This document shows positions 1 to 64,000 of a stretch of 64,000 bases of DNA, one piece after another (within the stretch, counting starts at the first letter, position 1; each line of letters opens with the position of its first letter). The stretch spans positions 186,001-250,000 of the forward strand of contig NZ_WEIC01000002.1 in assembly GCF_009184395.1 (NCBI RefSeq). The letters are read 5' to 3'. Below the pieces are notes generated by a model. The model searched no databases and was not told the DNA's origin. It saw nothing but the letters and a program-made list of their open reading frames with translations. Source of the DNA: Amylibacter sp. SFDW26 (lineage in GTDB: Bacteria > Pseudomonadota > Alphaproteobacteria > Rhodobacterales > Rhodobacteraceae). A program made the translations under genes and the position numbers.

Positions 1-404
1 ACAGGTGCCGCTGCTGAAAAGTTACAAGCGTATTCAGACGACGCCATAACTGGAAAGTCTTCTTTTGGAAGCGTCGCCAAGGAAAAGCTGGAACGCCCTG
101 CTTTTACATCCAGACGACCAGATGATCCGTCATCTGCCAATTCAACCATCGCACCATCAGGTAATTTACGGACAATCTCGTGTAACGTATGCGCGCCAAC
201 TGTTGTGGCACCTGCACGTTCGACCATAGCAGGTGCTTTATCGATCACTTCGATGTCCAGATCAGTTGCGCGAAAGCTGATATCATTGCCTTCTGCTTCA
301 ATCAAAACGTTCGCTAGTATTGGAATTGTATTCCGACGCTCTACAACGGATTGTGCCTGTGACATGGCCTTTAGCAATGCGCTACGTTCGATGCTGACTT
401 TCAT
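1..404 (-). CDS. dnaN: DNA polymerase III subunit beta (sliding clamp), N-terminal part
   Basis: The minus strand from the ATG at 404 encodes a protein starting MKVSIERSALLKAMSQAQ, with VVERRNTIPILANVLI near residues 20-35 and a conserved ATDLDIEV segment. This is the first domain of the bacterial beta clamp, the ring that tethers the replicative polymerase to DNA. About 134 residues lie in the window and the remaining two thirds run off the left edge. It sits 140 bp downstream of dnaA in the same direction, the usual dnaA-dnaN order, so the two probably share regulation. Identification is by recognised family sequence; the C-terminus is unseen. Confidence 0.93.
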   Translation of the reverse strand, partial: MKVSIERSALLKAMSQAQSVVERRNTIPILANVLIEAEGNDISFRATDLDIEVIDKAPAMVERAGATTVGAHTLHEIVRKLPDGAMVELADDGSSGRLDVKAGRSSFSLATLPKEDFPVMASSEYACNFSAAAP

Positions 405-544
405 TTTCCCGCTCCCCTGATCTAGTGGGACTGTGACCCTACCCGATCTATCGGTTTTTTCAATGTTAAAAACACAATTTACGGGATTAGGCGCAAGGTC
501 AAGAACGACCGCACCTTTATCCCGAATAATAGTGTTTTTTTAGC

Positions 545-1939
545 TTATGCTTCCAGCATACGACGTAGTAATTCCACGTCTTCTGCGATTTGGTTATCGA
601 TAGAGCGTAACTCTTCGATTTTCTTCACTGCATGGATCACTGTCGTATGATCACGGCCACCAAAGCGGCGGCCAATTTCTGGCAATGATTTTGATGTCAG
701 TGTTTTCGCCAAGAACATCGCAACCTGGCGTGGCCGCGCAACGGAACGCGCGCGGCGTGGGCTTAAGATATCCGTCAAACGTAGGTTATAATGATCTGCA
801 ACTTTGCGAATGATTTCATCGATCGTCACTTTACGATCTGATGCACGCAACACATCTGCAAGCGACTCTTGCACAACATCCAATGTCACCTCACGACCAA
901 CAAGGGATGCGAATGCGAACAAGCGTGTTAGAGCACCCTCAAGCACGCGAACATTGTTGGAAATACGGTGCGCTAGGAATTCCAATACACCTTCAGCCAA
1001 TTGAACTTCTGGATAGTGTTTTAATTGTGCTTCTGCTTTGGATTGCAAAATACCCAAACGCAATTCGTAATCTGTTGGATGTAAATCAACCACCAGACCC
1101 CATTGTAGACGGGATTTAATGCGGTCTTCCAAACCGTCAATTTCACCTGGTGCACGGTCCGCAGAAATGATGATCTGTTTGTTTTGGTCTACCAACGCAT
1201 TAAATGTGTGGAAGAATTCGTCTTGTGTGCTGTCTTTGCCCGCGATGAATTGGACATCATCCACCATCAATACATCCACAGAACGGAACAGCTCTTTAAA
1301 ACTCATTGTATCTTTGAAACGTAGTGCTTGAACAAAGCGGTACATGAATTGTTCAGCAGACAGATACAGCACCTTTGCCTTTGGGTTGCGTTCTTGGATT
1401 TCCCAAGCAATCGCATGCATCAAATGCGTTTTACCTAAACCTACGCCACCATACAGGAACAATGGGTTGAACGTGACTGGCCCACCTTCGGCCACACGGC
1501 GTGCGGCAGCATGCGCCAATTCGTTTGGTTTACCCACAACAAAACTGTCAAATGTGAAACGGTTATCCAATGGCGCGCCAGGTAAATCTTCTGAGCCTGA
1601 CGTGCGGATCGGGCGTGTTGCTTTGGGGGGCATTGCTTGCTCGGACAGTGCTTCTGGTTCAGGCGCTTTTTCAGCCTTCACCAATACATCTGCTTTGAAA
1701 TCCAAACGGTCAACATCAACACCTTCGCGTGTCATCATCAATGCTATGCTGTCACCGTAATTACGGTTGACCCATGTCCCTACAAAACTTGTAGGTGCAG
1801 AAAAAGATGCAACACCGTGTTCAACGCTCAATAAATTAAGCGGCTCAATCCAGTTTTGAAAAGCATCTTGTCCAATATCACTTCGGAGTTGGTCGCACAC
1901 GCGCCCCCAGCACTCAATTACCATTATTTTCGATCTCAT
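545..1939 (-). CDS. dnaA: Chromosomal replication initiator protein DnaA
   Basis: A 464-residue AAA+ protein that binds DnaA boxes at the origin and opens the duplex. Visible parts in order: an N-terminal DnaB-interaction domain (residues about 5-75, with IGQDAFQNWIEPL), a short variable linker, the AAA+ core with Walker A (GGVGLGKTHLMHAI) and Walker B (VLMVDDVQFIAGK), and a C-terminal domain IV with the DNA-binding signature GGRDHTTVIHA. The length is normal. The start ATG at 1939 lies 7 bp after the rhodanese gene stop, so the two are probably cotranscribed. An in-frame ATG five codons in (MVIECW) is an alternative start. Confidence 0.97.
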   Translation of the reverse strand: MRSKIMVIECWGRVCDQLRSDIGQDAFQNWIEPLNLLSVEHGVASFSAPTSFVGTWVNRNYGDSIALMMTREGVDVDRLDFKADVLVKAEKAPEPEALSEQAMPPKATRPIRTSGSEDLPGAPLDNRFTFDSFVVGKPNELAHAAARRVAEGGPVTFNPLFLYGGVGLGKTHLMHAIAWEIQERNPKAKVLYLSAEQFMYRFVQALRFKDTMSFKELFRSVDVLMVDDVQFIAGKDSTQDEFFHTFNALVDQNKQIIISADRAPGEIDGLEDRIKSRLQWGLVVDLHPTDYELRLGILQSKAEAQLKHYPEVQLAEGVLEFLAHRISNNVRVLEGALTRLFAFASLVGREVTLDVVQESLADVLRASDRKVTIDEIIRKVADHYNLRLTDILSPRRARSVARPRQVAMFLAKTLTSKSLPEIGRRFGGRDHTTVIHAVKKIEELRSIDNQIAEDVELLRRMLEA

Positions 1940-1946
1940 ACAGTTA

Positions 1947-2408
1947 TTAAGATTGACCCCAAGCCAACCCCCGGGATTTCCACCCGTTCGTTTCTCCCCG
2001 ATGCCGTTCTGGATTCAAGTCCCCTTCGAATCCTTCAAGCACATTCACGCACACCGCAGACTGGCCTTGTGCAGATAAGGCCTTATTTACCACATGTGCA
2101 GCTTCTAACGATCGCACACCAGAACGACATAAAAAATATATCTTGGAAGGAGCAGACCCTCCAAACTGATCTAGTATATTCGCAACAAAGCCTTCGTTCA
2201 CAGACATATCTGGGTATTGACGCCATTCTTGCAGTATTACTTTCTTACCCAATGCACTTAGGTCAGGAATGCCAACAAAAGACCACTCAGCCTTTGTGCG
2301 GACATCTACAAGAACTGCGTCAGATGCATTTTCTAAACCGGACCATGTTTCTTGAGGTGTTTCCTCAATCACATTCTCATTATTGGTCGCGGCCATCATC
2401 TTCCCCAT
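1947..2408 (-). CDS. Rhodanese-like domain protein
   Basis: A 153-residue single-domain rhodanese. The segment VDVRTKAEW is the conserved N-terminal motif of the fold, and CRSGVRS is the active-site loop with the catalytic cysteine that carries persulfide sulfur. There is no signal peptide, so it should be cytoplasmic. It lies immediately upstream of dnaA on the same strand with a 7-bp gap. The physiological sulfur donor and acceptor cannot be read from sequence. The start could be the methionine at residue 4 or 5 rather than residue 1. Confidence 0.85.
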   Translation of the reverse strand: MGKMMAATNNENVIEETPQETWSGLENASDAVLVDVRTKAEWSFVGIPDLSALGKKVILQEWRQYPDMSVNEGFVANILDQFGGSAPSKIYFLCRSGVRSLEAAHVVNKALSAQGQSAVCVNVLEGFEGDLNPERHRGETNGWKSRGLAWGQS

Positions 2409-2697
2409 ATCTGAATCACTCTAAAGACGATAGCAAGGTGTCCCTATAGCTTTCAATGAATCTTCTCTGTTGACACAAAATTAGTTCATCCGAATCTATC
2501 CACAGGAGTTAAGTTGCTGTTTTAAAATGATTTTATAGGATGCAAATAACCCCTCACCTTAAAAATTAAAGTAAGCGGCATAAACTAACGTAACGGAATA
2601 CAAAGGGGACAGAATCCCTTTGAAGATAAGCATCCTTGATAAAGCGATCACGTCTATCAAACAAGGTGTCCAAAAATAGAACATTGCATTTAGGCAC
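2409..2697. other. Intergenic region between rpsT and the rhodanese-dnaA operon
   Basis: About 290 bp without a credible gene. It should hold the promoter for the rhodanese-dnaA transcript. I see one DnaA-box-like 9-mer (CTATCCACA, 2496-2504, one mismatch to TTATCCACA) next to an A+T-rich tract at 2518-2560. One weak box is not enough to call an origin, although the position next to dnaA makes it a place to test. No repeats or hairpins stand out apart from the rpsT terminator at its end. Confidence 0.5.
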
Positions 2698-2723
2698 AAA
2701 AAAACGGGGCTATTAACCCCGTC
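2698..2723 (-). terminator. Intrinsic terminator of rpsT
   Basis: On the minus strand the sequence reads ACGGGG, a 7-base loop, CCCCGT, then a run of T. This is a typical Rho-independent terminator about 30 bp beyond the rpsT stop codon. It separates rpsT from the downstream rhodanese-dnaA unit. Confidence 0.85.
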
Positions 2724-2751
2724 TTAAAATTCATGTTTTCAAAAACTGTGC

Positions 2752-3018
2752 TTAAGCGCCTAAAGCTTTAACACGTGCAGACAAGCGAGAAACTTTGCGG
2801 CTTGCTGTGTTTTTGTGCAGAACACCTTTTGTCACGCCACGCATGATTTCTGGTTGAGCTGCTTTAAGCGCCGCTGCTGCAGCTGCTTGATCGCCACCAG
2901 AAATCGCTTCTTCTACTTTACGCAAGAAAGTACGAATGCGAGACCGGCGGCCTTTGTTTACTTCAGTGCGACGTTCGATTTGACGTGCGCGTTTTTTCGC
3001 TTGTGGCGAGTTTGCCAT
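2752..3018 (-). CDS. rpsT: 30S ribosomal protein S20
   Basis: An 88-residue very basic protein beginning [17 protein letters not shown], the standard N-terminus of S20, with the conserved [12 protein letters not shown] segment near the C-terminus. It binds 16S rRNA in the small ribosomal subunit. Length and sequence are normal. It is a monocistronic unit ending in a strong terminator at 2698-2723. rpsT close to dnaA is a common arrangement in Rhodobacterales. Confidence 0.97.
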
Positions 3019-3095
3019 GATAGAATCCTGTTATCGTGTTTGACGATGAAGCGGCCTTCTAGGACTGGATCGCTTTAAAGTCAACGGGTCATGCA

Positions 3096-3872
3096 TTATT
3101 TATCTCTGAATTGTGGCGTTCTTTTCTCAATAAAGGCTTCCATACCCTCTGTTTGGTCTTCTGTAGCGAATAAAGCGTGGAAAAGACGGCGTTCAAACAA
3201 CAATCCTTCGGCCTGAGTCGTTTCATAAGCCCGATTTACCGATTCTTTTACCGCCATCGTCGCAATTGACGATTTATCAGCGATTTTACCAGCAACCGTT
3301 TTCGCTTCATCCACCAGTTTTTTTGCAGGCACGATACGGCTGACCAATCCAGAGCGCTCCGCCTCTTCCGCATCCATAAAGCGACCTGTCAGATGCATTT
3401 CCATTGCCTTTGATTTGCCCACAATACGCGTCAAACGCTGTGTGCCGCCAATCCCAGCAATAACACCAAGGTTAATTTCAGGCTGACCAAACTTTGCAGT
3501 TTCTGAACACAGAATAAAGTCGCACATCATCGCCAATTCGCAACCACCACCCAGCGCATAACCAGAAACAGCAGCAATAATAGGCTTACGGCATTTCAAG
3601 AATTGCTCGATATCATCACCAAAGAAATTCTTTGTATACATGTCCACAAACGTATTGCTGGACATCTCTTTAATATCCGCCCCCGCAGCGAATGCTTTTT
3701 CACTGCCTGTCAGAACAATCGCACGCACCTTGGAATTATTATCCAAATCCGTGATCGCCGTTGTTAATTCGCCCAGCAATTCCGAGTTCAACGCGTTCAA
3801 CGCATCTGGACGGTTTAATTGAACCACAGCTACATGGTCTTCAATCTCAACGATAAGCGTATTATAGGCCAT
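3096..3872 (-). CDS. Enoyl-CoA hydratase
   Basis: A 258-residue crotonase-family protein. Seen: [11 protein letters not shown] near residue 18, the oxyanion-hole segment [10 protein letters not shown] near residue 60, a second CoA-binding/oxyanion segment [13 protein letters not shown] around 105-118 and [19 protein letters not shown] around 137-155. The Glu in each of the last two segments sits where the two catalytic glutamates of hydratases lie, so hydration of 2-trans-enoyl-CoA in fatty-acid degradation is likely. It starts 12 bp after the mutM stop on the same strand, so the two are probably cotranscribed. The exact acyl-CoA substrate is not determined. Confidence 0.92.
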
Positions 3873-3884
3873 ATCTATGTATCC

Positions 3885-4760
3885 TTACTTCTTCAGCTTT
3901 TGGCATTTTGGGCAATAAAAGCTGGAACGCCCCGATTGTACAACCCGCTTAATCGTACCACCGCAATTTTCCTTACGGCAGTCTTTGCCTTCGCGCCCAT
4001 AAACTGAAAAGCTATGTTGAAAATAACCCAATTCACCATCCGCCTGACGGTAATCTTTCAACGAAGAGCCGCCAGCTGCAATGGCTTCGCTCAATACATC
4101 ACGAATCGCTGGTACCATTTTCCACACACATCGCTTGGACAAATTTCCAGCTATATTCAGCGGGGAAATCCCAGTCCGCCAAAGCGTTTCACACACATAT
4201 ATGTTTCCTAAGCCTGCAACAATCTTTTGATCCAACAATGCAGACTTAATTGGCATTTTGCGCCCAGACAATGCATTCTCCAGATAAGCTTCATCAAAAC
4301 TATTGCCCAGTGGTTCAGGCCCGATCCCTGACAGCAATTTATGATCTTCAGCCGTTTTCGTATCCAGTAAATCCATCGCCCCAAAACGGCGGGCGTCGTT
4401 AAATGTAATACGCGCCCCGTTATCCATATCCAGCACAACATGATCATGTTTCTCTATAGCTGGGTGCAAATGATGGAAATCACCCACCATATCTTTGGCA
4501 CCGTCAGGAGCCGAAATCGTCATCCGTCCAGACATGCCTAAATGGATTAAAAGCGTCTCTTCGCTATCCAAATCACATAAAACGTATTTAGAGCGCCTGC
4601 GAAGCCGCTCTACCCGTTTACCTGTTAATCTTTCAGACATATTCTCTGGAAATGGCCAACGCAGGTCGGGGCGGCGAATATCGGCCTGTGCAATAACAAA
4701 TCCTGTCATATGAGGCTCTAACCCTTTTCGGACAGTTTCAACTTCGGGTAATTCGGGCAA
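3885..4760 (-). CDS. mutM: Formamidopyrimidine-DNA glycosylase (Fpg/MutM)
   Basis: A 291-residue base-excision repair enzyme that removes 8-oxoguanine and formamidopyrimidines and nicks the strand. The N-terminus [13 protein letters not shown] carries the catalytic proline and glutamate, and [11 protein letters not shown] follows at about residue 72. The C-terminal zinc finger is present, with cysteines in DCRKENC and FYCPKCQ. Length is normal. It is transcribed divergently from ubiE across an 88-bp region that must contain both promoters. The mutM / ubiE-ubiB arrangement is common in alphaproteobacteria. Confidence 0.97.
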
Positions 4761-4848
4761 TGATTTTTCCTTGGGCGTAGGTGACGCATTTATAATTTTA
4801 TGAACACACTATATAGGAGTGAATAACAGAATAAAAAGGTGTCGACTC

Positions 4849-5598
4849 ATGGCTTCTGATCAAAGAACTACACATTTCGGTTTTAAAACCGTTGATGAAG
4901 GCGAAAAAGCCGACATGGTACACGGTGTTTTCTCTAATGTTGCCTCTAAATATGACATCATGAACGATGTAATGTCCGTAGGAATTCACCGCATCTGGAA
5001 AAATGCCATGATGGATTGGTTGGTACCACGTGGCGATCAAAAACTGCTGGATGTTGCAGGCGGCACAGGTGATATTTCGTTCCGTTTTCTAAAACGCGCC
5101 CCAAATGCACATGCCACTGTATTTGATATGACCCAAGGCATGTTGGATGCAGGCCGCGAACGCGCCGAAGCGGATGATATGGCGGATCGTTTGGACTGGG
5201 TTTGCGGTGATGCAATGGCATTACCATTCGCCGACAACACATTCGACGTTTACACTATCTCTTTTGGCATCCGTAACGTGACACGCCCACAAGAAGCGCT
5301 GAATGAAGCATATCGCGTTCTAAAGCCAGGTGGTCGTTTGATGGTCCTGGAATTCAGCCAAATTCCAAACCCAGCCATGCAATGGGCCTATGATCGCTAC
5401 TCTTTCAACGTAATTCCACCAATGGGCAAAATCATCGCCAATGATGCTGACAGCTACCAATACCTTGTCGAAAGCATCCGCAAATTCCCTGACCAAGAAA
5501 CATTCCTTGGCATGGTCAAAGAAGCAGGATTTGAAAACGCCAAATACCGCAACATGACAATGGGCATCGCATGCCTGCATTCAGGCTGGAAAATCTAA
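4849..5598 (+). CDS. ubiE: Ubiquinone/menaquinone biosynthesis C-methyltransferase UbiE
   Basis: A 249-residue SAM-dependent methyltransferase that methylates the ring carbon in ubiquinone synthesis. Seen: [16 protein letters not shown] near residues 34-49, motif [17 protein letters not shown], and the family signature [21 protein letters not shown] chose ATG 4849 ([12 protein letters not shown]) over the upstream GTG at 4819 because the AAAAGG ribosome-binding site at 4834-4839 fits the later codon and family members start there. It is followed by ubiB after 3 bp, so this is a two-gene ubiquinone operon. Confidence 0.96.
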
Positions 5599-5601
5599 AC
5601 T

Positions 5602-7131
5602 ATGCGCGGCCCACATAATATCTGGCGTTTGATCCGAACAGGCGCAACATTTGAACGCACAGGTGCGATGAAAATTGCATTGGAAATGTTGGACGTTCCA
5701 CCCAGCATTAAAATTGCTGCACGCGTATTAGGATGGCCATTCAAATGGCTTGGCCTAAAAGGGGATACGTCCCAGCCACCCGTTTTACGCGCTGTTACAG
5801 CCCTTGGTCCTGCTTACATCAAATTCGGGCAAATCATGTCTACGCGCCCAGACGTTGTTGGCCCACAAATGGCAATGGAATTACGCGTTCTCCAAGACAG
5901 CTTACCAGCCTTTTCAACGGATGAGGCCAAAGCTGAAATTTTGCGCGAACTCGGACAGCCAACTGATGATCTCTTCTCTGAATTCAGCGAACCCGTTGCC
6001 GCTGCATCCATCGCCCAAGTACATCGCGCCCGTCTAAAAGAAACAGACCAAGAAGTCGCCGTCAAAGTATTGCGCCCAAATATCGAACGCGCATTTCAAA
6101 AAGACATCGATGCATTTTATTTTGCTGCGAGCACAATAGAATTTCTATCACCTGCATCGCGCCGCCTGCGCCCAACCGCCGTCATCGAACATTTTGACAG
6201 CGTTGTTCAGGGTGAATTGGATTTGCGTATGGAAGCATCAGCAGCCGCTGAATTCGCATCAAACACAGAAGATGATGCAAGCTTCGAAGTACCCAAACTG
6301 ATCTGGGAACATTCCGCACGTCGCGTGATGACCCTAGAATGGGCCGAAGGTATTCCATTGGGCGATTTTGATAGATTACAAGCCAGCGGCTATGATCTGC
6401 GCGCGCTTGGCGCACGCATTATTCAAATGTTCCTACGCCACGCATTGCGTGATGGTTTCTTTCACGGCGACATGCACCAAGGCAATTTAAAGCTCGCATC
6501 AAACGGCGATCTCGTTGCATTGGACTTCGGCATCATGGGGCGCATCGATGAATACACCCGCCGTGTTTACGCTGAAATCTTGATGGGCTTCATCCGCAAA
6601 GATTACCGCCGCATCGCCGAAGTTCATTTTGAAGCGGGTTATGTCCCCGCTGATCAGGATGTTGATGCATTCGCCCAAGCCTTACGCTCTGTTGGCGAAC
6701 CAATCTTTGGCCAAGGCGCAGATCAAATCTCTATGGCGCGCCTGTTGGCACATTTGTTCGATGTAACAGAACGTTTCGGCATGGAAACCCGTACCGAGCT
6801 GATCCTATTGCAGCGCACAATGGTTGTGGTCGAAGGCGTTGCACGATCACTGGACCCAAGCCTAAACCTGTGGACTGTTGCAAAACCAGAAGTCGAAGAT
6901 TACATCAAAACCCACCTCGGCCCACGCGCTATGGTCAAAGACCTTGTGAAAACGGCAATGGTGCTATCACGGTATGGTCCCAAACTTCCAGAAATGCTGG
7001 AAAGCTTCCTGACCCAAGGCAGTAAAGATCCCGTTGTGAAACCAAAACTAACACGCAAAAAATTCGCAGGCTACACAATCGCAGCTACAGCTTTTGCAGC
7101 AATCGGGTTTGGCTTAGCGCACCTGCTCTAA
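5602..7131 (+). CDS. ubiB: UbiB, ABC1/ADCK-type kinase-like protein for ubiquinone biosynthesis
   Basis: A 509-residue atypical kinase-fold protein needed for ubiquinone biosynthesis. Seen: LGPAYIKFGQIMSTRPD (the KxGQ motif, residues about 70-86), the ExD-type segment VVQGELDLRMEA, and the nucleotide-binding/catalytic-like part HGDMHQGN followed by VALDFGIMG. The C-terminus has a hydrophobic stretch (AATAFAAIGFGLAHLL) consistent with the membrane anchor of the family. It starts 3 bp after ubiE and overlaps the end of the convergent phosphotransferase gene by 18 bp. Confidence 0.95.
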   Translation: MRGPHNIWRLIRTGATFERTGAMKIALEMLDVPPSIKIAARVLGWPFKWLGLKGDTSQPPVLRAVTALGPAYIKFGQIMSTRPDVVGPQMAMELRVLQDSLPAFSTDEAKAEILRELGQPTDDLFSEFSEPVAAASIAQVHRARLKETDQEVAVKVLRPNIERAFQKDIDAFYFAASTIEFLSPASRRLRPTAVIEHFDSVVQGELDLRMEASAAAEFASNTEDDASFEVPKLIWEHSARRVMTLEWAEGIPLGDFDRLQASGYDLRALGARIIQMFLRHALRDGFFHGDMHQGNLKLASNGDLVALDFGIMGRIDEYTRRVYAEILMGFIRKDYRRIAEVHFEAGYVPADQDVDAFAQALRSVGEPIFGQGADQISMARLLAHLFDVTERFGMETRTELILLQRTMVVVEGVARSLDPSLNLWTVAKPEVEDYIKTHLGPRAMVKDLVKTAMVLSRYGPKLPEMLESFLTQGSKDPVVKPKLTRKKFAGYTIAATAFAAIGFGLAHLL

Positions 7132-7992
7132 AGCTGCGATTTCTAGCAGCTTAGCTTCGCCATACTCTTTCAAACCACGTGCTTCTTTCCACGAACAATA
7201 GGCCGCCATACGCCAATGGTAAAACGGCGCCATATGCTTATAACGATCGCGGACATCTTTTTCAGGATAGGCCGCAACAAACGTTGCGCATTCTTCATCT
7301 GTTAAAACAGACCCACGATAAACATGTTGCATCGCAGGGGATAAAAACATCGCTAAATCCTCTACAGGATCACCCGCTCCTGGACATTGCCAATCAATCA
7401 ACCGAACACCGTCTGTGGTCTGTATCAAGTTTCCTGCAACCACATCCGTGTGAACGAAACTCAATACCTCACATCCAGCAACACGTCCTACAGGTTTCAA
7501 TGCTTCGATAACATCGACATCTTCTGGCTTAACCTCTTTTAAGATATCCAAAGTCTGCATCACCACAGCATCAGAACCAACAGCCAAACTCCGCAAACCT
7601 TGAGGTACAGGTTCTGAATGAATGCGCGCCAACAGCTTTGCAACAGACACCACATCATTATTCCAGTCAGTGCCGTGCAAGTAATCATACACCAGCACAT
7701 CACCGAATGCCGTTTGCATAAAACAAACCGCTTCGGGTGCCACGCCTTTACCAGAGAGTTGTTTCAAACACTCATACTCAGATTGCGGAGCATTTTCATA
7801 TAGGGGGTTTTGTGTGCTTTCGCTATATAATTTACATACCAGATCACACGTTCCAGAGATTTTCCAAACACGATTGGTCCTCCCTCCAGCCAAGGGCACA
7901 AAAACATCTCCTGTCTGGATAATCCCCTCATCCACCAAAAGCTGCCAAACTTGACCCTCAATATCACGCAAATCAATGCCCCCTTCTCTCAT
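7114..7992 (-). CDS. Aminoglycoside/choline phosphotransferase-family protein
   Basis: A 292-residue protein with the APH/choline-kinase fold. The Brenner-type motif SFVHTDVVAGNLI (Asp as catalytic base, Asn for Mg binding) and the metal-binding LIDWQCPGAGDPVEDLA follow the family pattern. The N-terminal GGRTNRVWKI resembles the loop of choline or thiamine kinase-like proteins, which phosphorylate a small alcohol. The substrate cannot be fixed from sequence; choline, thiamine or a related metabolite are candidates and antibiotic resistance is unlikely. It is convergent with ubiB. Confidence 0.8.
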   Translation of the reverse strand: MREGGIDLRDIEGQVWQLLVDEGIIQTGDVFVPLAGGRTNRVWKISGTCDLVCKLYSESTQNPLYENAPQSEYECLKQLSGKGVAPEAVCFMQTAFGDVLVYDYLHGTDWNNDVVSVAKLLARIHSEPVPQGLRSLAVGSDAVVMQTLDILKEVKPEDVDVIEALKPVGRVAGCEVLSFVHTDVVAGNLIQTTDGVRLIDWQCPGAGDPVEDLAMFLSPAMQHVYRGSVLTDEECATFVAAYPEKDVRDRYKHMAPFYHWRMAAYCSWKEARGLKEYGEAKLLEIAALEQVR

Positions 7993-8077
7993 GGTCTTCT
8001 AGAGGCAGGGTGAAATGCAATCAAGCATGCAAAAGGTGGTTGATCTCAAGGTAACTTATAGCTTTAAACACATTCGT

Positions 8078-8154
8078 GGCTCTGTGGCTCAACTGGATAG
8101 AGCAGCCCCCTCCTAAGGGGCAGGTTACTGGTTCGAATCCAGTCAGGGTCACCA
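8078..8154 (+). tRNA. tRNA-Arg (anticodon CCT), island attachment site
   Basis: A 77-nt cloverleaf with encoded CCA. Acceptor GGCTCTG pairs with CAGGGTC (one G-U), D stem GCTC/GAGC, anticodon stem GCCCC/GGGGC with loop CTCCTAA (anticodon CCT at 8112-8114), and T stem ACTGG/CCAGT around TTCGAAT. All stems close, so it should be functional. Its 3' half and flank recur as a degenerate copy at 10256-10331 and the 3' half again at 38801-38852, which marks this tRNA as the integration point of the accessory DNA to its right. Confidence 0.95.
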
Positions 8155-8279
8155 TTAAAAACCTTTTAAAACAAAGGGTTTAGCCGATTTAAGCAAAACT
8201 GAAAGCTTCACAATTTACGAAAATAAACGAGAACAAACGCAGAATTACGCAAACAATCCGTACCATTCCCGTACCAGTT
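8100..8279 (+). repeat. Direct repeat DR1 at the left edge of the darTG cassette
   Basis: The 3' half of tRNA-Arg and about 125 bp of flank match 10256-10434 imperfectly. The best segments are AAGGGGCAGGTT, GGTTCGAATCC, GTCACCA, AACCTTTTAAAACAAA, and a distal block with ACAATCCGTAC and ATTCCCGTAC. The pattern is what a tRNA-targeted integration or duplication leaves behind. The interval 8155-8417 holds no gene of its own apart from this repeat and the darT leader. Confidence 0.75.
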
Positions 8280-8417
8280 GGGCACTTTTTGTTCTCTAAT
8301 TACCTAAAACTTACGGTAATAAGCCATTAGTGGTTTTGGCTCTACAAATACGTTCTTAGGTTGAACATTGCATACAAGCAGTATTTATCTATAGTGAGTT
8401 TTCTTGAGGGAGTTATT

Positions 8418-9134
8418 GTGCCAAACCGTTTTGTATTCCGTCAGGTTGATTATCGTGATATTCCGCTTTTTTTGGAAAACGGAGAGTTGCGTGCACACAA
8501 CCACCATACACCCCAAAAATGTTATCAAACCAGTTACCCTAATCTTGTTGATAGGCGTGGTACTAATATGTTCAGAATGCCATGCGGGGGAGTAGTTAAT
8601 GATTATGTAGCCTTTTATTTTTCTCCGTTCACATCTTTTTCATGTTCAATCAATAGAGGTGGTGTTGAAGTCATATCTCCAAACGCTGAACCTTTAGGGA
8701 GATCAAATTTTGAAGATAGAGCGTTTTTTGTTTACTCTGTACCTCTATTAACCAGTGCTGGATTACAGTGTTGTTTTAGTGATTGCTCACTCACTTCTAA
8801 CGCTCCACTTCCTTCAGTAATTCAAGATACTAACAGCATTGAAGATCATATCCATTGGGATCTTTTCGATGAATATCCAATGACAGCGAAGATAGACGAA
8901 ATAGGTTATGAAGGAGTATGTAAATTTTTTGGTTTCAAAGATACGCCGCCACGCTACCAACTTCGAAAGCAACGCCGAATGGCTGAATTTCTAGTTAGAA
9001 CATCCGTGCCCGTTGAACTTGCTTCTTGCATTGTGACACCTTCTAGTGGCAAAAAGGAACAAGTGCAGTCAGCGATGGATGCTTCAGACTGGGATATCTC
9101 AGTATACTCAAAACCAGAGTGCTTTGTAAGATGA
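8418..9134 (+). CDS. darT: DarT-type DNA ADP-ribosyltransferase toxin (DUF4433)
   Basis: A 238-residue protein recognised as DarT, which attaches ADP-ribose to thymidine in single-stranded DNA and thereby blocks replication. Seen: an NAD-binding N-terminal region with the arginine pair LVDRRG (about residues 46-47), and the C-terminal catalytic motif RRMAEFLVRTSVPVEL, where the Glu (about residue 190) matches the family's catalytic glutamate. I chose the GTG at 8418 because TTGAGGGAG lies just upstream; a TTG at 8361 would add 19 residues. Its stop overlaps the darG start (ATGA), so the pair is translationally coupled. Confidence 0.88.
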   Translation: MPNRFVFRQVDYRDIPLFLENGELRAHNHHTPQKCYQTSYPNLVDRRGTNMFRMPCGGVVNDYVAFYFSPFTSFSCSINRGGVEVISPNAEPLGRSNFEDRAFFVYSVPLLTSAGLQCCFSDCSLTSNAPLPSVIQDTNSIEDHIHWDLFDEYPMTAKIDEIGYEGVCKFFGFKDTPPRYQLRKQRRMAEFLVRTSVPVELASCIVTPSSGKKEQVQSAMDASDWDISVYSKPECFVR

Positions 9135-10168
9135 CAATCATATTTAAACAAGGAGACATGTTCGAGGAACCCGTTCAGGCGACTGTGAATACAGTCAACT
9201 GCGTTGGCGTCATGGGCAAAGGTATTGCTCTTGAGTTTAAAAAAAGATGGCCTGCAAACTTTAAAGCTTATAAAAAAATCTGTGATGCAAAAGAGCTATC
9301 TCCTGGAACTTTATTCGTATTTGATACTCATGAACTATTTCCTCAGGATGGTCCTAGATATCTTATCAACTTTCCAACAAAAGCTCACTGGAGAGCAAAA
9401 TCTAAATACTCCTATGTAGAAGATGGCCTCGATGCTTTAGTTAAAGCTATTCGTGAGTACGGAATTAAATCAATAGCGATTCCACCACTTGGATGCGGTA
9501 ATGGTGGTCTAGAATGGGCTGACGTAAAGCCGCTGATTGTATCTAAACTCGGGAAACTAGATGATGTTGATATAATTATATTCCCACCCAAAAACTCAGT
9601 TGATGACCCTGAACATATCCATTCAGATTTTCCGATGACGTTTGAGCGTGCGGCTCTATTAAAAACCCTTGGTGACTTAGAGGGATACTTCGATGGTGTC
9701 TTTGATCGAATTTCCCTCCAAAAAATTGCCTACTTTCTTCAAGTTTTAGGTGTAAACTTTAACCTGAAATTTTCACGTAACCTACATGGTCCATATTCAG
9801 AAACACTCAAAAAAGCTTACTTAACTCTGGAAAGTAATGGGATGATTAGTGGGTTTACGGATGGTGATCGCTTATCACACGTAACACCTAGTGGTTACGC
9901 AGTTGCCGACGAGTATTTAACTACTACTCGCTCCAGTAATGGAGAAATCATCGATCGTTTAGATAAGTTAATTCAAGGTTACGAAAGCCCATACGGGCTT
10001 GAACTTCTTTCATCAGTTCATTGGCTGGCGCATCACGAGGGATATCACCCTGTAGAGAAAGTAGTCGAAGCAATGCAAAGCTGGAGTGAGCGAAAGCGTA
10101 ACTCTTTCGAGGAAGAGGCTATCAGAGTAGCTTATAGCCGTTTACAAAATGATGGCTTGCTACATTAA
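9131..10168 (+). CDS. darG: DarG macrodomain antitoxin (DNA ADP-ribosylglycohydrolase)
   Basis: A 345-residue two-domain protein. The N-terminal macrodomain (residues about 1-150) has VNTVNCVGVMGKGIALEFK and IAIPPLGCGNGGLEW, the ADP-ribose-binding loops of DarG, which removes the modification that DarT writes on DNA. The C-terminal half, with ISLQKIAYFLQVLG and NLHGPYSE, corresponds to the part of DarG that binds and neutralises the toxin. The ATG at 9131 overlaps the darT stop. In known systems darTG acts in phage defence, and this tRNA-linked cassette fits that role. Confidence 0.9.
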   Translation: MTIIFKQGDMFEEPVQATVNTVNCVGVMGKGIALEFKKRWPANFKAYKKICDAKELSPGTLFVFDTHELFPQDGPRYLINFPTKAHWRAKSKYSYVEDGLDALVKAIREYGIKSIAIPPLGCGNGGLEWADVKPLIVSKLGKLDDVDIIIFPPKNSVDDPEHIHSDFPMTFERAALLKTLGDLEGYFDGVFDRISLQKIAYFLQVLGVNFNLKFSRNLHGPYSETLKKAYLTLESNGMISGFTDGDRLSHVTPSGYAVADEYLTTTRSSNGEIIDRLDKLIQGYESPYGLELLSSVHWLAHHEGYHPVEKVVEAMQSWSERKRNSFEEEAIRVAYSRLQNDGLLH

Positions 10169-10498
10169 GGCTTAAATTACTTCGTACCAAACCAGTACCG
10201 TCAGCGCTCTTAAAAATCAGCTAAGACACTGTTAAATAATAGAAATTCAGAATCTGAGCAGCCCTTCGCTAAGGGGCAGGTTGCAGGTTCGAATCCCGCC
10301 AGAGTCACCACAAAAAACCTTTTAAAACAAATACCTTACGTTATTTTAATTAAAATTTTAATTCTATAACTAACGGGAATTTACGCAGAAAAATGAGCAA
10401 TAACGCATACAATCCGTACAATTCCCGTACAGTTAGTTCACGCTTCATTCAATTAGTTTTCAGAAAAAGATGGGGCACTTGAACTATCCTGTTTATTT
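10169..10498. other. Intergenic junction between the darTG cassette and the arginine/stress island
   Basis: About 330 bp without a gene. It contains the second direct repeat (10256-10434) with the tRNA remnant, and near 10186-10201 a further CGTACC...CAGTACCG pair resembling the CCGTACC elements inside both repeats. No ORF of coding character is seen. The FNR box and arcD promoter begin immediately to the right. Confidence 0.6.
10256..10434 (+). repeat. Direct repeat DR2 with degenerate tRNA-Arg 3' half (10256-10310)
   Basis: Positions 10256-10310 resemble nucleotides 23-77 of tRNA-Arg(CCT), ending in GTCACCA, followed by the same AACCTTTTAAAACAAA flank. The 5' half of the tRNA is missing and the anticodon loop lacks the universal T at position 33, so it is not a working tRNA. 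The T arm differs from the intact tRNA (GCAGG/CCCGC versus ACTGG/CCAGT), suggesting it came in with the element and is not a simple local copy. Confidence 0.78.
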
Positions 10499-10512
10499 TT
10501 GATTTCGATCAA
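10499..10512 (+). promoter_or_regulatory. FNR/FixK box upstream of the arc operon
   Basis: TTGATTTCGATCAA, a perfect TTGAT-N4-ATCAA palindrome. CATACT at 10534-10539 is a plausible -10 element, and a start near 10546 puts the box centre at about -41.5, the class II activator position. This implies activation of arcD and the genes behind it when oxygen is low. Confidence 0.85.
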
Positions 10513-10587
10513 AAAGTACAAATACTTTACTGACATACTTGGCCTTCAATTCGGTGACTAATCATTTAGAAACTCGAAGGAGATGTT

Positions 10588-12036
10588 ATGCCTGATGCTC
10601 ACATTCAACAAGAAACCTCATCATCACGCGCGGATTTAAAAGACCGATTTCCGTCTGCTTTTTCCATATTATTCGTTTTGATTTTAGTTATGTCCGCTCT
10701 CACATGGATTATTCCTGCGGGTCAGTATGACCGTGTTTCAAACCAAGCTTTGGGTAAAGATGTTCCAATCCCTGGCACCTATCAAGTTGTTGAAAGCACT
10801 CCGCAGAGTATCATTGATGTGTTTTTAGCCCCTATAGCTGGGTTTTATGACCCGTCTGAATATATCGCGAATGCTATAGATGTGTCTCTTTTTGTCTTAG
10901 TGATTGGTGGTTTTCTGGGGGTCGTCAATCAAACTGGCGCAATTAATACTGGTATTACATCGGCTATGACCCGCATGAAAGGGCGTGAAAAGTGGATGAT
11001 CCCTATTTTGATGGCGCTTTTTGCATTAGGCGGCACGACATATGGGATGGCAGAAGAAACTTTAGCATTCTATGCGATATTGATCCCAGTGATGATTGCT
11101 GCTGGGTATGATGCTGTGACGGGGGTTGCTGTCATTTTGATTGGTGCGGGGATTGGTGTTTTAGGGTCAACGATAAACCCGTTTGCAACAACAATTGCAT
11201 CTAATGCTGCAGGTATTCCGTTCACTGATGGTATGCCGCTTCGGCTGGCTATTCTAATATTAGGTTGGGTGATTTGTACGGCATTTGTCATGCGATATGC
11301 AGAACGTGTTAAGGACGACCCAAGTAGATCTATCGTTGCCGACCGACAAGAGGATAATATTACACATTTCCTTGGAGCGGGAGCTCAAGTTACGGAAGCA
11401 TTGTCCAAACGCCAAACTTTAGTACTTTTTCTGTTTGTAGCAACATTTGCGGTCATGGTTTGGGGGGTTGCATTGCAAGGGTGGTGGATGGCTGAAATGT
11501 CAGCCTTGTTCTTAGCGGCATCTCTGGTTGTTGGGATTGCAGGGTGGATCGGAGAAAAACCTTTTGTCGAAGCCTTTGTGAATGGTGCGCGCGACTTACT
11601 GGGTGTTGCCCTTATTATCGGGCTAGCGCGTGGCATCGTTGTTGTCATGGATGCAGGTAAAATTACAGATACTATTTTATTCACATCTGAAGAAGCTATT
11701 TCTGGGTATTCGGATATCGTCTTCATCAATGCGATGTATTGGATAGAGGTTTTGATGAGCTTCCTTGTGCCATCAACATCAGGGTTAGCCGTTCTAACAA
11801 TGCCTATTTTAGCCCCGCTTTCTGATTTTGCAGGTGTTGAACGGGACTTGGCCGTAACAGCCTATCAATCTGCTTCTGGTATTGTGAACTTGATTACACC
11901 GACATCTGCTGTTGTTGTAGGTGGGCTAGCCATTGGGCGGGTTCCTTATAACCGATGGCTGAAATTTATCGCACCACTTTTACTGATCTTAACTGTGTTC
12001 ATTATGGTCTGTTTAAGTATCGGAGTGGTGTTATGA
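10588..12036 (+). CDS. arcD: YfcC/ArcD-type transporter, probable arginine-ornithine antiporter
   Basis: A 482-residue polytopic membrane protein of the DcuC/ArcD/YfcC superfamily with about 12 hydrophobic segments, beginning with [20 protein letters not shown]. Family-like segments include [15 protein letters not shown] and a glycine-rich [17 protein letters not shown]. Its place as first gene of an arginine deiminase operon argues for arginine uptake coupled to ornithine export. The ribosome-binding site GAAGGAG lies at 10576-10582. Its stop overlaps the arcA start (ATGA). The exact substrate is inferred from context. Confidence 0.82.
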
Positions 12037-13253
12037 GTGACTTGGGTGTTTATTCAGAAATTGGAAAGCTGCATAAAGTTATTGTCTCTAGGCCGGGGCT
12101 TGCACACGAACGTTTGACGCCAGAGAACTGCAATTCCTTACTTTTTGATGATGTATTTTGGGTGGAGCAAGCGCGAAGAGATCACGCTGATTTTTGTCAA
12201 AAGATGGAAGAACGTGGCGTTGAGACCTTAGAAGTACGCGATTTATTAACCACAATCTTGAAACAAAAAAGATCCCGCAACTGGATTTTGAACAGATGTA
12301 TTACTGTTGACGATGTTGGTGTGGGAATGCTCGATGAGTTTTTAGGTTGGTGCGAGGCGATGCCCGCTGAAGAATTGGCTAATTTCCTGATTGGAGGAAT
12401 AGCAATTCATGACATCCCATTTACACCGAGTGGCATGGTTGCCTCTGTACTCGGGCCTGAAGGTTTCATATTGCCACCGCTCCCAAATATGATGTTCACC
12501 CGAGACACATCATGCTGGATATATGGCGGTGTAACATTGAATCCGATGCGCTGGCCTGCACGCCAACAAGAGATGCTATTAATGGCTGCTATTTATCATT
12601 TTCATCCAATGTTTCGCAAAATACCCGTTTGGTGGGGCGGTTATGATCAAAACCATAAATCCGCATATCTTGAAGGTGGTGATGTCATGCCTATCGGTAA
12701 TGGCGTAGTATTGATGGGAATGGGGGAACGCACGACGCCGCAAGCCGTAAGCCAAGTGAGTAATGCTCTTTTTACGGCCGGTGCAGCCGAACATGTTATT
12801 GGATGTGTTCTTCCAAAATCCAGATCAGCGATGCATTTAGATACGGTTTTCACATTGTGTGACCGTGATATTGCCACAAGTTTTACAGATGTTGCGCAGG
12901 CATTGACTTGCTTTTCTATTCGACCAGATAAGCGCGAAGGTCAGTTAGATATTCGCTTAGAAGATCGCCTTTTTTATGATGTTGTTTCAGAGGCATTAGG
13001 TATTCGGAAGCTGCGCATTATTCCAACGGGCGGCGATACATATGAACAAGCACGTGAACAATGGGATGATGGGAATAATGTTGTCGCCTTAGAGCCAGGT
13101 GTGGTGGTCGGATATGAACGCAACACATACACCAATAATCTTTTACGTGATGCTGGAATAGAAGTGATCACCGTACGTGGTTCCGAGCTGGGACGTGGGC
13201 GAGGCGGAGGACATTGTATGACTTGCCCCATCCAACGTGACCCTGTTGATTGA
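12033..13253 (+). CDS. arcA: Arginine deiminase
   Basis: A 406-residue enzyme that hydrolyses arginine to citrulline and ammonia, the first step of arginine fermentation. Seen: the N-terminal [40 protein letters not shown] and the C-terminal GGGHCMTCP, which carries the catalytic cysteine. All are hallmark motifs of bacterial ADI. I chose ATG 12033, which overlaps the transporter stop, rather than codons further upstream that lie inside arcD. Translation is probably coupled. Confidence 0.96.
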
Positions 13254-13267
13254 TAAAGGAATATATT

Positions 13268-14269
13268 ATGTCATTAAATCTTAGAAACAGAAGCTTTCTG
13301 ACACTACGGGATTTTACGGGTGATGAGATTGTATTTCTGTTAAAGCTCTCAGCTGATTTAAAGTCCGCAAAATATGCGGGTACTGAACAGCCACTTTTAA
13401 ATGGGAAAGAGATTGCACTAATCTTTGAAAAAGATTCAACGCGTACACGCGTAGGGTTTGAAGTTGCGGCGCATGATCAAGGTGCACATGTAACATATTT
13501 AGGCCCATCTGGATCACATTTAGGGAAAAAGGAAACCGTAAAAGATACCGCGCGCGTTTTAGGGCGTGTGTACGATGCAATTGAATATCGCGGGTTTGGA
13601 CAATCCATTGTTGAAGAATTGGCGCAATGGTCGGGTGTACCAGTGTATAATGGTTTGACCGATACATTTCACCCAACACAAATTTTAGCGGATTTGCTGA
13701 CTATGCGTGAACATAGCGATAAATCTTTGCGTGAAATTGCTTTTTGTTTCCTTGGAGATGTCGGGAACAATATGGGCGTATCTCTTTTAATAGGCGCTGC
13801 GAAACTTGGGATGAGCGTCAGGCTTTGTGGTCCAAAGTCATCTTGGCCAGATGCTCAAATCATATCAGATGCAAAGCTCGATGCAGCAAAGACTGGTGCT
13901 CGAATTACCATAACTGATGATTTGGAAAGAGGGATAAAAGGATGCGATTTTATATATACGGATGTCTGGGTTTCTATGGGAGAGCCAGAAGGTGTTTGGG
14001 CCGACCGTATTGCGCAGATGAAGCCATATCAAGTGACAGAAAAAGTAATGAAAATGGCTGGTAATCCTCATGTTAAATTCATGCATTGCTTACCTGCATG
14101 CCACAACTCCGATACGGAGATTGGTCAACTTATAAAGACAAAGCACGGATTAGAGGCACTTGAAGTAACCGAGGATGTGTTTGAAAGCCCTGCATCAATC
14201 GTTTTTGATCAAGCAGAAAACCGGATGCACACAATTAAAGCCGTTCTTGTGGCCACATTAGGAGGATAG
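13268..14269 (+). CDS. arcB: Ornithine carbamoyltransferase, catabolic
   Basis: A 333-residue enzyme that converts citrulline and phosphate to ornithine and carbamoyl phosphate. Seen: the carbamoyl-phosphate loop [10 protein letters not shown], the FHPTQILAD motif and FMHCLPAC near the C-terminus, with length and [13 protein letters not shown] typical of the catabolic type. ATG 13268 has AAAGGA 8 bp upstream, so I prefer it to the codon at 13250. It lies 14 bp after arcA in the arc operon. Confidence 0.95.
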
Positions 14270-14275
14270 GATATC

Positions 14276-15184
14276 ATGCGAGTTATAATTGCACTTGGTG
14301 GTAATGCTTTATTACGGCGCGGCGAGAGGATGACTGCGAAAAATCAACGCGTGAATATTCGTGCAGCAGCAAAGTCTATCGTTAAAATCATCAGAGATGG
14401 CCATCAAGTTGTCATAACCCATGGCAATGGCCCACAAATTGGTCTTTTGGCTTTGCAAATGGAACGGCAAAGTGACCCAACGGCCTTTCCTTTGGATGTA
14501 TTAGGGGCTGAAACCGATGGAATGATCGGATATGTTTTGCAACAAGAATTGGACAACCTGTTAGGTGAAAAGATTGAAATTGCAACCTTGCTTACACAAA
14601 TTGAAGTAAAGCCATCTGATACTGCGTTTTTTAAGCCAACAAAACCAATTGGCCCAATTTACACCGAAGAAGAAGCAAAGCGTCTAAAGCATCAACGCGG
14701 ATGGCATATAGCTCAAGACGGTGAGGCATGGCGCCGTGTCATTGCATCACCTAAACCTATTCGTATTCTTGAAATGGGTGTTATCCAAAAGCTTGTTAAT
14801 CTTGATGTTGTTGTTATTTGTGCAGGAGGTGGGGGTATACCCGTTGTAAGGCGGCGTGATGACAGTTTTTTTGGTGTAGAAGCAGTCATCGATAAGGATC
14901 GTGCAAGCTGCTTGCTTGCCGAAGGTCTGAAAGCAGATGCGTTGCTTATGCTTACAGATGTGGATGCCGTATATTCCGAATGGGGCAGTGATAATGCAAA
15001 GCCTATTCACCACATCACGAGCTCTGATTTAAAGCAAATGACTTTTGCAGAAGGCTCTATGGCACCTAAAGTTGAGGCAGCTATTCGCTTTGTTGAAAAA
15101 ACAGGAGGTGTGGCTGGAATTGGTGCACTATCCGATGCATCAGAAATTTTGAACGGAACAAAAGGTACTATTGTCAAACAATAG
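14276..15184 (+). CDS. arcC: Carbamate kinase
   Basis: A 302-residue amino-acid-kinase-family enzyme that makes ATP from carbamoyl phosphate, the energy-yielding last step of the arginine deiminase pathway. Seen: IIALGGNALLRRGE at the N-terminus, THGNGPQIGLL, and VICAGGGGIPVV around residue 180. Length and motifs are normal. It follows arcB after 6 bp. With arcA and arcB this gives a complete pathway for anaerobic ATP generation from arginine. Confidence 0.95.
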   Translation: MRVIIALGGNALLRRGERMTAKNQRVNIRAAAKSIVKIIRDGHQVVITHGNGPQIGLLALQMERQSDPTAFPLDVLGAETDGMIGYVLQQELDNLLGEKIEIATLLTQIEVKPSDTAFFKPTKPIGPIYTEEEAKRLKHQRGWHIAQDGEAWRRVIASPKPIRILEMGVIQKLVNLDVVVICAGGGGIPVVRRRDDSFFGVEAVIDKDRASCLLAEGLKADALLMLTDVDAVYSEWGSDNAKPIHHITSSDLKQMTFAEGSMAPKVEAAIRFVEKTGGVAGIGALSDASEILNGTKGTIVKQ

Positions 15185-15193
15185 GGGATGATA

Positions 15194-15601
15194 ATGTTTA
15201 CAGCATTAAAGGCTGGCTTGTTTTACTTTCTAGTTATTTTCATTGCAGGATCTATTTTGGGAATTGGTCGCAATGTATTGCTGGTTCCATGGATAGGGGA
15301 AATTGCTTCAGTCCTTTGGGAAATCCCTGTCATGCTTTTTATTGCGTGGTTCGTGTCATCTTATGTCATCGAAAAACTCGAAGTAGAACCAACGATAATC
15401 GCAAGATTGATAATGGGTGGTGTTGCATTGGCACTTTTGATTGTCGGAGAATTAAGTCTGTCGATATATATGACCTATTTAACATCAGATATGTCTACTG
15501 CTTTATATCGCGATACGAAAAGTATTTTAGGTCTTCTTGCTCAAATTACAGCAGCATTTTTTCCTTTATTACAAAGCTACAAAAGAAAGACGTTTGATTA
15601 A
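15194..15601 (+). CDS. Small integral membrane protein of unknown function
   Basis: About 135 residues with four predicted transmembrane stretches (for example [19 protein letters not shown] and [17 protein letters not shown]). I do not recognise a catalytic motif. It is placed 9 bp after arcC and shares the arc operon orientation. AGGGG at 15183-15187 fits the ATG at 15194 better than the one at 15188. It could aid transport or pH adaptation, but nothing in the sequence says so. Confidence 0.7.
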
Positions 15602-15641
15602 GGTCAAAGCGTTACTTCTGAATATAATTTACGCAGGTCAT

Positions 15642-16367
15642 ATGCCTGTTTCTAAAAATAAGCCTAGGGAAATTTTCAAGATATCCCATCTCTCCAAGAT
15701 TTATCGAACTGGAGAAGTAGAAGTACGGGCAATGAATGATGTGTCTCTAGACATGATAGAAGGGGAAATGACGGTTCTTTTGGGACCGTCTGGTAGTGGG
15801 AAGTCAACCTTTTTAAATATTGTTGGAGGGTTGGATCAGGCAAGCAGTGGAACTGTATTTTTTAAGGATATGGAACTTACATCCTTTAATGAAAGACAGT
15901 TAACACGATATCGACGTGATCATGTAGGGTTTGTCTTTCAGTTTTATAATCTTATTCCCAGCCTGACAGCATGGGAAAATGTTGCATTGGTTACAGAGGT
16001 TTCGAAAAACCCAATGAAGGCTGGTGATGCGCTGGCAATGGTTGGCCTTGAAAACAGGATGACACATTTCCCTGCACAACTTTCAGGAGGCGAGCAACAA
16101 CGTGTTGCTATTGCGCGTGCGATTGCCAAGCGGCCAGAGGTTTTACTTTGTGATGAGCCAACGGGAGCGCTAGATTCCAAGACAGGCATTATCGTTCTTG
16201 ATGCATTGACAAAAGTGAATGAAGAGCTGGGTACAACAACCGCAATCATTACGCATAATGCGGGCATTCAGAAAATTGCCCATAGAGTCATTTCTTTTTT
16301 GGATGGCAAGCTTTCAAACTGTCACGAAAACAAATCGCGGATTAAGCCTGCAGAAGTGGTTTGGTAG
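15642..16367 (+). CDS. ABC transporter ATP-binding protein (LolD/MacB type)
   Basis: A 241-residue ATPase of the MacB/LolD group. Walker A is GPSGSGKST, the signature is [16 protein letters not shown], and Walker B is [12 protein letters not shown], the usual wording of FtsX-partner ATPases. I chose ATG 15642 ([10 protein letters not shown]); earlier in-frame codons lie in the preceding gene. It is followed after 2 bp by its FtsX-type permease and then by a HlyD-like adaptor, so the three form one system of the MacAB or DevABC kind, apparently in the arc transcription unit. Confidence 0.9.
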
Positions 16368-16369
16368 CC

Positions 16370-18733
16370 ATGCGCGTTCTTGATAGAAAAATAATTCGTG
16401 ATATCTGGCGTTTATGGGCGCAAGTTCTGGCCGTTGCATTGGTTATGGCATGTGGTGCAGCAACAATCATTATGGCTGTCGGGGCTTATCGGTCTTTGGA
16501 TGAAACACGTGACGCTTTTTATGATCGGTATAAGTTTGGGTCTGTCTTTGCCTCGGCTGTCCGGGCACCAAATCATTTGAAGTCAAGGATCGAAGCTATT
16601 TCGGGAGTATCTGGAGCAGAGCTTAGGATCGTTAAACCTGTTCTTTTGGATGTGATTGGAATGAAAGAACCAGGGTCTGGTATTGCGGTTTCAATACCAG
16701 ATCATCGCATGACTAAGGTGAACCAGCTTTATGTACGACAAGGTAGATTACCCGAACCAGGGCGTGGGGTTGAAGTTGCTGTTGTTGAATCATTTGCAAA
16801 GGCACATGGTTTTGTTCCAGGCGATCAATTTGGCACAATAATTAACGGAAAAAAACTAACGTTAAACATCGTTGGTATCGTTTTGTCGCCAGAGTATATT
16901 TATTCGCTTGGGCCAGGGGAAATGGTACCTAATCCCAAAATATTTGGAGTTTTTTACATATCTGAAGAAGTCTTGAGGGGGCTCTTTGATATGGAAGGGA
17001 GTTTCAATGATTTGAGCATTACAACAATGCGCAACACAGAGTTAGAAAGTGTCATCAAAGATATTGACGCGTTGTTGGAACCATATGGTGGAGTCGGTGC
17101 GTATGATAGAGAAGATCAAGCCTCGAATGCTTTCCTAGACGCAGAGTTAGATCAGCTTCGTGCTATGGCAAAAATTATCCCACCTATATTTTTATTTGTC
17201 TCCGCATTCTTAGTTAACATGATTTTATCACGATTGATTGCTCTTGAAAGAGAACATGTGGGTTTATTCAAGGCCCTTGGGTATGGCAATATTGCCATTG
17301 GTGGGCATTATGCAAAGCTGGTTATAGTGATTGCCATAATAGGTATCCTTATTGGGTCTGGTGCCGGTTTATGGCTTGGTATGGGTTTAACCCGACTTTA
17401 TGCAAGCTTTTACTCGTATCCATTTTTACTTTTCGAACAAAGTTATGATCTATATGTTTTGTCTGCTGGGATTACTTTAACCGCAGCACTCTCAGGAGCT
17501 GTGAAATCAATTTGGTCCGTTGTTATCCTTCCGCCTGCGGTTGCGATGCGACCTCAGGCACCGACACGTTATAAAAGCCTCTTTGTAGGGCGGATGAATT
17601 TCACGCGCATCTTTTCGCAACTGACAACAATGGCGTTTCGACATATTATAAGATGGCCCGTACGTTTTCTGATGACAACTTTTGGCACAGCATTGTCGGT
17701 AGCATTGCTGGTCACGTCTTTGTTTTCGTATGATTCAATTGAAGATATGATTGATGTTATATTCTTTCAAACGGACCGTCAGGATGTAACGCTTACGTTT
17801 TCTGATGACCGTGGGCAGGACGTTTTATGGCTGGTCAATAAATTACCTGGGGTGGTTAGGGTCGAACCCTTTCGAGCTACTCCAGTTAAACTTAAAAATG
17901 GGCACCGCACGATGCAAATGTCACTACTTGCCCTGTCGCATGAAACGGACTTATCGCAAATACTGGATATCGATTCAGCACCAATGGAGCCGCCAAAAAA
18001 CGGACTGGTTATATCAGAACGTGTGGCTGATAAATTGCATTTAAATCTTGGCGATTTGGTTGATGTGGTTCTGACCAAGAAAAGCAACCGTATTGCAAGC
18101 CTGCCTATTTCGGGAATAGCCCAAAGCTATGTTGGGTTAACGGCTTATATGTCGTTTGAAGCACTCAATCGTGTGATGCGTGATGGTCAAAGGGTATCTG
18201 GCGCGCGCATAAAAATTGACGAGGCAAAGCTTGATGAGTTTTATGAAGCGGTGAAAGAAACACCCGTGATTGCATCAACAGCTTTGCAAGATATTTCAAG
18301 GGATAAGTTCCGTGAAACCATTGAGCAAAACATCACAACGATGACATCCGTTTATATTGTACTTGCCGTTATTATTACATTTGGAGTGATTTATAATTCT
18401 GCCAGAATTCAGTTGTCTGAACGCGCAAGAGAATTAGCGAGCTTGAGAGTTTTTGGATTTACGCGGGCAGAAGTATCAAGTGTTTTGATGGTAGAACTCG
18501 CCATTATAGTTTTGCTTGCGCAACCTCTTGGGTGGTTACTTGGCTACGCATTATCGTGGTCAGTGGTGAAAGGGTTTGAAACCGATCTTTTCCGTATTCC
18601 TCTTGTTGTAAATGCAAATACTTTTGCATGGGCTAGCGTTGTCGTGCTGACTGCTGCGCTGGTTTCAGCCTTAATCGTCCGGCGTCGTATCGACCATTTG
18701 GACTTAATCAGCGTTTTAAAAACGAGGGAGTGA
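16370..18733 (+). CDS. FtsX/MacB-type ABC transporter permease
   Basis: A 787-residue permease with two FtsX domains. Hydrophobic segments lie near the N-terminus (LAVALVMACGAATIIMAVG), around 270-390 and in the last 120 residues, with large extracytoplasmic domains between them. This layout fits mechanotransmission ABC systems that export lipoproteins, lipids or peptides and not typical import permeases. ATG 16370 is preferred over TTG 16361. It starts 2 bp after the ATPase gene and ends 1 bp before the adaptor gene. Confidence 0.88.
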   Translation: MRVLDRKIIRDIWRLWAQVLAVALVMACGAATIIMAVGAYRSLDETRDAFYDRYKFGSVFASAVRAPNHLKSRIEAISGVSGAELRIVKPVLLDVIGMKEPGSGIAVSIPDHRMTKVNQLYVRQGRLPEPGRGVEVAVVESFAKAHGFVPGDQFGTIINGKKLTLNIVGIVLSPEYIYSLGPGEMVPNPKIFGVFYISEEVLRGLFDMEGSFNDLSITTMRNTELESVIKDIDALLEPYGGVGAYDREDQASNAFLDAELDQLRAMAKIIPPIFLFVSAFLVNMILSRLIALEREHVGLFKALGYGNIAIGGHYAKLVIVIAIIGILIGSGAGLWLGMGLTRLYASFYSYPFLLFEQSYDLYVLSAGITLTAALSGAVKSIWSVVILPPAVAMRPQAPTRYKSLFVGRMNFTRIFSQLTTMAFRHIIRWPVRFLMTTFGTALSVALLVTSLFSYDSIEDMIDVIFFQTDRQDVTLTFSDDRGQDVLWLVNKLPGVVRVEPFRATPVKLKNGHRTMQMSLLALSHETDLSQILDIDSAPMEPPKNGLVISERVADKLHLNLGDLVDVVLTKKSNRIASLPISGIAQSYVGLTAYMSFEALNRVMRDGQRVSGARIKIDEAKLDEFYEAVKETPVIASTALQDISRDKFRETIEQNITTMTSVYIVLAVIITFGVIYNSARIQLSERARELASLRVFGFTRAEVSSVLMVELAIIVLLAQPLGWLLGYALSWSVVKGFETDLFRIPLVVNANTFAWASVVVLTAALVSALIVRRRIDHLDLISVLKTRE

Positions 18734-18734
18734 T

Positions 18735-19931
18735 ATGGATATTTGGGCAAAACGCATTGGCGTAATTCTGATTGTAGCTGTTATTGCTGCGGGCTTTTAT
18801 TTGGCATTCCGTGAGAAGCCGATCTTGGTTGATATTGCAAAAGTCGAAATTGGGCCAATGCAAGTGACAATTGATGAGGAAGGGGTCGCACGTGTGCGCG
18901 ATACATACATTGTTTCCTCACCTATATCGGGGCATTTGGATAGAACTAAATTGGAAGAAGGGGAACCAGTTATTGCAAATGAAACGATTATTGCATCAAT
19001 CCACCCACTTGACCCACCGTTTCTGGATAAACGTACTGAAGCCGAATTAGAAGCTGCGTTAGAAGCCGCAAAATCAGCGTTTACTTTAGCGAAAGTTGAA
19101 CGTGCTCAAGCTCAAACAGCACTTGAACAAGCAGAGTCTGATTACCGTCGAACTTTGGAGCTTTCAAAAACTAATGTTGTGTCTGAAAGTAAGCTTGAGC
19201 GCGCATATAGCGAATTAAAATTGCAACAAGCACAGGTCGAAAGCAGAGATGCTGTTATTCGGTTGCGACAAGCAGAAATCATCAGTGCAGAAATTCGTTT
19301 GCAGCAACCTAATAGTGTATCGATGGTTCCAAGAGATAAAGGATGTTGCGTGCATCTCATATCGCCAATTGATGGCGTTGTATTAAAAGTACTGGCACGC
19401 AGTGAACAAGCCGTGACACCAGGCACGTCCATCACCGAAGTGGGTGATCCTCAAAATATTGAGATCGCAGTTGATTTACTTTCGAGTGATACACCGAGAT
19501 TGAAAATGGGTTCGAAGGTTGAGATTAGCGATTGGGGAGGTGATAATGTTTTAGAAGCGCGCATTCGCAGGATTAATCCCGCCGCCTTCACTAAAGTTTC
19601 CTCCCTTGGGATAGAAGAACAACGTGTTGATGTTATCCTTGATCTTAAAACTGTACCTAAATCAATCGGCCACGGGTACCGCGTTTTGGCTAAGTTAGAA
19701 GTGTGGTCAACAGAAAGCGCATTACAGGTTCCTGTAGGGGCCTTATTTCGCTCTAATGGGGATTGGGCCGTTTTTACTGTTGATGATGGTGTAGCAAGGT
19801 TGCAAACACTTAAATTAGGTCACATTAATAATCAAATGGCAGAGGTTTATGAAGGTCTTGCCTCTGGGCAAGAAGTGGTCCTTTACCCAAGTGATTTATT
19901 AGAAGATGGACGACTTATATCGATTAGATAA
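18735..19931 (+). CDS. HlyD-family periplasmic adaptor protein
   Basis: A 398-residue membrane-fusion protein. A signal anchor (IGVILIVAVIAAGFYLAF) is followed by a lipoyl half-domain (VSSPISGHLDR), a long coiled coil at about 95-185 (rich in E, A, Q, L heptads), the second lipoyl half (LISPIDGVVLKVL) and a beta-barrel domain. It should connect the inner-membrane FtsX-type permease to an outer-membrane channel. No outer-membrane factor gene lies nearby, so a chromosomal TolC-like protein would be needed. Confidence 0.88.
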   Translation: MDIWAKRIGVILIVAVIAAGFYLAFREKPILVDIAKVEIGPMQVTIDEEGVARVRDTYIVSSPISGHLDRTKLEEGEPVIANETIIASIHPLDPPFLDKRTEAELEAALEAAKSAFTLAKVERAQAQTALEQAESDYRRTLELSKTNVVSESKLERAYSELKLQQAQVESRDAVIRLRQAEIISAEIRLQQPNSVSMVPRDKGCCVHLISPIDGVVLKVLARSEQAVTPGTSITEVGDPQNIEIAVDLLSSDTPRLKMGSKVEISDWGGDNVLEARIRRINPAAFTKVSSLGIEEQRVDVILDLKTVPKSIGHGYRVLAKLEVWSTESALQVPVGALFRSNGDWAVFTVDDGVARLQTLKLGHINNQMAEVYEGLASGQEVVLYPSDLLEDGRLISIR

Positions 19932-19937
19932 ATGGTC

Positions 19938-19951
19938 ATGATCCAGATCAA
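19938..19951 (+). promoter_or_regulatory. FNR/FixK box upstream of a small lipoprotein gene
   Basis: ATGATCCAGATCAA matches TTGAT-N4-ATCAA at 9 of 10 positions. A possible -10 lies near 19971-19976, which would give a start near 19986 and a short leader before the 20004 ORF. Confidence 0.65.
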
Positions 19952-20003
19952 TGTGATGCGTGAATAATTCGTTAATGATCGTATCATAATATTAGGAGCG
20001 GTC

Positions 20004-20141
20004 ATGATCAGATGTTTTATAAGTCTTATATGTATTGGCACAATATTGATAAGTTGTGACACAAAAAGCGACCCAACAGAGCCTATCATATGCGAGATGT
20101 GTAATGGCCCATTTCATAAAGAAACAGGCGAAGAACTTTAA
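20004..20141 (+). CDS. Small (45-residue) lipoprotein with a CxxC motif
   Basis: A 45-codon ORF with ribosome-binding site TAGGAG at 19993-19998. The product has a hydrophobic N-terminus ending in a lipobox (LISC, Cys at residue 18), so the mature lipopeptide would be only about 28 residues. It contains CEMC followed by NGPFH, which could bind metal or act in redox chemistry. I do not recognise the family. Independent support is its own FNR/FixK box 60 bp upstream. Function is unknown. Confidence 0.6.
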   Translation: MIRCFISLICIGTILISCDTKSDPTEPIICEMCNGPFHKETGEEL

Positions 20142-20152
20142 TTTACCAACTC

Positions 20153-20842
20153 TTAATGGATAGATATGTCAGCCCAAACAGGTAAATGATCCGATGCAAT
20201 TTTTGCTACTTTTTTCTCGTATACACCTGCGTCATTAACTGTAAGGTCATTCGAATATGCAAATCTATCAAGTTGAGCCATTGGAATTGCTGAGTGAAAG
20301 CTTTTACCAGGAGATAAGATTGAAAAACTATCTGATATTGGCTCCATACCCTTTTTCAAAGACCATTCATTGAAATCACCCATAATAATTGTGGGGAGTG
20401 TCTTTTTCTTTGCGAGTAGATTTTGCAAGTGATCCAGTTGTTTGATCCTGCTCTTTCGTAAGAGCCCTAAATGTATTGCAACTATACGTATTGGGTTGCC
20501 ATTTTTCACATGAACGTCAGCCATAAGTGCCCCGCGCGGTTCCAGCCCAGGCAAGGTAATGTCTTCAACATTTTCTGCATTTGCATGTTTGTTTATTAAA
20601 ATTGAATTGCCATGCCAGCCCAGGCTTTGCGCTGTTTTATCCATTGAAACGGGTTTCATATTTGTTTTCCGCCTGATCTCATCAAATGGGATTGAAGTGG
20701 GGCGTTGCCCAAGGCGTTTGTCAGCTTCTTGTAAAGCAATGACATCAACCGAAAGATCATCAATTATGGATAGGACACGCTGCGGATTACGTTGGCGATC
20801 AAGACCAATGCACTTGCGAATGTTATAACTTGCGATTTTCAT
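20153..20842 (-). CDS. Endonuclease/exonuclease/phosphatase family protein
   Basis: A 229-residue member of the EEP (DNase I-like) fold. Seen: IASYNIRKC at the N-terminus, VIALQEADKR with the metal-binding Glu, IMGDFNEWS with catalytic Asp/Asn, and the C-terminal SDHLPVWADI with Asp-His. No signal peptide is visible. Members act on nucleic acids, sphingolipids or phosphoinositides, and the substrate here is open. It is transcribed toward the small lipoprotein gene. No FNR-type box was seen in front of it. Confidence 0.85.
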   Translation of the reverse strand: MKIASYNIRKCIGLDRQRNPQRVLSIIDDLSVDVIALQEADKRLGQRPTSIPFDEIRRKTNMKPVSMDKTAQSLGWHGNSILINKHANAENVEDITLPGLEPRGALMADVHVKNGNPIRIVAIHLGLLRKSRIKQLDHLQNLLAKKKTLPTIIMGDFNEWSLKKGMEPISDSFSILSPGKSFHSAIPMAQLDRFAYSNDLTVNDAGVYEKKVAKIASDHLPVWADISIH

Positions 20843-20976
20843 ATCCGATTAAATTCCTACCTTTTTTATAATATAGGTATTCAGCTGCTATTTTATAATT
20901 GCTCTTCGTCATTATTTTCCAAATAATCAAAGTTAGAATACACTCTAATCTCTATTTAATCTGAAAAGGTGTGTCT

Positions 20977-21648
20977 GTGCTTTCATTGACAAATATCCCC
21001 ACCTATATCGTTTGGTGTGTTTTGGTCGTGGCCTCTTTCGCTGGTGCTTTTACGCTCAATTGGTCGTTAGCAGCCGTTGCTGCTGGTACATTTATACTGA
21101 CGCTTATTCCGACAATTTTTCAAAATAAGTTCCCAATAAAATTACCAGCCAGTTTTGTCTCAATGATTGTCGTCTTTATTTTTGCAACAATTTTTTTGGG
21201 TGAAGCTTTCGATTTTTATGAACAGTATTGGTGGTGGGATGTTTTGCTTCATGGCGGATCTGCAATGGGGTTTGGGTTGTTTAGCTTCTTATTTGTTTTT
21301 CTGTTGTTCGAGGGTGATAGGTATGCTGCCCCCGCATTAACTATTACGTTTATAAGTTTCAGTTGCGCTGTTTCTATTGGTGTGGCTTGGGAGATATTAG
21401 AATTCACAGTGGATACACTGTTTGGTCTTAACATGCAGAAATCTGGCTTGCAGGACACCATGTGGGACTTGATTGTCGATTGTATTGGTGCGTCTTTATC
21501 TGCGTGGTGTGGTTTCTTTTATCTAAAAGGCCGAGAGCTGGGTGGTTTTTCCCAGCTCACAGAGGAGTTTATTCAGTTAAACAAGACGTTTATACAAAAA
21601 ATGCGCGACCGCAAACGGCTTAAACGTGATGAAAAAGATAAACTTTAG
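20977..21648 (+). CDS. DUF2238-like integral membrane protein
   Basis: About 223 residues with six hydrophobic segments and a conserved-looking WWWDVLLHGGSAMGFGL block plus VAWEILEFTVD, the layout I associate with DUF2238/YjdF membrane proteins. The C-terminal tail is highly charged (KMRDRKRLKRDEKDKL) and cytoplasmic. The start is uncertain: GTG 20977 has AAAAGG at a good distance, while GTG 20971 is too close to it. Function is unknown. Confidence 0.7.
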   Translation: MLSLTNIPTYIVWCVLVVASFAGAFTLNWSLAAVAAGTFILTLIPTIFQNKFPIKLPASFVSMIVVFIFATIFLGEAFDFYEQYWWWDVLLHGGSAMGFGLFSFLFVFLLFEGDRYAAPALTITFISFSCAVSIGVAWEILEFTVDTLFGLNMQKSGLQDTMWDLIVDCIGASLSAWCGFFYLKGRELGGFSQLTEEFIQLNKTFIQKMRDRKRLKRDEKDKL

Positions 21649-21656
21649 CGATATCT

Positions 21657-22499
21657 TTAAGCGGACAATAAGACTGGAACGGTTGTGTTTTTCAAAACAG
21701 CCTTAGCACTATCACCGTGTGTTAAATTATATCCAATACCATGATGGCCAGCCCCGATAACAATTAAATCATGGCTGCCGTTTTTTGCTTCATTTGTAAT
21801 TTGTTTTCCAACGGATTTATGACTTAATTTTGAATGCCAAACATTCATATTTGCACCGTGTCTATCAAGCATCGAAGCAATTTCATGGCCGTCTGTTATA
21901 CTTTCAGTACATATAGATTTCTTTTTGTTAACGGTCATCAGTGTCGTATTTTTTGCTTTTTGCATAAATCCTAATGCGCTGTGAACAGCATTGCTTGCCT
22001 CGGCACTTGCACGCCAGCCTACTAGAATATTTTGTGGTGTCTTTTTGAGTTCATATCCTTCTGGGATGACCAGAACAGGCCTTCCGGAACCCATGATCAA
22101 TTTGTGTATTGGCTCCATTCCTATTGATGTAACTTGTGCCCAAGTTGGCAAAGACATGAGAACCAAATCCGCCCCATAAGTATCAATCAACAATTGTCTG
22201 GTTTTCTGTTTCCCAGTTAAACGTTCTACTCTGTATTCTGATATAAAATCTTGCGATTTTGTATGTGCATCGAACGTCTTTTTTATTTCATAGTGCTCGT
22301 GGGTATTTTGGGCCGTGATTTTTTCCATGATATCATCAGTGAAATAACTGGATACCGCTTGAGGTAGATCAAAGTCTAAGAAAGGTTTTACACAAATCAA
22401 ATGAGCGCCAAAGTTTTGAGCGATTTCACAAGCGGCTGGGATTAAAGTTTCTGCGCTATTGGGGTTCTCTATGATTGCGAGTATAGTTTTATACGACAT
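21657..22499 (-). CDS. Universal stress protein (tandem UspA domains)
   Basis: A 280-residue protein with two UspA-like halves. The N-terminal half (KTILAIIENPNSAETLIPAA) is degenerate; the C-terminal half ends in VIGAGHHGIGYNL and VPVLLSA, the usual last strands of the fold. It starts in a TAATG overlap with the 68-residue gene upstream, in the order dksA-like, small protein, usp on the minus strand. That operon is driven from the region holding the 23085 FNR/FixK box. Usp proteins support survival in hypoxia and energy stress. Confidence 0.85.
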   Translation of the reverse strand: MSYKTILAIIENPNSAETLIPAACEIAQNFGAHLICVKPFLDFDLPQAVSSYFTDDIMEKITAQNTHEHYEIKKTFDAHTKSQDFISEYRVERLTGKQKTRQLLIDTYGADLVLMSLPTWAQVTSIGMEPIHKLIMGSGRPVLVIPEGYELKKTPQNILVGWRASAEASNAVHSALGFMQKAKNTTLMTVNKKKSICTESITDGHEIASMLDRHGANMNVWHSKLSHKSVGKQITNEAKNGSHDLIVIGAGHHGIGYNLTHGDSAKAVLKNTTVPVLLSA

Positions 22500-22705
22500 T
22501 ATTTATCCTTTCCATTTGATTGCCCTTTGTTTTCTGAAAGCAATTCTTCTGCGCGAATAATTTCATCGGCAACAGGCAGACCCAAGCTTTTATATTCAGA
22601 AATTTTCTCGCGTAATTGCTCTTGTAGTTGGTGATAGTCTTCCGGCTGTTCAGTCATCTCTTCTAATAAAAGAAGGATAGATGCCTTTAATGCTTCCATT
22701 GCCAT
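22499..22705 (-). CDS. Small charged helical protein, unknown function
   Basis: A 68-residue acidic protein predicted to be mostly helical, with glutamate- and glutamine-rich segments (LEEMTEQPEDYHQLQEQL) that could form a coiled coil. No family is recognised. It lies 4 bp after the DksA-like gene and overlaps the usp start by one base, so it is translated as part of that operon. A good reading frame and tight coupling support it as real. Confidence 0.65.
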   Translation of the reverse strand: MAMEALKASILLLLEEMTEQPEDYHQLQEQLREKISEYKSLGLPVADEIIRAEELLSENKGQSNGKDK

Positions 22706-22709
22706 TGGA

Positions 22710-23033
22710 TCATCCTTTATTCATACAATTTCGACATACTGCTGCATAAGGAATTGCGTTAAGACGCTCCATAGATATGGGCTCACTGCAATTCGCGCAG
22801 ATACCATAACTTCCCTTCTTAATGTTTTTTAATGCGGTTTGAATCAGTTTGATCTCTTGTTGTCCCACAATTCCAAGCTCTTCAAGAACTTCCGTATGTT
22901 CGACCTCTTGTGCAAAGTCTTCCGCATCTTTGGAGTGAGGTGTATCTAGTTGGTCCTCTAAAGAATGTAATCTTGAATTCAGAAATCTTAATCGCTCTTC
23001 TAAGATCAGTTTTTGATGACGCCATTTTTGCAT
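22710..23033 (-). CDS. DksA/TraR-type zinc-finger protein
   Basis: A 107-residue protein with an N-terminal coiled coil rich in E, L and Q and a C-terminal four-cysteine zinc finger, CANC...CRNC, in the arrangement of TraR/DksA proteins that enter the secondary channel of RNA polymerase with or without ppGpp. I start it at ATG 23033 because AAGGAGTG lies 8 bp upstream; the earlier ATG at 23057 precedes that site. It is first in the usp operon and divergent from the host-attachment gene, with the FNR/FixK box between them. Confidence 0.85.
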   Translation of the reverse strand: MQKWRHQKLILEERLRFLNSRLHSLEDQLDTPHSKDAEDFAQEVEHTEVLEELGIVGQQEIKLIQTALKNIKKGSYGICANCSEPISMERLNAIPYAAVCRNCMNKG

Positions 23034-23084
23034 AGTCACACTCCTTATATGGAGCATTTATAAAACAGTTGAACCTAAGTGTGA

Positions 23085-23098
23085 TTGATTTAGATCAA
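23085..23098. promoter_or_regulatory. Perfect FNR/FixK box in a divergent promoter region
   Basis: TTGATTTAGATCAA, a perfect palindrome placed almost midway between the divergent starts at 23033 (minus) and 23153 (plus), at about 58 and 61 bp from each. It could activate both directions. The surrounding bases (GTGATTGATTTAGATCAAT) recur at 31311-31329. Confidence 0.82.
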
Positions 23099-23152
23099 TG
23101 ATAGAGGCGATATTTTTGGTTAGTTTTAAGATGCAATCTTAATAGGTGAGAT

Positions 23153-23584
23153 ATGAAACATCCTAAAACTTGGTTTGTGATCGCTAATCAATCATCAGCG
23201 AGATTTTTTGAAAACACAGGTGTCGGAAAAGGACTTCAGACTGTTGAATTAACGCCGCTTAGTAATACAAATGAAACGGTTTATAGGAACAAACAAGGGC
23301 GGACGTATGACAGTGTTGGTTCTACACGTCATAAGCTCGAGGCAAATACCAAAGAAATATCAGCTCCTTTTGTTGCTCAATTATTAGATGATTTGGCACT
23401 GCAAATGGAAAACGGGCGGTTTGACAGATTGATCATCTGTGCCGCACCCAAAGTTCTTGGCGAGATCCGTAATACTATGAAACCGCCAATGAAAAAGGCC
23501 GTATATGCGGAGTTGGATAAAGACTTGGTTAATACGCGCTTGGATGATCTTCCATCGCACTTTGAAAATGTGATTGCTCTTTGA
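23153..23584 (+). CDS. Host attachment family protein
   Basis: A 143-residue protein of the family annotated as required for attachment to host cells (Host_attach, related to the eRF1-like baeRF fold). Seen: TWFVIANQSSARFFEN at the N-terminus, a middle DLALQMENGRFDRLIICAAP and a C-terminal LPSHFENVI. The family name comes from an Agrobacterium phenotype and should not be taken literally; members often sit in stress clusters like this one. It lies behind a perfect FNR/FixK box, and its stop overlaps the next box at 23581. Confidence 0.85.
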   Translation: MKHPKTWFVIANQSSARFFENTGVGKGLQTVELTPLSNTNETVYRNKQGRTYDSVGSTRHKLEANTKEISAPFVAQLLDDLALQMENGRFDRLIICAAPKVLGEIRNTMKPPMKKAVYAELDKDLVNTRLDDLPSHFENVIAL

Positions 23585-23594
23585 TTTGGGTCAA
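23581..23594 (+). promoter_or_regulatory. FNR/FixK box upstream of hsp20
   Basis: TTGATTTGGGTCAA, 9 of 10 consensus positions. It overlaps the stop codon of the preceding gene. Centred about 41 bp before a likely start near 23629, it gives hsp20 its own low-oxygen promoter. Confidence 0.72.
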
Positions 23595-23643
23595 AGCCAA
23601 TTTTTTGAATTTCAATATTCTGTGCGTATGAAAGGAGATTACC

Positions 23644-24132
23644 ATGAAGAAAGAAACGCTTCCAGATTTCTGGAAAAATACTGATAATTACTTCCCGTTA
23701 TTTACAACACTGCATCATGAAATTGATCGCGTCTTTGATAAGTTTGTATCTCTAAAGCCTGAACAGCAAAAAGATGCTGGTGCTTTTAAGGGAGTGTCTT
23801 TTCAACCTGTTTTTGACGTTTCAGAGGCAAATGGCAGTTTCACGATCGATGTTGAATTACCAGGTATGGATATCGAAGACTTTGATATTTCGTATAAAGG
23901 CGAAACTCTGGTCATTTCAGGCGAAAAAACGACTGAGAAAGATGAAACTGAAAACGATTATCATGTTGTAGAACGTAGCTACGGTAAGTTTTACCGATCT
24001 ATACCGCTGGGATTTCAAGTGGAACCCGAAGAAGTAAAAGCAACATATAAGAATGGTGTTTTGACTGTCACTATCCCAAAGCCAAAAGAGCTAGAAGATA
24101 AGTCGCAAAAGATCGAAGTATCCGCAGCTTAA
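23644..24132 (+). CDS. Small heat-shock protein, Hsp20/alpha-crystallin family
   Basis: A 162-residue chaperone. The alpha-crystallin domain covers about residues 50-155, with FTIDVELPGMDIEDFDIS, LVISGEK, YGKFYRSIPLG and NGVLTVTIPKP, in the order usual for the family. It should hold unfolding proteins in an ATP-independent way. AAAGGAG lies 8 bp before the ATG. It has its own FNR/FixK box and is followed by a hairpin terminator, so it is probably monocistronic. Confidence 0.95.
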   Translation: MKKETLPDFWKNTDNYFPLFTTLHHEIDRVFDKFVSLKPEQQKDAGAFKGVSFQPVFDVSEANGSFTIDVELPGMDIEDFDISYKGETLVISGEKTTEKDETENDYHVVERSYGKFYRSIPLGFQVEPEEVKATYKNGVLTVTIPKPKELEDKSQKIEVSAA

Positions 24133-24140
24133 CTCATCAA

Positions 24141-24184
24141 TGTCATCTAGGCGATTATAGCCGCTTAGGTGACATTTTAATTAT
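24141..24184 (+). terminator. Hairpin terminator after hsp20
   Basis: TGTCATCTAGGCG pairs with CCGCTTAGGTGACA (two wobble pairs) around an A+T loop, and is followed by TTTTAATTATT. It lies 9 bp after the hsp20 stop. Confidence 0.7.
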
Positions 24185-24245
24185 TGCTTAACTCAAATCA
24201 CTAAGTGCGATTTTTGACCAAGCATTTTTATCAAGGAAAAATAAA

Positions 24246-25076
24246 ATGGTTTTTAAATCTATCCTATCATTTCATTTGGTTTATAATGATATGCATGACC
24301 TTTTCGATATTATTGAGTTTTCTAAAAATAACAGTTCGCATTTAGATATTGTAATTATGGTTCCATTTATTCGACCTGTTGTTGCGGGCGATGGCATGGT
24401 GACACATGATACGATGCTTGAACAAAACCAAGAACTGTCAAAGAAAGCAAAACAACAAAGGCAAGCATTGTTAGAGTATGCTGAAAAACAGCGTGTATCA
24501 CTGTCTGTCTGTGTCGAAATTGCAGACAGATTGCAATTCCGTGCGATAATGAGAAACTATGCAAATTGTGCAGATGCACTTATTTTAATGCGTAGTGAAA
24601 TCAACAATAGTGATATTGCTGAAAAGGTATTTATTAGTGTTTTAATGGATACGAGTTGCCCAACGGTTTTGTTGTCAGGGAAATCGCCTGTATTTAAAGA
24701 TTTAAACAATGTTTTGGTGGCTTGGGATGGTGGGGCGACTGCGGCTACCTCGGTACGTCAAGCTTTACCGATATTACAAGTTGCGCAAAAAGTTACATTG
24801 GTTTCCATAGACCCAAAACCTGCAAAAGAAGGTGACGCTCCTGGGCATGATATGGCGCTTTATCTTTCCAGACACGGTGTAACTGTAGATGTTGATTTAA
24901 TACCAAGTGCAGGCAAGAGTGTTGCACATGCTCTTTTCCAAGCTGCGGAAGATATTGATGCTGATATTGTCGTTATGGGGGGATATGGCCGTAGCCGCCT
25001 AAGCGAGTGGATTTTAGGTGGCACAACACGCGAAACACTGTCCGATGCTAAACGGACTGTTTTTTTATCCCATTAG
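24246..25076 (+). CDS. Universal stress protein (UspA family, ATP-binding type)
   Basis: A 276-residue tandem Usp. The C-terminal domain carries the ATP-binding pattern G-2x-G-9x-G-T (GGYGRSRLSEWILGGTT), so this copy probably binds nucleotide, unlike the one at 21657-22499. The N-terminal half is divergent. It is the second of three Usp-like genes in the island. Only a poor FNR-like sequence lies upstream (near 24207), so its regulation is uncertain. Confidence 0.87.
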   Translation: MVFKSILSFHLVYNDMHDLFDIIEFSKNNSSHLDIVIMVPFIRPVVAGDGMVTHDTMLEQNQELSKKAKQQRQALLEYAEKQRVSLSVCVEIADRLQFRAIMRNYANCADALILMRSEINNSDIAEKVFISVLMDTSCPTVLLSGKSPVFKDLNNVLVAWDGGATAATSVRQALPILQVAQKVTLVSIDPKPAKEGDAPGHDMALYLSRHGVTVDVDLIPSAGKSVAHALFQAAEDIDADIVVMGGYGRSRLSEWILGGTTRETLSDAKRTVFLSH

Positions 25077-25173
25077 AATATTTGTAATAAATCACCCAAA
25101 ATGTTAAACAGATAAACTGTAGATGAAGTCATTAGTGCCGCTTAGTTAATTCGTTACATTGAGGCCTTTTAAT

Positions 25174-25905
25174 ATGAAATCCACTCAAAGCACTATTCTG
25201 ATTGTCGATGATGATCCTAAAATTCGAACATTGCTTCGGCGGTGTTTGGAGCTTGAGGGATATAATATTTTAGAAGCCGAAAATGCTTCTGAAGTTAAAA
25301 ACTGTTTTGCGAAACATCATATCGATTTGGTTACGTTGGATTTGAATTTAGGTGCAGATAATGGGCTGTCTATTGCGACAGAGTTAAAGTCTACACATGA
25401 TGTGGCAATCCTTATTATTACAGGCAAGGGCGAGGTCATTGATCGTGTTGTCGGCCTAGAGGTTGGCGCCGATGATTATATTTCAAAGCCATTCCATGTT
25501 AGAGAAGTTTTAGCGCGTATCAGATCTGTCCTGCGCCGAACAAAATCACCATCACGAGCGGTTATGAATGACCATACTGTTTGTGATGCCACGTTCGCAT
25601 TTGAGGGATGGACGGCGATCCCTTCAAGACTAGAATTGAAAGATTCATCAGGCGTTATTAGTGATCTTACATCTAGTGATTTTAAACTACTCATGGTTTT
25701 CTTAGAAAGGCCAAAGCGGGTTTTATCACGAGAACAACTTATGGATTATATTGGTGGTATTGAATGGACACCACTAGATAGGACAATAGATAATCAAGTT
25801 GCTCGGTTGCGCAAAAAAATCGAACCAGACCCCGCAAACCCGATGATTATTAAAACCGTTCGTGGAATTGGATATATGTTTGCCTCTGATGTTTTGCAAA
25901 GTTAA
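25174..25905 (+). CDS. OmpR-family response regulator
   Basis: A 243-residue two-domain regulator. The receiver (residues about 8-125) has the acidic pair in LIVDDDPK, the phosphoacceptor Asp in VTLDLNLG and the Lys in YISKPFH. The C-terminal winged helix has LTSSDFKLLMVFLERP, VLSREQLMDYI and KTVRGIGYMF. I start at ATG 25174, with GAGG upstream. It is tail-to-tail with the FixL-like hybrid kinase 9 bp away, so a functional pair is plausible but not shown. Confidence 0.92.
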   Translation: MKSTQSTILIVDDDPKIRTLLRRCLELEGYNILEAENASEVKNCFAKHHIDLVTLDLNLGADNGLSIATELKSTHDVAILIITGKGEVIDRVVGLEVGADDYISKPFHVREVLARIRSVLRRTKSPSRAVMNDHTVCDATFAFEGWTAIPSRLELKDSSGVISDLTSSDFKLLMVFLERPKRVLSREQLMDYIGGIEWTPLDRTIDNQVARLRKKIEPDPANPMIIKTVRGIGYMFASDVLQS

Positions 25906-25914
25906 TTATTGATG

Positions 25915-27444
25915 CTAATGCCAGATTTTCGCGATTTTTTGCGCTAGCTCTGCTTGGCCGTAAGGCTTGCGCAGCACTTCAATTTTCAAATCACTGAGTG
26001 GGCCATTCTGAAGAATACCCTTTGAGTATCCTGATGTTAAAAGTACTTTGATATCGGGATATTTTAATTTGATATATAATGCGAGATCTTGTCCTGAAAC
26101 TCTCCCAGGCATGATCAAATCTGTAAACACAAGTTGGATATCCGGATGTGTTTGCAACATTTCTTTAGCATGGTTTCCATCTTTAGCTTCCACCACTTCA
26201 TAAGACAAAGATTCAAGTCTTTGCACAGCCAAGCGGCGCACATTTTTATCGTCTTCAACAACTAATATAAGCTGGCCTTTCCCTTGTGTTGTGCTTTTGG
26301 GAGTTGAGGGGCTCACTTCTGCGACATGCTTATTATCAATGTAACGAGGAAGGTACATGTTCACAGTCGTTCCATATCCCAATTCGCTGTAAATTGTGGT
26401 ATGCCCGCCAGATTGTTTGCAAAATCCATGAACCATGGACAAACCTAACCCCGTTCCTTTACCGACTTCTTTCGTCGTAAAGAATGGATCGAAAGCTTTT
26501 TGCACCGCCTCATTGCTCATACCACTACCATTGTCCGAAACAGAAAGGCGTACATAATCGCCAAAGGTAATAGTCGCTCCTAAAACATCCATGGTTTGAT
26601 CGGCCGTAAAGTTGCTGGCTTCAATGACAAGAAGCCCCTTATTATTCAAAGCATCTTTGGCGTTTACAGCCAAATTTACGATCGCGGATTCAGCCTGATT
26701 AGCGTCTACTTGGACAGGCCATAAGTCGTTTTCGAAATTAACCCTAAAATCATGTAGATTGCCAAGGCTGCGTTTTAAGAGCGGCCTAATTCGTTCAATT
26801 AGTGCGCCTAAATCTACAACCTCAGGATATAGTAGACTACGCCTAGCAAAGGAAAGAAGCCTGTTTGTTAGCTCTGCTCCCATTGCTGCAGCGTCCTGAG
26901 CTTCTTGCAAAAGTTCAAGTTTTATCGGGTCTTGCAGTTGCATTTCCAATAACTCAAGGTTCCCAGAAATAATGGTTAAAAGGTTGTTGAAGTCATGTGC
27001 TATTCCGCCAGATAGCTGTCCGATGGACTCCATTTTATTTGCTTGAAATAGGGAACGTTCAGCAAGCTTTCGCGCCGTTAAGTCATGAACAATGCCTGCA
27101 TAGAAAACTTGCCCATCCACGTTAAATTCGCTGACGGCAAGATGCATAGGGAATACAGATCCATCTTTACGTTTACCTTGAACTTCACGCCCAATACCTA
27201 TGATTTTTTTATACCCCGTCTTATTATAATTTGCGATATATTCATCATGCTCAGATGCCCATGGTTCTGGCATTAAGAGCTTAACATTATTTCCAATGAG
27301 TTCGTCTTTTTCATATCCAAATAAGGTTTCTGTGGATTTGTTTATTGTACGGATATTGGCATCTGTATCGATGGTAATAATGGCATCAACAGCAGATTCT
27401 AATAAAGCTGTTAGCATATTATTATTTTTGTTTTCAGCGACCAA
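25915..27444 (-). CDS. FixL-like PAS hybrid histidine kinase (probable heme oxygen sensor)
   Basis: A 509-residue cytoplasmic sensor. Domains: a PAS domain (about 8-125) that resembles the FixL heme PAS, with LMPEPWASEHDEYI, IIGIGREVQGKRKDG and FPMHLAVSEF; a dimerisation domain with the phosphorylated His in GGIAHDFNNLL; an ATPase domain with DNGSGM and GTGLGLSMV; and a C-terminal receiver with VFTDLIMPG. His66 and Arg86 have the same spacing (20) as the heme-ligand His200 and distal Arg220 of Bradyrhizobium FixL. There is no transmembrane segment and no FixJ-type partner next to it. Confidence 0.88.
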   Translation of the reverse strand: MVAENKNNNMLTALLESAVDAIITIDTDANIRTINKSTETLFGYEKDELIGNNVKLLMPEPWASEHDEYIANYNKTGYKKIIGIGREVQGKRKDGSVFPMHLAVSEFNVDGQVFYAGIVHDLTARKLAERSLFQANKMESIGQLSGGIAHDFNNLLTIISGNLELLEMQLQDPIKLELLQEAQDAAAMGAELTNRLLSFARRSLLYPEVVDLGALIERIRPLLKRSLGNLHDFRVNFENDLWPVQVDANQAESAIVNLAVNAKDALNNKGLLVIEASNFTADQTMDVLGATITFGDYVRLSVSDNGSGMSNEAVQKAFDPFFTTKEVGKGTGLGLSMVHGFCKQSGGHTTIYSELGYGTTVNMYLPRYIDNKHVAEVSPSTPKSTTQGKGQLILVVEDDKNVRRLAVQRLESLSYEVVEAKDGNHAKEMLQTHPDIQLVFTDLIMPGRVSGQDLALYIKLKYPDIKVLLTSGYSKGILQNGPLSDLKIEVLRKPYGQAELAQKIAKIWH

Positions 27445-27498
27445 TATCAGATATCCTTAGGGTTATATTAAGTCTATGAGTAGGTAGGGTCGAATAAA

Positions 27499-28551
27499 TT
27501 ATTTGATAAAGTAAAAAATAATTAACCCTGAAAAATACGTTAAGATCACCAAAAGGCTATCGATACCAAAGCCCGCAATGTTTATTTTCCTACGAACGAT
27601 CAAGCCTACAAGATATATAGTTGTTGTCAAAAGGCCCAAAGCAACTGCGAGCTCTAATGTATGAGACGTATGCTTTAAGATAGGGCCAGATCTATCAAGA
27701 GTGTCTGCGGGCAACACGAGAACGAGCATAATAAGGTTGCTACCGAAAATATTTGAAATTGCGAGTGTATAAGCCCCTAATCGTACTGCGGCTATTGTGG
27801 TTGCAAGCTCTGGTAAGGATGTAGCTGCCGCAAGAAAGGTAACACCTACAAAGCTTGATCCTAATCCAGTCTGTAAAGCAATCTTTTCAGACAACATAAC
27901 AATACCAACACCGAAGAATAGAATACAGCCACAGGTGAAAGCTGTTAATAAGTATGTTTTATGTAGTTTTGTGTCTCTGATTTTTTGCGCAACGCCAAAC
28001 TTAAAAGAACTGGGTTCCGATAATTCAGGTAAATCGATAGGAATCCAATCGTTATTGGTTTCGTAACGCCGCAGTAATACAAGCGCAGAAATATATAGTA
28101 TTGCAATTGTAATGCTGCCTAAGCCAACGCCATATATCGCAATAGGTTCACCAAGTAAGATGATTATTTGCAGACATACAAGTAAGGTGACCAATAGGGT
28201 GGCTTCTAAAGCGCTGCTGGCTTTTCTTGGGTAATTTGTAATTGCCCCGCGTGCCCAAAAATCTGCTACGGCTAAAATTGTTGTTTGAAGGGCAATACCT
28301 CCAAACAAATTATTAAGTACGAGATCAGGGTTGCCAATAATTGAGCCACTTACAGTCGTGGCGATCTCAGGTAAAGATGTTGCTGATGCTAAGAGAACTA
28401 GACCAATTGTTGTACGGGCAAGTTTATGACGTTCTGAAATGAAATCCGCGATGATTGTTAAACGTGTCCCTGCCCACCAAATACCTGCTGTGAATATTAG
28501 GAAAAGCAATAGATTGTATTCAAGGGGAAGTGTCTGGATGAATTGGTACAT
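27499..28551 (-). CDS. Sodium/calcium exchanger family membrane protein
   Basis: A 350-residue membrane protein with about ten transmembrane segments and the two alpha repeats of the CaCA family: ASATSLPEIATTVSGSIIG with NNLFGGIALQ in the first half, and AAATSLPELATTIAAVRLG with SNIFGSN in the second. It should exchange Ca2+ or another cation for Na+ or H+. No Shine-Dalgarno sequence is seen before the ATG, while an FNR/FixK-like box lies 35 bp upstream. Confidence 0.88.
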   Translation of the reverse strand: MYQFIQTLPLEYNLLLFLIFTAGIWWAGTRLTIIADFISERHKLARTTIGLVLLASATSLPEIATTVSGSIIGNPDLVLNNLFGGIALQTTILAVADFWARGAITNYPRKASSALEATLLVTLLVCLQIIILLGEPIAIYGVGLGSITIAILYISALVLLRRYETNNDWIPIDLPELSEPSSFKFGVAQKIRDTKLHKTYLLTAFTCGCILFFGVGIVMLSEKIALQTGLGSSFVGVTFLAAATSLPELATTIAAVRLGAYTLAISNIFGSNLIMLVLVLPADTLDRSGPILKHTSHTLELAVALGLLTTTIYLVGLIVRRKINIAGFGIDSLLVILTYFSGLIIFYFIK

Positions 28552-28585
28552 TGAAACAACATAAGCAATATACAGCTTTTAGTAT

Positions 28586-28599
28586 TTGATATGGCTCAA
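28586..28599 (-). promoter_or_regulatory. FNR/FixK-like box upstream of the Na/Ca exchanger gene
   Basis: TTGATATGGCTCAA on the plus strand, 9 of 10 consensus positions. TATATT on the minus strand (28572-28567) could be the -10 element. A start about 20-40 bp downstream would leave almost no 5' leader before the ATG at 28551. Confidence 0.5.
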
Positions 28600-28610
28600 G
28601 TATTTTAAGA

Positions 28611-29741
28611 TTAATGCATTACTAATTTATTGCGTAAAGACACGTAATCCATCATGTCAGCCAATGTAATGACCCCAAGTAATATACCATTATCAGAAAC
28701 AAGCATCTTTCTTTGGTTTTCCTTTGACATAATATCGATAAGTTCCGGTAATGAAGTAGCTGAGCTGACTGTGTTTTGAGGAGTGCTTGTTATATAGACA
28801 TCTCCAACCTTTGACGTTGCCCAATTGTCCGTATCAATTTTATGTATGACATTTTTGTCGATATAGCCCAACAACATATCGCCTTCGGTAACGGGAACAA
28901 AGCTTACGCCGTATCGCAGGATTACGTCTTCAACCAATGCATCAATGGTGTCTGCGACATCAGCTGTGTGAATGACTTGACTCATCAGATTACTAATCGT
29001 TTTTTCTTTTAAAGCTTCGCGCATTAAAACTTGGGCATAACTGCTGCGTGATGCCATGAAAATAAAGAAGCCTATTAAAACTTGCCACAATCCACCCGAT
29101 CCAAACCCTGTAAATATGGCTAACATTCCAGTAATTATTAGGAAAACTGAAAACACCTGCCCCGCCAAACTTGCGACATATGTAGCCCCAATATAATTAC
29201 CGCTGCGCTTCCATAAAAGTGAACGTAAGATGCGACCGCCATCTAATGGGAAAGCGGGTACTAGATTGAAAACCGCGATGACTAGATTAATAAATGTTAA
29301 ATACTTCAATAATTCTATAAGCGGGTCAGATGCATTTAATGAGATATTAATGTGACCAAGAGTGTAAAACAAACCAGCGAGTATAAAACTACTTACAGGG
29401 CCTACGATCGCAATCCAAAATTCTGCCGCAGGTGTAGTCACTTCCTTTTCAAGCTCAGCAACACCGCCAAAAATGAATAACGTAATATTCGTGACATTTA
29501 TATTATATGTACGGGCGACCAAAGAATGCGATAATTCATGAATGAGCAGTGAAACAAAAGCCCCAATTGTTGCTGCAATTGATAATGCAAAGTAATCCAA
29601 CCTTGATTGTTCTGGTAGGGTTTCTGGAAAATAAGTTATTGTGAGAGACCAGACCATTAACGCTGCGATCAAAAACCAGCTTGGATCAACTCTAATTTTA
29701 AAACCAAATACTTCAATAAGATTGAATGCATTTTTAAACAT
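28611..29741 (-). CDS. Site-2 protease family (M50) metalloprotease with CBS domains
   Basis: A 376-residue membrane protease. The N-terminal part has six hydrophobic segments with the zinc motif HELSH (about residues 68-72) and the second metal site NLVPAFPLDGGRI. The C-terminal 140 residues form a pair of CBS modules that may sense adenine nucleotides. Such proteins cleave transmembrane regulators inside the bilayer. It lies behind a perfect FNR/FixK box at 29804-29817, so it is probably induced at low oxygen. The substrate is unknown. Confidence 0.92.
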   Translation of the reverse strand: MFKNAFNLIEVFGFKIRVDPSWFLIAALMVWSLTITYFPETLPEQSRLDYFALSIAATIGAFVSLLIHELSHSLVARTYNINVTNITLFIFGGVAELEKEVTTPAAEFWIAIVGPVSSFILAGLFYTLGHINISLNASDPLIELLKYLTFINLVIAVFNLVPAFPLDGGRILRSLLWKRSGNYIGATYVASLAGQVFSVFLIITGMLAIFTGFGSGGLWQVLIGFFIFMASRSSYAQVLMREALKEKTISNLMSQVIHTADVADTIDALVEDVILRYGVSFVPVTEGDMLLGYIDKNVIHKIDTDNWATSKVGDVYITSTPQNTVSSATSLPELIDIMSKENQRKMLVSDNGILLGVITLADMMDYVSLRNKLVMH

Positions 29742-29803
29742 ATGAAGCTCTCTTATATTCTCTTAAGATTGCTGAGAGCATATGTCTTTTTTATATTTAG
29801 AAA

Positions 29804-29817
29804 TTGATTTCGATCAA
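29804..29817 (-). promoter_or_regulatory. Perfect FNR/FixK box upstream of the site-2 protease gene
   Basis: TTGATTTCGATCAA, identical to the arc operon box. Its centre lies 69 bp from the protease start codon, which allows a start near 29769 with a normal leader. Confidence 0.8.
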
Positions 29818-29941
29818 AATAAGCGAATGGAAAACCACCTTTTGAGCTTTCTAAGGCGGAACTTTTCATATCTGCCTTACTCTATTTTACATTTGATTAC
29901 TCAGGCGTTGACATAATCAGACGCGCTAATTTTTCAATCTT

Positions 29942-29955
29942 TTGAGTTAGATCAA
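29942..29955 (+). promoter_or_regulatory. FNR/FixK box upstream of the DUF442-DUF2267 pair
   Basis: TTGAGTTAGATCAA, 9 of 10 positions. TATTAT at about 29977-29982 can serve as -10, giving a start near 29990 with the box at about -41. Confidence 0.7.
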
Positions 29956-30016
29956 TGAGAGTGAATTTAATCAGTGTATTATTTTAATTGGATTCAAAAA
30001 ATATAAAGGAGTTCGA

Positions 30017-30373
30017 GTGGTGAGCGTTAACATTAAAAAAATCGATAATGACTTTTCAATAGCCGATCAGGTTAATGCAACTGACATTGCATTGATCAGT
30101 GCTATGGGGTTCCGGTCTATTGTTTGTGTGCGGCCAGATGGTGAGGATAAGGCGCAAGAGCTTTTTGAAATCGTTGCAAATTCTGCAACGATTTCAGGAG
30201 TTGAACCCATTTACTTACCAGTTCATGAATTAGAGCCTACACAAAAGCATGTGAATGTTTTTGCTAGGCTTTTCCCTAAAATGGCAAGGCCCATCCTTGC
30301 TTATTCTAAGACTGGTGAAAGGGCAAAAGCATTGTATGTCGCATATTGCAACAATGCTTTTTCGGCAGGGTAA
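30017..30373 (+). CDS. DUF442-type phosphatase-like protein lacking the catalytic cysteine
   Basis: A 118-residue protein resembling DUF442 (the protein-tyrosine-phosphatase-like domain seen in beta-lactamase-hydrolase-like proteins), with MGFRSIVCVRPDGED in the N-terminal half. Where active relatives have a Cys at the start of a CxxGxR loop, this protein reads AYSKTGERAKAL, so the nucleophile appears replaced by Ser while the Gly and Arg remain. It may bind phosphate without hydrolysing it. The start may be GTG 30017 or GTG 30020; AAAGGAG lies just upstream. Confidence 0.7.
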   Translation: MVSVNIKKIDNDFSIADQVNATDIALISAMGFRSIVCVRPDGEDKAQELFEIVANSATISGVEPIYLPVHELEPTQKHVNVFARLFPKMARPILAYSKTGERAKALYVAYCNNAFSAG

Positions 30374-30426
30374 TTATCTTTTGTAACCTGAACTTGTTTA
30401 TATCTGCAAATGAAAGGAGATGAGAT

Positions 30427-30858
30427 ATGTCAGCTAAAGGATTAGAGGTCATAGAACATACTGCCCAAATCACACACGAATGGATCAACGAGTTAAAGGA
30501 GCGCTTAGAATGGCAAAGCCATCGTGATGTTCTTCGATTGTTGCGTGTGACATTACATCAAGTACGTGATCATTTACTGATAGATGAAATGGCGCAATTC
30601 TCGGCTCAACTTCCATTATTGATTAGGGGTATGTTCTTTGAGGGATGGGTTCCAAAGAGAACGCCCATTAAACAGCGACATGCCGTAGATTTTATATCTG
30701 ATATAGAGCAGCATGTTGGTGCTGTATTGGATTATCGTGGTGCAGAAGATATTCGGAAAGTTTTTGAGTTAATTAACGCTAAGTTGTCTCGCAGTGAGGT
30801 TTCTGATGTGCGTGCAAATCTTTCCAAGGAAATTCGATTGTTATGGCCAGATCCATGA
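30427..30858 (+). CDS. DUF2267 domain protein
   Basis: A 143-residue soluble protein of the DUF2267 family, which is common in stress clusters and has no settled function. Seen: EWINELKERLEWQSHRDVLR, a HQVRDHL helix, and QLPLLIRGMFFEGWVP in the middle. AAAGGAGATG sits 6-14 bp before the ATG. It is 54 bp after the DUF442 gene and probably shares the promoter at 29942. Confidence 0.82.
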   Translation: MSAKGLEVIEHTAQITHEWINELKERLEWQSHRDVLRLLRVTLHQVRDHLLIDEMAQFSAQLPLLIRGMFFEGWVPKRTPIKQRHAVDFISDIEQHVGAVLDYRGAEDIRKVFELINAKLSRSEVSDVRANLSKEIRLLWPDP

Positions 30859-30900
30859 CTGCAAGAAATATGAACCCATAGAATAACCATCGTCATCACA

Positions 30901-31281
30901 TCAAACTGTCAATGTGAATGCTGACGGAATATCCCAAGCTTCGACCAGTTGATCATGCGCGATGCGCCAAACGACCACAACATCAATGGCAAATGAATTA
31001 CCGTCACGCTCCATAGTGTCACGAGCATGGACGACAACCAGTTCGTCGCCGATAGGCGTTGCAGATACTGGTTCAACTTTGAAAGTACCGTTGGTTTCTT
31101 TTTCTATTATTTTGAAGAAGCGTTTCAATCCTTCAATGCCAACATAGTCTCCTTCAACATCTGGTAAGTTAGGGTTAAAATAATGCCATACAAAGTTATC
31201 AGAGAACAACACTGCAGATGCGTCCAAATCAAGGATGTTCAGTTTCGACAACAACTTTAGGTTTTGATGTTCTTTGTTCAT
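30901..31281 (-). CDS. SnoaL/NTF2-like domain protein
   Basis: About 126 residues in a small NTF2-like fold, with FSDNFVWHYFNPNLPDVEG, a GIEGLKRFF helix, and a C-terminal VVVWRIAHDQLVEAWDIP. Members are small-molecule-binding proteins or isomerases, and no catalytic role can be assigned. I start it at ATG 31281 because the longer frame to 31374 would run through the FNR/FixK box at 31315-31328. No Shine-Dalgarno sequence precedes this ATG. Confidence 0.72.
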   Translation of the reverse strand: MNKEHQNLKLLSKLNILDLDASAVLFSDNFVWHYFNPNLPDVEGDYVGIEGLKRFFKIIEKETNGTFKVEPVSATPIGDELVVVHARDTMERDGNSFAIDVVVVWRIAHDQLVEAWDIPSAFTLTV

Positions 31282-31314
31282 AATCCAAGCGTATAACTGT
31301 CGAATTATGTGTGA

Positions 31315-31328
31315 TTGATTTAGATCAA
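31315..31328. promoter_or_regulatory. Perfect FNR/FixK box between divergent genes
   Basis: TTGATTTAGATCAA between the NTF2-like gene (minus, start 31281) and the polymer-forming membrane protein gene (plus, start 31395). Plus-strand geometry gives a start near 31363. Minus-strand geometry puts the start at about 31280, at the ATG itself. Confidence 0.8.
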
Positions 31329-31394
31329 TCAGCCTCAAAAAATAAGCTCTATAGTTTTTAAAACAAGCAAACATTCAACAGTTATAGGTATGTC

Positions 31395-32528
31395 ATGTAT
31401 AGGTATTTTCTGGCGGCGGTTTTTATCGTGCTCGCAATTACTCCTTTGGCGGCAGAGGAGAAAAAAGGTTACTTCGATTTCAATAAAGATCGTTTCTTAG
31501 CTGGAAGCACCATGGTCCAGGACACAGAAGGTGTGGATGATCTTTTCATGGCTGGTGAAACCGTTCGTAGTCAAAAGAATATCACTGGATCTGCACATTT
31601 GGCTGGACGCAAGATCGTCTCAACGGGTGACGTTGGTGGGGATGCTTATCTGGCTGGAATGGATGTATCATTGGATGGCAAGGTTTCTGGTGATGTTACC
31701 GTCAGCGGCTACAGCATACAGGTTGGAGAAGTCGCAGGCGATCTCAGGATGTCAGGCTCAAAGCTTGTTATTTCTGGCCCTGTTTCTGGATATGCGTTGA
31801 TTGCGGGTGAAGAGGTGAGGCTTGAAGCGGCCATCAAAGGTGATGTTAGCCTATCAGCTCGAAAGGTGAGCTTTGCCGATGGTGCTAAAATAGATGGGAA
31901 ATTAACTGTCTATGAGGAAAAAACAGGCGAAATAGAAATACCTTCGCAAGTAATTCCTGCAGAACGTGTAGACCGACGCGATATTTCCGAATGGTCTGAG
32001 GTGACTAAGGGATTAAAGGTTTGGGATTGGCGTGTAGCGTTATTACAGTTTTTAATTGGTGTAATTGTTATTGCGGGCATTGCGGCGTTGATAGCAGCGA
32101 TAGCACCACAGAAATTAGCAGACCTTCGTCGTGGTATTCTTGAACGACCCTTTCGAACACTCTGGTTTGGCATTCTGGCAGAGTCTGCGGTTGTGGGATC
32201 AACGATTATTCTAATGATGACAGTCATTGGTTTGTTATTGGCTCCTGCCACAGTATTTATTACACTGATTTTTGCATTTGCAGGTTACATTGTTGCAGCT
32301 TATGCCTTTGGTGTCGCGCTGCTCATGGCAGCAGGGAAACAAGAGCCGAATAGCATTGGATCAAGAGCTATAGCCGCGGGTGGTGGTGCGTTGGCAGCTG
32401 GGCTGATTGCCATGATACCGTTTATTGGATGGTTGTTTGTGTTATCGCTTGCTTTAACCGGAGTGGGTTCGATTGTAATTTGGCTGTTTCGTCCGAAATT
32501 TTTTGCATCTGCAGAAGCGACAGGATGA
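31395..32528 (+). CDS. Bactofilin-like polymer-forming membrane protein
   Basis: A 377-residue protein with a signal peptide (YFLAAVFIVLAITPLAA), then about 150 residues of regular short beta repeats in the style of the bactofilin/polymer-forming domain (GSAHLAGRKI, GDAYLAGMDV, GDVTVSGYSI, GDLRMSGSKL, GDVSLSARKV), then four hydrophobic segments in the C-terminal half. The repeat part would lie outside the inner membrane. Role unknown; envelope remodelling is a guess. A perfect FNR/FixK box lies upstream. Confidence 0.8.
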   Translation: MYRYFLAAVFIVLAITPLAAEEKKGYFDFNKDRFLAGSTMVQDTEGVDDLFMAGETVRSQKNITGSAHLAGRKIVSTGDVGGDAYLAGMDVSLDGKVSGDVTVSGYSIQVGEVAGDLRMSGSKLVISGPVSGYALIAGEEVRLEAAIKGDVSLSARKVSFADGAKIDGKLTVYEEKTGEIEIPSQVIPAERVDRRDISEWSEVTKGLKVWDWRVALLQFLIGVIVIAGIAALIAAIAPQKLADLRRGILERPFRTLWFGILAESAVVGSTIILMMTVIGLLLAPATVFITLIFAFAGYIVAAYAFGVALLMAAGKQEPNSIGSRAIAAGGGALAAGLIAMIPFIGWLFVLSLALTGVGSIVIWLFRPKFFASAEATG

Positions 32529-32597
32529 ACTTGAATATTTGAAATTATAAATGAATGCGGACATTACCTCATATAGTAATGCAATGCGTGCGGTTTT

Positions 32598-33269
32598 TCA
32601 TACATGAGCGAGATGAGGAGATACAATTACAGGACAGCGTGCCGTATTTAATATGTTGTTAATACCTAATTTCTTTGCGAGGTTATAAGGCATAATCACT
32701 AATGCTGAATTGGTCTTATGTAATTGTTCCAGAACATCTGTTGAATATGGAATGTTTTCTATTTTTAAGAATACTGTTTGTACCTGTAACTTATGGGCCA
32801 ATGATTTTGAAAGCTCATTGAGTTGCGGTGATGAGTGTGTTCCTTCTTCTATAAGGACAACATTGCCTCTACTCTTATTCAGCTTTGGGAAGCCATATAG
32901 AATTATGCTTTTACCCTTTGAGGATAGGGTCAGCAATGTTTCGGGAATATCATCAGTATGGTGGAAACTCCAATTCAACGCTTTTGATTGTGCTGCGCGC
33001 GACAGGGTTTTTTCATAAAATTGTGCATCTCTGTTGTATGCTTTTTGCAGCGCTTGACCGCCAATACCAGAACTGCCCCCAGAAAGAGATATAGCGCGTG
33101 TAAAAGGTAGGTCGGCGGCATCAAATGCATTCTGATCTTTCAAGAGATATGCCTTAATTCGGAGCTCTAACGTTTTAGCTAAAAATGCGGCAATCTCGAT
33201 TACAGAATTTGCATCAGCGAAACATTGGGCGCTGATTATGAGTTGTCCTTGTTCTTTTTCATCAGACAT
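32598..33269 (-). CDS. Divergent universal-stress-like protein
   Basis: A 223-residue protein whose last part (LVIMPYNLAKKLG, then ARCPVIVSPHL) resembles the end of a Usp domain, and whose N-terminus (LIISAQCFADANSVIEIAAF) resembles its first strand and helix. The ATP-binding glycine pattern is missing. It overlaps the end of the Lon-like protease gene by 8 bp and is translated with it. It is the third Usp-like gene of the island. Confidence 0.62.
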   Translation of the reverse strand: MSDEKEQGQLIISAQCFADANSVIEIAAFLAKTLELRIKAYLLKDQNAFDAADLPFTRAISLSGGSSGIGGQALQKAYNRDAQFYEKTLSRAAQSKALNWSFHHTDDIPETLLTLSSKGKSIILYGFPKLNKSRGNVVLIEEGTHSSPQLNELSKSLAHKLQVQTVFLKIENIPYSTDVLEQLHKTNSALVIMPYNLAKKLGINNILNTARCPVIVSPHLAHV

Positions 33270-35718
33270 TTTTCATCTCACTAACGATATCATTGGATGT
33301 GTCAGTTTTTTGGTATTTTTTGATCTGATCAGCAAACTTTAGGAGACGCATTTCGACTTTATGGTTGATTGTTCCTGTTTGAAATTGTCCAGCTTTATCC
33401 CGCATACCTGGTTTCGCATTCATCAAAAGTTCGATGCCCTCATCTACAGTTTCGATTGGAAAGATATGGAACTTTTTAATTTTCACGGCTTCAATAACAC
33501 GCGGTCTGAGCGCTAGGTTTTTTATGTTCGACTTTGGCATAATGACACCTTGTGTTCCAGTTAAAGCGCGTGAAGCACATACATCAAAAAAGCCTTCTAT
33601 TTTCTCATTAATCCCGCCGATTGGTTGGATTTTTCCAAATTGGTTAATTGACCCAGTTACAGCAAAAGATTGATCTATTGCGCATTCAGAGAGTGCTGAA
33701 ATCAATGCAAATAACTCTGCTGCAGATGCGCTATCGCCATCTACGCCCCCATAACTTTGCTCAAAAACGATACTGGCCCATAAAGACATCGGAACATCCA
33801 ATGCAAAATGTGTTGCCAAATAGCTGGATAAAATCAAAACCCCTTTTGAATGTAAGGGGCCGCCCAATTCAACTTCGCGTTCTATATCAACCACTTTACC
33901 TTTGCCTGCACGTACACGCGCCGTTAAGCGGGAAGGGCGACCGAATTGAAAGTCCCCGACTTTTAGGACTGATAAAGCGTTTATTTGTCCAACGACATCG
34001 CCAGATGTTTCAATGAGTAAAGTATCGCGATCTATAGCTTCATAAGTCAGGCGCTGGGGACGGTTTGCTCGGCTTTCAGCTTGTTCTATTGCAGTACTAA
34101 TATGCGCATCAGTTATCGTTTTAGATTTATTTTCAACGGCTAAAAAATTTGCCTCACAAATGGTATCCGAAAAGAACTGAACGTTAAGGGACAGTTTTTC
34201 GGCATCGTCTGCCAGTCTAGTTGCTTCAACAAGTAATCTTGAGATTGCTTTTTTACTAAGTGGTAATAAATTGTTTTCAGTGGTTATATTTTTCAAAACC
34301 TGTGTGAAGTTTTGTATGGTTTCATCAGAACTAAAAACACTGTCGTCAAAGTCTGCCTGAACTTTGAAAAGCTCAAGAAATTCTGGATCAAAAGCCGCGA
34401 GCAAATAATACAATCTGCGATCTCCTACGAGTGCAAAACGTATATTTAAGGGGATTGGGTCTGGTTCTAATGAAATTGTGCTTGATAAGCTAAGACGGTC
34501 TTGTGCTGATATAATCGAAATATTCTGGCTCTTAATGCACCGTTTCAAAGCATCCCAAGCAAAGGGTTCTGTCAGTACTTTGCGAATGTCCAGTACAAGA
34601 AAGCCACCGTTTGCCCTATGCAAAGCTCCCGGCCGGATCATCGTGTGGTCTGTTAATATAGCCCCCATTTCAGAGAAATGTTCAACATGGCCAACTAGAT
34701 TGGAAAGAGTGGGAAGGTCTTCTGTGATTACAGGTGCTGCTTTTGAAGCAGTAGCATCACTTGGGTGAATAATATTTACGGCATAAACATAATATTGGGG
34801 TTCTTTATAATGCTTAGTCGTTGCAACAGGGAACGCACCAGCATGAACCGCAGGTCCAGAGTTTAAAAATTGCTCTGCATTTTCAATTAAGTCTCTTTTC
34901 ACAGCGGCAAGGTATTCTGGCATCTTTGGTATATGCCCAAATTTCTTGAATAAATCACTGATGGCACTTTCAACACCACCCAATGCGACTTCGGAATTTA
35001 GTTTTTCAATGGCTCTACGATGATTTTTCTCATTCTCAGGGATTTGTTTTAACGCTATTTCCAAATGTTCCTGTACTGCTTTAATATCAGCTTCGATCAA
35101 TTCTTTTTCAGCATCGGGAAGTTCACTAAATTCATGCGGTTTTATGGGTTGGTCATCTTTCATGGCTGTTATTATGAACCCCATTGGGGTCCTTAATAAT
35201 GCGAGACCTTTTTCTTTTGCTTTTTCAATGACAAAACTGACGGCATCGTCACCTATTTGACCATACTCTTGTTCCATACTGCGTCGGTCATTTTGATAAG
35301 CATCCGCTTGGAATAATGCGGGGATTTCATTCGCAAGATCATCAACAAGATTTTGCATGGCCTTCTTCAAACGAATGGCTTGACCTGCAGGAAGTTGAAT
35401 TGCAATTGGTTTGTGTGGGGTTTCAAAATTATGGACATAAACCCAGTCAGAAGGTTCAGATTGCCTTTGGGCTTCTACCCTTAAAATTTCCATTACAGTT
35501 CGGTGTCTGCCACATCCCGTTTGTCCAAGCGCAAAAAGATTGAAATTGGGGTGCTTTATTCGCGCTGAGAACTTGATTGCATCTACTGCTTCTGAATGCC
35601 CCATCATACACATTGATTGTGTCATGTGATCAGTTTTCACAGTTTTATTTATAGTTTTGAAAGTTGCACATAACTCTGCTGCTTTTAGAGGTTTTACCTT
35701 TGAAGTTTTAATCAGCAT
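33262..35718 (-). CDS. Lon-like ATP-dependent protease (LonB/AAA_32 type)
   Basis: An 818-residue protease. The N-terminal ATPase part has a modified P-loop, LGQTGCGRHRT, where the usual Lys is replaced. Domains with SNLVGHVEHFSEMG and GALHRANGGFLVLD follow. The C-terminal Lon domain has the catalytic Ser in GDSASAAELFAL and Lys in GGINEKIEGFFDVC. I start at ATG 35718, with GAGGAAG upstream. It leads a two-gene operon with the Usp-like gene and has an FNR/FixK box 59 bp upstream. It probably degrades damaged or regulatory proteins under stress. Confidence 0.9.
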   Translation of the reverse strand: MLIKTSKVKPLKAAELCATFKTINKTVKTDHMTQSMCMMGHSEAVDAIKFSARIKHPNFNLFALGQTGCGRHRTVMEILRVEAQRQSEPSDWVYVHNFETPHKPIAIQLPAGQAIRLKKAMQNLVDDLANEIPALFQADAYQNDRRSMEQEYGQIGDDAVSFVIEKAKEKGLALLRTPMGFIITAMKDDQPIKPHEFSELPDAEKELIEADIKAVQEHLEIALKQIPENEKNHRRAIEKLNSEVALGGVESAISDLFKKFGHIPKMPEYLAAVKRDLIENAEQFLNSGPAVHAGAFPVATTKHYKEPQYYVYAVNIIHPSDATASKAAPVITEDLPTLSNLVGHVEHFSEMGAILTDHTMIRPGALHRANGGFLVLDIRKVLTEPFAWDALKRCIKSQNISIISAQDRLSLSSTISLEPDPIPLNIRFALVGDRRLYYLLAAFDPEFLELFKVQADFDDSVFSSDETIQNFTQVLKNITTENNLLPLSKKAISRLLVEATRLADDAEKLSLNVQFFSDTICEANFLAVENKSKTITDAHISTAIEQAESRANRPQRLTYEAIDRDTLLIETSGDVVGQINALSVLKVGDFQFGRPSRLTARVRAGKGKVVDIEREVELGGPLHSKGVLILSSYLATHFALDVPMSLWASIVFEQSYGGVDGDSASAAELFALISALSECAIDQSFAVTGSINQFGKIQPIGGINEKIEGFFDVCASRALTGTQGVIMPKSNIKNLALRPRVIEAVKIKKFHIFPIETVDEGIELLMNAKPGMRDKAGQFQTGTINHKVEMRLLKFADQIKKYQKTDTSNDIVSEMKNV

Positions 35719-35776
35719 GATGTGCTTCCTCGGGTGCGATACTGCTATAAAACTATTCAAATAAAGCGACCGATCA

Positions 35777-35790
35777 TTGATCTAGGTCAA
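35777..35790 (-). promoter_or_regulatory. FNR/FixK box upstream of the Lon-like protease gene
   Basis: On the minus strand TTGACCTAGATCAA, 9 of 10 positions. The centre lies about 41 bp before a start near 35742, leaving a 24-base leader that contains the ribosome-binding site. Confidence 0.75.
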
Positions 35791-35885
35791 CGTAATATGC
35801 CTTTGTTCATTATTTCAAATATGCGAATATCATGACGATTGACGCTTGCCTTTTCGGTGCCGAAAAATGTTCCAGTTTTAAAGTA

Positions 35886-37115
35886 TCACAATATCAAAGG
35901 CCCAATCAGTAATCCTAAGCAGGTTAAGGCGCCTAATACGGGGATTAAGATAGGAACAGTGAATAGGCCATCTTCGGTGGGTGTCTTGCGTAATTTCATC
36001 CATACAAGTGCAATATTAATTAAACAAAAGACACTAAGGTTAATCTGGGATGTCCATTCGGCCAATTGATCAAGCGGCACAAAGGCAACAAGGAATATCA
36101 CGAAAAGGCTAAGTATTAAGGTCGCTAAAATAGGTGTTTTTGTTACCTTGTTTAACTTAGAAAACATCTTGGGTAGTTGACCTCTGCGTGACAAGCCATA
36201 CAAAACGCGAGATGCCATAATCAGCTGGATTATGACGCCATTCAAAGTTGCAAATATAGCAATTAACGTAATTCCCAACGGAGAGATACCTGTTAGGCGT
36301 TCAAACAATAAACCAACAGGAGCTTTAGACGCACTCAGTTCTGATAAAGGTAAAACATTCAGTGCGACAAGTGTTATTAATACATAAAGTATTGTAACGA
36401 CGATCAATGTTATACCGATTGCAATCGGCATAATTCTAGCTGGGTTAATTGTTTCCTCAACGATATTGACGACGTCATCAAAACCAACAAAAGCGAAAAA
36501 CGCTATCAAGCTGGCGCTGAGTATTGCTGATAATGCAGGTCCATCGGTTAGTGTTGGGATTGATGCTGGTAACGTGGATAAAAGTGATGGCTCTTTGTGG
36601 AAACCTGCAACGATGATGATCAGTAACCCTAAAATTTCTATTACGGTTAATACACTTGCAAAGGTTACGCTTTCTTGGATGCCCCAACAGGCCAAGCCGC
36701 CCATTAAAATGACAATAATGACTGCCAATAGTGGGATAGGTAAATCAATCAATTGAGCAACATAGCCAGCAGACCCCAGGCTGATGGCTGAAGCGGCAAC
36801 ACTACCAGATAAAACAATAGAAAGCCCCGTTACCAAAGTAAGCCAAGTCCAGCCGAACGCTGCATCTACATAAGCGGCCTCACCTGCACTTTTGGGAATG
36901 CGGCTGGAAAGCTCTGCAAAGCTGCATGCGCTAAATGCCATAACAAAAGCAGCTAATAGAAAGGCAATGGGGGCGTATATACCCGCACGGGCGGCTGTTT
37001 CACCAACTAATACATAAATACCTGCACCGATAGTGACGCCTAGCCCATATAAAACAAGTCTTGGTAAACCAATCGCACGTTTTAATTCCACTTGATGTAG
37101 TGCAGCATTTTCCAT
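35886..37115 (-). CDS. APC-superfamily amino acid permease
   Basis: A 409-residue transporter with about 12 transmembrane segments. The N-terminal GLGVTIGAGIYVLVGE is the substrate-binding glycine motif of APC permeases, and FAELSSRIPKSAGEAAYV follows. The substrate is probably an amino acid or polyamine. In an island devoted to arginine catabolism, arginine, ornithine or putrescine are natural candidates, but nothing proves it. ATG 37115 is better spaced to AAGGA than ATG 37124. It follows the FixK-type gene by about 26 bp on the same strand. Confidence 0.87.
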   Translation of the reverse strand: MENAALHQVELKRAIGLPRLVLYGLGVTIGAGIYVLVGETAARAGIYAPIAFLLAAFVMAFSACSFAELSSRIPKSAGEAAYVDAAFGWTWLTLVTGLSIVLSGSVAASAISLGSAGYVAQLIDLPIPLLAVIIVILMGGLACWGIQESVTFASVLTVIEILGLLIIIVAGFHKEPSLLSTLPASIPTLTDGPALSAILSASLIAFFAFVGFDDVVNIVEETINPARIMPIAIGITLIVVTILYVLITLVALNVLPLSELSASKAPVGLLFERLTGISPLGITLIAIFATLNGVIIQLIMASRVLYGLSRRGQLPKMFSKLNKVTKTPILATLILSLFVIFLVAFVPLDQLAEWTSQINLSVFCLINIALVWMKLRKTPTEDGLFTVPILIPVLGALTCLGLLIGPLIL

Positions 37116-37141
37116 CGAGAACATTCCTTATGGCTGGTTAT

Positions 37142-37801
37142 TTAATGCTCGACTTCTGTAAGCCCTTGAAGAGCGCCTAAGTCATAAATGCAAACCTGAT
37201 TTATTTGGGGTAAACCTATAATGCCTTCTTGGCGTAATTTTGAAAAACAACGACTTACAGTTTCAATACTGAGGCCTAGGTAATCTGCAATGTCAGTGCG
37301 ATTCATAGGTAGGTCGTAACACACGCTTTTACCATCACGCTTGCCTATACGGTTTTGTAAAACGTTTAGAAAAGAAGCTACTTTTTCCATGGCTGATTTA
37401 CGGCCTAATAAAAGAAAGTGTTCGTGCATGAGTGTCAGTTCAGCTGCTGTATATCTTATAAGTGAATAGGCAAAATCAGTATCCGTTTTTTGATCAATGG
37501 CTTTTAATGTAACATCAGAAATTGCATCGCAATCATTATGATGGCACCCATCATGGTTTATCCCAATGATATCACCTGGGTAACCGAAGGAAACGATTTG
37601 TCTGCGGCCATCAGCTGTTAATTTATAATTACGCACAACACCTTCTACAACTTCATATAAACCTCTTGCCGTGTCTCCTTCATAGAAAATAGGTTGCCCA
37701 GTTTTTAGGCTTCTTAATTTGTTATTTTTTATAGGGTTGGGTTTGTTTGCAAGGAAATGATCAAACATAGGTTTTGAATTTTGTGAGTTATTTAAGTGCA
37801 T
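37142..37801 (-). CDS. Crp/Fnr-family transcriptional regulator of the FixK type
   Basis: A 219-residue regulator. The cyclic-nucleotide-fold domain spans about 20-130 (KTGQPIFYEGDTARGLYEVV). The C-terminal helix-turn-helix reads MNRTDIADYLGLSIETVSR, where Glu180, Ser183 and Arg184 match the FNR residues that contact TTGAT. The N-terminal cysteine cluster of FNR is absent, so it is more like FixK, but it has C86-HHND-C91 in the sensor domain and C185 directly after the recognition Arg. It is the obvious candidate for binding the ten palindromes of the island. Confidence 0.92.
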   Translation of the reverse strand: MHLNNSQNSKPMFDHFLANKPNPIKNNKLRSLKTGQPIFYEGDTARGLYEVVEGVVRNYKLTADGRRQIVSFGYPGDIIGINHDGCHHNDCDAISDVTLKAIDQKTDTDFAYSLIRYTAAELTLMHEHFLLLGRKSAMEKVASFLNVLQNRIGKRDGKSVCYDLPMNRTDIADYLGLSIETVSRCFSKLRQEGIIGLPQINQVCIYDLGALQGLTEVEH

Positions 37802-37927
37802 TTAATTTCTCCATTCATAAGGCTGGAAATAATTAACGATGCATCTGTAATGCACATATGATTAGAGTGTAATTGTTTGTAACGATTTGTATCTCTGTAC
37901 CTGCGTACCAAGCTACAAAAGCGAACA

Positions 37928-38347
37928 TCAGTGTTGTATACTTTCTAAATAGTTCGCTAAGGCAAGAAGATCAGCAGGTATCGGGGTTGAAATGCCGTCT
38001 TTCTCAACCTGAATAAGAGGGCCAAGGTCGCCTTCTCCGAAGTCAGGCATAACTTCACTGGTATGGCCATTTTGTTTCAAGCCGTAGATTTTACTCATGA
38101 CATAATCACGTGGAAAAGCACCGTTATTAGCTGCTGAAAGCTTTGTTAAACTTGGTGGTTTCATACCAAGCCCCAAAGACGCTGGACCAGCACCGCTTGC
38201 ATCATAGTTATGGCATTCTGCACATTCTTTTAAAAATAAGTGCCTGCCATCTTTTATATTCATTTTTGTGATATAGTGATCAGGGGTGCAGCCAAATAAA
38301 ACCGCCAATATAGCAACGTAAATTAGTAAAACTGTTCCCCTTAACAT
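37928..38347 (-). CDS. Lipoprotein c-type cytochrome
   Basis: About 139 residues. The N-terminus is a lipoprotein signal ending in AVLFGC, so the protein would be anchored in a membrane facing the periplasm. One heme site, CAECH, is present with a likely distal Met in the C-terminal half (SEVMPDFGEGDL). I chose ATG 38347, placed 8 bp after AGGAGG. It could carry electrons to a terminal oxidase or reductase. An FNR/FixK-like box lies upstream at 38408. Confidence 0.85.
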   Translation of the reverse strand: MLRGTVLLIYVAILAVLFGCTPDHYITKMNIKDGRHLFLKECAECHNYDASGAGPASLGLGMKPPSLTKLSAANNGAFPRDYVMSKIYGLKQNGHTSEVMPDFGEGDLGPLIQVEKDGISTPIPADLLALANYLESIQH

Positions 38348-38407
38348 AACCATGCCTCCTAAGTATGCCATTCTTAAAAGATCGTAATGTTTTATTTTTA
38401 AATTGAA

Positions 38408-38421
38408 TTGATCTATGTCAT
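38408..38421 (-). promoter_or_regulatory. Degenerate FNR/FixK box upstream of the cytochrome c gene
   Basis: TTGATCTATGTCAT on the plus strand, 8 of 10 positions. The geometry (centre about 41 bp before a start near 38373) matches the better sites, which is why I keep it. Confidence 0.5.
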
Positions 38422-38990
38422 TCGCAGTATGATCCGAGTGATTATCATTATTAGATTTTCATCTTTACACATTCATTAATCATGCAATTTCCAGAAATCG
38501 TTCCGTTTAGAAGTTTCAAAATACATACGCAGCTTCAATTAATACGCGCGTTTTCGTATCCAGATGCTTCTTTCTCAGATCGAAAGCTTGGTTATCAGTG
38601 TAGTTTGTAAACTCATAAATTGGATCAAATCCAAGGATCCCTGTTATTTTAAAATGTTCGATTGAAGTCAGCAAGCGTACTGCATCGCAAAAACGCTCAT
38701 AGTAGCAACAATCAAGCAGAAATACGCGAGTCAATTCGTACAAACTAAGTACAGCAGGAAACTGAAAAGGATGTATAATATTGACTGTAATTAAAAAACG
38801 CCTGCCCCTTCTTAAGAGGCAGGTTGCAGGTTCGAATTCCGCCAGGGTCACAAATTCACATTAAGTTGCGACTTACCATTTTGCGACATAACTCTACCTA
38901 ATTAAGCCCCCCCAACTTACCTGATTAACTTTGCTCAACCGAAACGCAATAAATTTGCTAGACTCAGTTCGACCAATATGCAAATGATGA
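38422..38990. other. Gene-poor right boundary of the island
   Basis: About 570 bp with no gene I can defend. It contains the tRNA-like fragment at 38801-38852 and, after it, TTGCGAC repeated 16 bp apart (38868-38890). A 111-codon open frame on the minus strand (38516-38851) runs through the tRNA fragment and has no recognised domain. The cobalamin riboswitch starts at the right end. Confidence 0.5.
38801..38852 (+). repeat. Degenerate tRNA-Arg 3' fragment, probable right attachment site
   Basis: CCCCTTCTTAAGAGGC, GGTTGCAGGTTCGAATTCC and GCCAGGGTCACA match the anticodon arm, T arm and acceptor 3' strand of tRNA-Arg(CCT). The GTTGCAGGTTCGAAT part is shared exactly with the fragment at 10281-10295 and differs from the intact gene, so the two fragments share an origin. 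The orientation is the same as the intact tRNA. No 5' half is present. Confidence 0.72.
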
Positions 38991-39178
38991 AGCCTAATGG
39001 TGTTTTCGGCACAAAGTGCTGCAGACTGAAAGAGGAACACGGTGAGGAGTAGCCAATAGGCGCCAATTCCGTGACTGCCCCCGCAACTGTAAGCGGCGAG
39101 CGACCCCGAAGTGATCCACTGGGCTAAACCCTGGGAAGGATCGGGAAAGCTTTGACCCGCGAGTCAGGAGACCTGCCA
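38991..39178 (+). promoter_or_regulatory. Cobalamin riboswitch
   Basis: A complete B12-element by conserved blocks in order: GGTG near 38999, GCCAATAGGCGCCAATTCCG, GACTGCCCCCGCAACTGTAA, CCACTGGG, CTGGGAAGG, and the B12-box-like end GAGTCAGGAGACCTGCC. In known cases adenosylcobalamin binding lowers expression of cobalamin or cobalt uptake genes. Here it precedes two tiny ORFs and a metal ABC transporter, all on the plus strand. Confidence 0.93.
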
Positions 39179-39225
39179 TTTAACGTAATTTCTAAGCCAG
39201 GCGGGGTGTCCTGGAGGAGGCAGCT

Positions 39226-39297
39226 ATGCATCAGGCGGTAAACGTCGATAAAAAATTTGTACATGAACCAACCTCGCAATTGCGGAGGTGGTCATGA
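39226..39297 (+). CDS. 23-residue leader-like peptide
   Basis: A very short ORF with an excellent ribosome-binding site, GGAGGAGG at 39213-39220, starting ATG 39226. Its stop overlaps the next start (ATGA at 39294-39297), so it can couple translation from the riboswitch leader to the following gene. The peptide is basic at the C-terminus (QLRRWS) and has two His. It has no known family and may be a regulatory leader and not a product. Confidence 0.45.
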   Translation: MHQAVNVDKKFVHEPTSQLRRWS

Positions 39298-39470
39298 ACT
39301 CTATGTCAAATATCTCGGAAGCAGGACAGGCGCCAGTTTGGACTAAACAAAGCTCTGTTGTTGCCGAGCGAAAACCGCCTTGTTTAACAGAGCTCAGTGC
39401 CTTGGGCCTGATCGGCGGAGCACTTGTGTTGTCTGCAGTGCTTTGGACTGCGATTTTCGCCGTTATTTGA
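39294..39470 (+). CDS. Small single-pass membrane protein of the riboswitch operon
   Basis: A 58-residue protein with one C-terminal transmembrane segment (LGLIGGALVLSAVLWTAIFA) after a soluble N-terminus. GGAGG at 39284-39288 lies 5 bp before ATG 39294. The stop overlaps the ATP-binding-protein start (TGATG). No family is recognised. Small one-helix proteins accompany some metal transporters (for example CbiN, CbtB), and the B12 riboswitch context suggests a similar accessory role. Confidence 0.6.
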   Translation: MNSMSNISEAGQAPVWTKQSSVVAERKPPCLTELSALGLIGGALVLSAVLWTAIFAVI

Positions 39471-40234
39471 TGCAACCGGTATTTCAGGTCTGGGATTTGT
39501 CTCTTGGCTATCCTGGCAAGACGCTGTTCGAGCATCTTTCGTTTTCAATTGAATCTGGCACAACGCTCGCTGTTTTAGGCGCGAACGGGTCTGGAAAGAG
39601 CACATTTGTCAAAATGATGCTAAACTTGCTGTCGCCCCTATCGGGCGAAGTTATATGGCCAGCGGGTCGTCCACGCGAAATTGGATATCTTGCACAAATG
39701 GCAGAGTTTGATAGCCGCTTTCCCATTCGCGTACGTGATCTTGCTGCCATGGGTGCTTGGGGCGGTTTTGGCATGCGCAGAAGATTAGACCGTGAAGGTC
39801 ACATGAGGGTTGCGGCAGCACTGGATGAAGCAGGTGTTTTATCAATTGCAGATCAACCAATCCACACATTATCTGGTGGGCAATTGCAGCGCGCATTGTT
39901 TGCAAGAGTCATTATGCAAGACGCACCACTGATCCTATTGGACGAGCCTTTTGCCGCTGTGGATCAACAAACTGAAGCGCATCTTTTAACAATCATCAAC
40001 CGCTGGCGCGACGAAGGTCGTGCGGTTGTTCTTGTAATCCATGATCTGTCGTCAGTTCTAGATCACTGTACCCACGCGCTTTTACTCGGTGGAGGTCATG
40101 CAAACCACGGATCAGTCACTGAAGTTCTAACACCCGAGCGTTTAGTAAGTCAGAAATATATGTCTGAAAGCCAAGCAGCCTGGATGTTTAGGAGCGCTTT
40201 GGGGGATACGAAAAAGGACACATCACATGTTTGA
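39470..40234 (+). CDS. Metal ABC transporter ATP-binding protein (ZnuC-like)
   Basis: A 254-residue ATPase. Walker A is GANGSGKST, the signature is LSGGQLQRALFAR, and Walker B is LILLDEPFAAVD, the wording typical of ZnuC/MntB-type metal importers. The ATG at 39470 overlaps the preceding stop, and its own stop overlaps the permease start. Metal specificity is not visible here, but control by a B12 riboswitch points to cobalt. Confidence 0.92.
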   Translation: MQPVFQVWDLSLGYPGKTLFEHLSFSIESGTTLAVLGANGSGKSTFVKMMLNLLSPLSGEVIWPAGRPREIGYLAQMAEFDSRFPIRVRDLAAMGAWGGFGMRRRLDREGHMRVAAALDEAGVLSIADQPIHTLSGGQLQRALFARVIMQDAPLILLDEPFAAVDQQTEAHLLTIINRWRDEGRAVVLVIHDLSSVLDHCTHALLLGGGHANHGSVTEVLTPERLVSQKYMSESQAAWMFRSALGDTKKDTSHV

Positions 40235-41102
40235 ATTTTTCACCGAGATGTGGGGATTTGCTTTTATGCAACGTGCTTTTGTAGCTACGACAGTGTTATC
40301 AGCTTCAGTTGCTCCTGTTGGGGCATTTCTTGTGCTGCGTCGCCTTTCGCTGGCTGGTGAAGCTATGGCCCATGCAATAACACCAGGTATCGTGATCGGT
40401 TTTGTCACCGCAGGTTTGTCGGTAATGTCGTTGCTGATTGGTGGATTGATTGCTGGTGTCGGTGTTGCTGTGCTAACCTCTCTGCTAGCACGCAAGACCA
40501 TCCTACGCAGTGATGCCAGCTTGGCCTCTCTGTATCTGATCGCCCTTGCCGCAGGGATTTTCATCTTGTCAGCAGCTGGATCAGCTATTCCGCTAAAAAG
40601 CTTTTTGTTCGGATCCATTCTAGGCATTGATGATGCTTCAATGATGCTTGTCGGCGGCGTTGCGATGGTAACATTGCTGTCCTTTGCCGTTTTGCTACGC
40701 CCGTTAATTGTCAGTACTTGTGACCCCGTCTTCTTTGAGGCGCGCACACGTTGGCCGTGGCTGGTGGATCAAGGATTTATGCTACTGTTGGTTCTGAACC
40801 TTTTGGCAGCTTTCAAAACCCTTGGCACATTAATGGCGGTTGGTTTGATGATTTTACCTGCGACTGCTGCACGCTATTGGGCGGCAACAATCACTGGGCA
40901 ATTGGTGCTTGGCTTTGTCTTTGCACTGCTCAGTTGCTGGATCGGCCTAACCCTATCTTATATTTTTCCAAACACACCGTCTGGACCTGCGATCGTGTTG
41001 GTCGCTGGCGCATTTTTCTTGATTTCCGTTCTCTGCGCCCCATTAGGGTTTGGGCGGAAACCCCGAAAACAGTCCCACGCGGACACCACTTCATTAACCT
41101 AA
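40227..41102 (+). CDS. Metal ABC transporter permease (ZnuB-like)
   Basis: A 291-residue ABC-3 family permease with eight or nine hydrophobic segments. Seen: VGAFLVLRRLSLAGEAMAHA, the conserved region after the first helix, and KTLGTLMAVGLMILPATAAR in the C-terminal half. It overlaps the ATPase gene by 8 bp. With the ATPase and the binding protein it forms a complete importer for a divalent metal. Confidence 0.92.
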   Translation: MFEFFTEMWGFAFMQRAFVATTVLSASVAPVGAFLVLRRLSLAGEAMAHAITPGIVIGFVTAGLSVMSLLIGGLIAGVGVAVLTSLLARKTILRSDASLASLYLIALAAGIFILSAAGSAIPLKSFLFGSILGIDDASMMLVGGVAMVTLLSFAVLLRPLIVSTCDPVFFEARTRWPWLVDQGFMLLLVLNLLAAFKTLGTLMAVGLMILPATAARYWAATITGQLVLGFVFALLSCWIGLTLSYIFPNTPSGPAIVLVAGAFFLISVLCAPLGFGRKPRKQSHADTTSLT

Positions 41103-41126
41103 AACCCTGTATTAAAAGAGGATCCA

Positions 41127-42020
41127 ATGAACATTTTAAATACAATTCGCATCGGTTTTGCATCTGCAACCCTTGCTTTTACAGCTCTGCCAGCAATCGC
41201 AGATGAACTAAAAATCGTAGCCAGCTTTTCCATTCTAGGTGATATGGTGGAACAAGTTGCTGGTGATGCGGCAGAAGTTACAACAATTGTTGGCCCTGAT
41301 GCAGATGCACATGTGTATCAACCTTCTGTTGCAGACGCCCGTGCCGTGGCCGAAGCAGACATCATTTTTGTGAACGGTCTGGGATTTGAAACTTGGTCAG
41401 ATACCCTGATTTCAGAGTCTGGCAGCAAGGCATCAGTCCATGTCGCAACGGATGGCGTAACACCAGTAGAAGTCGAAGGTGAAGTTGACCCACATGCTTG
41501 GAACTCTTTGTTGAACGGTGTTGTATACGTTCAAAACATCACGAATGTTCTGGCTAAAGCGGTTCCTGATCACGCAGATGATTTCAAGGCAAATGCCGAA
41601 GCCTATATCGCAAAGCTAACCGCTCTGGATACTGAGACACGCGCGAAGCTTGCTATTTTGCCAGAAAACCGCCGTACGGTTGTAACAGCGCATGATGCAT
41701 TTGGCTATTTGGCGGATGCATACGGTCTAACATTCCTAGCACCTGTTGGGATTGACACAGAAGCAGAGCCATCCGCGCGTGATTTAGCCGTGTTGATTGA
41801 AAACCTAAAAGAGCAAGGCGCTTCTGCACTGTTTGTTGAAAACATCACAAGCCCTGCGCTTATCAACCAGATTTCAGAAGAAACAGGTATCGAGATCGGT
41901 GGTCGTCTTTACTCTGACGCACTGTCCGAGCGTGGCGGTCCAGCAACCAGCTATTTGGCAATGTTCCAGCACAATTTAGGTGCTTTGATTACAGCGCTTA
42001 ACAAGGCAGATGCCAGCTGA
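41127..42020 (+). CDS. Metal ABC transporter substrate-binding protein (ZnuA/PsaA family)
   Basis: A 297-residue periplasmic protein with signal peptide (FASATLAFTALPAIA). The usual metal-ligand positions are visible: His in DAHVYQPS, His in VDPHAWNS, His in VVTAHDAFGY, and Glu/Asp in the C-terminal domain. The His-rich loop of ZnuA is missing. AGAGGATCC precedes the ATG. Given the riboswitch it may bind Co2+, but zinc or manganese cannot be excluded from sequence. Confidence 0.92.
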   Translation: MNILNTIRIGFASATLAFTALPAIADELKIVASFSILGDMVEQVAGDAAEVTTIVGPDADAHVYQPSVADARAVAEADIIFVNGLGFETWSDTLISESGSKASVHVATDGVTPVEVEGEVDPHAWNSLLNGVVYVQNITNVLAKAVPDHADDFKANAEAYIAKLTALDTETRAKLAILPENRRTVVTAHDAFGYLADAYGLTFLAPVGIDTEAEPSARDLAVLIENLKEQGASALFVENITSPALINQISEETGIEIGGRLYSDALSERGGPATSYLAMFQHNLGALITALNKADAS

Positions 42021-42027
42021 TTTTTTG

Positions 42028-42055
42028 AAGGGAGTGGTTAATCCGCTCCCTTTAT
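42028..42055 (+). terminator. Intrinsic terminator of the metal ABC operon
   Basis: AAGGGAGTGG and CCGCTCCCTT form a 10-bp stem (one G-T) with a 5-base loop, followed by TATTAT. It lies 7 bp after the stop codon of the binding-protein gene. Confidence 0.75.
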
Positions 42056-42095
42056 TATGCGCATCTTTAGAGTTAGCACTTCAAGCTTACGAATA

Positions 42096-42362
42096 CGTAT
42101 TGGATTTTCCCCGCGAAAATCACCTTTCTGCGTACTTACAGATGCATTGATAATTCCAGACCCAAACGTTCTCGTTCAAGCGGTTAATAGATGGGCAGGG
42201 AATAGTATTAAATGACATGCTTGAGAAAATGAAATTCATACGGGTGTTCTTCACAAAATTTCACCAGTGGAATTAAATAAATATGGTTACTTTGTTATCT
42301 ATCCCGATAGCAACAAAGTAACCACAAACCCATGTACTGCAAAATTCCTAGAATGGTTGTAA
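42096..42362 (+). pseudogene. Remnant of a LysR-type (GcvA-like) regulator, C-terminal end
   Basis: One plus-strand frame reads DALIIPDPNVLVQAVNRWAG, then after two in-frame TGA stops (42213, 42222) continues to KYGYFVIYPDSNKV and KFLEWL before TAA at 42360. This resembles the end of a LysR effector domain (the family's GYYLVYP type). The start and DNA-binding part are absent. A 12-bp inverted repeat (GGTTACTTTGTT / AACAAAGTAACC, 42285-42323) falls within it. It is evidently a decaying gene. Confidence 0.55.
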
Positions 42363-42400
42363 CATCTATAAGGTATTAAACGTATCTAAGATCCCGTAAA

Positions 42401-42529
42401 TTATCGACCTTCACTTCCGAACTTAGCGCGCAGCGCATCAGCGATCTCGTCGTCACGCTGCTTAAGATAATCTTTCTCATTCAGGTTTTGCATTAGTTTT
42501 AACACATGTAGTTTTTGCTCTGATGTCAT
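42401..42529 (-). CDS. Small 42-residue protein or fragment of a longer lost gene
   Basis: An ORF starting at ATG 42529, with a charged helical sequence (KLHVLKLMQNLNEKDYLKQ, ending ALRAKFGSEGR). The same frame stays open upstream for about 31 codons with protein-like content (SLRFFAKISLEIV) but no ATG, which suggests a truncated gene. No Shine-Dalgarno sequence is obvious and no family is recognised. Confidence 0.4.
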   Translation of the reverse strand: MTSEQKLHVLKLMQNLNEKDYLKQRDDEIADALRAKFGSEGR

Positions 42530-42691
42530 ATCAATTTCCCGCTCTTGCTTGTTTTTATAGTTAGAATCTTCACCGTCATTTGTGACAATTTCAAGACTTA
42601 TTTTTGCAAAGAATCGTAAAGATCACATTATTTGGGGGTTCTAAGACCACCAAACGATCAAAAAAGGTGCTCATACCCCATAATAAAGGTT

Positions 42692-43429
42692 TTAAATCAT
42701 CTTGATGACGTCTTTTTCAATCGCCAACATATAGCCCTTACGACTGATGTTCTTAATCAACAACTGAGACATCATTTGATTGCCCAAATGATCGCGCAAG
42801 CGTTTAATGCGTGTCGCCCCTGCGGCCTCATCCACGTCCACTTTATTCTTACCGCTGATCATCGCTTCAAGATCAGAGCCAGTGATCACCTCATCATCCA
42901 AACGCGCTTCACAAAGCACTGACAAGGTTTCTAAAATCGATTCAGTCAGCTCGAATTCCATATTATTGATGTAAACAACCCGTTCATCACGGTTAACCAC
43001 AAGGCTGGTAACATGAATGCCTGAACGTTCAATTTCAGTCATCCGCTGGTTCAGCCCATAGTTTGTCATTAAGAAATACAACGCAGAAATCAACAACGCA
43101 GATGACAACACCAGCAACACGAAAATGATAAACCGGTATCCTTGCAAAACTTCTGCAAACGAAGTTCCAGATTGCGCCAAAATTTCCAATAGCTTGGTTT
43201 CATTTGGACTGGTCAGTGCATCGTTTTCCACAAAGATACGTTCAACACGATCGTTAAACATATTCGCATCAGGCAGATTAATAAACAAAACGATAGATGC
43301 GGCCAGTAGCAGCCCAACAATCATCAGACTGCCCCACAATGCAATAGACCGCGGTTTAAAGCGACTGTTCTCAGTATCTAAGGAAGTACGCACCTGCATT
43401 ACCTTGTCTTTGTTTTGCACCATTGGCAT
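42692..43429 (-). CDS. Membrane-anchored winged-helix transcriptional regulator
   Basis: A 245-residue protein with two transmembrane helices (ALWGSLMIVGLLLAASIVLF at about 30-49 and FIIFVLLVLSSALLISALYF at about 100-120) flanking a periplasmic loop. The C-terminal OmpR-like winged helix has FELTESILETLSVLCEA and AAGATRIKRLRDHLG. The DNA-binding domain is C-terminal, the reverse of ToxR. It overlaps the end of the upstream secreted-protein gene by 59 bp. The start is uncertain (43429, 43423 or 43399). Confidence 0.78.
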   Translation of the reverse strand: MPMVQNKDKVMQVRTSLDTENSRFKPRSIALWGSLMIVGLLLAASIVLFINLPDANMFNDRVERIFVENDALTSPNETKLLEILAQSGTSFAEVLQGYRFIIFVLLVLSSALLISALYFLMTNYGLNQRMTEIERSGIHVTSLVVNRDERVVYINNMEFELTESILETLSVLCEARLDDEVITGSDLEAMISGKNKVDVDEAAGATRIKRLRDHLGNQMMSQLLIKNISRKGYMLAIEKDVIKMI

Positions 43430-43676
43430 CCAGTATTGAAAGTATTGTTAACAGAGTCCAACCATTCTTTGCCAATCGCGCCGAAACAACTTGTTGTGCG
43501 CTACTGCGATTGCCACATGCACCGCCTGACAACTGCATCACACCATAATGCAGTTTTAAACCATTTGCGGTTTGCTTTGCCTTATAGTCCACGAAACAGT
43601 CTGCTGCATGACTAGGCGTTGCAACTGCGAATGTTAGGCCAATGGCCACGACGATATTTTTTAATGCGTTTTTCAT
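43371..43676 (-). CDS. Small secreted protein of unknown function
   Basis: About 101 residues with a clear signal peptide (NIVVAIGLTFAVATPSHAA) and a mature part with two cysteines, in AADCFVD and GGACGNR, that could form a disulfide. The C-terminal half is GWTLLTILSILDANG. I start at ATG 43676, as earlier codons lack a better signal. It precedes and overlaps the gene for the membrane-anchored regulator, so the two are probably functionally linked. Confidence 0.7.
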   Translation of the reverse strand: MKNALKNIVVAIGLTFAVATPSHAADCFVDYKAKQTANGLKLHYGVMQLSGGACGNRSSAQQVVSARLAKNGWTLLTILSILDANGAKQRQGNAGAYFLRY

Positions 43677-43868
43677 GATCATTACTTGGGTCATATTGCG
43701 ATGTTATTCAATAACAACCCACATCAAATGCCTCGTTATCCAATAACACGCCGCTGTAATTGCCTAACTTTGCCACTCCCCCCAAATTTATCACAGGCCA
43801 AATGCCAGAGCGCACATAAGGCGCATAAATTGGATCGCAAAAGGCGGTTCGTAAGAAAGGTAAAGAAA

Positions 43869-44312
43869 ATGAAAACATCTCGCTTAATCGCCCTAACAGT
43901 ATCAGGTGCCATCGCATTAACCGCAGTTGCAACACCTGCATCCGCTGCCAGTGATGGTGATCGTCTTGCACAATTCCTATTCGGTGCAGCCGCCATTGGC
44001 GCCATCGCGCATGTCGTGCACAAAGATAAAAAGAAACGCCGCCAACAAGAAGCTGCGCGTCGCCAACACTATGAACCAAAGCCAGTGTACCAAAACCACA
44101 AGCCGCGCCATTGTCTGCGTCAGAAATGGACAAACCACGGTTGGAAAAAATATTACTCGCGTAAATGTTTGAAACAACATGGCTACGGTCAGCAAGCGCG
44201 CCATGATTACAACGACTATCACAGTCACGGCAGCTACCAGCATAGTCATAAGAAGCATTACAAAAAGCATCACCACGGCAACAACCAACATGTGTACCAC
44301 AGTGATAAATAA
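43869..44312 (+). CDS. Secreted histidine-rich protein
   Basis: A 147-residue protein with a signal peptide (LIALTVSGAIALTAVATPASA) and a short hydrophobic stretch near residue 42 (LFGAAAIGAIAHVV). The C-terminal 50 residues are extremely rich in His, Lys and Tyr, with repeated SHG/HKK/HHHG patterns, suggesting metal binding. AAAGGTAAAG precedes ATG 43869; the open frame to 43686 overlaps the neighbouring gene and is not used. It is followed by a strong terminator. Confidence 0.8.
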   Translation: MKTSRLIALTVSGAIALTAVATPASAASDGDRLAQFLFGAAAIGAIAHVVHKDKKKRRQQEAARRQHYEPKPVYQNHKPRHCLRQKWTNHGWKKYYSRKCLKQHGYGQQARHDYNDYHSHGSYQHSHKKHYKKHHHGNNQHVYHSDK

Positions 44313-44338
44313 TTAACGCATAACAAGACCGAGCAGGA

Positions 44339-44370
44339 GGGGCGCCCAAAATGGGCGTCCCGTTTTATTT
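44339..44370 (+). terminator. Terminator of the His-rich protein gene
   Basis: GGGGCGCCC and GGGCGTCCC form a 9-bp stem with a 5-base loop, followed by GTTTTATTTT. It overlaps the 3' end of the convergent hemP gene by a few bases. Confidence 0.85.
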
Positions 44371-44535
44371 TGTCAGGATCAATTTACCCTGGCGCGTAAT
44401 ACGCAATGTATAAATTTTCTCATCCAAATGGATTTTCGCCAATGTGCCCTTTTGTGTCAGGGCTAATGCATCGTGCTCAGGAATAGAGGCTACCTGCTGG
44501 GCATCTTGAATATTCACATTTTGAATTAAAGACAT
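44365..44535 (-). CDS. hemP: Hemin uptake protein HemP
   Basis: A 56-residue protein whose C-terminus, YTLRITRQGKLILTK, is the family signature of HemP/HmuP. These small proteins are needed for heme uptake, in some species as activators of the heme receptor gene. AAGGAG lies 7 bp before ATG 44535. No heme transporter gene lies next to it here, so it is an orphan copy or acts in trans. Confidence 0.87.
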   Translation of the reverse strand: MSLIQNVNIQDAQQVASIPEHDALALTQKGTLAKIHLDEKIYTLRITRQGKLILTK

Positions 44536-44573
44536 AACCGTCTCCTTGTTGATTCTAATCTATGGCTTATTTC

Positions 44574-44588
44574 TGACTATTTTAATCA
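44574..44588 (-). promoter_or_regulatory. Candidate RirA iron box upstream of hemP
   Basis: TGACTATTTTAATCA fits the TGA-N9-TCA pattern described for the iron-Rhodo-box recognised by RirA. It lies 39 bp upstream of the hemP start. The pattern is short and may occur by chance; the gene's role in iron or heme makes it credible. Confidence 0.4.
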
Positions 44589-44662
44589 GGTATGTCAAAC
44601 AGAATAATCATTACTTGCAAAAAGGCACGTGCAACCACCCCCTATGAAGGGTATGAAATCAC

Positions 44663-45295
44663 ATGCCAGATTTTATACGTGAACAAGAATTATTAACCAC
44701 ATTGGGCCCCTTTGCAAAAATCGCAGGGGTCGATGAAGTGGGCCGCGGTCCGTGGTCGGGACCTGTGACTGCTTGCGCCGTAGTTTTAGATCCGAATAAT
44801 ATTCCTGACGGATTAAACGACTCTAAAAAACTGACTGCAAAAAAACGCGAACAGCTTTTTGATGTGATCATGGAAACTGCAGATGTTTCTATAGCTCACG
44901 TATCAGTAGAAGAGATCGACCAAATCAACATCCTACAAGCATCTCTATTAGCGATGGAAAAAGCCGTTTCTGGATTATCCGTCTCCTGCGACTTTGCCCT
45001 AATTGACGGTAACAAGACACCTAAAAATCTAACATGCTCATCTGAAACAATCGTCAAGGGCGATGCCAAATCAGCCAGCATTGCAGCCGCATCAATCATC
45101 GCAAAGGTCACTCGCGATCAATTAATGGTGACTCTTTCGCAACAGTACCCCGGCTATGGGTGGGAAACCAACGCTGGATACGGCACAAAACAGCACCAAG
45201 AGGGACTCGCTACATTAGGTATAACCCCACACCATAGACGTTCTTTCAAACCGATACACAACATCTTGTATGGCGAAAATAAGGCAAGTGATTGA
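44663..45295 (+). CDS. rnhB: Ribonuclease HII
   Basis: A 210-residue enzyme that removes ribonucleotides and RNA from RNA-DNA hybrids. The N-terminal IAGVDEVGRGPWSGPV contains the Asp-Glu of the active site, NDSKKLTAKKRE follows, and the Asp in FALIDGN and KGDAKSASIAAASIIAKV complete the pattern. Length is normal. It lies 84 bp upstream of ccrM on the same strand, a pairing seen in many Rhodobacterales. Confidence 0.96.
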   Translation: MPDFIREQELLTTLGPFAKIAGVDEVGRGPWSGPVTACAVVLDPNNIPDGLNDSKKLTAKKREQLFDVIMETADVSIAHVSVEEIDQINILQASLLAMEKAVSGLSVSCDFALIDGNKTPKNLTCSSETIVKGDAKSASIAAASIIAKVTRDQLMVTLSQQYPGYGWETNAGYGTKQHQEGLATLGITPHHRRSFKPIHNILYGENKASD

Positions 45296-45331
45296 TTCAT
45301 AAAGAAATTGACGCCGAATCCGTAATGAATC
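45294..45331 (+). promoter_or_regulatory. Cluster of three GANTC sites before ccrM
   Basis: GATTC at 45294-45298, GAATC at 45316-45320 and GAATC at 45327-45331 lie between the rnhB stop and the ccrM start. Each is a CcrM target, so the promoter or leader could be methylated by its own product. Confidence 0.6.
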
Positions 45332-45376
45332 ATCTTAGGTCTCAACAACGACGCGAAAAGCGCATTGAGGCAGTAA

Positions 45377-46483
<1,107 letters not shown>

Positions 46484-46512
46484 ATACACAACAAGAAAAC
46501 ACAGTTACCGCC

Positions 46513-46540
46513 GGTATCAAAGCTCCGCCGCTTTGATACC
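46513..46540. repeat. Perfect 11-bp inverted repeat after ccrM
   Basis: GGTATCAAAGC, a 6-base loop TCCGCC, and GCTTTGATACC. There is no T run behind it, so it is not by itself a terminator. It sits 12 bp before the real terminator and could stabilise the 3' end of the ccrM message. Confidence 0.7.
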
Positions 46541-46551
46541 ATGCCTAACTT

Positions 46552-46578
46552 CCCCGTCCCTAGTGACGGGGTTTTTTT
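46552..46578 (+). terminator. Intrinsic terminator of ccrM
   Basis: CCCCGTC, loop CCTAGT, GACGGGG, then seven T. It ends just before the convergent alkB stop codon. Confidence 0.9.
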
Positions 46579-46579
46579 G

Positions 46580-47704
46580 TTATTTGGGCTGTGGATTAAG
46601 CGCTTTGTTATAAGGATGCCAATCTTCTACATCAGGATAATGCTGCGCCCGCCATGCCTTTACGCGGTGGTTCATAACCTTTTTCCAAACAGGCGGTATC
46701 ATCGCTGCGATCGTCATCAATGAATAACTTGCGGGTAGTTGCGGCGCTTCATTTTCATCATAGGTTTGCAACAACGGAAAACGACGATCAGGTTTATAAT
46801 GATGGTCAGAATGACGTTGCAAATTAATCAAGAAATAGTTCGTCACTTTATGCGCTGCGTTCCACGAATGATGCGGCTTCACATGCTCATATTTACCATC
46901 ACCCAAATGGCGGCGTGTTAACCCATAGTGCTCCACATAATTCACCAGTTCCAATTGCCAGATCGCAGTGAATGCTTGCACACAGAACAATCCAACGCCC
47001 ATCCAGCCACCAATGACAAAAGCCAAAGCTAGGAATGAAACCTGCAAAATCGCATACTTCCAAAATGGATTGCTAGGATGATAAACAGGCAAGCCTTTGC
47101 GTGCCAGCATCGCTTTCTCAGCACCCCAAGATGACGTCAAACAGCTGATCAGAACACGTGGAAAGAAACGGTGAAACCCTTCGTTATAGCGGGCAGTCAC
47201 TGGATCACGCGGTGTGGCGACATAACGGTGATGCACCAATAAATGTTCCGAACGAAAGTGCCCGTACAGCGTTAAACACATCAAACCATCACCCATATGG
47301 CGTTCATATTTCGGTTTCTGATGCATCAACTCATGTGCGTAAACAATACCAACACTGCCGCTGACAACACCCACACCAAATAGTAACCACCATGCCTGCG
47401 CACCCGGTAAATTATCTGTCCAACTCACATATGCAATCGCACCAAAGATCAAAACGAATTGCAATGGGAACCAAATGATCGTGATCAAACGGTACCAAAA
47501 CAATTCGCTGTCAGGGGTATTTGGGTCTTTGTTAGACAGCTCATAACCCTCAAAGTGATCAACAATCGCCAAAAACCACCATGTATAGGCAGGAATCATA
47601 ATCAACCACCAACCGCCCAAATAGGCAGCGATCAAAACAACACCAACGATTGTCAGTGAAAGCCAAAAAGGCAAAGCGGCTGTAAAGCTATTGTTTTTCA
47701 TCAA
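46580..47704 (-). CDS. alkB: Alkane 1-monooxygenase (AlkB-type)
   Basis: A 374-residue membrane di-iron hydroxylase. All histidine boxes are visible: HELMHQ (about residue 125), EHLLVHH, LQRHSDHH, plus NYVEHYGL, the AlkB-specific motif. Four or more transmembrane segments surround them. It should oxidise medium-chain alkanes or related chains to alcohols, using rubredoxin as electron donor; no rubredoxin gene lies nearby. It is convergent with ccrM. Confidence 0.9.
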   Translation of the reverse strand: MMKNNSFTAALPFWLSLTIVGVVLIAAYLGGWWLIMIPAYTWWFLAIVDHFEGYELSNKDPNTPDSELFWYRLITIIWFPLQFVLIFGAIAYVSWTDNLPGAQAWWLLFGVGVVSGSVGIVYAHELMHQKPKYERHMGDGLMCLTLYGHFRSEHLLVHHRYVATPRDPVTARYNEGFHRFFPRVLISCLTSSWGAEKAMLARKGLPVYHPSNPFWKYAILQVSFLALAFVIGGWMGVGLFCVQAFTAIWQLELVNYVEHYGLTRRHLGDGKYEHVKPHHSWNAAHKVTNYFLINLQRHSDHHYKPDRRFPLLQTYDENEAPQLPASYSLMTIAAMIPPVWKKVMNHRVKAWRAQHYPDVEDWHPYNKALNPQPK

Positions 47705-47772
47705 CGTTCCTTTGTTGAAACAGAGCTTAGCTCAAGTTCCTATTTAATCAAACATGACGTCACGCCACGTGT

Positions 47773-48831
47773 TCAGACCGTAGGGTTCACCAACTTCCAA
47801 ACCTTACGCATCACAGTCGGCAAATCATTCACATCATAATCTGATGCCGCAATAAATTCACCGACATCTTGATCAAAATCATCAGTCACCACTGCGCATT
47901 GCACAGACAACCGCAGATGAAAATGCGTAAACGTATGTCGCGCCTCTTCGCTTAAAACAGTCCATTCCGCTTCAAACGGCGGCCTCATATCAGGTGCATC
48001 CACAGCCCATTCCGTCCCGGGCCACCCCAGCATACCACCAAGTAAACCCTTATCAGGACGCCGCTCCAACAAAACAGCCCCATCCTTACGGATCGCCACA
48101 TAACAGGTACCAAACCGCGTCGGTTTAACAGCCTTTGGCAGTTTTTTCGGCAACTCCGCCGCCATTCCAGCAGGCCGCGCCTTACACCCTTCCATCCAAG
48201 GGCAAATCCCACAAGCAGGGGATCGCGGCGTACAAATCGTTGCTCCCAGATCCATAATCGCCTGTGAATAATCCCCAAACCGCGCATCGGGCAACATACC
48301 AGCCGCTAAACCGCGCAAGGTTTCCTTACTGGTTGGCAAAGGCTCTTCAATCAAGTGATACCGCGCCATCACGCGTTCCACATTCCCATCCAAAACCGTC
48401 GCTGATTGATCAAACGCAATTGATGCCACAGCCGCCGATGTATATGGCCCTACACCTGGTAATTTCTGTAAACCAACCTCATCCGATGGAAACACGCCGC
48501 CCAATTCATTGGCCACAACACGCGCACATTTCAGCAAATTCCGCGCCCGCGCATAATACCCAAGCCCAGCCCAAGCCGCCATAACATCCGCATCATCCGC
48601 CGCCGCCAAATCCTGCACAGTTGGCCAGCGCTGCGTGAATTTCACAAAATAATCCTTCACAGCCGCAACAGTCGTTTGCTGCAACATAATTTCGGACATC
48701 CACACATGATACGGATCGGGCGCGACACCCGCCAAACGATCCGCAGGAGCCACACGCCAAGGCATTTCGCGTGCATGTTCATCATACCAAGCCAACAAAA
48801 CATCAGCATCTTTTGATCTATTATCACGCAA
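47773..48831 (-). CDS. mutY: A/G-specific adenine glycosylase MutY
   Basis: A 352-residue repair enzyme that removes adenine mispaired with 8-oxoguanine. Seen: MPWR near the N-terminus, WMSEIMLQQTTVAAVKDYF with the catalytic Glu, the helix-hairpin-helix LQKLPGVGPYTSAAV, and the [4Fe-4S] cluster cysteines in CTPRSPACGICPWMEGC. The C-terminal NUDIX-like domain for 8-oxoG recognition is present. The start appears to be TTG 48831 with AGGGCG upstream, as no ATG or GTG is available in frame. It complements mutM at 3885-4760. Confidence 0.95.
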   Translation of the reverse strand: MRDNRSKDADVLLAWYDEHAREMPWRVAPADRLAGVAPDPYHVWMSEIMLQQTTVAAVKDYFVKFTQRWPTVQDLAAADDADVMAAWAGLGYYARARNLLKCARVVANELGGVFPSDEVGLQKLPGVGPYTSAAVASIAFDQSATVLDGNVERVMARYHLIEEPLPTSKETLRGLAAGMLPDARFGDYSQAIMDLGATICTPRSPACGICPWMEGCKARPAGMAAELPKKLPKAVKPTRFGTCYVAIRKDGAVLLERRPDKGLLGGMLGWPGTEWAVDAPDMRPPFEAEWTVLSEEARHTFTHFHLRLSVQCAVVTDDFDQDVGEFIAASDYDVNDLPTVMRKVWKLVNPTV

Positions 48832-48905
48832 GTTTTATCGCCCTATTCGCTTTTAATTGCTGGAATTATACCTATCTCTGCGTAAGATAGTCTGAATTCA
48901 GAATT

Positions 48906-49448
48906 ATGGAAGCTATGGTACGACCTGCAACACATAAAAAACCAAATGGCTACAAACCCATGCGCGGCAAGCGTGGGTTTATAAGCACGGGTAGTGTGTT
49001 GAACAAACAGATTCGCAAAGCCACAGAAAAGCGCGGTTTCGTTGAAACACGGCTTTTAACCCATTGGGACGAGTTTGTAGGCGAAACAATTGCCAAAATC
49101 GCAAAACCCGTCAAAGTTGGCTATGCCCGCGATGGATTTGGCGCAACACTTACAATCCTAACCACAGGCGCAAACGCCCCAATGCTACAAATGCAAATTC
49201 CAAACATCTTGGAACGTGTAAACGCCTGCTATGGCTATTCTGCCATCAGCAAAATTAAAATTACACAAACATCACCTACTGGTTTTAGCGAAAGTCAAAA
49301 AGAGTTCGAGCAACCGCAACCAGCGAAAACACTCTCACCTGAAGCGGTCCGACAAGTTGACACGACCGTAGAAAATGTATCCAACCAAAGTCTAAAAGAT
49401 GCGCTTACCCAATTGGGTAAAAACATCAAACAGAAAAACAATAAGTAA
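48906..49448 (+). CDS. dciA: DUF721/DciA-family protein, replicative helicase operator
   Basis: A 180-residue basic protein. The DUF721 core covers about 30-115, with LTHWDEFVGETIAKI (the W-xxxVG motif of DciA), followed by TLTILTTGANAPMLQMQ and ILERVNACYGYSAISKIKI. DciA loads or operates the DnaB helicase in bacteria that lack DnaC. It is divergent from mutY across 75 bp, which hold a 12-bp palindrome TCTGAATTCAGA (48891-48902), and is followed by the DsbA-like gene. Confidence 0.85.
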   Translation: MEAMVRPATHKKPNGYKPMRGKRGFISTGSVLNKQIRKATEKRGFVETRLLTHWDEFVGETIAKIAKPVKVGYARDGFGATLTILTTGANAPMLQMQIPNILERVNACYGYSAISKIKITQTSPTGFSESQKEFEQPQPAKTLSPEAVRQVDTTVENVSNQSLKDALTQLGKNIKQKNNK

Positions 49449-49458
49449 AGGCAGCACA

Positions 49459-50067
49459 ATGCACCGTAGACAATTTATTTCATATTCCCTAGCAGCCACA
49501 TCTGTTGGCTCAATGTCATTCGCACAAGACGCTGCGGCTAACCAAGTCGAGGACATCGTTCTAGGCAATCCAGATGCTGCAGTTACAATGATCGAATATG
49601 CATCATTCACTTGCCCACATTGCGCACGCTTCCACGCAGACGTCATGCCAAAAATCAAATCTGAATATATCGACACTGGTAAAATCAAATTCATCTACCG
49701 CGAAGTATTCTTTGACCGCCCAGGTCTTTGGGGGGCAATGATCGCGCGCTGCGGTGGTACTGACAAATACATGGGCATCGCAGATATCTTATATCAACGC
49801 CAGCGTGAATGGACATCGGGTGCGGGTGGCGCAGAAATTGCACAGAGCCTTTATAAAATTGGCCGCATTGCCGGTCTAAAAAATGAAACAATGGAAGCAT
49901 GCCTTCAAGATCAGGATATGGCTAAAGCACTTGTTGAAAACTTCCAAAAACAAACAGAGGCGGACGGTGTAAACTCAACACCATCCGTCTTCATTAATGG
50001 CGTAAATCACGGCAACAAGTCGTTCGCTCAATTCAAAGAGCTTCTTGATAGCCAGCTAGAAAGCTAA
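49459..50067 (+). CDS. DsbA-family thioredoxin-fold oxidoreductase
   Basis: A 202-residue periplasmic protein. The signal peptide MHRRQFISYSLAATSVGS resembles a Tat or lipoprotein-type leader. The thioredoxin-fold active site CPHC sits in FTCPHCARFH, and the cis-Pro loop is in NSTPSVFINGV. It probably oxidises or exchanges disulfides in the periplasm (the DsbA/Com1-like group). ATG 49459 has AAAGGCAG upstream and lies 10 bp after dciA. Confidence 0.92.
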   Translation: MHRRQFISYSLAATSVGSMSFAQDAAANQVEDIVLGNPDAAVTMIEYASFTCPHCARFHADVMPKIKSEYIDTGKIKFIYREVFFDRPGLWGAMIARCGGTDKYMGIADILYQRQREWTSGAGGAEIAQSLYKIGRIAGLKNETMEACLQDQDMAKALVENFQKQTEADGVNSTPSVFINGVNHGNKSFAQFKELLDSQLES

Positions 50068-50088
50068 TCGAAAACGCGTGAAGGCTGT

Positions 50089-51081
50089 TTAAAAAATGGC
50101 CTTCAACGCTTGATCAAATTGATCCGTTTCATTTAATTCTAAACGCACAGGCACTGTCAGCACCTTTTGCTGCCAGTCTTTGGGCAATCGTACAGCATCT
50201 TTTTCAGTTGTGACCAGTTGTGCACCCAAATCCCACGCTTCTTTTTCCAAACGTGCTAACAGGGCTGTTGGGATTTTTTGATGGTCATCAAAACTGCGCG
50301 TTGCTTTGATATCTACGCCCAATTCTTTAAGCGTTCGAAAAAACTTTTCAGGCCGTCCAATCCCTGCAAAAGCCAATGCATGCAATCCGTCCCAATCCAT
50401 CCCTGTTTGCAAAGGCATGATCGTTGATGAAACATGTGGCAGACCTTTAACCTGATCCCATTGATCCACAAATGTGCTGTGCATATCCGTATCAGGCCCG
50501 ATCGTTAATAATACATCAGCTTTTGCAACAGCATCTTCAACCGTCTCACGCAAAGGCCCAGATGGCATCACACGCCCATTTCCAAAGCCAACCTCTGCGT
50601 CCACAACAAGAATGGTCAAATCTTTGGCCAAGGCAGGGTTCTGCAAACCATCATCCAAAACGATGACATCGGCACCCGCAGCTTTTGCCGCTAAAGCACC
50701 ACTCAGCCGATCTTTGGCAACCCAAGTGGGTGCAAAAGCGGCCAGTAATAACGGTTCATCCCCAACATCATCAGCACTGTGTGTTTTTTCATCAACTTGA
50801 ACTGGTCCCGCCAACTGCCCCTTGTATCCTTTGGACACGACATGCGGCACCCTCCCAAGCGCTTGTAAACGCATCACTGTCGCAATAACCGTTGGTGTCT
50901 TACCCGTACCACCAAGATTAACATTCCCAACACAAATCACGGGAATACCAACCGTCGCATGCGCGCCCTGCTTCCAACGCCAAGTTGTTACCAACGACCA
51001 AACACATGAAAGAGGCGCCAAAATAGACGGCCATATTCCTACTTGTTCAGGTGGGTTTTTCCAAAACTTAGGTGGCTGCAT
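50089..51081 (-). CDS. lpxK: Tetraacyldisaccharide 4'-kinase
   Basis: A 330-residue lipid A biosynthesis kinase that phosphorylates the 4' position of the lipid A disaccharide. Seen: VICVGNVNLGGTGKTPTV (the P-loop typical of LpxK), DVIVLDDGLQNPAL and QLVTTEKDAVRLP. I chose ATG 51081 (MQPPKFW), which overlaps the end of the waaA-like gene by 14 bp. The waaA-lpxK order on the minus strand is standard in Rhodobacterales. Confidence 0.95.
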   Translation of the reverse strand: MQPPKFWKNPPEQVGIWPSILAPLSCVWSLVTTWRWKQGAHATVGIPVICVGNVNLGGTGKTPTVIATVMRLQALGRVPHVVSKGYKGQLAGPVQVDEKTHSADDVGDEPLLLAAFAPTWVAKDRLSGALAAKAAGADVIVLDDGLQNPALAKDLTILVVDAEVGFGNGRVMPSGPLRETVEDAVAKADVLLTIGPDTDMHSTFVDQWDQVKGLPHVSSTIMPLQTGMDWDGLHALAFAGIGRPEKFFRTLKELGVDIKATRSFDDHQKIPTALLARLEKEAWDLGAQLVTTEKDAVRLPKDWQQKVLTVPVRLELNETDQFDQALKAIF

Positions 51082-52357
51082 CAGTCTGTGCCCCATCTGC
51101 AAGTTTTTCGAGTATCTCAGAAATCACCGTACCAGAAACTTCGCCACCTTCCGAACTAATTTCCCACGCCTTATGTGCCAGCATCGCTGCAACATCAGGG
51201 CCAATTGTTTCAGTCAGTGTATTCGCCAATTCACCGCCATTAGACACCTGGCGCGTTGCCTCTGCTTCATTATAACGTGTATATGTTTCCCTATGATCTC
51301 CATAAGAAGGCCCATGTATTATCGCAGAACCTGCAGCGGCTGGATGAAACGGATCAATCGATTGACCATCAGACAACGTCCCACCACAGAATGTAACTGG
51401 AGCAAGCTGTAGGTATGTTGCCAGCTCATCCACATCCTCTGATACAAAAACATCCGTTGCATCATCAATAACACCTCCTTTTTCTTGAAAAGAAAACGTT
51501 AGGTTTTTATTTTGATGGCGTTCGGCAATGTACGCACCTCGTCCCTTTTCACGCGTGTGTAAAATCAACAACAACCGTCTATTACGGCGCATAGCAATCT
51601 TATGCGCATTTACAATAACATCTTCTTCGTTCCGATTAGTGGCGGCAGATAACCAAACAGATCGGCTGCCAATTTTAGCAGACATAGATGAATGTAAGCT
51701 TTCATCAAAGTTCAACAACTTTGGCGTTTCCGCCAAAACACCAGCGACACGTATCTTAGTTGTCTTGGCACCAAGCCGTTTCAAACGACTTGCCACAAAT
51801 TGATCTTGCACCAAGATCAAATCAAACGTGTTTAGCACTTTTTTTGCTAAGCCCGGCAGCCACAACCAATTACGATAGACCTTGTCTTTCATCTTCGTAT
51901 TTACTGCAATCAAAGGAACTTTGCGTACCGTAAGCTTATTCAGCATCCGAGGCCAAAATTCACCCTCTGAAATTACAGCAACATCAGGAAGCCAATGATT
52001 TAAAAACGCCGTCATAGGAACTTTTAAATCGACAGGGAGGAATTGATGTACTGTGTTTTCTGGCAACAAAGGAACAAAATCATCTGTCTGCTCTGCCCGT
52101 CGTGTTGTGACCAGAAAACTCAAGCCCAGCTCTTGGTAATTCAACTGTGTTATTAATTCTAATAATGGTTTTGCTGAATGCAAATCCCGCGCATGAAACC
52201 AAACCAACCGTCCTTCAGGACGATCCTCTAATATACCTGTACATCTCTCTATTGAAAGTCCAGCCTTACGAAACACGCTAATGCGCTTTTCCGCAAACTT
52301 ATCAGCCGCTACATAAGTAGCGAATTTATACAGGCAAAATTCTATAGTTCCCAGCAT
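51068..52357 (-). CDS. waaA: WaaA/KdtA-like Kdo transferase with altered active-site loop
   Basis: A 429-residue GT30 glycosyltransferase expected to add Kdo sugars to lipid IVA. The C-terminal part keeps the family features PVTFCGGTLSDGQSIDP and the preceding nucleotide-binding domain. In the N-terminal loop, where family members read W-H-A-x-S-V-G-E with a catalytic Glu, this protein reads WFHARDLHSAKPLL and lacks the Glu. It is coupled to lpxK and DUF4170. Whether it is active or a specialised variant is not clear. Confidence 0.83.
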   Translation of the reverse strand: MLGTIEFCLYKFATYVAADKFAEKRISVFRKAGLSIERCTGILEDRPEGRLVWFHARDLHSAKPLLELITQLNYQELGLSFLVTTRRAEQTDDFVPLLPENTVHQFLPVDLKVPMTAFLNHWLPDVAVISEGEFWPRMLNKLTVRKVPLIAVNTKMKDKVYRNWLWLPGLAKKVLNTFDLILVQDQFVASRLKRLGAKTTKIRVAGVLAETPKLLNFDESLHSSMSAKIGSRSVWLSAATNRNEEDVIVNAHKIAMRRNRRLLLILHTREKGRGAYIAERHQNKNLTFSFQEKGGVIDDATDVFVSEDVDELATYLQLAPVTFCGGTLSDGQSIDPFHPAAAGSAIIHGPSYGDHRETYTRYNEAEATRQVSNGGELANTLTETIGPDVAAMLAHKAWEISSEGGEVSGTVISEILEKLADGAQTDAAT

Positions 52358-52368
52358 TCAACGTAAAC

Positions 52369-52611
52369 TTATCCCAGTTCTTCTGTTGCACTCGCAGCAG
52401 TTCCTTCATCACGCAAACGGTGTAAATGAGCGATAAAATAGCGTGCATGCGCATTATCTACAGTTTGTTGGGCCTTTGATTTCCACGCACTATAAGCAGC
52501 TTCATAATTTGGAAAGATGCCTACAATATCGATATTCTCAACATCGCGAAACTCTTTTGTCGCTGGATCTTTTAACTCACCACCAAATACCAAGTGCAAT
52601 CTTTGTGTCAT
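52369..52611 (-). CDS. DUF4170 domain protein
   Basis: An 80-residue small soluble protein of the DUF4170 family, with LHLVFGGELKDPATKEF at the N-terminus, IVGIFPNYEAAYSAWKSKAQ in the middle and the conserved ARYFIAHLHRL end. It is found mostly in alphaproteobacteria next to waaA, as here. Function unknown; its place argues for a link to lipopolysaccharide synthesis. ATG 52611 is preferred over the more distal codon. Confidence 0.85.
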   Translation of the reverse strand: MTQRLHLVFGGELKDPATKEFRDVENIDIVGIFPNYEAAYSAWKSKAQQTVDNAHARYFIAHLHRLRDEGTAASATEELG

Positions 52612-52669
52612 CTTTAAACCCTTCGTAAATATTATCGGCACCATAGGCTTTCACCCCTAAAATGGCAAT

Positions 52670-53443
52670 TCACTTCAAGTACGGTATCAGTCCGTCATGC
52701 AATTCAGGCGCCGCTGCGATCATACCCGCTAAAAGCGGTCTGGATTGATTATAAATGGGTACTTTTGCACCCCTGTCAGAAACCTTCGCACCTGCTTCAC
52801 GGCAAATCAAATCACCCGCTGCAACATCCCATTCCCATGTATCACGCAAGGTCATCATCCCGTCAAAACGCCCCTGCGCGACAAGACATAAACGGTATGC
52901 CAAGGAGGATCGAAAGTGTCGCTCAATGGGGGGCGGCTGATCTTTCCAATATCCCAATTTCATCTGTGATCCAGCTGCTAATATGCGTGCAGAACGCACG
53001 GCGTTTGCGCCATTATGCGCGATAGCTTCACCATTCAGAAATGCGCCTTGTCCAGCACTGGCCCAATAGGTCAACTGCTTCACAGGACAATGTACAACTG
53101 CATCACGTACAACACCTTTTTCAGCAATCGCTATAGATGTTGCAAAATTCTCATGCCCGTTGATAAATGATTTTGTCCCATCAATCGGATCTACGATAAA
53201 AGCAACGTCACGGTCCAACCGTTCTGTATTATCTTCAGTTTCTTCTGACAACCAACCATAGTCAGATCGTGCACCTAACAATTCCGCGTGCAACATCTGG
53301 TCAATCTCAATATCTGCTTGAGTTACAGGTCCCTGACCACCACCCTTATCCCACGTATCCACATCACTTTGAAAATATTTCAAAGCGATATCACCAGCAG
53401 CTTTAGCCGCATCCAATAAAAGAGTTAGATCATGCCCCTGCAA
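52670..53443 (-). CDS. 3'(2'),5'-bisphosphate nucleotidase / inositol monophosphatase family (CysQ-like)
   Basis: A 257-residue phosphatase with the family's metal-site motifs: GWLSEETED (Glu), FIVDPIDGTKSFINGHENF (the Asp-Pro-Ile-Asp-Gly-Thr motif), and the C-terminal WEWDVAAGDLICREAGAKV. Substrates could be PAP, inositol phosphate or fructose bisphosphate. It apparently starts at TTG 53443 and overlaps the pmbA stop by 14 bp, so the two are coupled. Confidence 0.88.
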   Translation of the reverse strand: MQGHDLTLLLDAAKAAGDIALKYFQSDVDTWDKGGGQGPVTQADIEIDQMLHAELLGARSDYGWLSEETEDNTERLDRDVAFIVDPIDGTKSFINGHENFATSIAIAEKGVVRDAVVHCPVKQLTYWASAGQGAFLNGEAIAHNGANAVRSARILAAGSQMKLGYWKDQPPPIERHFRSSLAYRLCLVAQGRFDGMMTLRDTWEWDVAAGDLICREAGAKVSDRGAKVPIYNQSRPLLAGMIAAAPELHDGLIPYLK

Positions 53444-54773
53444 TCGTCAGCCTTTCAACCAAAAGACTTGGGATCACACGTGAAAGATGTTCCCGGCCAT
53501 CATTGCCAAGCACAATACCCTTCAGCATGTCGCGCAGATTTCCAGCAATCGTACATTCATTCACGGGGCGGATAATTTCACCGCTTTCAACCCAGAACCC
53601 ATTCGCACCCCGCGAATAATCCCCTGTTGTTGGGCTGACCGTTGAACCGATCAAACCCGTCACCAGCAAACCAGTGCCCATTTCTGCAATCAATTCGTCG
53701 CGCGATTTCGTTCCACCCAACAGTTGCAAATTGCCAGTTGATGGTGACGGCGGCGACCCAACGCTACGTGATGCATTCGATGTACTTGGCATCCCCAGCT
53801 TACGCCCGCTTGCCAAATCCAATGTCCATCCTGTCAACATGCCATCATTAATCACATTACGCGCCGAAACTGGCAAACCTTCTGCATCAAACGGTTTGGC
53901 CCCTGATGTGCGTGGTCGCATTGGATCTTCCAACAAATTTACACCTTTTGGCAAAACCTGTTCACCCAGAGCATCCTTTAACCAACTAGAACCACGAATA
54001 ATCGATGTGCCGTTGATTGCTGCCAATAGATGCCCAATCAACGTTGATGAAATACGTTCATCGAATAAAACGGGGTAATTTCCCGTTGGTGGTTTCGTCG
54101 ACCCAAACTTTGCAACCGCTCGTTCGCCCGCCAATTGCCCCACTTCTTGTGCGCTTGGCATATGCGCCCAATGTGCACGTCCTTCACCGCAATAATCGCG
54201 CTCCATTTCCAGACCTTCGCCAGAAATGGCCACACAACTTGTTGAAAACCCAGTGCGGCGATATCCACCTTCAAACCCATTGGTAGCCGCCAAATAAATC
54301 CGCGTATCACTCCAGCCACAGCTTGCCCCCTGCGCTTTGGAAACCCTTTTCACCCCCAGCGCAGCCGCTTCGGCCTCTTGCGCTGTTTCCTGCATCGCCT
54401 CAGACGAAGGCTTTTCAGACATATCCGCCAAATCCAACGCATCCACATCCCAAGATGTGGCCAATTGTTCAGGATCAGCCAAACCAATATGCGCATCCTC
54501 TGGCGCTTCATTCGCCATAGCTACAGCACGTTGCGCCATCTGTTCCAAAGTATAATCGCTAATGTCAGAAGCAGATACACATGCTTGCTTCTTACCCATC
54601 AAAACGCGTAGTCCAACATCCACACCTTCAGACCGTTCCGCATGCTCTAAAGCACCACCACGCACATCTACAGAAACGCTCTGCCCATCAACCAACAAAA
54701 CGTCAGCCGATTGCGCACCTGCATCTTTTGCAGCTTTCAACAGTTTTTGGGATAGCACTTGAAAATCAGTCAT
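53430..54773 (-). CDS. pmbA: TldD/PmbA-family metallopeptidase
   Basis: A 447-residue protein of the PmbA/TldE group that works with TldD in peptide maturation or antitoxin processing. Seen: VDVRGGALEHAERSEGVDVGLRV in the N-terminal part, ISSTLIGHLLAAINGTSI in the middle, and SRGANGFWVESGEIIRPV in the C-terminal part. In the family, TldD carries the zinc motif and PmbA the partner fold; the HExxxH motif is absent here, as expected. It is coupled to the phosphatase gene downstream. Confidence 0.9.
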   Translation of the reverse strand: MTDFQVLSQKLLKAAKDAGAQSADVLLVDGQSVSVDVRGGALEHAERSEGVDVGLRVLMGKKQACVSASDISDYTLEQMAQRAVAMANEAPEDAHIGLADPEQLATSWDVDALDLADMSEKPSSEAMQETAQEAEAAALGVKRVSKAQGASCGWSDTRIYLAATNGFEGGYRRTGFSTSCVAISGEGLEMERDYCGEGRAHWAHMPSAQEVGQLAGERAVAKFGSTKPPTGNYPVLFDERISSTLIGHLLAAINGTSIIRGSSWLKDALGEQVLPKGVNLLEDPMRPRTSGAKPFDAEGLPVSARNVINDGMLTGWTLDLASGRKLGMPSTSNASRSVGSPPSPSTGNLQLLGGTKSRDELIAEMGTGLLVTGLIGSTVSPTTGDYSRGANGFWVESGEIIRPVNECTIAGNLRDMLKGIVLGNDGREHLSRVIPSLLVERLTIAGA

Positions 54774-54792
54774 TGGGCAGAATACTCACAAT

Positions 54793-56250
54793 TTACTTTA
54801 TCGGCACATCATTGGCCGTGATCCGACCGTTTTTATTCATCTTTATCGTAGAGACAAGGTGGTCATCGCCCTGATCCTCAAAGAAGACCGCACTCATACC
54901 CCGAATAGCCAATGCATTTTGCAAAGGTAGCAGTCCTGCTTCGGATAGTTTAGTCAGCAATCCTTGGGCTCCTTTTAGCGAAACATTGACCGTGCCATCT
55001 GGAACAGGTGGAAATTGTGAATTATCCAAAACAATAGCACCATCCGTTTGCAATTCTGCGCCTGCCACTCGTAAGTTTATCGCATTAATTTTTGCACTCT
55101 CTAAAGCGACAGGAGGCGCCTGATGTTTATCATTCACATTGATTTCTGCTAATTTTTTAAGCCACAGCATATTTGCAGATAAATCAATATCCAAATCGGC
55201 TTCATCACGAGGCAAAATAGCCTTTGGATCAAATATACTCCACACTCCCTCTGACATGTTCAAACCAGTCATAGCGAACTTTATCTCTGATGCTTTTGCA
55301 TCTTCAGTATTGTCCAATGGCACAACAAACTTTGCGACCATTTCCTTCATACCTAGTTCGATTGGTGGCAAACCTATATCCGGTGCCGTGATATCATAGC
55401 TGACATCTTGCGTTTCTCCAGACATTTCAGCGATTGAATCAAGCAAAGCAAACTTCCCGAAACCTACGCCATGTTTAGTGACAACATTAAAAGTCCCGTT
55501 AATGTCTTTAACAACCGTTTTCGCTAAACCAGACGCAACATTATATTCAATCAGCATATTTTGATTTGCATCAAAAGAGCTCATAAAATCCTCTTGGTCG
55601 ATATCTTTGTATAACGGTATCTCAAACGTACCAGTAAGTTTGTCAAAAGATGCAGCGCTTCCAAGTGCTTTTCCTTCAACATCAAAGGCGTAATTAAAAG
55701 TCATCGATGCAACACTAAAGTCACCTGATGACACATCAATTTCACCCTTTTTGATCGTTTGCGTACTTGTTCCATCTGTAACTATAGCATCGATAGAAAT
55801 ATCATCACTGCCAACCGTTTTAAACGTCACTTCATCAAACTCGGATGCATAGGATCGCGCACCTGCCTCCCCATCAATGCCAACGACAGCTCCTTTGCTT
55901 ATAACAACAAATTTAATAGGTTCAGCAGTGTCTTCATTAAAACCTTTAAGCGCACCGTTGATCTCTTCGGCAAAGGTCATCTCCAGCCCACCCAAAAGTT
56001 TACGACTAACTTTGATCCAAGGGATATTCAAAACCGCATCACTGCTTTCATACTTTACAACAATATCATTCCATTGCGTGAAACGACTACCATCGTCCTT
56101 AGTTCCAACATCAATCGTGACAGGCGCCGATTTAAACAGCTCAAAATATTCTTCCAAAATTTCAGTCGTCTGCGCGTCTGAAAATACAGGTGTCGCTGAC
56201 AAAGCACTGACAGCAACTGCGGCTGTCCAAAAGCGGGTTGATCTAAACAT
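54793..56250 (-). CDS. DUF2125 periplasmic protein
   Basis: A 485-residue protein with a signal peptide (FWTAAVAVSALSATPVFS) and a long beta-rich mature part without a catalytic motif, of a type common in Rhodobacterales (DUF2125). The last third has an envelope-protein look, with LQTDGAIVLDNSQFPPVPDG. Function unknown. The start ATG 56250 is supported by the signal peptide. Confidence 0.75.
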   Translation of the reverse strand: MFRSTRFWTAAVAVSALSATPVFSDAQTTEILEEYFELFKSAPVTIDVGTKDDGSRFTQWNDIVVKYESSDAVLNIPWIKVSRKLLGGLEMTFAEEINGALKGFNEDTAEPIKFVVISKGAVVGIDGEAGARSYASEFDEVTFKTVGSDDISIDAIVTDGTSTQTIKKGEIDVSSGDFSVASMTFNYAFDVEGKALGSAASFDKLTGTFEIPLYKDIDQEDFMSSFDANQNMLIEYNVASGLAKTVVKDINGTFNVVTKHGVGFGKFALLDSIAEMSGETQDVSYDITAPDIGLPPIELGMKEMVAKFVVPLDNTEDAKASEIKFAMTGLNMSEGVWSIFDPKAILPRDEADLDIDLSANMLWLKKLAEINVNDKHQAPPVALESAKINAINLRVAGAELQTDGAIVLDNSQFPPVPDGTVNVSLKGAQGLLTKLSEAGLLPLQNALAIRGMSAVFFEDQGDDHLVSTIKMNKNGRITANDVPIK

Positions 56251-56452
56251 GAATTGTCCTCAAATTACATGCTGCAAAGCTATGCTACACAACAGATGCA
56301 GACAACCGCCAAACGCATATAATTAACTTTTACGTGCAATACACATGTCATACACTTTCCATACGCCCGCCATACCGCTACAATTATAAAAAAACCGCCA
56401 AAGGTTAACCTTCCGTGCAGCGGACCACTTTTAAGATGTAGGATTTATTAAT

Positions 56453-57211
56453 ATGGCAGATTTAAAAAACAAAACCGTTCTCATCACAGGCGCAAGTCGT
56501 GGCATTGGCGCAGCAGCAGCATATGAGTTTGCAAGCCTTGGCGCCAAAGTGGTTTTAGCCGCACGATCCGCTGATCAAATCAAATCTATTGCTGATAACA
56601 TTGCAACCAAAGGCGGCAAAGCTATCGCAATTACTTGCGATGTTTCCAACGCATCTGATGTTGCCGATATGGTCACGAAAACTGTCGAAACATTTGGCAC
56701 ACTAGATGTCCTAATCAATAATGCTGGCATCATTGACCCCATCGGGAAAATGAACGGCATGGATGTAGACGCATGGGGCAATCTGATCGATATTAATCTC
56801 AAAGGCGTCTTCTATGGCATCCACGCAGCCCTGCCCCATATGAAAAAGGGCGGCACAATTATCACTATCGGTTCAGGTGCGGCCACATATCCATTAGAGG
56901 GCTGGGCACATTACTGTGCATCCAAAGCAGCCGTACACCAATTAAACGCATGCCTAGACGTAGAAGAACGTGCCAATGGCATTCGCGCATTGGTTCTGTC
57001 CCCTGGAACCGTTGCCACAGACATGCAAGTCGCAATCAAAGACAGCGGCGTGAATTCCGTCAGTGCATTGGATTGGTCGGATCACATCCCCGCAGATTGG
57101 CCTGCCAAAGCAATGGTCTGGATGTGTGGTGCAGAAGCTGATCCATGGTTAGGCCAAGTCATTAGCCTGCGCGACGATAATATCCGCCGCAATGTTGGCC
57201 TTATAGACTAG
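56453..57211 (+). CDS. Short-chain dehydrogenase/reductase
   Basis: A 252-residue classical SDR. Seen: the NAD(P)-binding TGASRGIGAAAAYEF, NNAG, the catalytic Ser in IGSGAATYP, and the Tyr-Lys pair in HYCASKAAVHQ. LSPGTVATDM is also typical. An Arg in the AARSADQ region suggests NADP preference. The substrate is unknown. It stands alone between the DUF2125 gene and mscS. Confidence 0.93.
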   Translation: MADLKNKTVLITGASRGIGAAAAYEFASLGAKVVLAARSADQIKSIADNIATKGGKAIAITCDVSNASDVADMVTKTVETFGTLDVLINNAGIIDPIGKMNGMDVDAWGNLIDINLKGVFYGIHAALPHMKKGGTIITIGSGAATYPLEGWAHYCASKAAVHQLNACLDVEERANGIRALVLSPGTVATDMQVAIKDSGVNSVSALDWSDHIPADWPAKAMVWMCGAEADPWLGQVISLRDDNIRRNVGLID

Positions 57212-57309
57212 TAAAACAGGCGCGCTTACCCACTGTGAAGTTACCGTAGAATTTTCAAGAAAACCCTTATAAAGGTAACTGATTAACACATTAAGCGGGA
57301 GCTTTATCA

Positions 57310-58614
57310 ATGTCTCTTCAGGAACAAGCCTTATCCTATGCACAACAGGGATATGATATCGCCATCACATGGTTAACCAGCCCCGCAGCATGGTCACAAT
57401 TCGGCCTGTTGGTTTTAGCATTTATACTGGCCTATGGCGCACGTAAAAAGCTGGCACCGCTGATTGAACGACTTCTAACACCCAAAGAAGGTCAAACAGG
57501 TGCAATCGCCAAAACGCTACGTTTTGGACTTTTATTCCTACCATTGCTTTTACCACTTCTAGCTTATGGCTTCACTGCAGTAGGTGAACAAATCACACGT
57601 TCTGTCTTTGGATCAGGCGCAGTGATTGCATTTGGCAAGCGCCTCTTTATTCTACTCGCCGCACGCATATTGGTACGCGACATCGTCTATGATCCATTCC
57701 TGAAACTCCTTGGGAAATACGTCGTTATCCCAGTCGCTATTTTATACGCCTTAGGATTACTAGACCCATTGGTCGCATTCCTTGGTGCCACAAAAATCGC
57801 GGTCGGCAACATCAGCTTTTCTATCCTGTCTATCGCACGCGGCGTTATCTTCGGCAGCATCCTATTCTGGTTGGGTCGTTGGTCAAACGACCGCGGTGCC
57901 GAATATATCCGCGCCCAAGAAAACATGCGTGTCCCAACCCGCGAATTGGCAACCAAAGCGGTTGAATTGGCAATCTTTGGTGGTTGTTTCCTACTGCTAA
58001 TGAACATCCTCGGCCTGAACTTATCAACGCTCGCAGTCATCGGTGGCGCTGTTGGTGTTGGTCTTGGTTTCGGCCTGCAAAAAATTGCATCCAACTTCAT
58101 CTCTGGCATCATCCTTTTGCTGGAAGGCCAAGCAACCGTTGGCGACTTCGTCGAACTAGATGGCGGTGAAAAAGGCACGATCGTAAAAATGCTATCGCGC
58201 GCCACAATCCTAGAAACATTCGACGGCAAATGGATTGTTGTCCCCAACGAAGATTTCATCACGACACGCATTGTAAATTGGTCAGATGCAGGATCAGGCA
58301 ACAGATATAATGCTGACTTCTCTGTTTCTTACGATACAGATATAAACCTCGTTCCTGATATCGTTGAACAAGCAGTGGGCACACATCCATCCGTGCTGAA
58401 AAAGCCCTTCAAACCTGATTGCGAACTCGTGGCTTTTGGCGATTCAGGGGTCGATTTCACAGTCGAATTTTGGGTCGAAGGTATTGATGATGGCAAAAAC
58501 AAGTATACATCTGACGTGCTGTTCTTGATCTGGAATGCATTGAAAGAAAACAACATCACAATCCCATATCCACACCGCGTAGTGGAAATCAAAGGTGGCT
58601 TGCCAAAACAATGA
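57310..58614 (+). CDS. MscS-family mechanosensitive ion channel
   Basis: A 434-residue channel with six or more transmembrane segments and the pore-lining helix in VIGGAVGVGLGFGLQKIASN, the hallmark of MscS. The following beta domain (VGDFVELDGGEKGTIVKML, then VPNEDFITTRIVNWS) and the C-terminal alpha/beta vestibule domain match the family. It releases solutes during hypo-osmotic shock. Its stop overlaps the start of the next gene (ATGA). Confidence 0.95.
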   Translation: MSLQEQALSYAQQGYDIAITWLTSPAAWSQFGLLVLAFILAYGARKKLAPLIERLLTPKEGQTGAIAKTLRFGLLFLPLLLPLLAYGFTAVGEQITRSVFGSGAVIAFGKRLFILLAARILVRDIVYDPFLKLLGKYVVIPVAILYALGLLDPLVAFLGATKIAVGNISFSILSIARGVIFGSILFWLGRWSNDRGAEYIRAQENMRVPTRELATKAVELAIFGGCFLLLMNILGLNLSTLAVIGGAVGVGLGFGLQKIASNFISGIILLLEGQATVGDFVELDGGEKGTIVKMLSRATILETFDGKWIVVPNEDFITTRIVNWSDAGSGNRYNADFSVSYDTDINLVPDIVEQAVGTHPSVLKKPFKPDCELVAFGDSGVDFTVEFWVEGIDDGKNKYTSDVLFLIWNALKENNITIPYPHRVVEIKGGLPKQ

Positions 58615-59783
58615 TCGACCTATGCGTCATCGGGGCAGGCCCTGCCGGATTAATGGCGGCTGAGGTGGTTGCTGATGCTGGGTTATCTGTACTTGTCATA
58701 GATGCAAAACCATCCTTTGGGCGCAAATTTTTAATGGCTGGGAAGTCAGGTTTAAACCTGACCAAAAACGAACCCTTTGACGTGTTCACAGCCAACTATG
58801 ATGAAGCCGAACCATGGTTACGCCCCATGCTTTCAGAGTTCACAAACACGGATGTTTGCACATGGGCGCAGTCGCTCGGCCAAGAGGTTTTCACTGGCAG
58901 TTCAGGCCGTGTATTTCCAAAATCCATGAAAGCATCCCCACTATTACGCGCATGGTTGCTACGCCTTTCTGAAAAAGGCGTGCAATTCAAAACACGTTGG
59001 CGCTGGACAGGTTGGGATAAAACCGACCTAAAATTCAACACCCCAGAGGGCATAGAAACCATCAACGCCAAAACAACAGTACTTGCTTTGGGCGGCGCAA
59101 GTTGGGCAAACTTAGGGTCAGATGGAAAATGGTCAGACATCCTTTCAAACGAAGGTATTGCCATTCACCCCTTCAAACCTGCGAACATGGGCTTCATCAT
59201 TCCGTGGTCACACCACATGCAACCCCATTTCGGCACACCCGTTAAAACAATCACCTTACAAGCTGGCACTAAAACCATCCGCGGCGACTTTGTCATTTCC
59301 GCAAAAGGTATTGAGGGCAGCGCAATATATGCAGCCAGCAAATATATTCGCAAAGGTGCACCATTGGTAATTGATCTGTTGCCCGATCATTCCGAAGAAC
59401 AGCTCCAAAGCCGCCTTTTACAGCGTAAAACAAAAGCATCCCGCAGCTCCGTCTTACGCAAAGCGTTGCATCTTGATCCTGTAAAAGCTGCGCTCATAAA
59501 TGAGTTCTACACAAAAACACCCATCCAAGACCTGCCAAAAATCATCAAGTCATTTCACATCCCGCACAATGGCCCACGCCCGATGGATGAAGCCATTTCA
59601 ACAGCTGGCGGTATTCCCCAAAGCGCGTTGACCGAGGGTTTGATGTTGAAAGACAAACCAAGCGTATTTTGTGCAGGTGAAATGTTGGATTGGGAAGCGC
59701 CTACAGGTGGCTATTTAATCACGGGATGCTTGGCCACGGGTCGCTGCGCAGGGCAATCCGCAGTGACCTATTTAACCGCGTAG
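58611..59783 (+). CDS. TIGR03862/HI0933-type flavoprotein
   Basis: A 390-residue FAD protein. Seen: the dinucleotide-binding IGAGPAGLMAAEVVADAG, GRKFLMAGKSGLNLTKNE, TTVLALGGASWANLGS, and the C-terminal GEMLDWEAPTGGYLITGCLATG. It belongs to the BaiN/HI0933 family of flavin-dependent oxidoreductases; the electron acceptor or substrate is not known. It is coupled to mscS and overlaps the convergent GST gene by 12 bp. Confidence 0.9.
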   Translation: MIDLCVIGAGPAGLMAAEVVADAGLSVLVIDAKPSFGRKFLMAGKSGLNLTKNEPFDVFTANYDEAEPWLRPMLSEFTNTDVCTWAQSLGQEVFTGSSGRVFPKSMKASPLLRAWLLRLSEKGVQFKTRWRWTGWDKTDLKFNTPEGIETINAKTTVLALGGASWANLGSDGKWSDILSNEGIAIHPFKPANMGFIIPWSHHMQPHFGTPVKTITLQAGTKTIRGDFVISAKGIEGSAIYAASKYIRKGAPLVIDLLPDHSEEQLQSRLLQRKTKASRSSVLRKALHLDPVKAALINEFYTKTPIQDLPKIIKSFHIPHNGPRPMDEAISTAGGIPQSALTEGLMLKDKPSVFCAGEMLDWEAPTGGYLITGCLATGRCAGQSAVTYLTA

Positions 59784-60365
59784 CACATCTGCGCGTTTAT
59801 AAGCAGGCCGCGCAATCATGCGTTTGAAATAGTCGCGCAGCTTTCCATCAGGAATATCAAAACCTGCAACACGCGCCCAGCCACCACATTGGGTCAGGAT
59901 AATATCTGGCACTGTGATTTTATCACCCATCAGGAATTCATTATCCCCTATACGCCCCTCAAGAATTTTCAAGGATCGCGTGAATTCCCATTTCAATGTT
60001 TCTTTGATCTGCGGCACACGTTTTTCCTTGGGCAATACAAATGTATTACGTGCAGCCGACCATAATGCGGCATCAATCTCATCAAGGATAAACTGCGTAA
60101 AACTATCCTGTTGCGCCCGTTCAATGGTACCCGCAGGATAGGTCAAACCGCCATGTTTATCCGCAAGGTATTGAATGATCGCTGTGCTATCCAACACAAC
60201 ATCATCCCCTTCAACCAAAGCAGGAACTTTACCCGTTGGATTTACCGCCTTCATATCGTCAGAGCCTGGTTGCAAATCCAAATGTTGATATTCTAATCCC
60301 AGCTCTTCCATCATCCACAAAACACGAAACGTGCGCGTGGCTGTCATCCCCAGAACTTTATACAT
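59772..60365 (-). CDS. Glutathione S-transferase family protein
   Basis: A 197-residue GST. The N-terminal thioredoxin-like domain has YKVLGMTATRTFRVLWMME with the likely glutathione-activating residue in the early loop, the cis-Pro in GKVPALVEGDDVVLDSTAII, and the ESxA-like DSTAI. The C-terminal helical domain has DKITVPDIILTQCGGWARV. The conjugated substrate is unknown. It lies 10 bp after holA on the same strand. Confidence 0.92.
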   Translation of the reverse strand: MYKVLGMTATRTFRVLWMMEELGLEYQHLDLQPGSDDMKAVNPTGKVPALVEGDDVVLDSTAIIQYLADKHGGLTYPAGTIERAQQDSFTQFILDEIDAALWSAARNTFVLPKEKRVPQIKETLKWEFTRSLKILEGRIGDNEFLMGDKITVPDIILTQCGGWARVAGFDIPDGKLRDYFKRMIARPAYKRADVLRG

Positions 60366-60375
60366 ATCAACTCTC

Positions 60376-61398
60376 CTATTTCGGGCGCATCATCGCCAAT
60401 CGTATAAAAGCACGTTCAATCACCGCCATTGCTGGTACTGGTTTTGATGATCTTAGCGTCAAATCAGTATCCATCAACTCTTGCAGCGCTTTCTCCAAAC
60501 GCGCCGATCCCCATCCACGTGCTTGACGTACAAGTCGGTCTTTGCGTGGGCCAAAAACAGGCGGGCGTGATTTACTGAATCCAACATCAGGCCCTTGTGG
60601 GTCACTAACCGCGGCATGCAGCATGCGAAAGTGGCGCGTGGCGCCTATACAAAGCGAAGTTGCATTCACACCCTGCCCTGCAAGCCGTTCCAAAGTTGGA
60701 CCAACTTCGCCACTGCGCGCCTCTGCCACCATATGCAAAACATCATCGATATCCGCATCTAATGTGGCTGGCGCACAGGCTTCGATATCACCCACTTCAA
60801 CAGGGCTGTCATCTTTGAGTTTATAAAGTGACAGCTTCGTTAGAACCTGTTTGAAATCCCCAAGCCCCAAATCACGCGCCAAAGCCATAAGATATTTTTT
60901 TGCTTCCATCGACACATTCGTCAATTGCACATCCGCCAACATACGGTCCACTTCTTCTGGGCGTGTCGGATCATCATAAAGGCCGATTGTATATGTGTTT
61001 TGCGGTGCCTCAAAAACCTTGCGCAGTTTTGATCGTGCATTCAAAGACCCAGCCGTAACAATCAAATGGGCATCCCCTTGCGACCATTCTTTCAATGCCG
61101 CATCAAACACAGACGTCAGCCCATCTGTGGCATCTTCCACCACAACAACCCGTGGCCCTGGGAAAAACCCTTGGGCTTTGATTGCATCCAATACCAATGC
61201 TGGTTCTTTACGCACCTCACCCGCAGACAAGCGCGTTAGGCGCATTTCATCCATGGCTTCTTTGCCAACCAAGGCCAAAGTCAATTCCTGCCTGCGCGTT
61301 GAAATTTTTTCGGAGTCCATGCCAAATATCAAAACAGCTGCACAAGATTTATCTGGGTTTGCAAAAAATCCAGTCGCCTTGGCACCCGCTAATTTCAT
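60376..61398 (-). CDS. holA: DNA polymerase III subunit delta
   Basis: A 340-residue clamp-loader subunit that opens the beta ring. Seen: AVLIFGMDSEKISTRRQELT near the N-terminus (the family's degenerate P-loop position), LIVTAGSLNARSKLRK in the middle and the C-terminal RLVRQARGWGSARLEKALQ. I chose ATG 61398, which overlaps the lptE stop (ATGA). The leuS-lptE-holA order is conserved in alphaproteobacteria. Confidence 0.92.
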   Translation of the reverse strand: MKLAGAKATGFFANPDKSCAAVLIFGMDSEKISTRRQELTLALVGKEAMDEMRLTRLSAGEVRKEPALVLDAIKAQGFFPGPRVVVVEDATDGLTSVFDAALKEWSQGDAHLIVTAGSLNARSKLRKVFEAPQNTYTIGLYDDPTRPEEVDRMLADVQLTNVSMEAKKYLMALARDLGLGDFKQVLTKLSLYKLKDDSPVEVGDIEACAPATLDADIDDVLHMVAEARSGEVGPTLERLAGQGVNATSLCIGATRHFRMLHAAVSDPQGPDVGFSKSRPPVFGPRKDRLVRQARGWGSARLEKALQELMDTDLTLRSSKPVPAMAVIERAFIRLAMMRPK

Positions 61399-61892
61399 TT
61401 GGCCCACTTCGGAGCAGTTGCAGAAACACGTGTCACAATTTGATCCGCCAAAGCCAACGCCAAACGGGATCGTGCATCTTGTTCAGCAACCCGTGTTGGG
61501 AACGTTTCAGATGTAGCGCTATAGGCCGTTTTTGATGTGACGGTTCCAGTCAACAAAACAGCACCTGTATCAGCATCCACAACTTTGAAATCAGATGTGC
61601 CGTCTAGGTTAAAACGTGTAACCTCTGCCGTAGTCGAAACAGCCAAACCTTCGGATTCAGCCTTATAAGTGAACGACAAACGGTATTTCGGTGCAGATGT
61701 GAACCCAAACCGTTCCACAAGTCGTTCGCGCATGGCAAAGAACTCGCGACCTTTGCCAGATGTTATGTCAATTGTACCACGCAAGCCATCCGCTGCAGTG
61801 CCTTCGCCATAAATAGGCGAGAACCCACATCCACCTAACAAAGAGGCAGATATTAAAGCAGCAAGGGCAGTTCGACGGTTATACAACGACAT
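61395..61892 (-). CDS. lptE: LPS-assembly lipoprotein LptE
   Basis: A 165-residue outer-membrane lipoprotein with a signal peptide ending in a lipobox (SLLGGC) followed by GFSPIYG, the usual LptE start in Alphaproteobacteria. It plugs the LptD barrel and helps insert lipopolysaccharide. ATG 61892 lies inside the leuS 3' end (14-bp overlap), so translation is coupled. The TTG at 61898 is less likely. Confidence 0.88.
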
Positions 61893-64000
61893 TAACAATT
61901 CTTCCTGGCACCACGATCAGTTTCTTGGGCGCATTTCCATCCAACGCCCTGACAACACTGTCATGCGCAAGAACAAGTTTTTCAAGCTCTTCCTTTGTGA
62001 TCGATGCAGAAACTTCGATCTCATCACGGCGTTTACCGTTGATTTGGATCGGCATCGTCACCGTATCATCCACCAACATATCAGGATCAACAGCAGGCCA
62101 TTCAGCTTGTGAAACCAAACCTTCACCACCCAAAGCATTCCACATCTCTTCGGCCAAATGTGGCGTCATCGGTTGCATCATCTGCGCCATGATTTTCATA
62201 GCATCTGCTTTGGCAGCTTTGTCTGCTTTCGATTTCGCTACTGTGTTCGTAAATTGGTAAAGGGCAGCGACAGATTTGTTAAACGCAAACCCTTCGATGC
62301 CTTTAGTCACTTCATCCAATGTGCGGTGCGTTGTTTTTTGCAAAGCAAGCGCCTCCTTAGGCTCGGATGAGCCCGCGTCGGCACTTTGACAGATTTCATC
62401 TGTCATTCGCCACACCCGCTGAAGGTGTTTCCAAGCCGCATCCGCACCCGATGCAGTCCATTCCACATCCCGTTCTGGTGGGCTGTCAGACATCACAAAC
62501 CAACGCGCCGTATCAGCACCGTATTGATCAATAATGTCCTCTGGGTCGACCACGTTCTTTTTGGATTTAGACATCTTAATCGAAGGACCAACCTTTACAG
62601 GTTGCCCATCAGCCGTCTCATATCCACCCTCAACTGGCTTAATCTCATCAGGTGTAAGCCATTTTCCGTCAGGATTTTGATATGTTTCGTGGCACACCAT
62701 GCCCTGCGTAAACAACGCATTGAACGGTTCAACAGCAGACTTTGGCAAGTGACCCGTTAGGTTCATTGCACGCGCAAAAAAGCGGGAATACAACAGATGC
62801 AAAATCGCGTGTTCCACACCGCCAATATACTGATCCACATTCATCCAGTATTCGGCATCCGCAGCAACTGTTGGTGTATCTGCGCGTGGGCTTGTAAAGC
62901 GGGCGAAGTACCATGAGCTGTCTGCGAATGTATCCATCGTATCCGTTTCACGTTGCGCAGGTTTGCCACAAGAGGGGCATTCACATGCGCGCCATTCATC
63001 ATGGCGATCCAAAGGATTGCCTGGGCGATCAAACGTCACATCTTTTGGCAATTCAATCGGTAGGTTCTCTTTCTTCTCTGGCACCACGCCACAGTCATCA
63101 CAATGCACCACAGGAATTGGGCACCCCCAATAACGTTGACGGGACACACCCCAGTCACGCAAACGGTAGTTGGTTTTAGCCGTACCAATACCTTTGGCTT
63201 CAATCCGTTTGTTCACTTCCAGCTTGGCTTCTTCGATGGTCATGCCATCCAAGAACCGTGAATTGATCATACGGCCCGGGCCGGTGTAGGCCTCAGTACC
63301 AATCGAAAATGTATCAGGATCTTGCTTTTCATCACAAACAACAGGGGTCACAACCAAATCGTATTTACGTGCAAAATCCAAATCGCGTTGGTCATGCGCA
63401 GGACAAGCAAAAATAGCACCTGTGCCGTAACCCATCAATACGAAGTTCGCGATATAAACAGGCAATTCCCAACCAGAATCCAACGGATGCTTCACCGTGA
63501 TACCTGTGTTGAAACCCTTCTTTTCAGCTGTTTCCAACGCTTCTTCAGTTGTTCCCAACTGACGGCATTCTTGGTTAAAAGCCGCAATCTCTGTATTGTC
63601 TTTTTCCAGCTGCTTCGCCAATGGGTGGTCGCAAGAAATCGCAGCAAAGCTTGCGCCGAACAATGTGTCAGGGCGTGTTGTATAAACTTCTAACTGCTCA
63701 TGACCCTCAGGCGCACCAACTGTTTCAAAGTTAAATTGCAAACCATGGCTTTTACCAATCCAGTTCTTTTGCATTGTGCGTACTTTTTCTGGCCATTCGT
63801 CCAAGCCATCAATCGCATCCAACAATTCTTCTGAAAACTCAGAGATTTTGAAAAACCATTGCGTTAGTTCTTTACGCTCCACCAAAGCACCTGAACGCCA
63901 CCCGCGCCCGTTTTCCACCTGCTCATTCGCAAGCACAGTCATGTCCACAGGATCCCAGTTCACCACAGCATTTTTCCGGTACACTAATTCCTTATCCATC
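61879..64000 (-). CDS. leuS: Leucyl-tRNA synthetase, lacking the N-terminal part
   Basis: About 706 residues of the class I enzyme that charges tRNA-Leu; the first 150 or so residues lie beyond the right edge. Seen: the editing (CP1) domain with [19 protein letters not shown] and [17 protein letters not shown], the ASSWYFARF-like segment [12 protein letters not shown], the KMSKS loop ([16 protein letters not shown]) and the C-terminal anticodon-binding domain. It is the first gene seen of a leuS-lptE-holA operon. Confidence 0.97.

Follow-up and report, generated by a model that had tools for sequence, protein, structure and literature searches.

Regulons are usually pictured as spread over the genome and evolving site by site. 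The interval 10256-38851 (28.6 kb) of the window, that is, of the whole 64,000-nt stretch analysed here from a marine Amylibacter-type bacterium, raises the question of whether a low-oxygen regulon can be carried as one piece, together with its own sensor and regulators. An earlier note had read it as a tRNA-linked island of ten FNR/FixK boxes with a FixL-like kinase, an OmpR-type regulator and a FixK-type protein. Our analysis supports a real, mobile-looking, self-wired low-oxygen regulon, and we consider it fairly probable that the interval is a genomic island targeted to tRNA-Arg(CCT) and bearing this regulon for stress at low oxygen.

Results

Copies of a tRNA-Arg 3′ end bound the interval

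The features of the interval and its left flank are as follows.

8078-8154, +: intact tRNA-Arg (CCT), putative integration site (ARAGORN and Rfam)
8361-10168, +: DarT/DarG-type pair, between tRNA and island, outside the regulon (Pfam DarT and Macro)
10256-10310, +: left att-like copy of the tRNA-Arg 3′ end, left island boundary (direct-repeat comparison)
10499-10512: FNR/FixK box, perfect, 82.5 nt upstream of the arc-operon permease gene
10588-15184, +: arginine deiminase operon of YfcC/DcuC-type permease, arcA, argF and arcC (Pfam and NCBIfam)
15594-15607: FNR/FixK box, 41.5 nt upstream of ATG 15642
15642-19931, +: ABC ATPase, FtsX/MacB permease and HlyD genes (Pfam)
23085-23098: FNR/FixK box, perfect, between a divergent DksA-like gene and a baeRF12/Host_attach gene
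23581-23594: FNR/FixK box, 56.5 nt upstream of hsp20
23644-25905, +: hsp20, uspA and fxkR (Pfam)
25159-25905, +: FxkR, OmpR type (Pfam)
25915-27444, −: hybrid FixL (hfixL) with PAS, HisKA, HATPase and receiver (Pfam)
27499-28551, −: Na/Ca exchanger family protein, immediately upstream of hfixL (Pfam)
28586-28599: FNR/FixK box, 41.5 nt upstream of the exchanger gene
28611-29741, −: M50 site-2-type protease with CBS domain (Pfam)
29804-29817: FNR/FixK box, perfect, 69.5 nt upstream of the M50 protease gene
29942-29955: FNR/FixK box, 68.5 nt upstream of the BLH-phosphatase/DUF2267 pair
30017-30858, +: BLH-type phosphatase and DUF2267 protein, the cluster marker (Pfam)
31315-31328: FNR/FixK box, perfect, before the bactofilin-like gene (73.5 nt) and a SnoaL-like gene
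31395-32528, +: bactofilin-like membrane protein (Pfam score under cut-off)
32598-35760, −: LonB/LonC-type protease and overlapping downstream gene for a Usp-like protein
35777-35790: FNR/FixK box, 65.5 nt upstream of ATG 35718 of the Lon-like gene
35886-37124, −: APC-family permease, 17 nt behind fixK (Pfam)
37142-37801, −: FixK-type regulator with Crp/FNR fold and ETVSR recognition helix, lacking an N-terminal Cys cluster
37868-37893, −: K-box made of three 6-mers spaced in 10-nt steps, where FxkR is predicted to act on fixK
37928-38371, −: c-type cytochrome, with a weak FNR box at 38408-38421
38804-38851, +: right att-like copy of the tRNA-Arg 3′ end, marking the right edge of the island

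The proposed tRNA linkage was borne out, as direct repeats of the tRNA-Arg 3′ end were found at both boundaries. The left copy is part of a 175-nt direct repeat with 8100-8274 (72% identity), the left and right copies are 92% identical over 39 nt, and DNA that is 84.5% identical to the sister genome G048 starts about 25 nt past the right copy. The flanks are retained in this sister genome (UbiB 94%, ZnuC/B/A 89/96/92% identical), which carries other cargo between the same tRNA-Arg and the znu genes and has no close FxkR, its best FxkR-like match being only 36% identical. Strict conservation of the block at this locus in all relatives, which the earlier note had considered a mark of core DNA, thus does not hold, as judged from the one close relative fully examined at the site. 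The GC content of the interval is 0.41 versus 0.47. No integrase was found among the 29 interval proteins scanned with Pfam/NCBIfam, and without one of its own among these the island would be non-autonomous at best.

FNR/FixK boxes are concentrated in the interval

All ten TTGAT-N4-ATCAA-like boxes counted earlier were recovered at the same coordinates and with the same match quality, including four perfect ones (10499, 23085, 29804 and 31315), five with one mismatch (19938, 23581, 28586, 29942 and 35777) and one with two (38408); the placement of all of them in front of genes did not stand, since the 19938 box sits between two convergent genes and has no evident promoter target. An eleventh box at 15594, overlooked in the earlier note, lies in front of the ABC ATPase gene when ATG 15642 and not TTG 15537 is taken as the start. 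For 10 of the 11 boxes, the distance from the box centre to a candidate start codon is about 41-83 nt, which in the case of the Lon-like gene depends on using the downstream ATG 35718. The 31315 box was called coding by the ORF caller just because a long SnoaL start was picked; with ATG 31281 as the start, it falls in the promoter. Two further 1-mismatch sites, 22359 and 27855, fall inside genes and look like chance matches. UspA1, TM225 and EEP have no box in the window. The Usp-like protein encoded behind the Lon-like gene gave no Pfam hit, and its name is our own reading.

In a genome-wide consensus scan, the interval held 4 of the 25 exact TTGAT-N4-ATCAA sites in the 3.136-Mb genome and 7 of the 47 TTGAY-N4-RTCAA sites; the density of the latter is 19 times that found outside (Poisson P = 1.3e-7, or about 1.4e-5 once 110 windows are allowed for). 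This disposes of the possibility, raised earlier, that site density is the same as in the rest of the genome. When one mismatch was allowed, the interval yielded 12 sites, of which 8 are intergenic, where dinucleotide shuffles predict 0.25. Total counts with coding sites included also exceeded the shuffles in two other places, the right flank (7 versus 1.9) and the core FnrL region L039 (6 versus 1.9), so that this null is too lenient for totals, and the intergenic counts were taken as the fairer enrichment test.

An hFixL-FxkR-FixK relay is predicted, with a K-box in front of fixK

The previous reading of the three regulators was right and could be sharpened to an hFixL-FxkR-FixK relay with a K-box before fixK. 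By domain order and PAS alignment, the kinase is predicted to be a hybrid FixL, having a FixL-type haem PAS, a kinase and a C-terminal receiver. Its PAS aligns to the FixL structures 1d06 and 1dp6 and matches FixL haem domains at 8e-30; both the EHDEY and the IIGIGR block are conserved, and the haem-ligand region and the Arg, both of known role in FixL, are retained, which is consistent with haem binding; the haem His is missing in one (L070) of 18 readable relatives. FxkR is 50-62% identical to the partners of fixK in relatives and about 45% identical to rhizobial proteins, and in a quick tree, from which L111 was omitted as too short, all kept FxkR rows fell on one side of 13 paralogues with a support of only 53. 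In the FixK protein the FNR cysteine cluster is absent and the E-S-R helix is retained (ETVSR; ETVCR in relatives L062, L063 and L067); the protein scored 149.9 bits with the NCBIfam FixK model, below the cut-off of 300. The layout in the window is unusual, with fixK 11 kb from fxkR as opposed to a divergent pair in relatives.

The strict K-box GTTACA-N4-GTTACA was set before the search and afterwards confirmed in passages of two papers. With at most one mismatch it has 14 matches in the genome and only two in the window, both before fixK (one mismatch each); at up to two mismatches it is not enriched genome-wide (101/107 hits versus 231/230 for the reversed control). A relaxed form, GWTACA-N4-GWTACA, chosen post hoc, precedes fixK with at most one mismatch at 20 of 22 loci (0.10 expected), being missing at L062 and L078. 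Among 235 upstream regions that belong to neither fixK nor fxkR, it was found in 1 by our own sum. Among 26 held-out fixK promoters, it occurred in 20 (0.08 expected) and was absent from six, the strict motif occurred in eight, and an FNR box in none. The shuffles behind these expectations, and behind those for the boxes of relatives, preserve base composition only.

On this arrangement, a drop in oxygen would lead the haem-PAS hybrid kinase to autophosphorylate and to phosphorylate FxkR, which would bind the K-box and raise fixK together with the trailing APC permease gene. FixK would then bind the TTGAT-N4-ATCAA-like boxes and switch on arginine-derived ATP, membrane efflux, Hsp20, Usps, the M50 and Lon-like proteases, the Na/Ca exchanger, DUF2267, the bactofilin-like protein and cytochrome c. 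The 28586 box could also drive hfixL, and hsp20, uspA and fxkR (gaps of 113 and 82 nt) are possibly one operon; with hfixL and perhaps fxkR behind FNR boxes, positive feedback would result.

Rearranged versions occur in relatives, with FNR boxes before many stress genes

Rearranged versions of the cluster were found in other Rhodobacterales, with similar clusters in many genera and regulator sets also on plasmids. Occurrence is patchy: FxkR turned up in 32 of 295 family genomes (E <= 1e-70) and DUF2267 in 6 of the 33 genomes of the genus, own genome counted in both. A single clade uniting the window's regulator set with that of G019, a genome of the same genus, was rejected (p-AU 7.9e-7), in a test in which the window sequences have a long branch and odd composition. 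The earlier note had suggested looking for the block beside tRNA genes in other genomes; around 19 further loci, the only tRNA call was a single doubtful one.

FNR boxes (at most one mismatch) precede many, not all, of the stress genes in relatives: bactofilin-like (14/14), hsp20 (11/12), Host_attach (8/9), M50 (9/15), exchanger (4/5) and hfixL (11/14). They were seldom seen before TM225 (1/10), DUF2267 (1/17), the arc permease (1/4) and UspA1 (4/13), and never before EEP (0/10), VIT-like (0/7), CbpM-like (0/7), fixK (0/16) or fxkR (0/15). These counts, for which start codons are approximate, are not all independent, because divergent genes share boxes (hsp20/bactofilin-like and Host_attach/hfixL) and L073-L075 are near copies. 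With the ORF caller used here, L059, L067 and L074 showed no intergenic box at this threshold.

Discussion

Could the boxes be read by another regulator, or be no operators at all? Chance palindromes in AT-richer DNA are hardly credible: the low GC of the interval and the excess of totals elsewhere over the shuffle null would fit them, and they are contradicted by the intergenic excess and by the same promoters being boxed in relatives, mostly of higher GC. It is unlikely, though to be taken seriously, that the chromosomal oxygen sensor FnrL mainly runs the island genes through the same boxes, the island relay being minor or fine tuning. The genome encodes, at G000:C5 about 40.6 kb, an FnrL-type protein with CSDCPIQHRAVC (Cys cluster) and LETVSR, which has its own boxes nearby; FNR and FixK sites are indistinguishable and are described as virtually identical in alphaproteobacteria in the part of the literature consulted (PMC2908626), and usp genes are described as under FnrL control in Dinoroseobacter shibae (PMC5398030). 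What FnrL leaves unexplained is that fixK retains its K-box even when it is separated from fxkR, as in the window, and that FNR boxes avoid the fixK and fxkR promoters.

The signal and the mobility can be questioned in a similar way. A kinase sensing redox, NO or another PAS ligand, with the unit as a general stress regulon, is quite improbable: the degenerate His region of L070 would suit it, whereas the alignment to FixL haem domains with its conserved blocks argues for oxygen, as does arginine catabolism among the targets, a pathway that gives ATP without respiration. We attach a comparably small probability to an old chromosomal Rhodobacterales stress cluster lost in many lineages; the spread of similar clusters over genera, the lack of an integrase among the 29 proteins scanned and the near lack of tRNA calls at other loci speak for it, and the tRNA 3′-end copies at both ends, the different sister cargo at the same site, the plasmid-borne regulator sets and the non-sister copies within the genus speak against it. 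The self-wired island remains our preferred reading. More tentatively, and a little short of favouring it, we propose that the whole regulon (sensor, relay, transcription factor, both operator classes and targets) might travel as one integrative unit, having been repeatedly reassembled across Rhodobacterales with different stress cargo while the K-box/FNR-box wiring was kept.

In the passages available on Rhizobium etli and R. leguminosarum, an hFixL-FxkR-FixK(f) cascade is described in which the K-box is the FxkR site (PMC7888657, PMC4999443). A hybrid FixL, an OmpR-type FxkR, a Cys-less FixK and a K-box before fixK are common to this cascade and the island, as are FixK targets with TTGAT-N4-ATCAA anaeroboxes and, by the same passages, plasmid clusters, whereas the rhizobial targets centre on fixNOQP, fnrN and symbiosis (PMC7888657, PMC4999443). 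The island differs in its Rhodobacterales host, in the GATACA form of the K-box common in relatives, and in linking the relay with arginine and stress genes inside a single interval bounded by tRNA repeats. This difference is narrowed by a Sinorhizobium meliloti plasmid that carries a stress-linked version. Predicted targets of the core Bradyrhizobiaceae FixK regulon include Hsp20, ABC/HlyD transport, a CBS-domain protein, cytochrome c and FixLJ (Dufour 2010, PMC2908626); as described there in part, FixK is generally restricted to Rhizobiales, and its targets are presented as a regulon and not as an island.

Of the low-oxygen sets described as a package, the closest that we found is the Burkholderia lxa locus, set beside the island by description only, from partial accounts: a 50-gene cluster linked to anoxic persistence, whose products include six Usps, the heat-shock protein alpha-crystallin and a cytochrome c. 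Its proposed regulators lie outside the locus by their tags (BCAM0049 FixK, BCAL2210/2211 FixLJ), unlike the island, which holds sensor, relay and factor inside and has att-like ends. The Anr regulon of Pseudomonas places Usp genes under FNR-type control. The Dinoroseobacter FnrL regulon likewise does so in the portion consulted (PMC5398030). Unlike the island factor, those regulators are genome-wide and not bundled with their targets. The mycobacterial DosR dormancy regulon is a hypoxia-induced set with alpha-crystallin and Usps. It is mentioned in PMC6127331, and its likeness to the island, drawn in the earlier note, would be one of logic only.

In a self-wired island regulon, the relay would be gained and lost jointly with its targets, making the origin of new regulons in a recipient directly testable. 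The hFixL-FxkR-FixK relay would also be placed in marine bacteria and in low-oxygen persistence, outside the setting of nitrogen-fixing symbiosis. If this is true, gain of the island would hand a new host a ready-made low-oxygen survival programme, and a dormancy-like low-oxygen programme may pass between bacteria as one package.

FNR/FixK boxes are concentrated in the tRNA-bounded interval

The earlier note had listed ten TTGAT-N4-ATCAA-like boxes between positions 10256 and 38852 of the window, all of which are present as described, and an eleventh that it had overlooked was found at 15594. In the own genome (3,136,101 bp in 12 contigs), the exact TTGAT-N4-ATCAA pattern occurs at 25 sites, four of them in the interval, and TTGAY-N4-RTCAA at 47 sites, seven of them in the interval, compared with six genomic matches of a reversed-pattern control. 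The interval is 19-fold denser in the latter sites than the rest of the genome (P=1.3e-7), a comparison of the kind that the note had proposed as a check, and eight of the 12 boxes at ≤1 mismatch are intergenic, with 0.25 expected. A chance origin of the boxes was rejected from the genome density together with the intergenic counts. Their placement in front of genes held for 10 of the 11 boxes, including that at 15594, with the box centre approximately 41–83 nt from a candidate start codon, and failed for the one-mismatch box at 19938–19951, which lies between convergent genes without a promoter target and could reflect chance or a small RNA.

Pfam and NCBIfam searches, which covered 29 proteins of the interval, gave the following gene content.

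Genes of the interval and basis of assignment (Pfam/NCBIfam unless stated)
25159–25905: OmpR-type regulator (FxkR)
25915–27444: PAS-HisKA-HATPase-receiver kinase (hybrid FixL, hFixL)
37142–37801: Crp/FNR protein (FixK)
Arginine deiminase operon
ABC/FtsX/HlyD genes
Exo_endo_phos (EEP) protein
Two Usps, and one Usp-like protein without a Pfam match
DksA-like, baeRF12/Host_attach and Hsp20 proteins
Na/Ca exchanger, M50-CBS protease, LonB/C and APC permease
BLH phosphatase, DUF2267, SnoaL and cytochrome c
Bactofilin-like protein (Pfam score under the cut-off)
Membrane proteins TM137 and TM225 (no family match in Pfam/NCBIfam)

The regulators resemble the rhizobial hFixL-FxkR-FixK cascade

The PAS domain of the kinase aligns to the FixL structures 1d06 (8e-30) and 1dp6 (5e-29) and retains the EHDEY and IIGIGR blocks, which presumably serve in haem and oxygen binding. 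Judged from the protein sequences, the hybrid FixL, its OmpR-type partner and the Cys-less FixK of the window have the make-up of the rhizobial hFixL-FxkR-FixK cascade. The excerpts of PMC7888657 and PMC4999443 describe that cascade as a hybrid FixL, an OmpR-type FxkR and a Cys-less FixK, with FxkR binding the K-box GTTACA-N4-GTTACA before fixK. This strict motif had been fixed before the window was searched for it. At ≤1 mismatch it matches the window only immediately ahead of fixK, where two copies overlap, and the genome at 14 places in all. Across the genome, the motif shows no enrichment. Although fixK and fxkR are 11 kb apart in the window, the K-box is at fixK and absent at fxkR, where the best match has four mismatches. 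A K-box-like repeat at 29876–29901 (three mismatches) was set aside as too weak.

Apart from FixK, the genome has a gene for an FnrL-type protein that carries a Cys cluster. A dual input of FixK and FnrL to the boxes is therefore likely, the two inputs being indistinguishable in silico. In the sensor domain of FixK, an H-x-DC-type motif (like HHTDC) occurs in 19 of 22 proteins, the exceptions being those of loci L078, L080 and L108. Among 24 held-out FixK matches, 15 fit H-x-DC strictly, some read HHTEC, YHTEC, YHAEC or HHAGC, and five have none. The motif is a possible redox or metal site.

Two operator types recur in relatives

FNR-box promoters were counted at ≤1 mismatch from approximate starts in 17 loci, against shuffles that keep base composition (0–0.1 for the following six genes); the counts are not all independent, since divergent genes share boxes and L073–L075 are near-copies. 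A box precedes the bactofilin-like gene in 14/14 cases, hsp20 in 11/12, Host_attach in 8/9, hfixL in 11/14, the exchanger in 4/5 and M50 in 9/15. Other cargo has few boxes (UspA1 4/13, arc permease 1/4, TM225 1/10, DUF2267 1/17) or none (EEP 0/10, VIT-like 0/7, CbpM-like 0/7), and none was found before fixK (0/16) or fxkR (0/15).

The K-box pattern, relaxed post hoc to GWTACA-N4-GWTACA, lies before fixK in 20 of 22 loci, 76–124 nt ahead of the start. With fixK and fxkR set aside, one of 235 gene upstream regions contains it (sum of rows). A held-out set of 29 loci was reduced to 26 by dropping the duplicate L115 and two loci with an unreadable fixK promoter (L131 and L136). In these fixK promoters the K-box occurred in 20 (0.08 expected), the strict motif in eight and the FNR box in none. 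With the K-box at fixK but the FNR box elsewhere, the two operator types separate well.

The island lies at a tRNA site that holds other genes in a sister genome

The sequences at the island ends are as follows.

Features at the tRNA-Arg(CCT) site
8078–8154: intact tRNA-Arg(CCT)
8100–8274 and 10256–10430: 175-nt direct repeat, 72% identity
38804–38851: tRNA 3′ end again, 83% to the tRNA and 92% to the left copy over 39 nt

GC content is 0.41 inside the island versus 0.47 in the flanks. In the sister genome G048 (UbiB 94%), the same tRNA and znuCBA enclose approximately 10 kb of other genes, metabolic by their reading. At the end of that insertion the tRNA 3′ end is repeated with 93% identity; starting about 25 nt beyond the repeat, 504 nt of right-flank DNA are 84.5% identical. 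Strict conservation of the block at this locus in all relatives, which the earlier note had named as grounds for regarding it as core DNA, is thus not seen, and the core-DNA explanation was rejected from the different cargo of the sister. For FxkR, the identity of the best match is 36% in G048, 38% in G020 and 37% in G014. By reading of translations, the sister's cargo (1371–10985 of its tRNA locus, L096) looks like a catabolic cluster of the hydantoinase type that includes a LysR-type regulator.

The 29 interval proteins scanned include no recognizable integrase; if the island is mobile, it would depend on functions supplied in trans. A short stretch around CCGTACAATTCCCGTAC is shared by 10401–10433 and L096 1277–1309 (94% over 33 nt), approximately 70–125 nt inside the left ends of the island and the sister insertion, and was also seen by eye after the intact tRNA, at about 8240–8270. 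An integrase might use this stretch as an arm-type site. A DarT/DarG-type pair (8361–10168) between the tRNA and the island is flanked by two tRNA 3′-end copies, which suggests two elements stacked at one tRNA site. Searching 7900–39500 with Rfam at gathering thresholds gave two matches, the tRNA and a cobalamin riboswitch; the riboswitch lies outside the island, just to its right (38981–39194) and upstream of znu-type ABC genes.

The regulator set recurs with varying cargo

Among named genomes, the best DUF2267 matches are from Amylibacter, and most other relatives are Rhodobacterales, with one Cohaesibacteraceae bin. The genes are also present in G019, which belongs to the same genus, in an order that differs from the window: Usp, DnaJ, CbpM, TM225, EEP, Usp, Hsp20, DUF2267, FixK, FxkR, hFixL, Host_attach, Usp, quinone-reductase-like, M50, VIT-like, NNR-like and DksA, where DnaJ, CbpM, VIT, NNR and quinone reductase are names from reading the sequences, with no family search behind them. 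DUF2267, FixK and FxkR occur together in 15 of 20 loci from a scan of named genomes (L059, L061–L065 and L067–L075, with L061 being the G019 contig counted again), and among these hFixL is present in 15/15 and M50 in 14/15, with varying cargo. FxkR is found at E≤1e-70 in 32 of 295 family genomes, own genome included. Partial clusters with DUF2267 and no close FxkR (best 43%, 36% and 39% identity) occur in Amylibacter G001, G013 and G024, all drafts or metagenome bins.

On plasmids, the regulator set accompanies a cbb3 oxidase and Usps in Sulfitobacter (pDSM110093_a, typed mobilizable) and a cbb3 oxidase in Terrarubrum; a Tropicibacter plasmid has FixK and FxkR, with hFixL absent among annotated neighbours. 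The two pairings of the FixK-FxkR-hFixL set with cbb3 oxidase operons are at L076 (9580–23168) and L078 (14075–26501). On a Sinorhizobium meliloti plasmid (L080, 4729–14500) the set adjoins argF, an acetate-CoA ligase-type gene and a pair of Usps; rhizobia therefore have a stress-linked form as well. A Ruegeria pomeroyi megaplasmid match (46.5%) lies beside copper genes, its annotated neighbours do not include fixK, and it was treated as a different system.

A tree of the three regulators, excluding L067, L074 and L075 (left out) and L060 and L077 (not all three proteins), rejected a clade of window and G019 (p-AU 7.9e-7), with the caveat that the window has a long branch and odd composition. 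In a quick FxkR tree without L115 (duplicate) and L111 (dropped by the program), the join with rhizobial FxkR had a support of 53 only.

The earlier note had also proposed looking for the block beside tRNA genes in other genomes. Within the fetched flanks of 19 loci, ARAGORN made one call (a 94-nt tRNA-Ala, L059), and tRNA linkage as a general feature therefore lacks support. At the tRNA-Gly of the G019 cluster, no att-like copies beyond matches within the tRNA were found on the one side available, as the contig begins inside the cluster; the linkage there is proximity only.

Comparison with known systems

The hFixL-FxkR-FixK cascade itself is already known from rhizobia, and the target theme has a counterpart in Bradyrhizobiaceae, where predicted FixK targets in the excerpts of PMC2908626 include Hsp20, ABC/HlyD, CBS and cytochrome c. 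Excerpts of other papers report a microaerobic sHSP under an anaerobox in R. leguminosarum (PMC11784457), usp under an Fnr box in Sphingopyxis (PMC7713065) and FixLJ-FixK in B. dolosa (PMC5234846). Among packaged sets in these sources, the Burkholderia lxa locus comes nearest; the FixK and FixLJ regulators proposed for it, in the excerpts of PMC6127331, carry locus tags outside it. No description of this cluster in Rhodobacterales was found in the titles and abstract beginnings of the papers listed from a literature in which subscription journals are thinly covered. Oxygen response, phosphotransfer, binding and transfer of the island regulon are predicted from sequence. What looks new is that sensor, relay, factor, operators and targets would be packaged in one att-like-bounded interval in Rhodobacterales.
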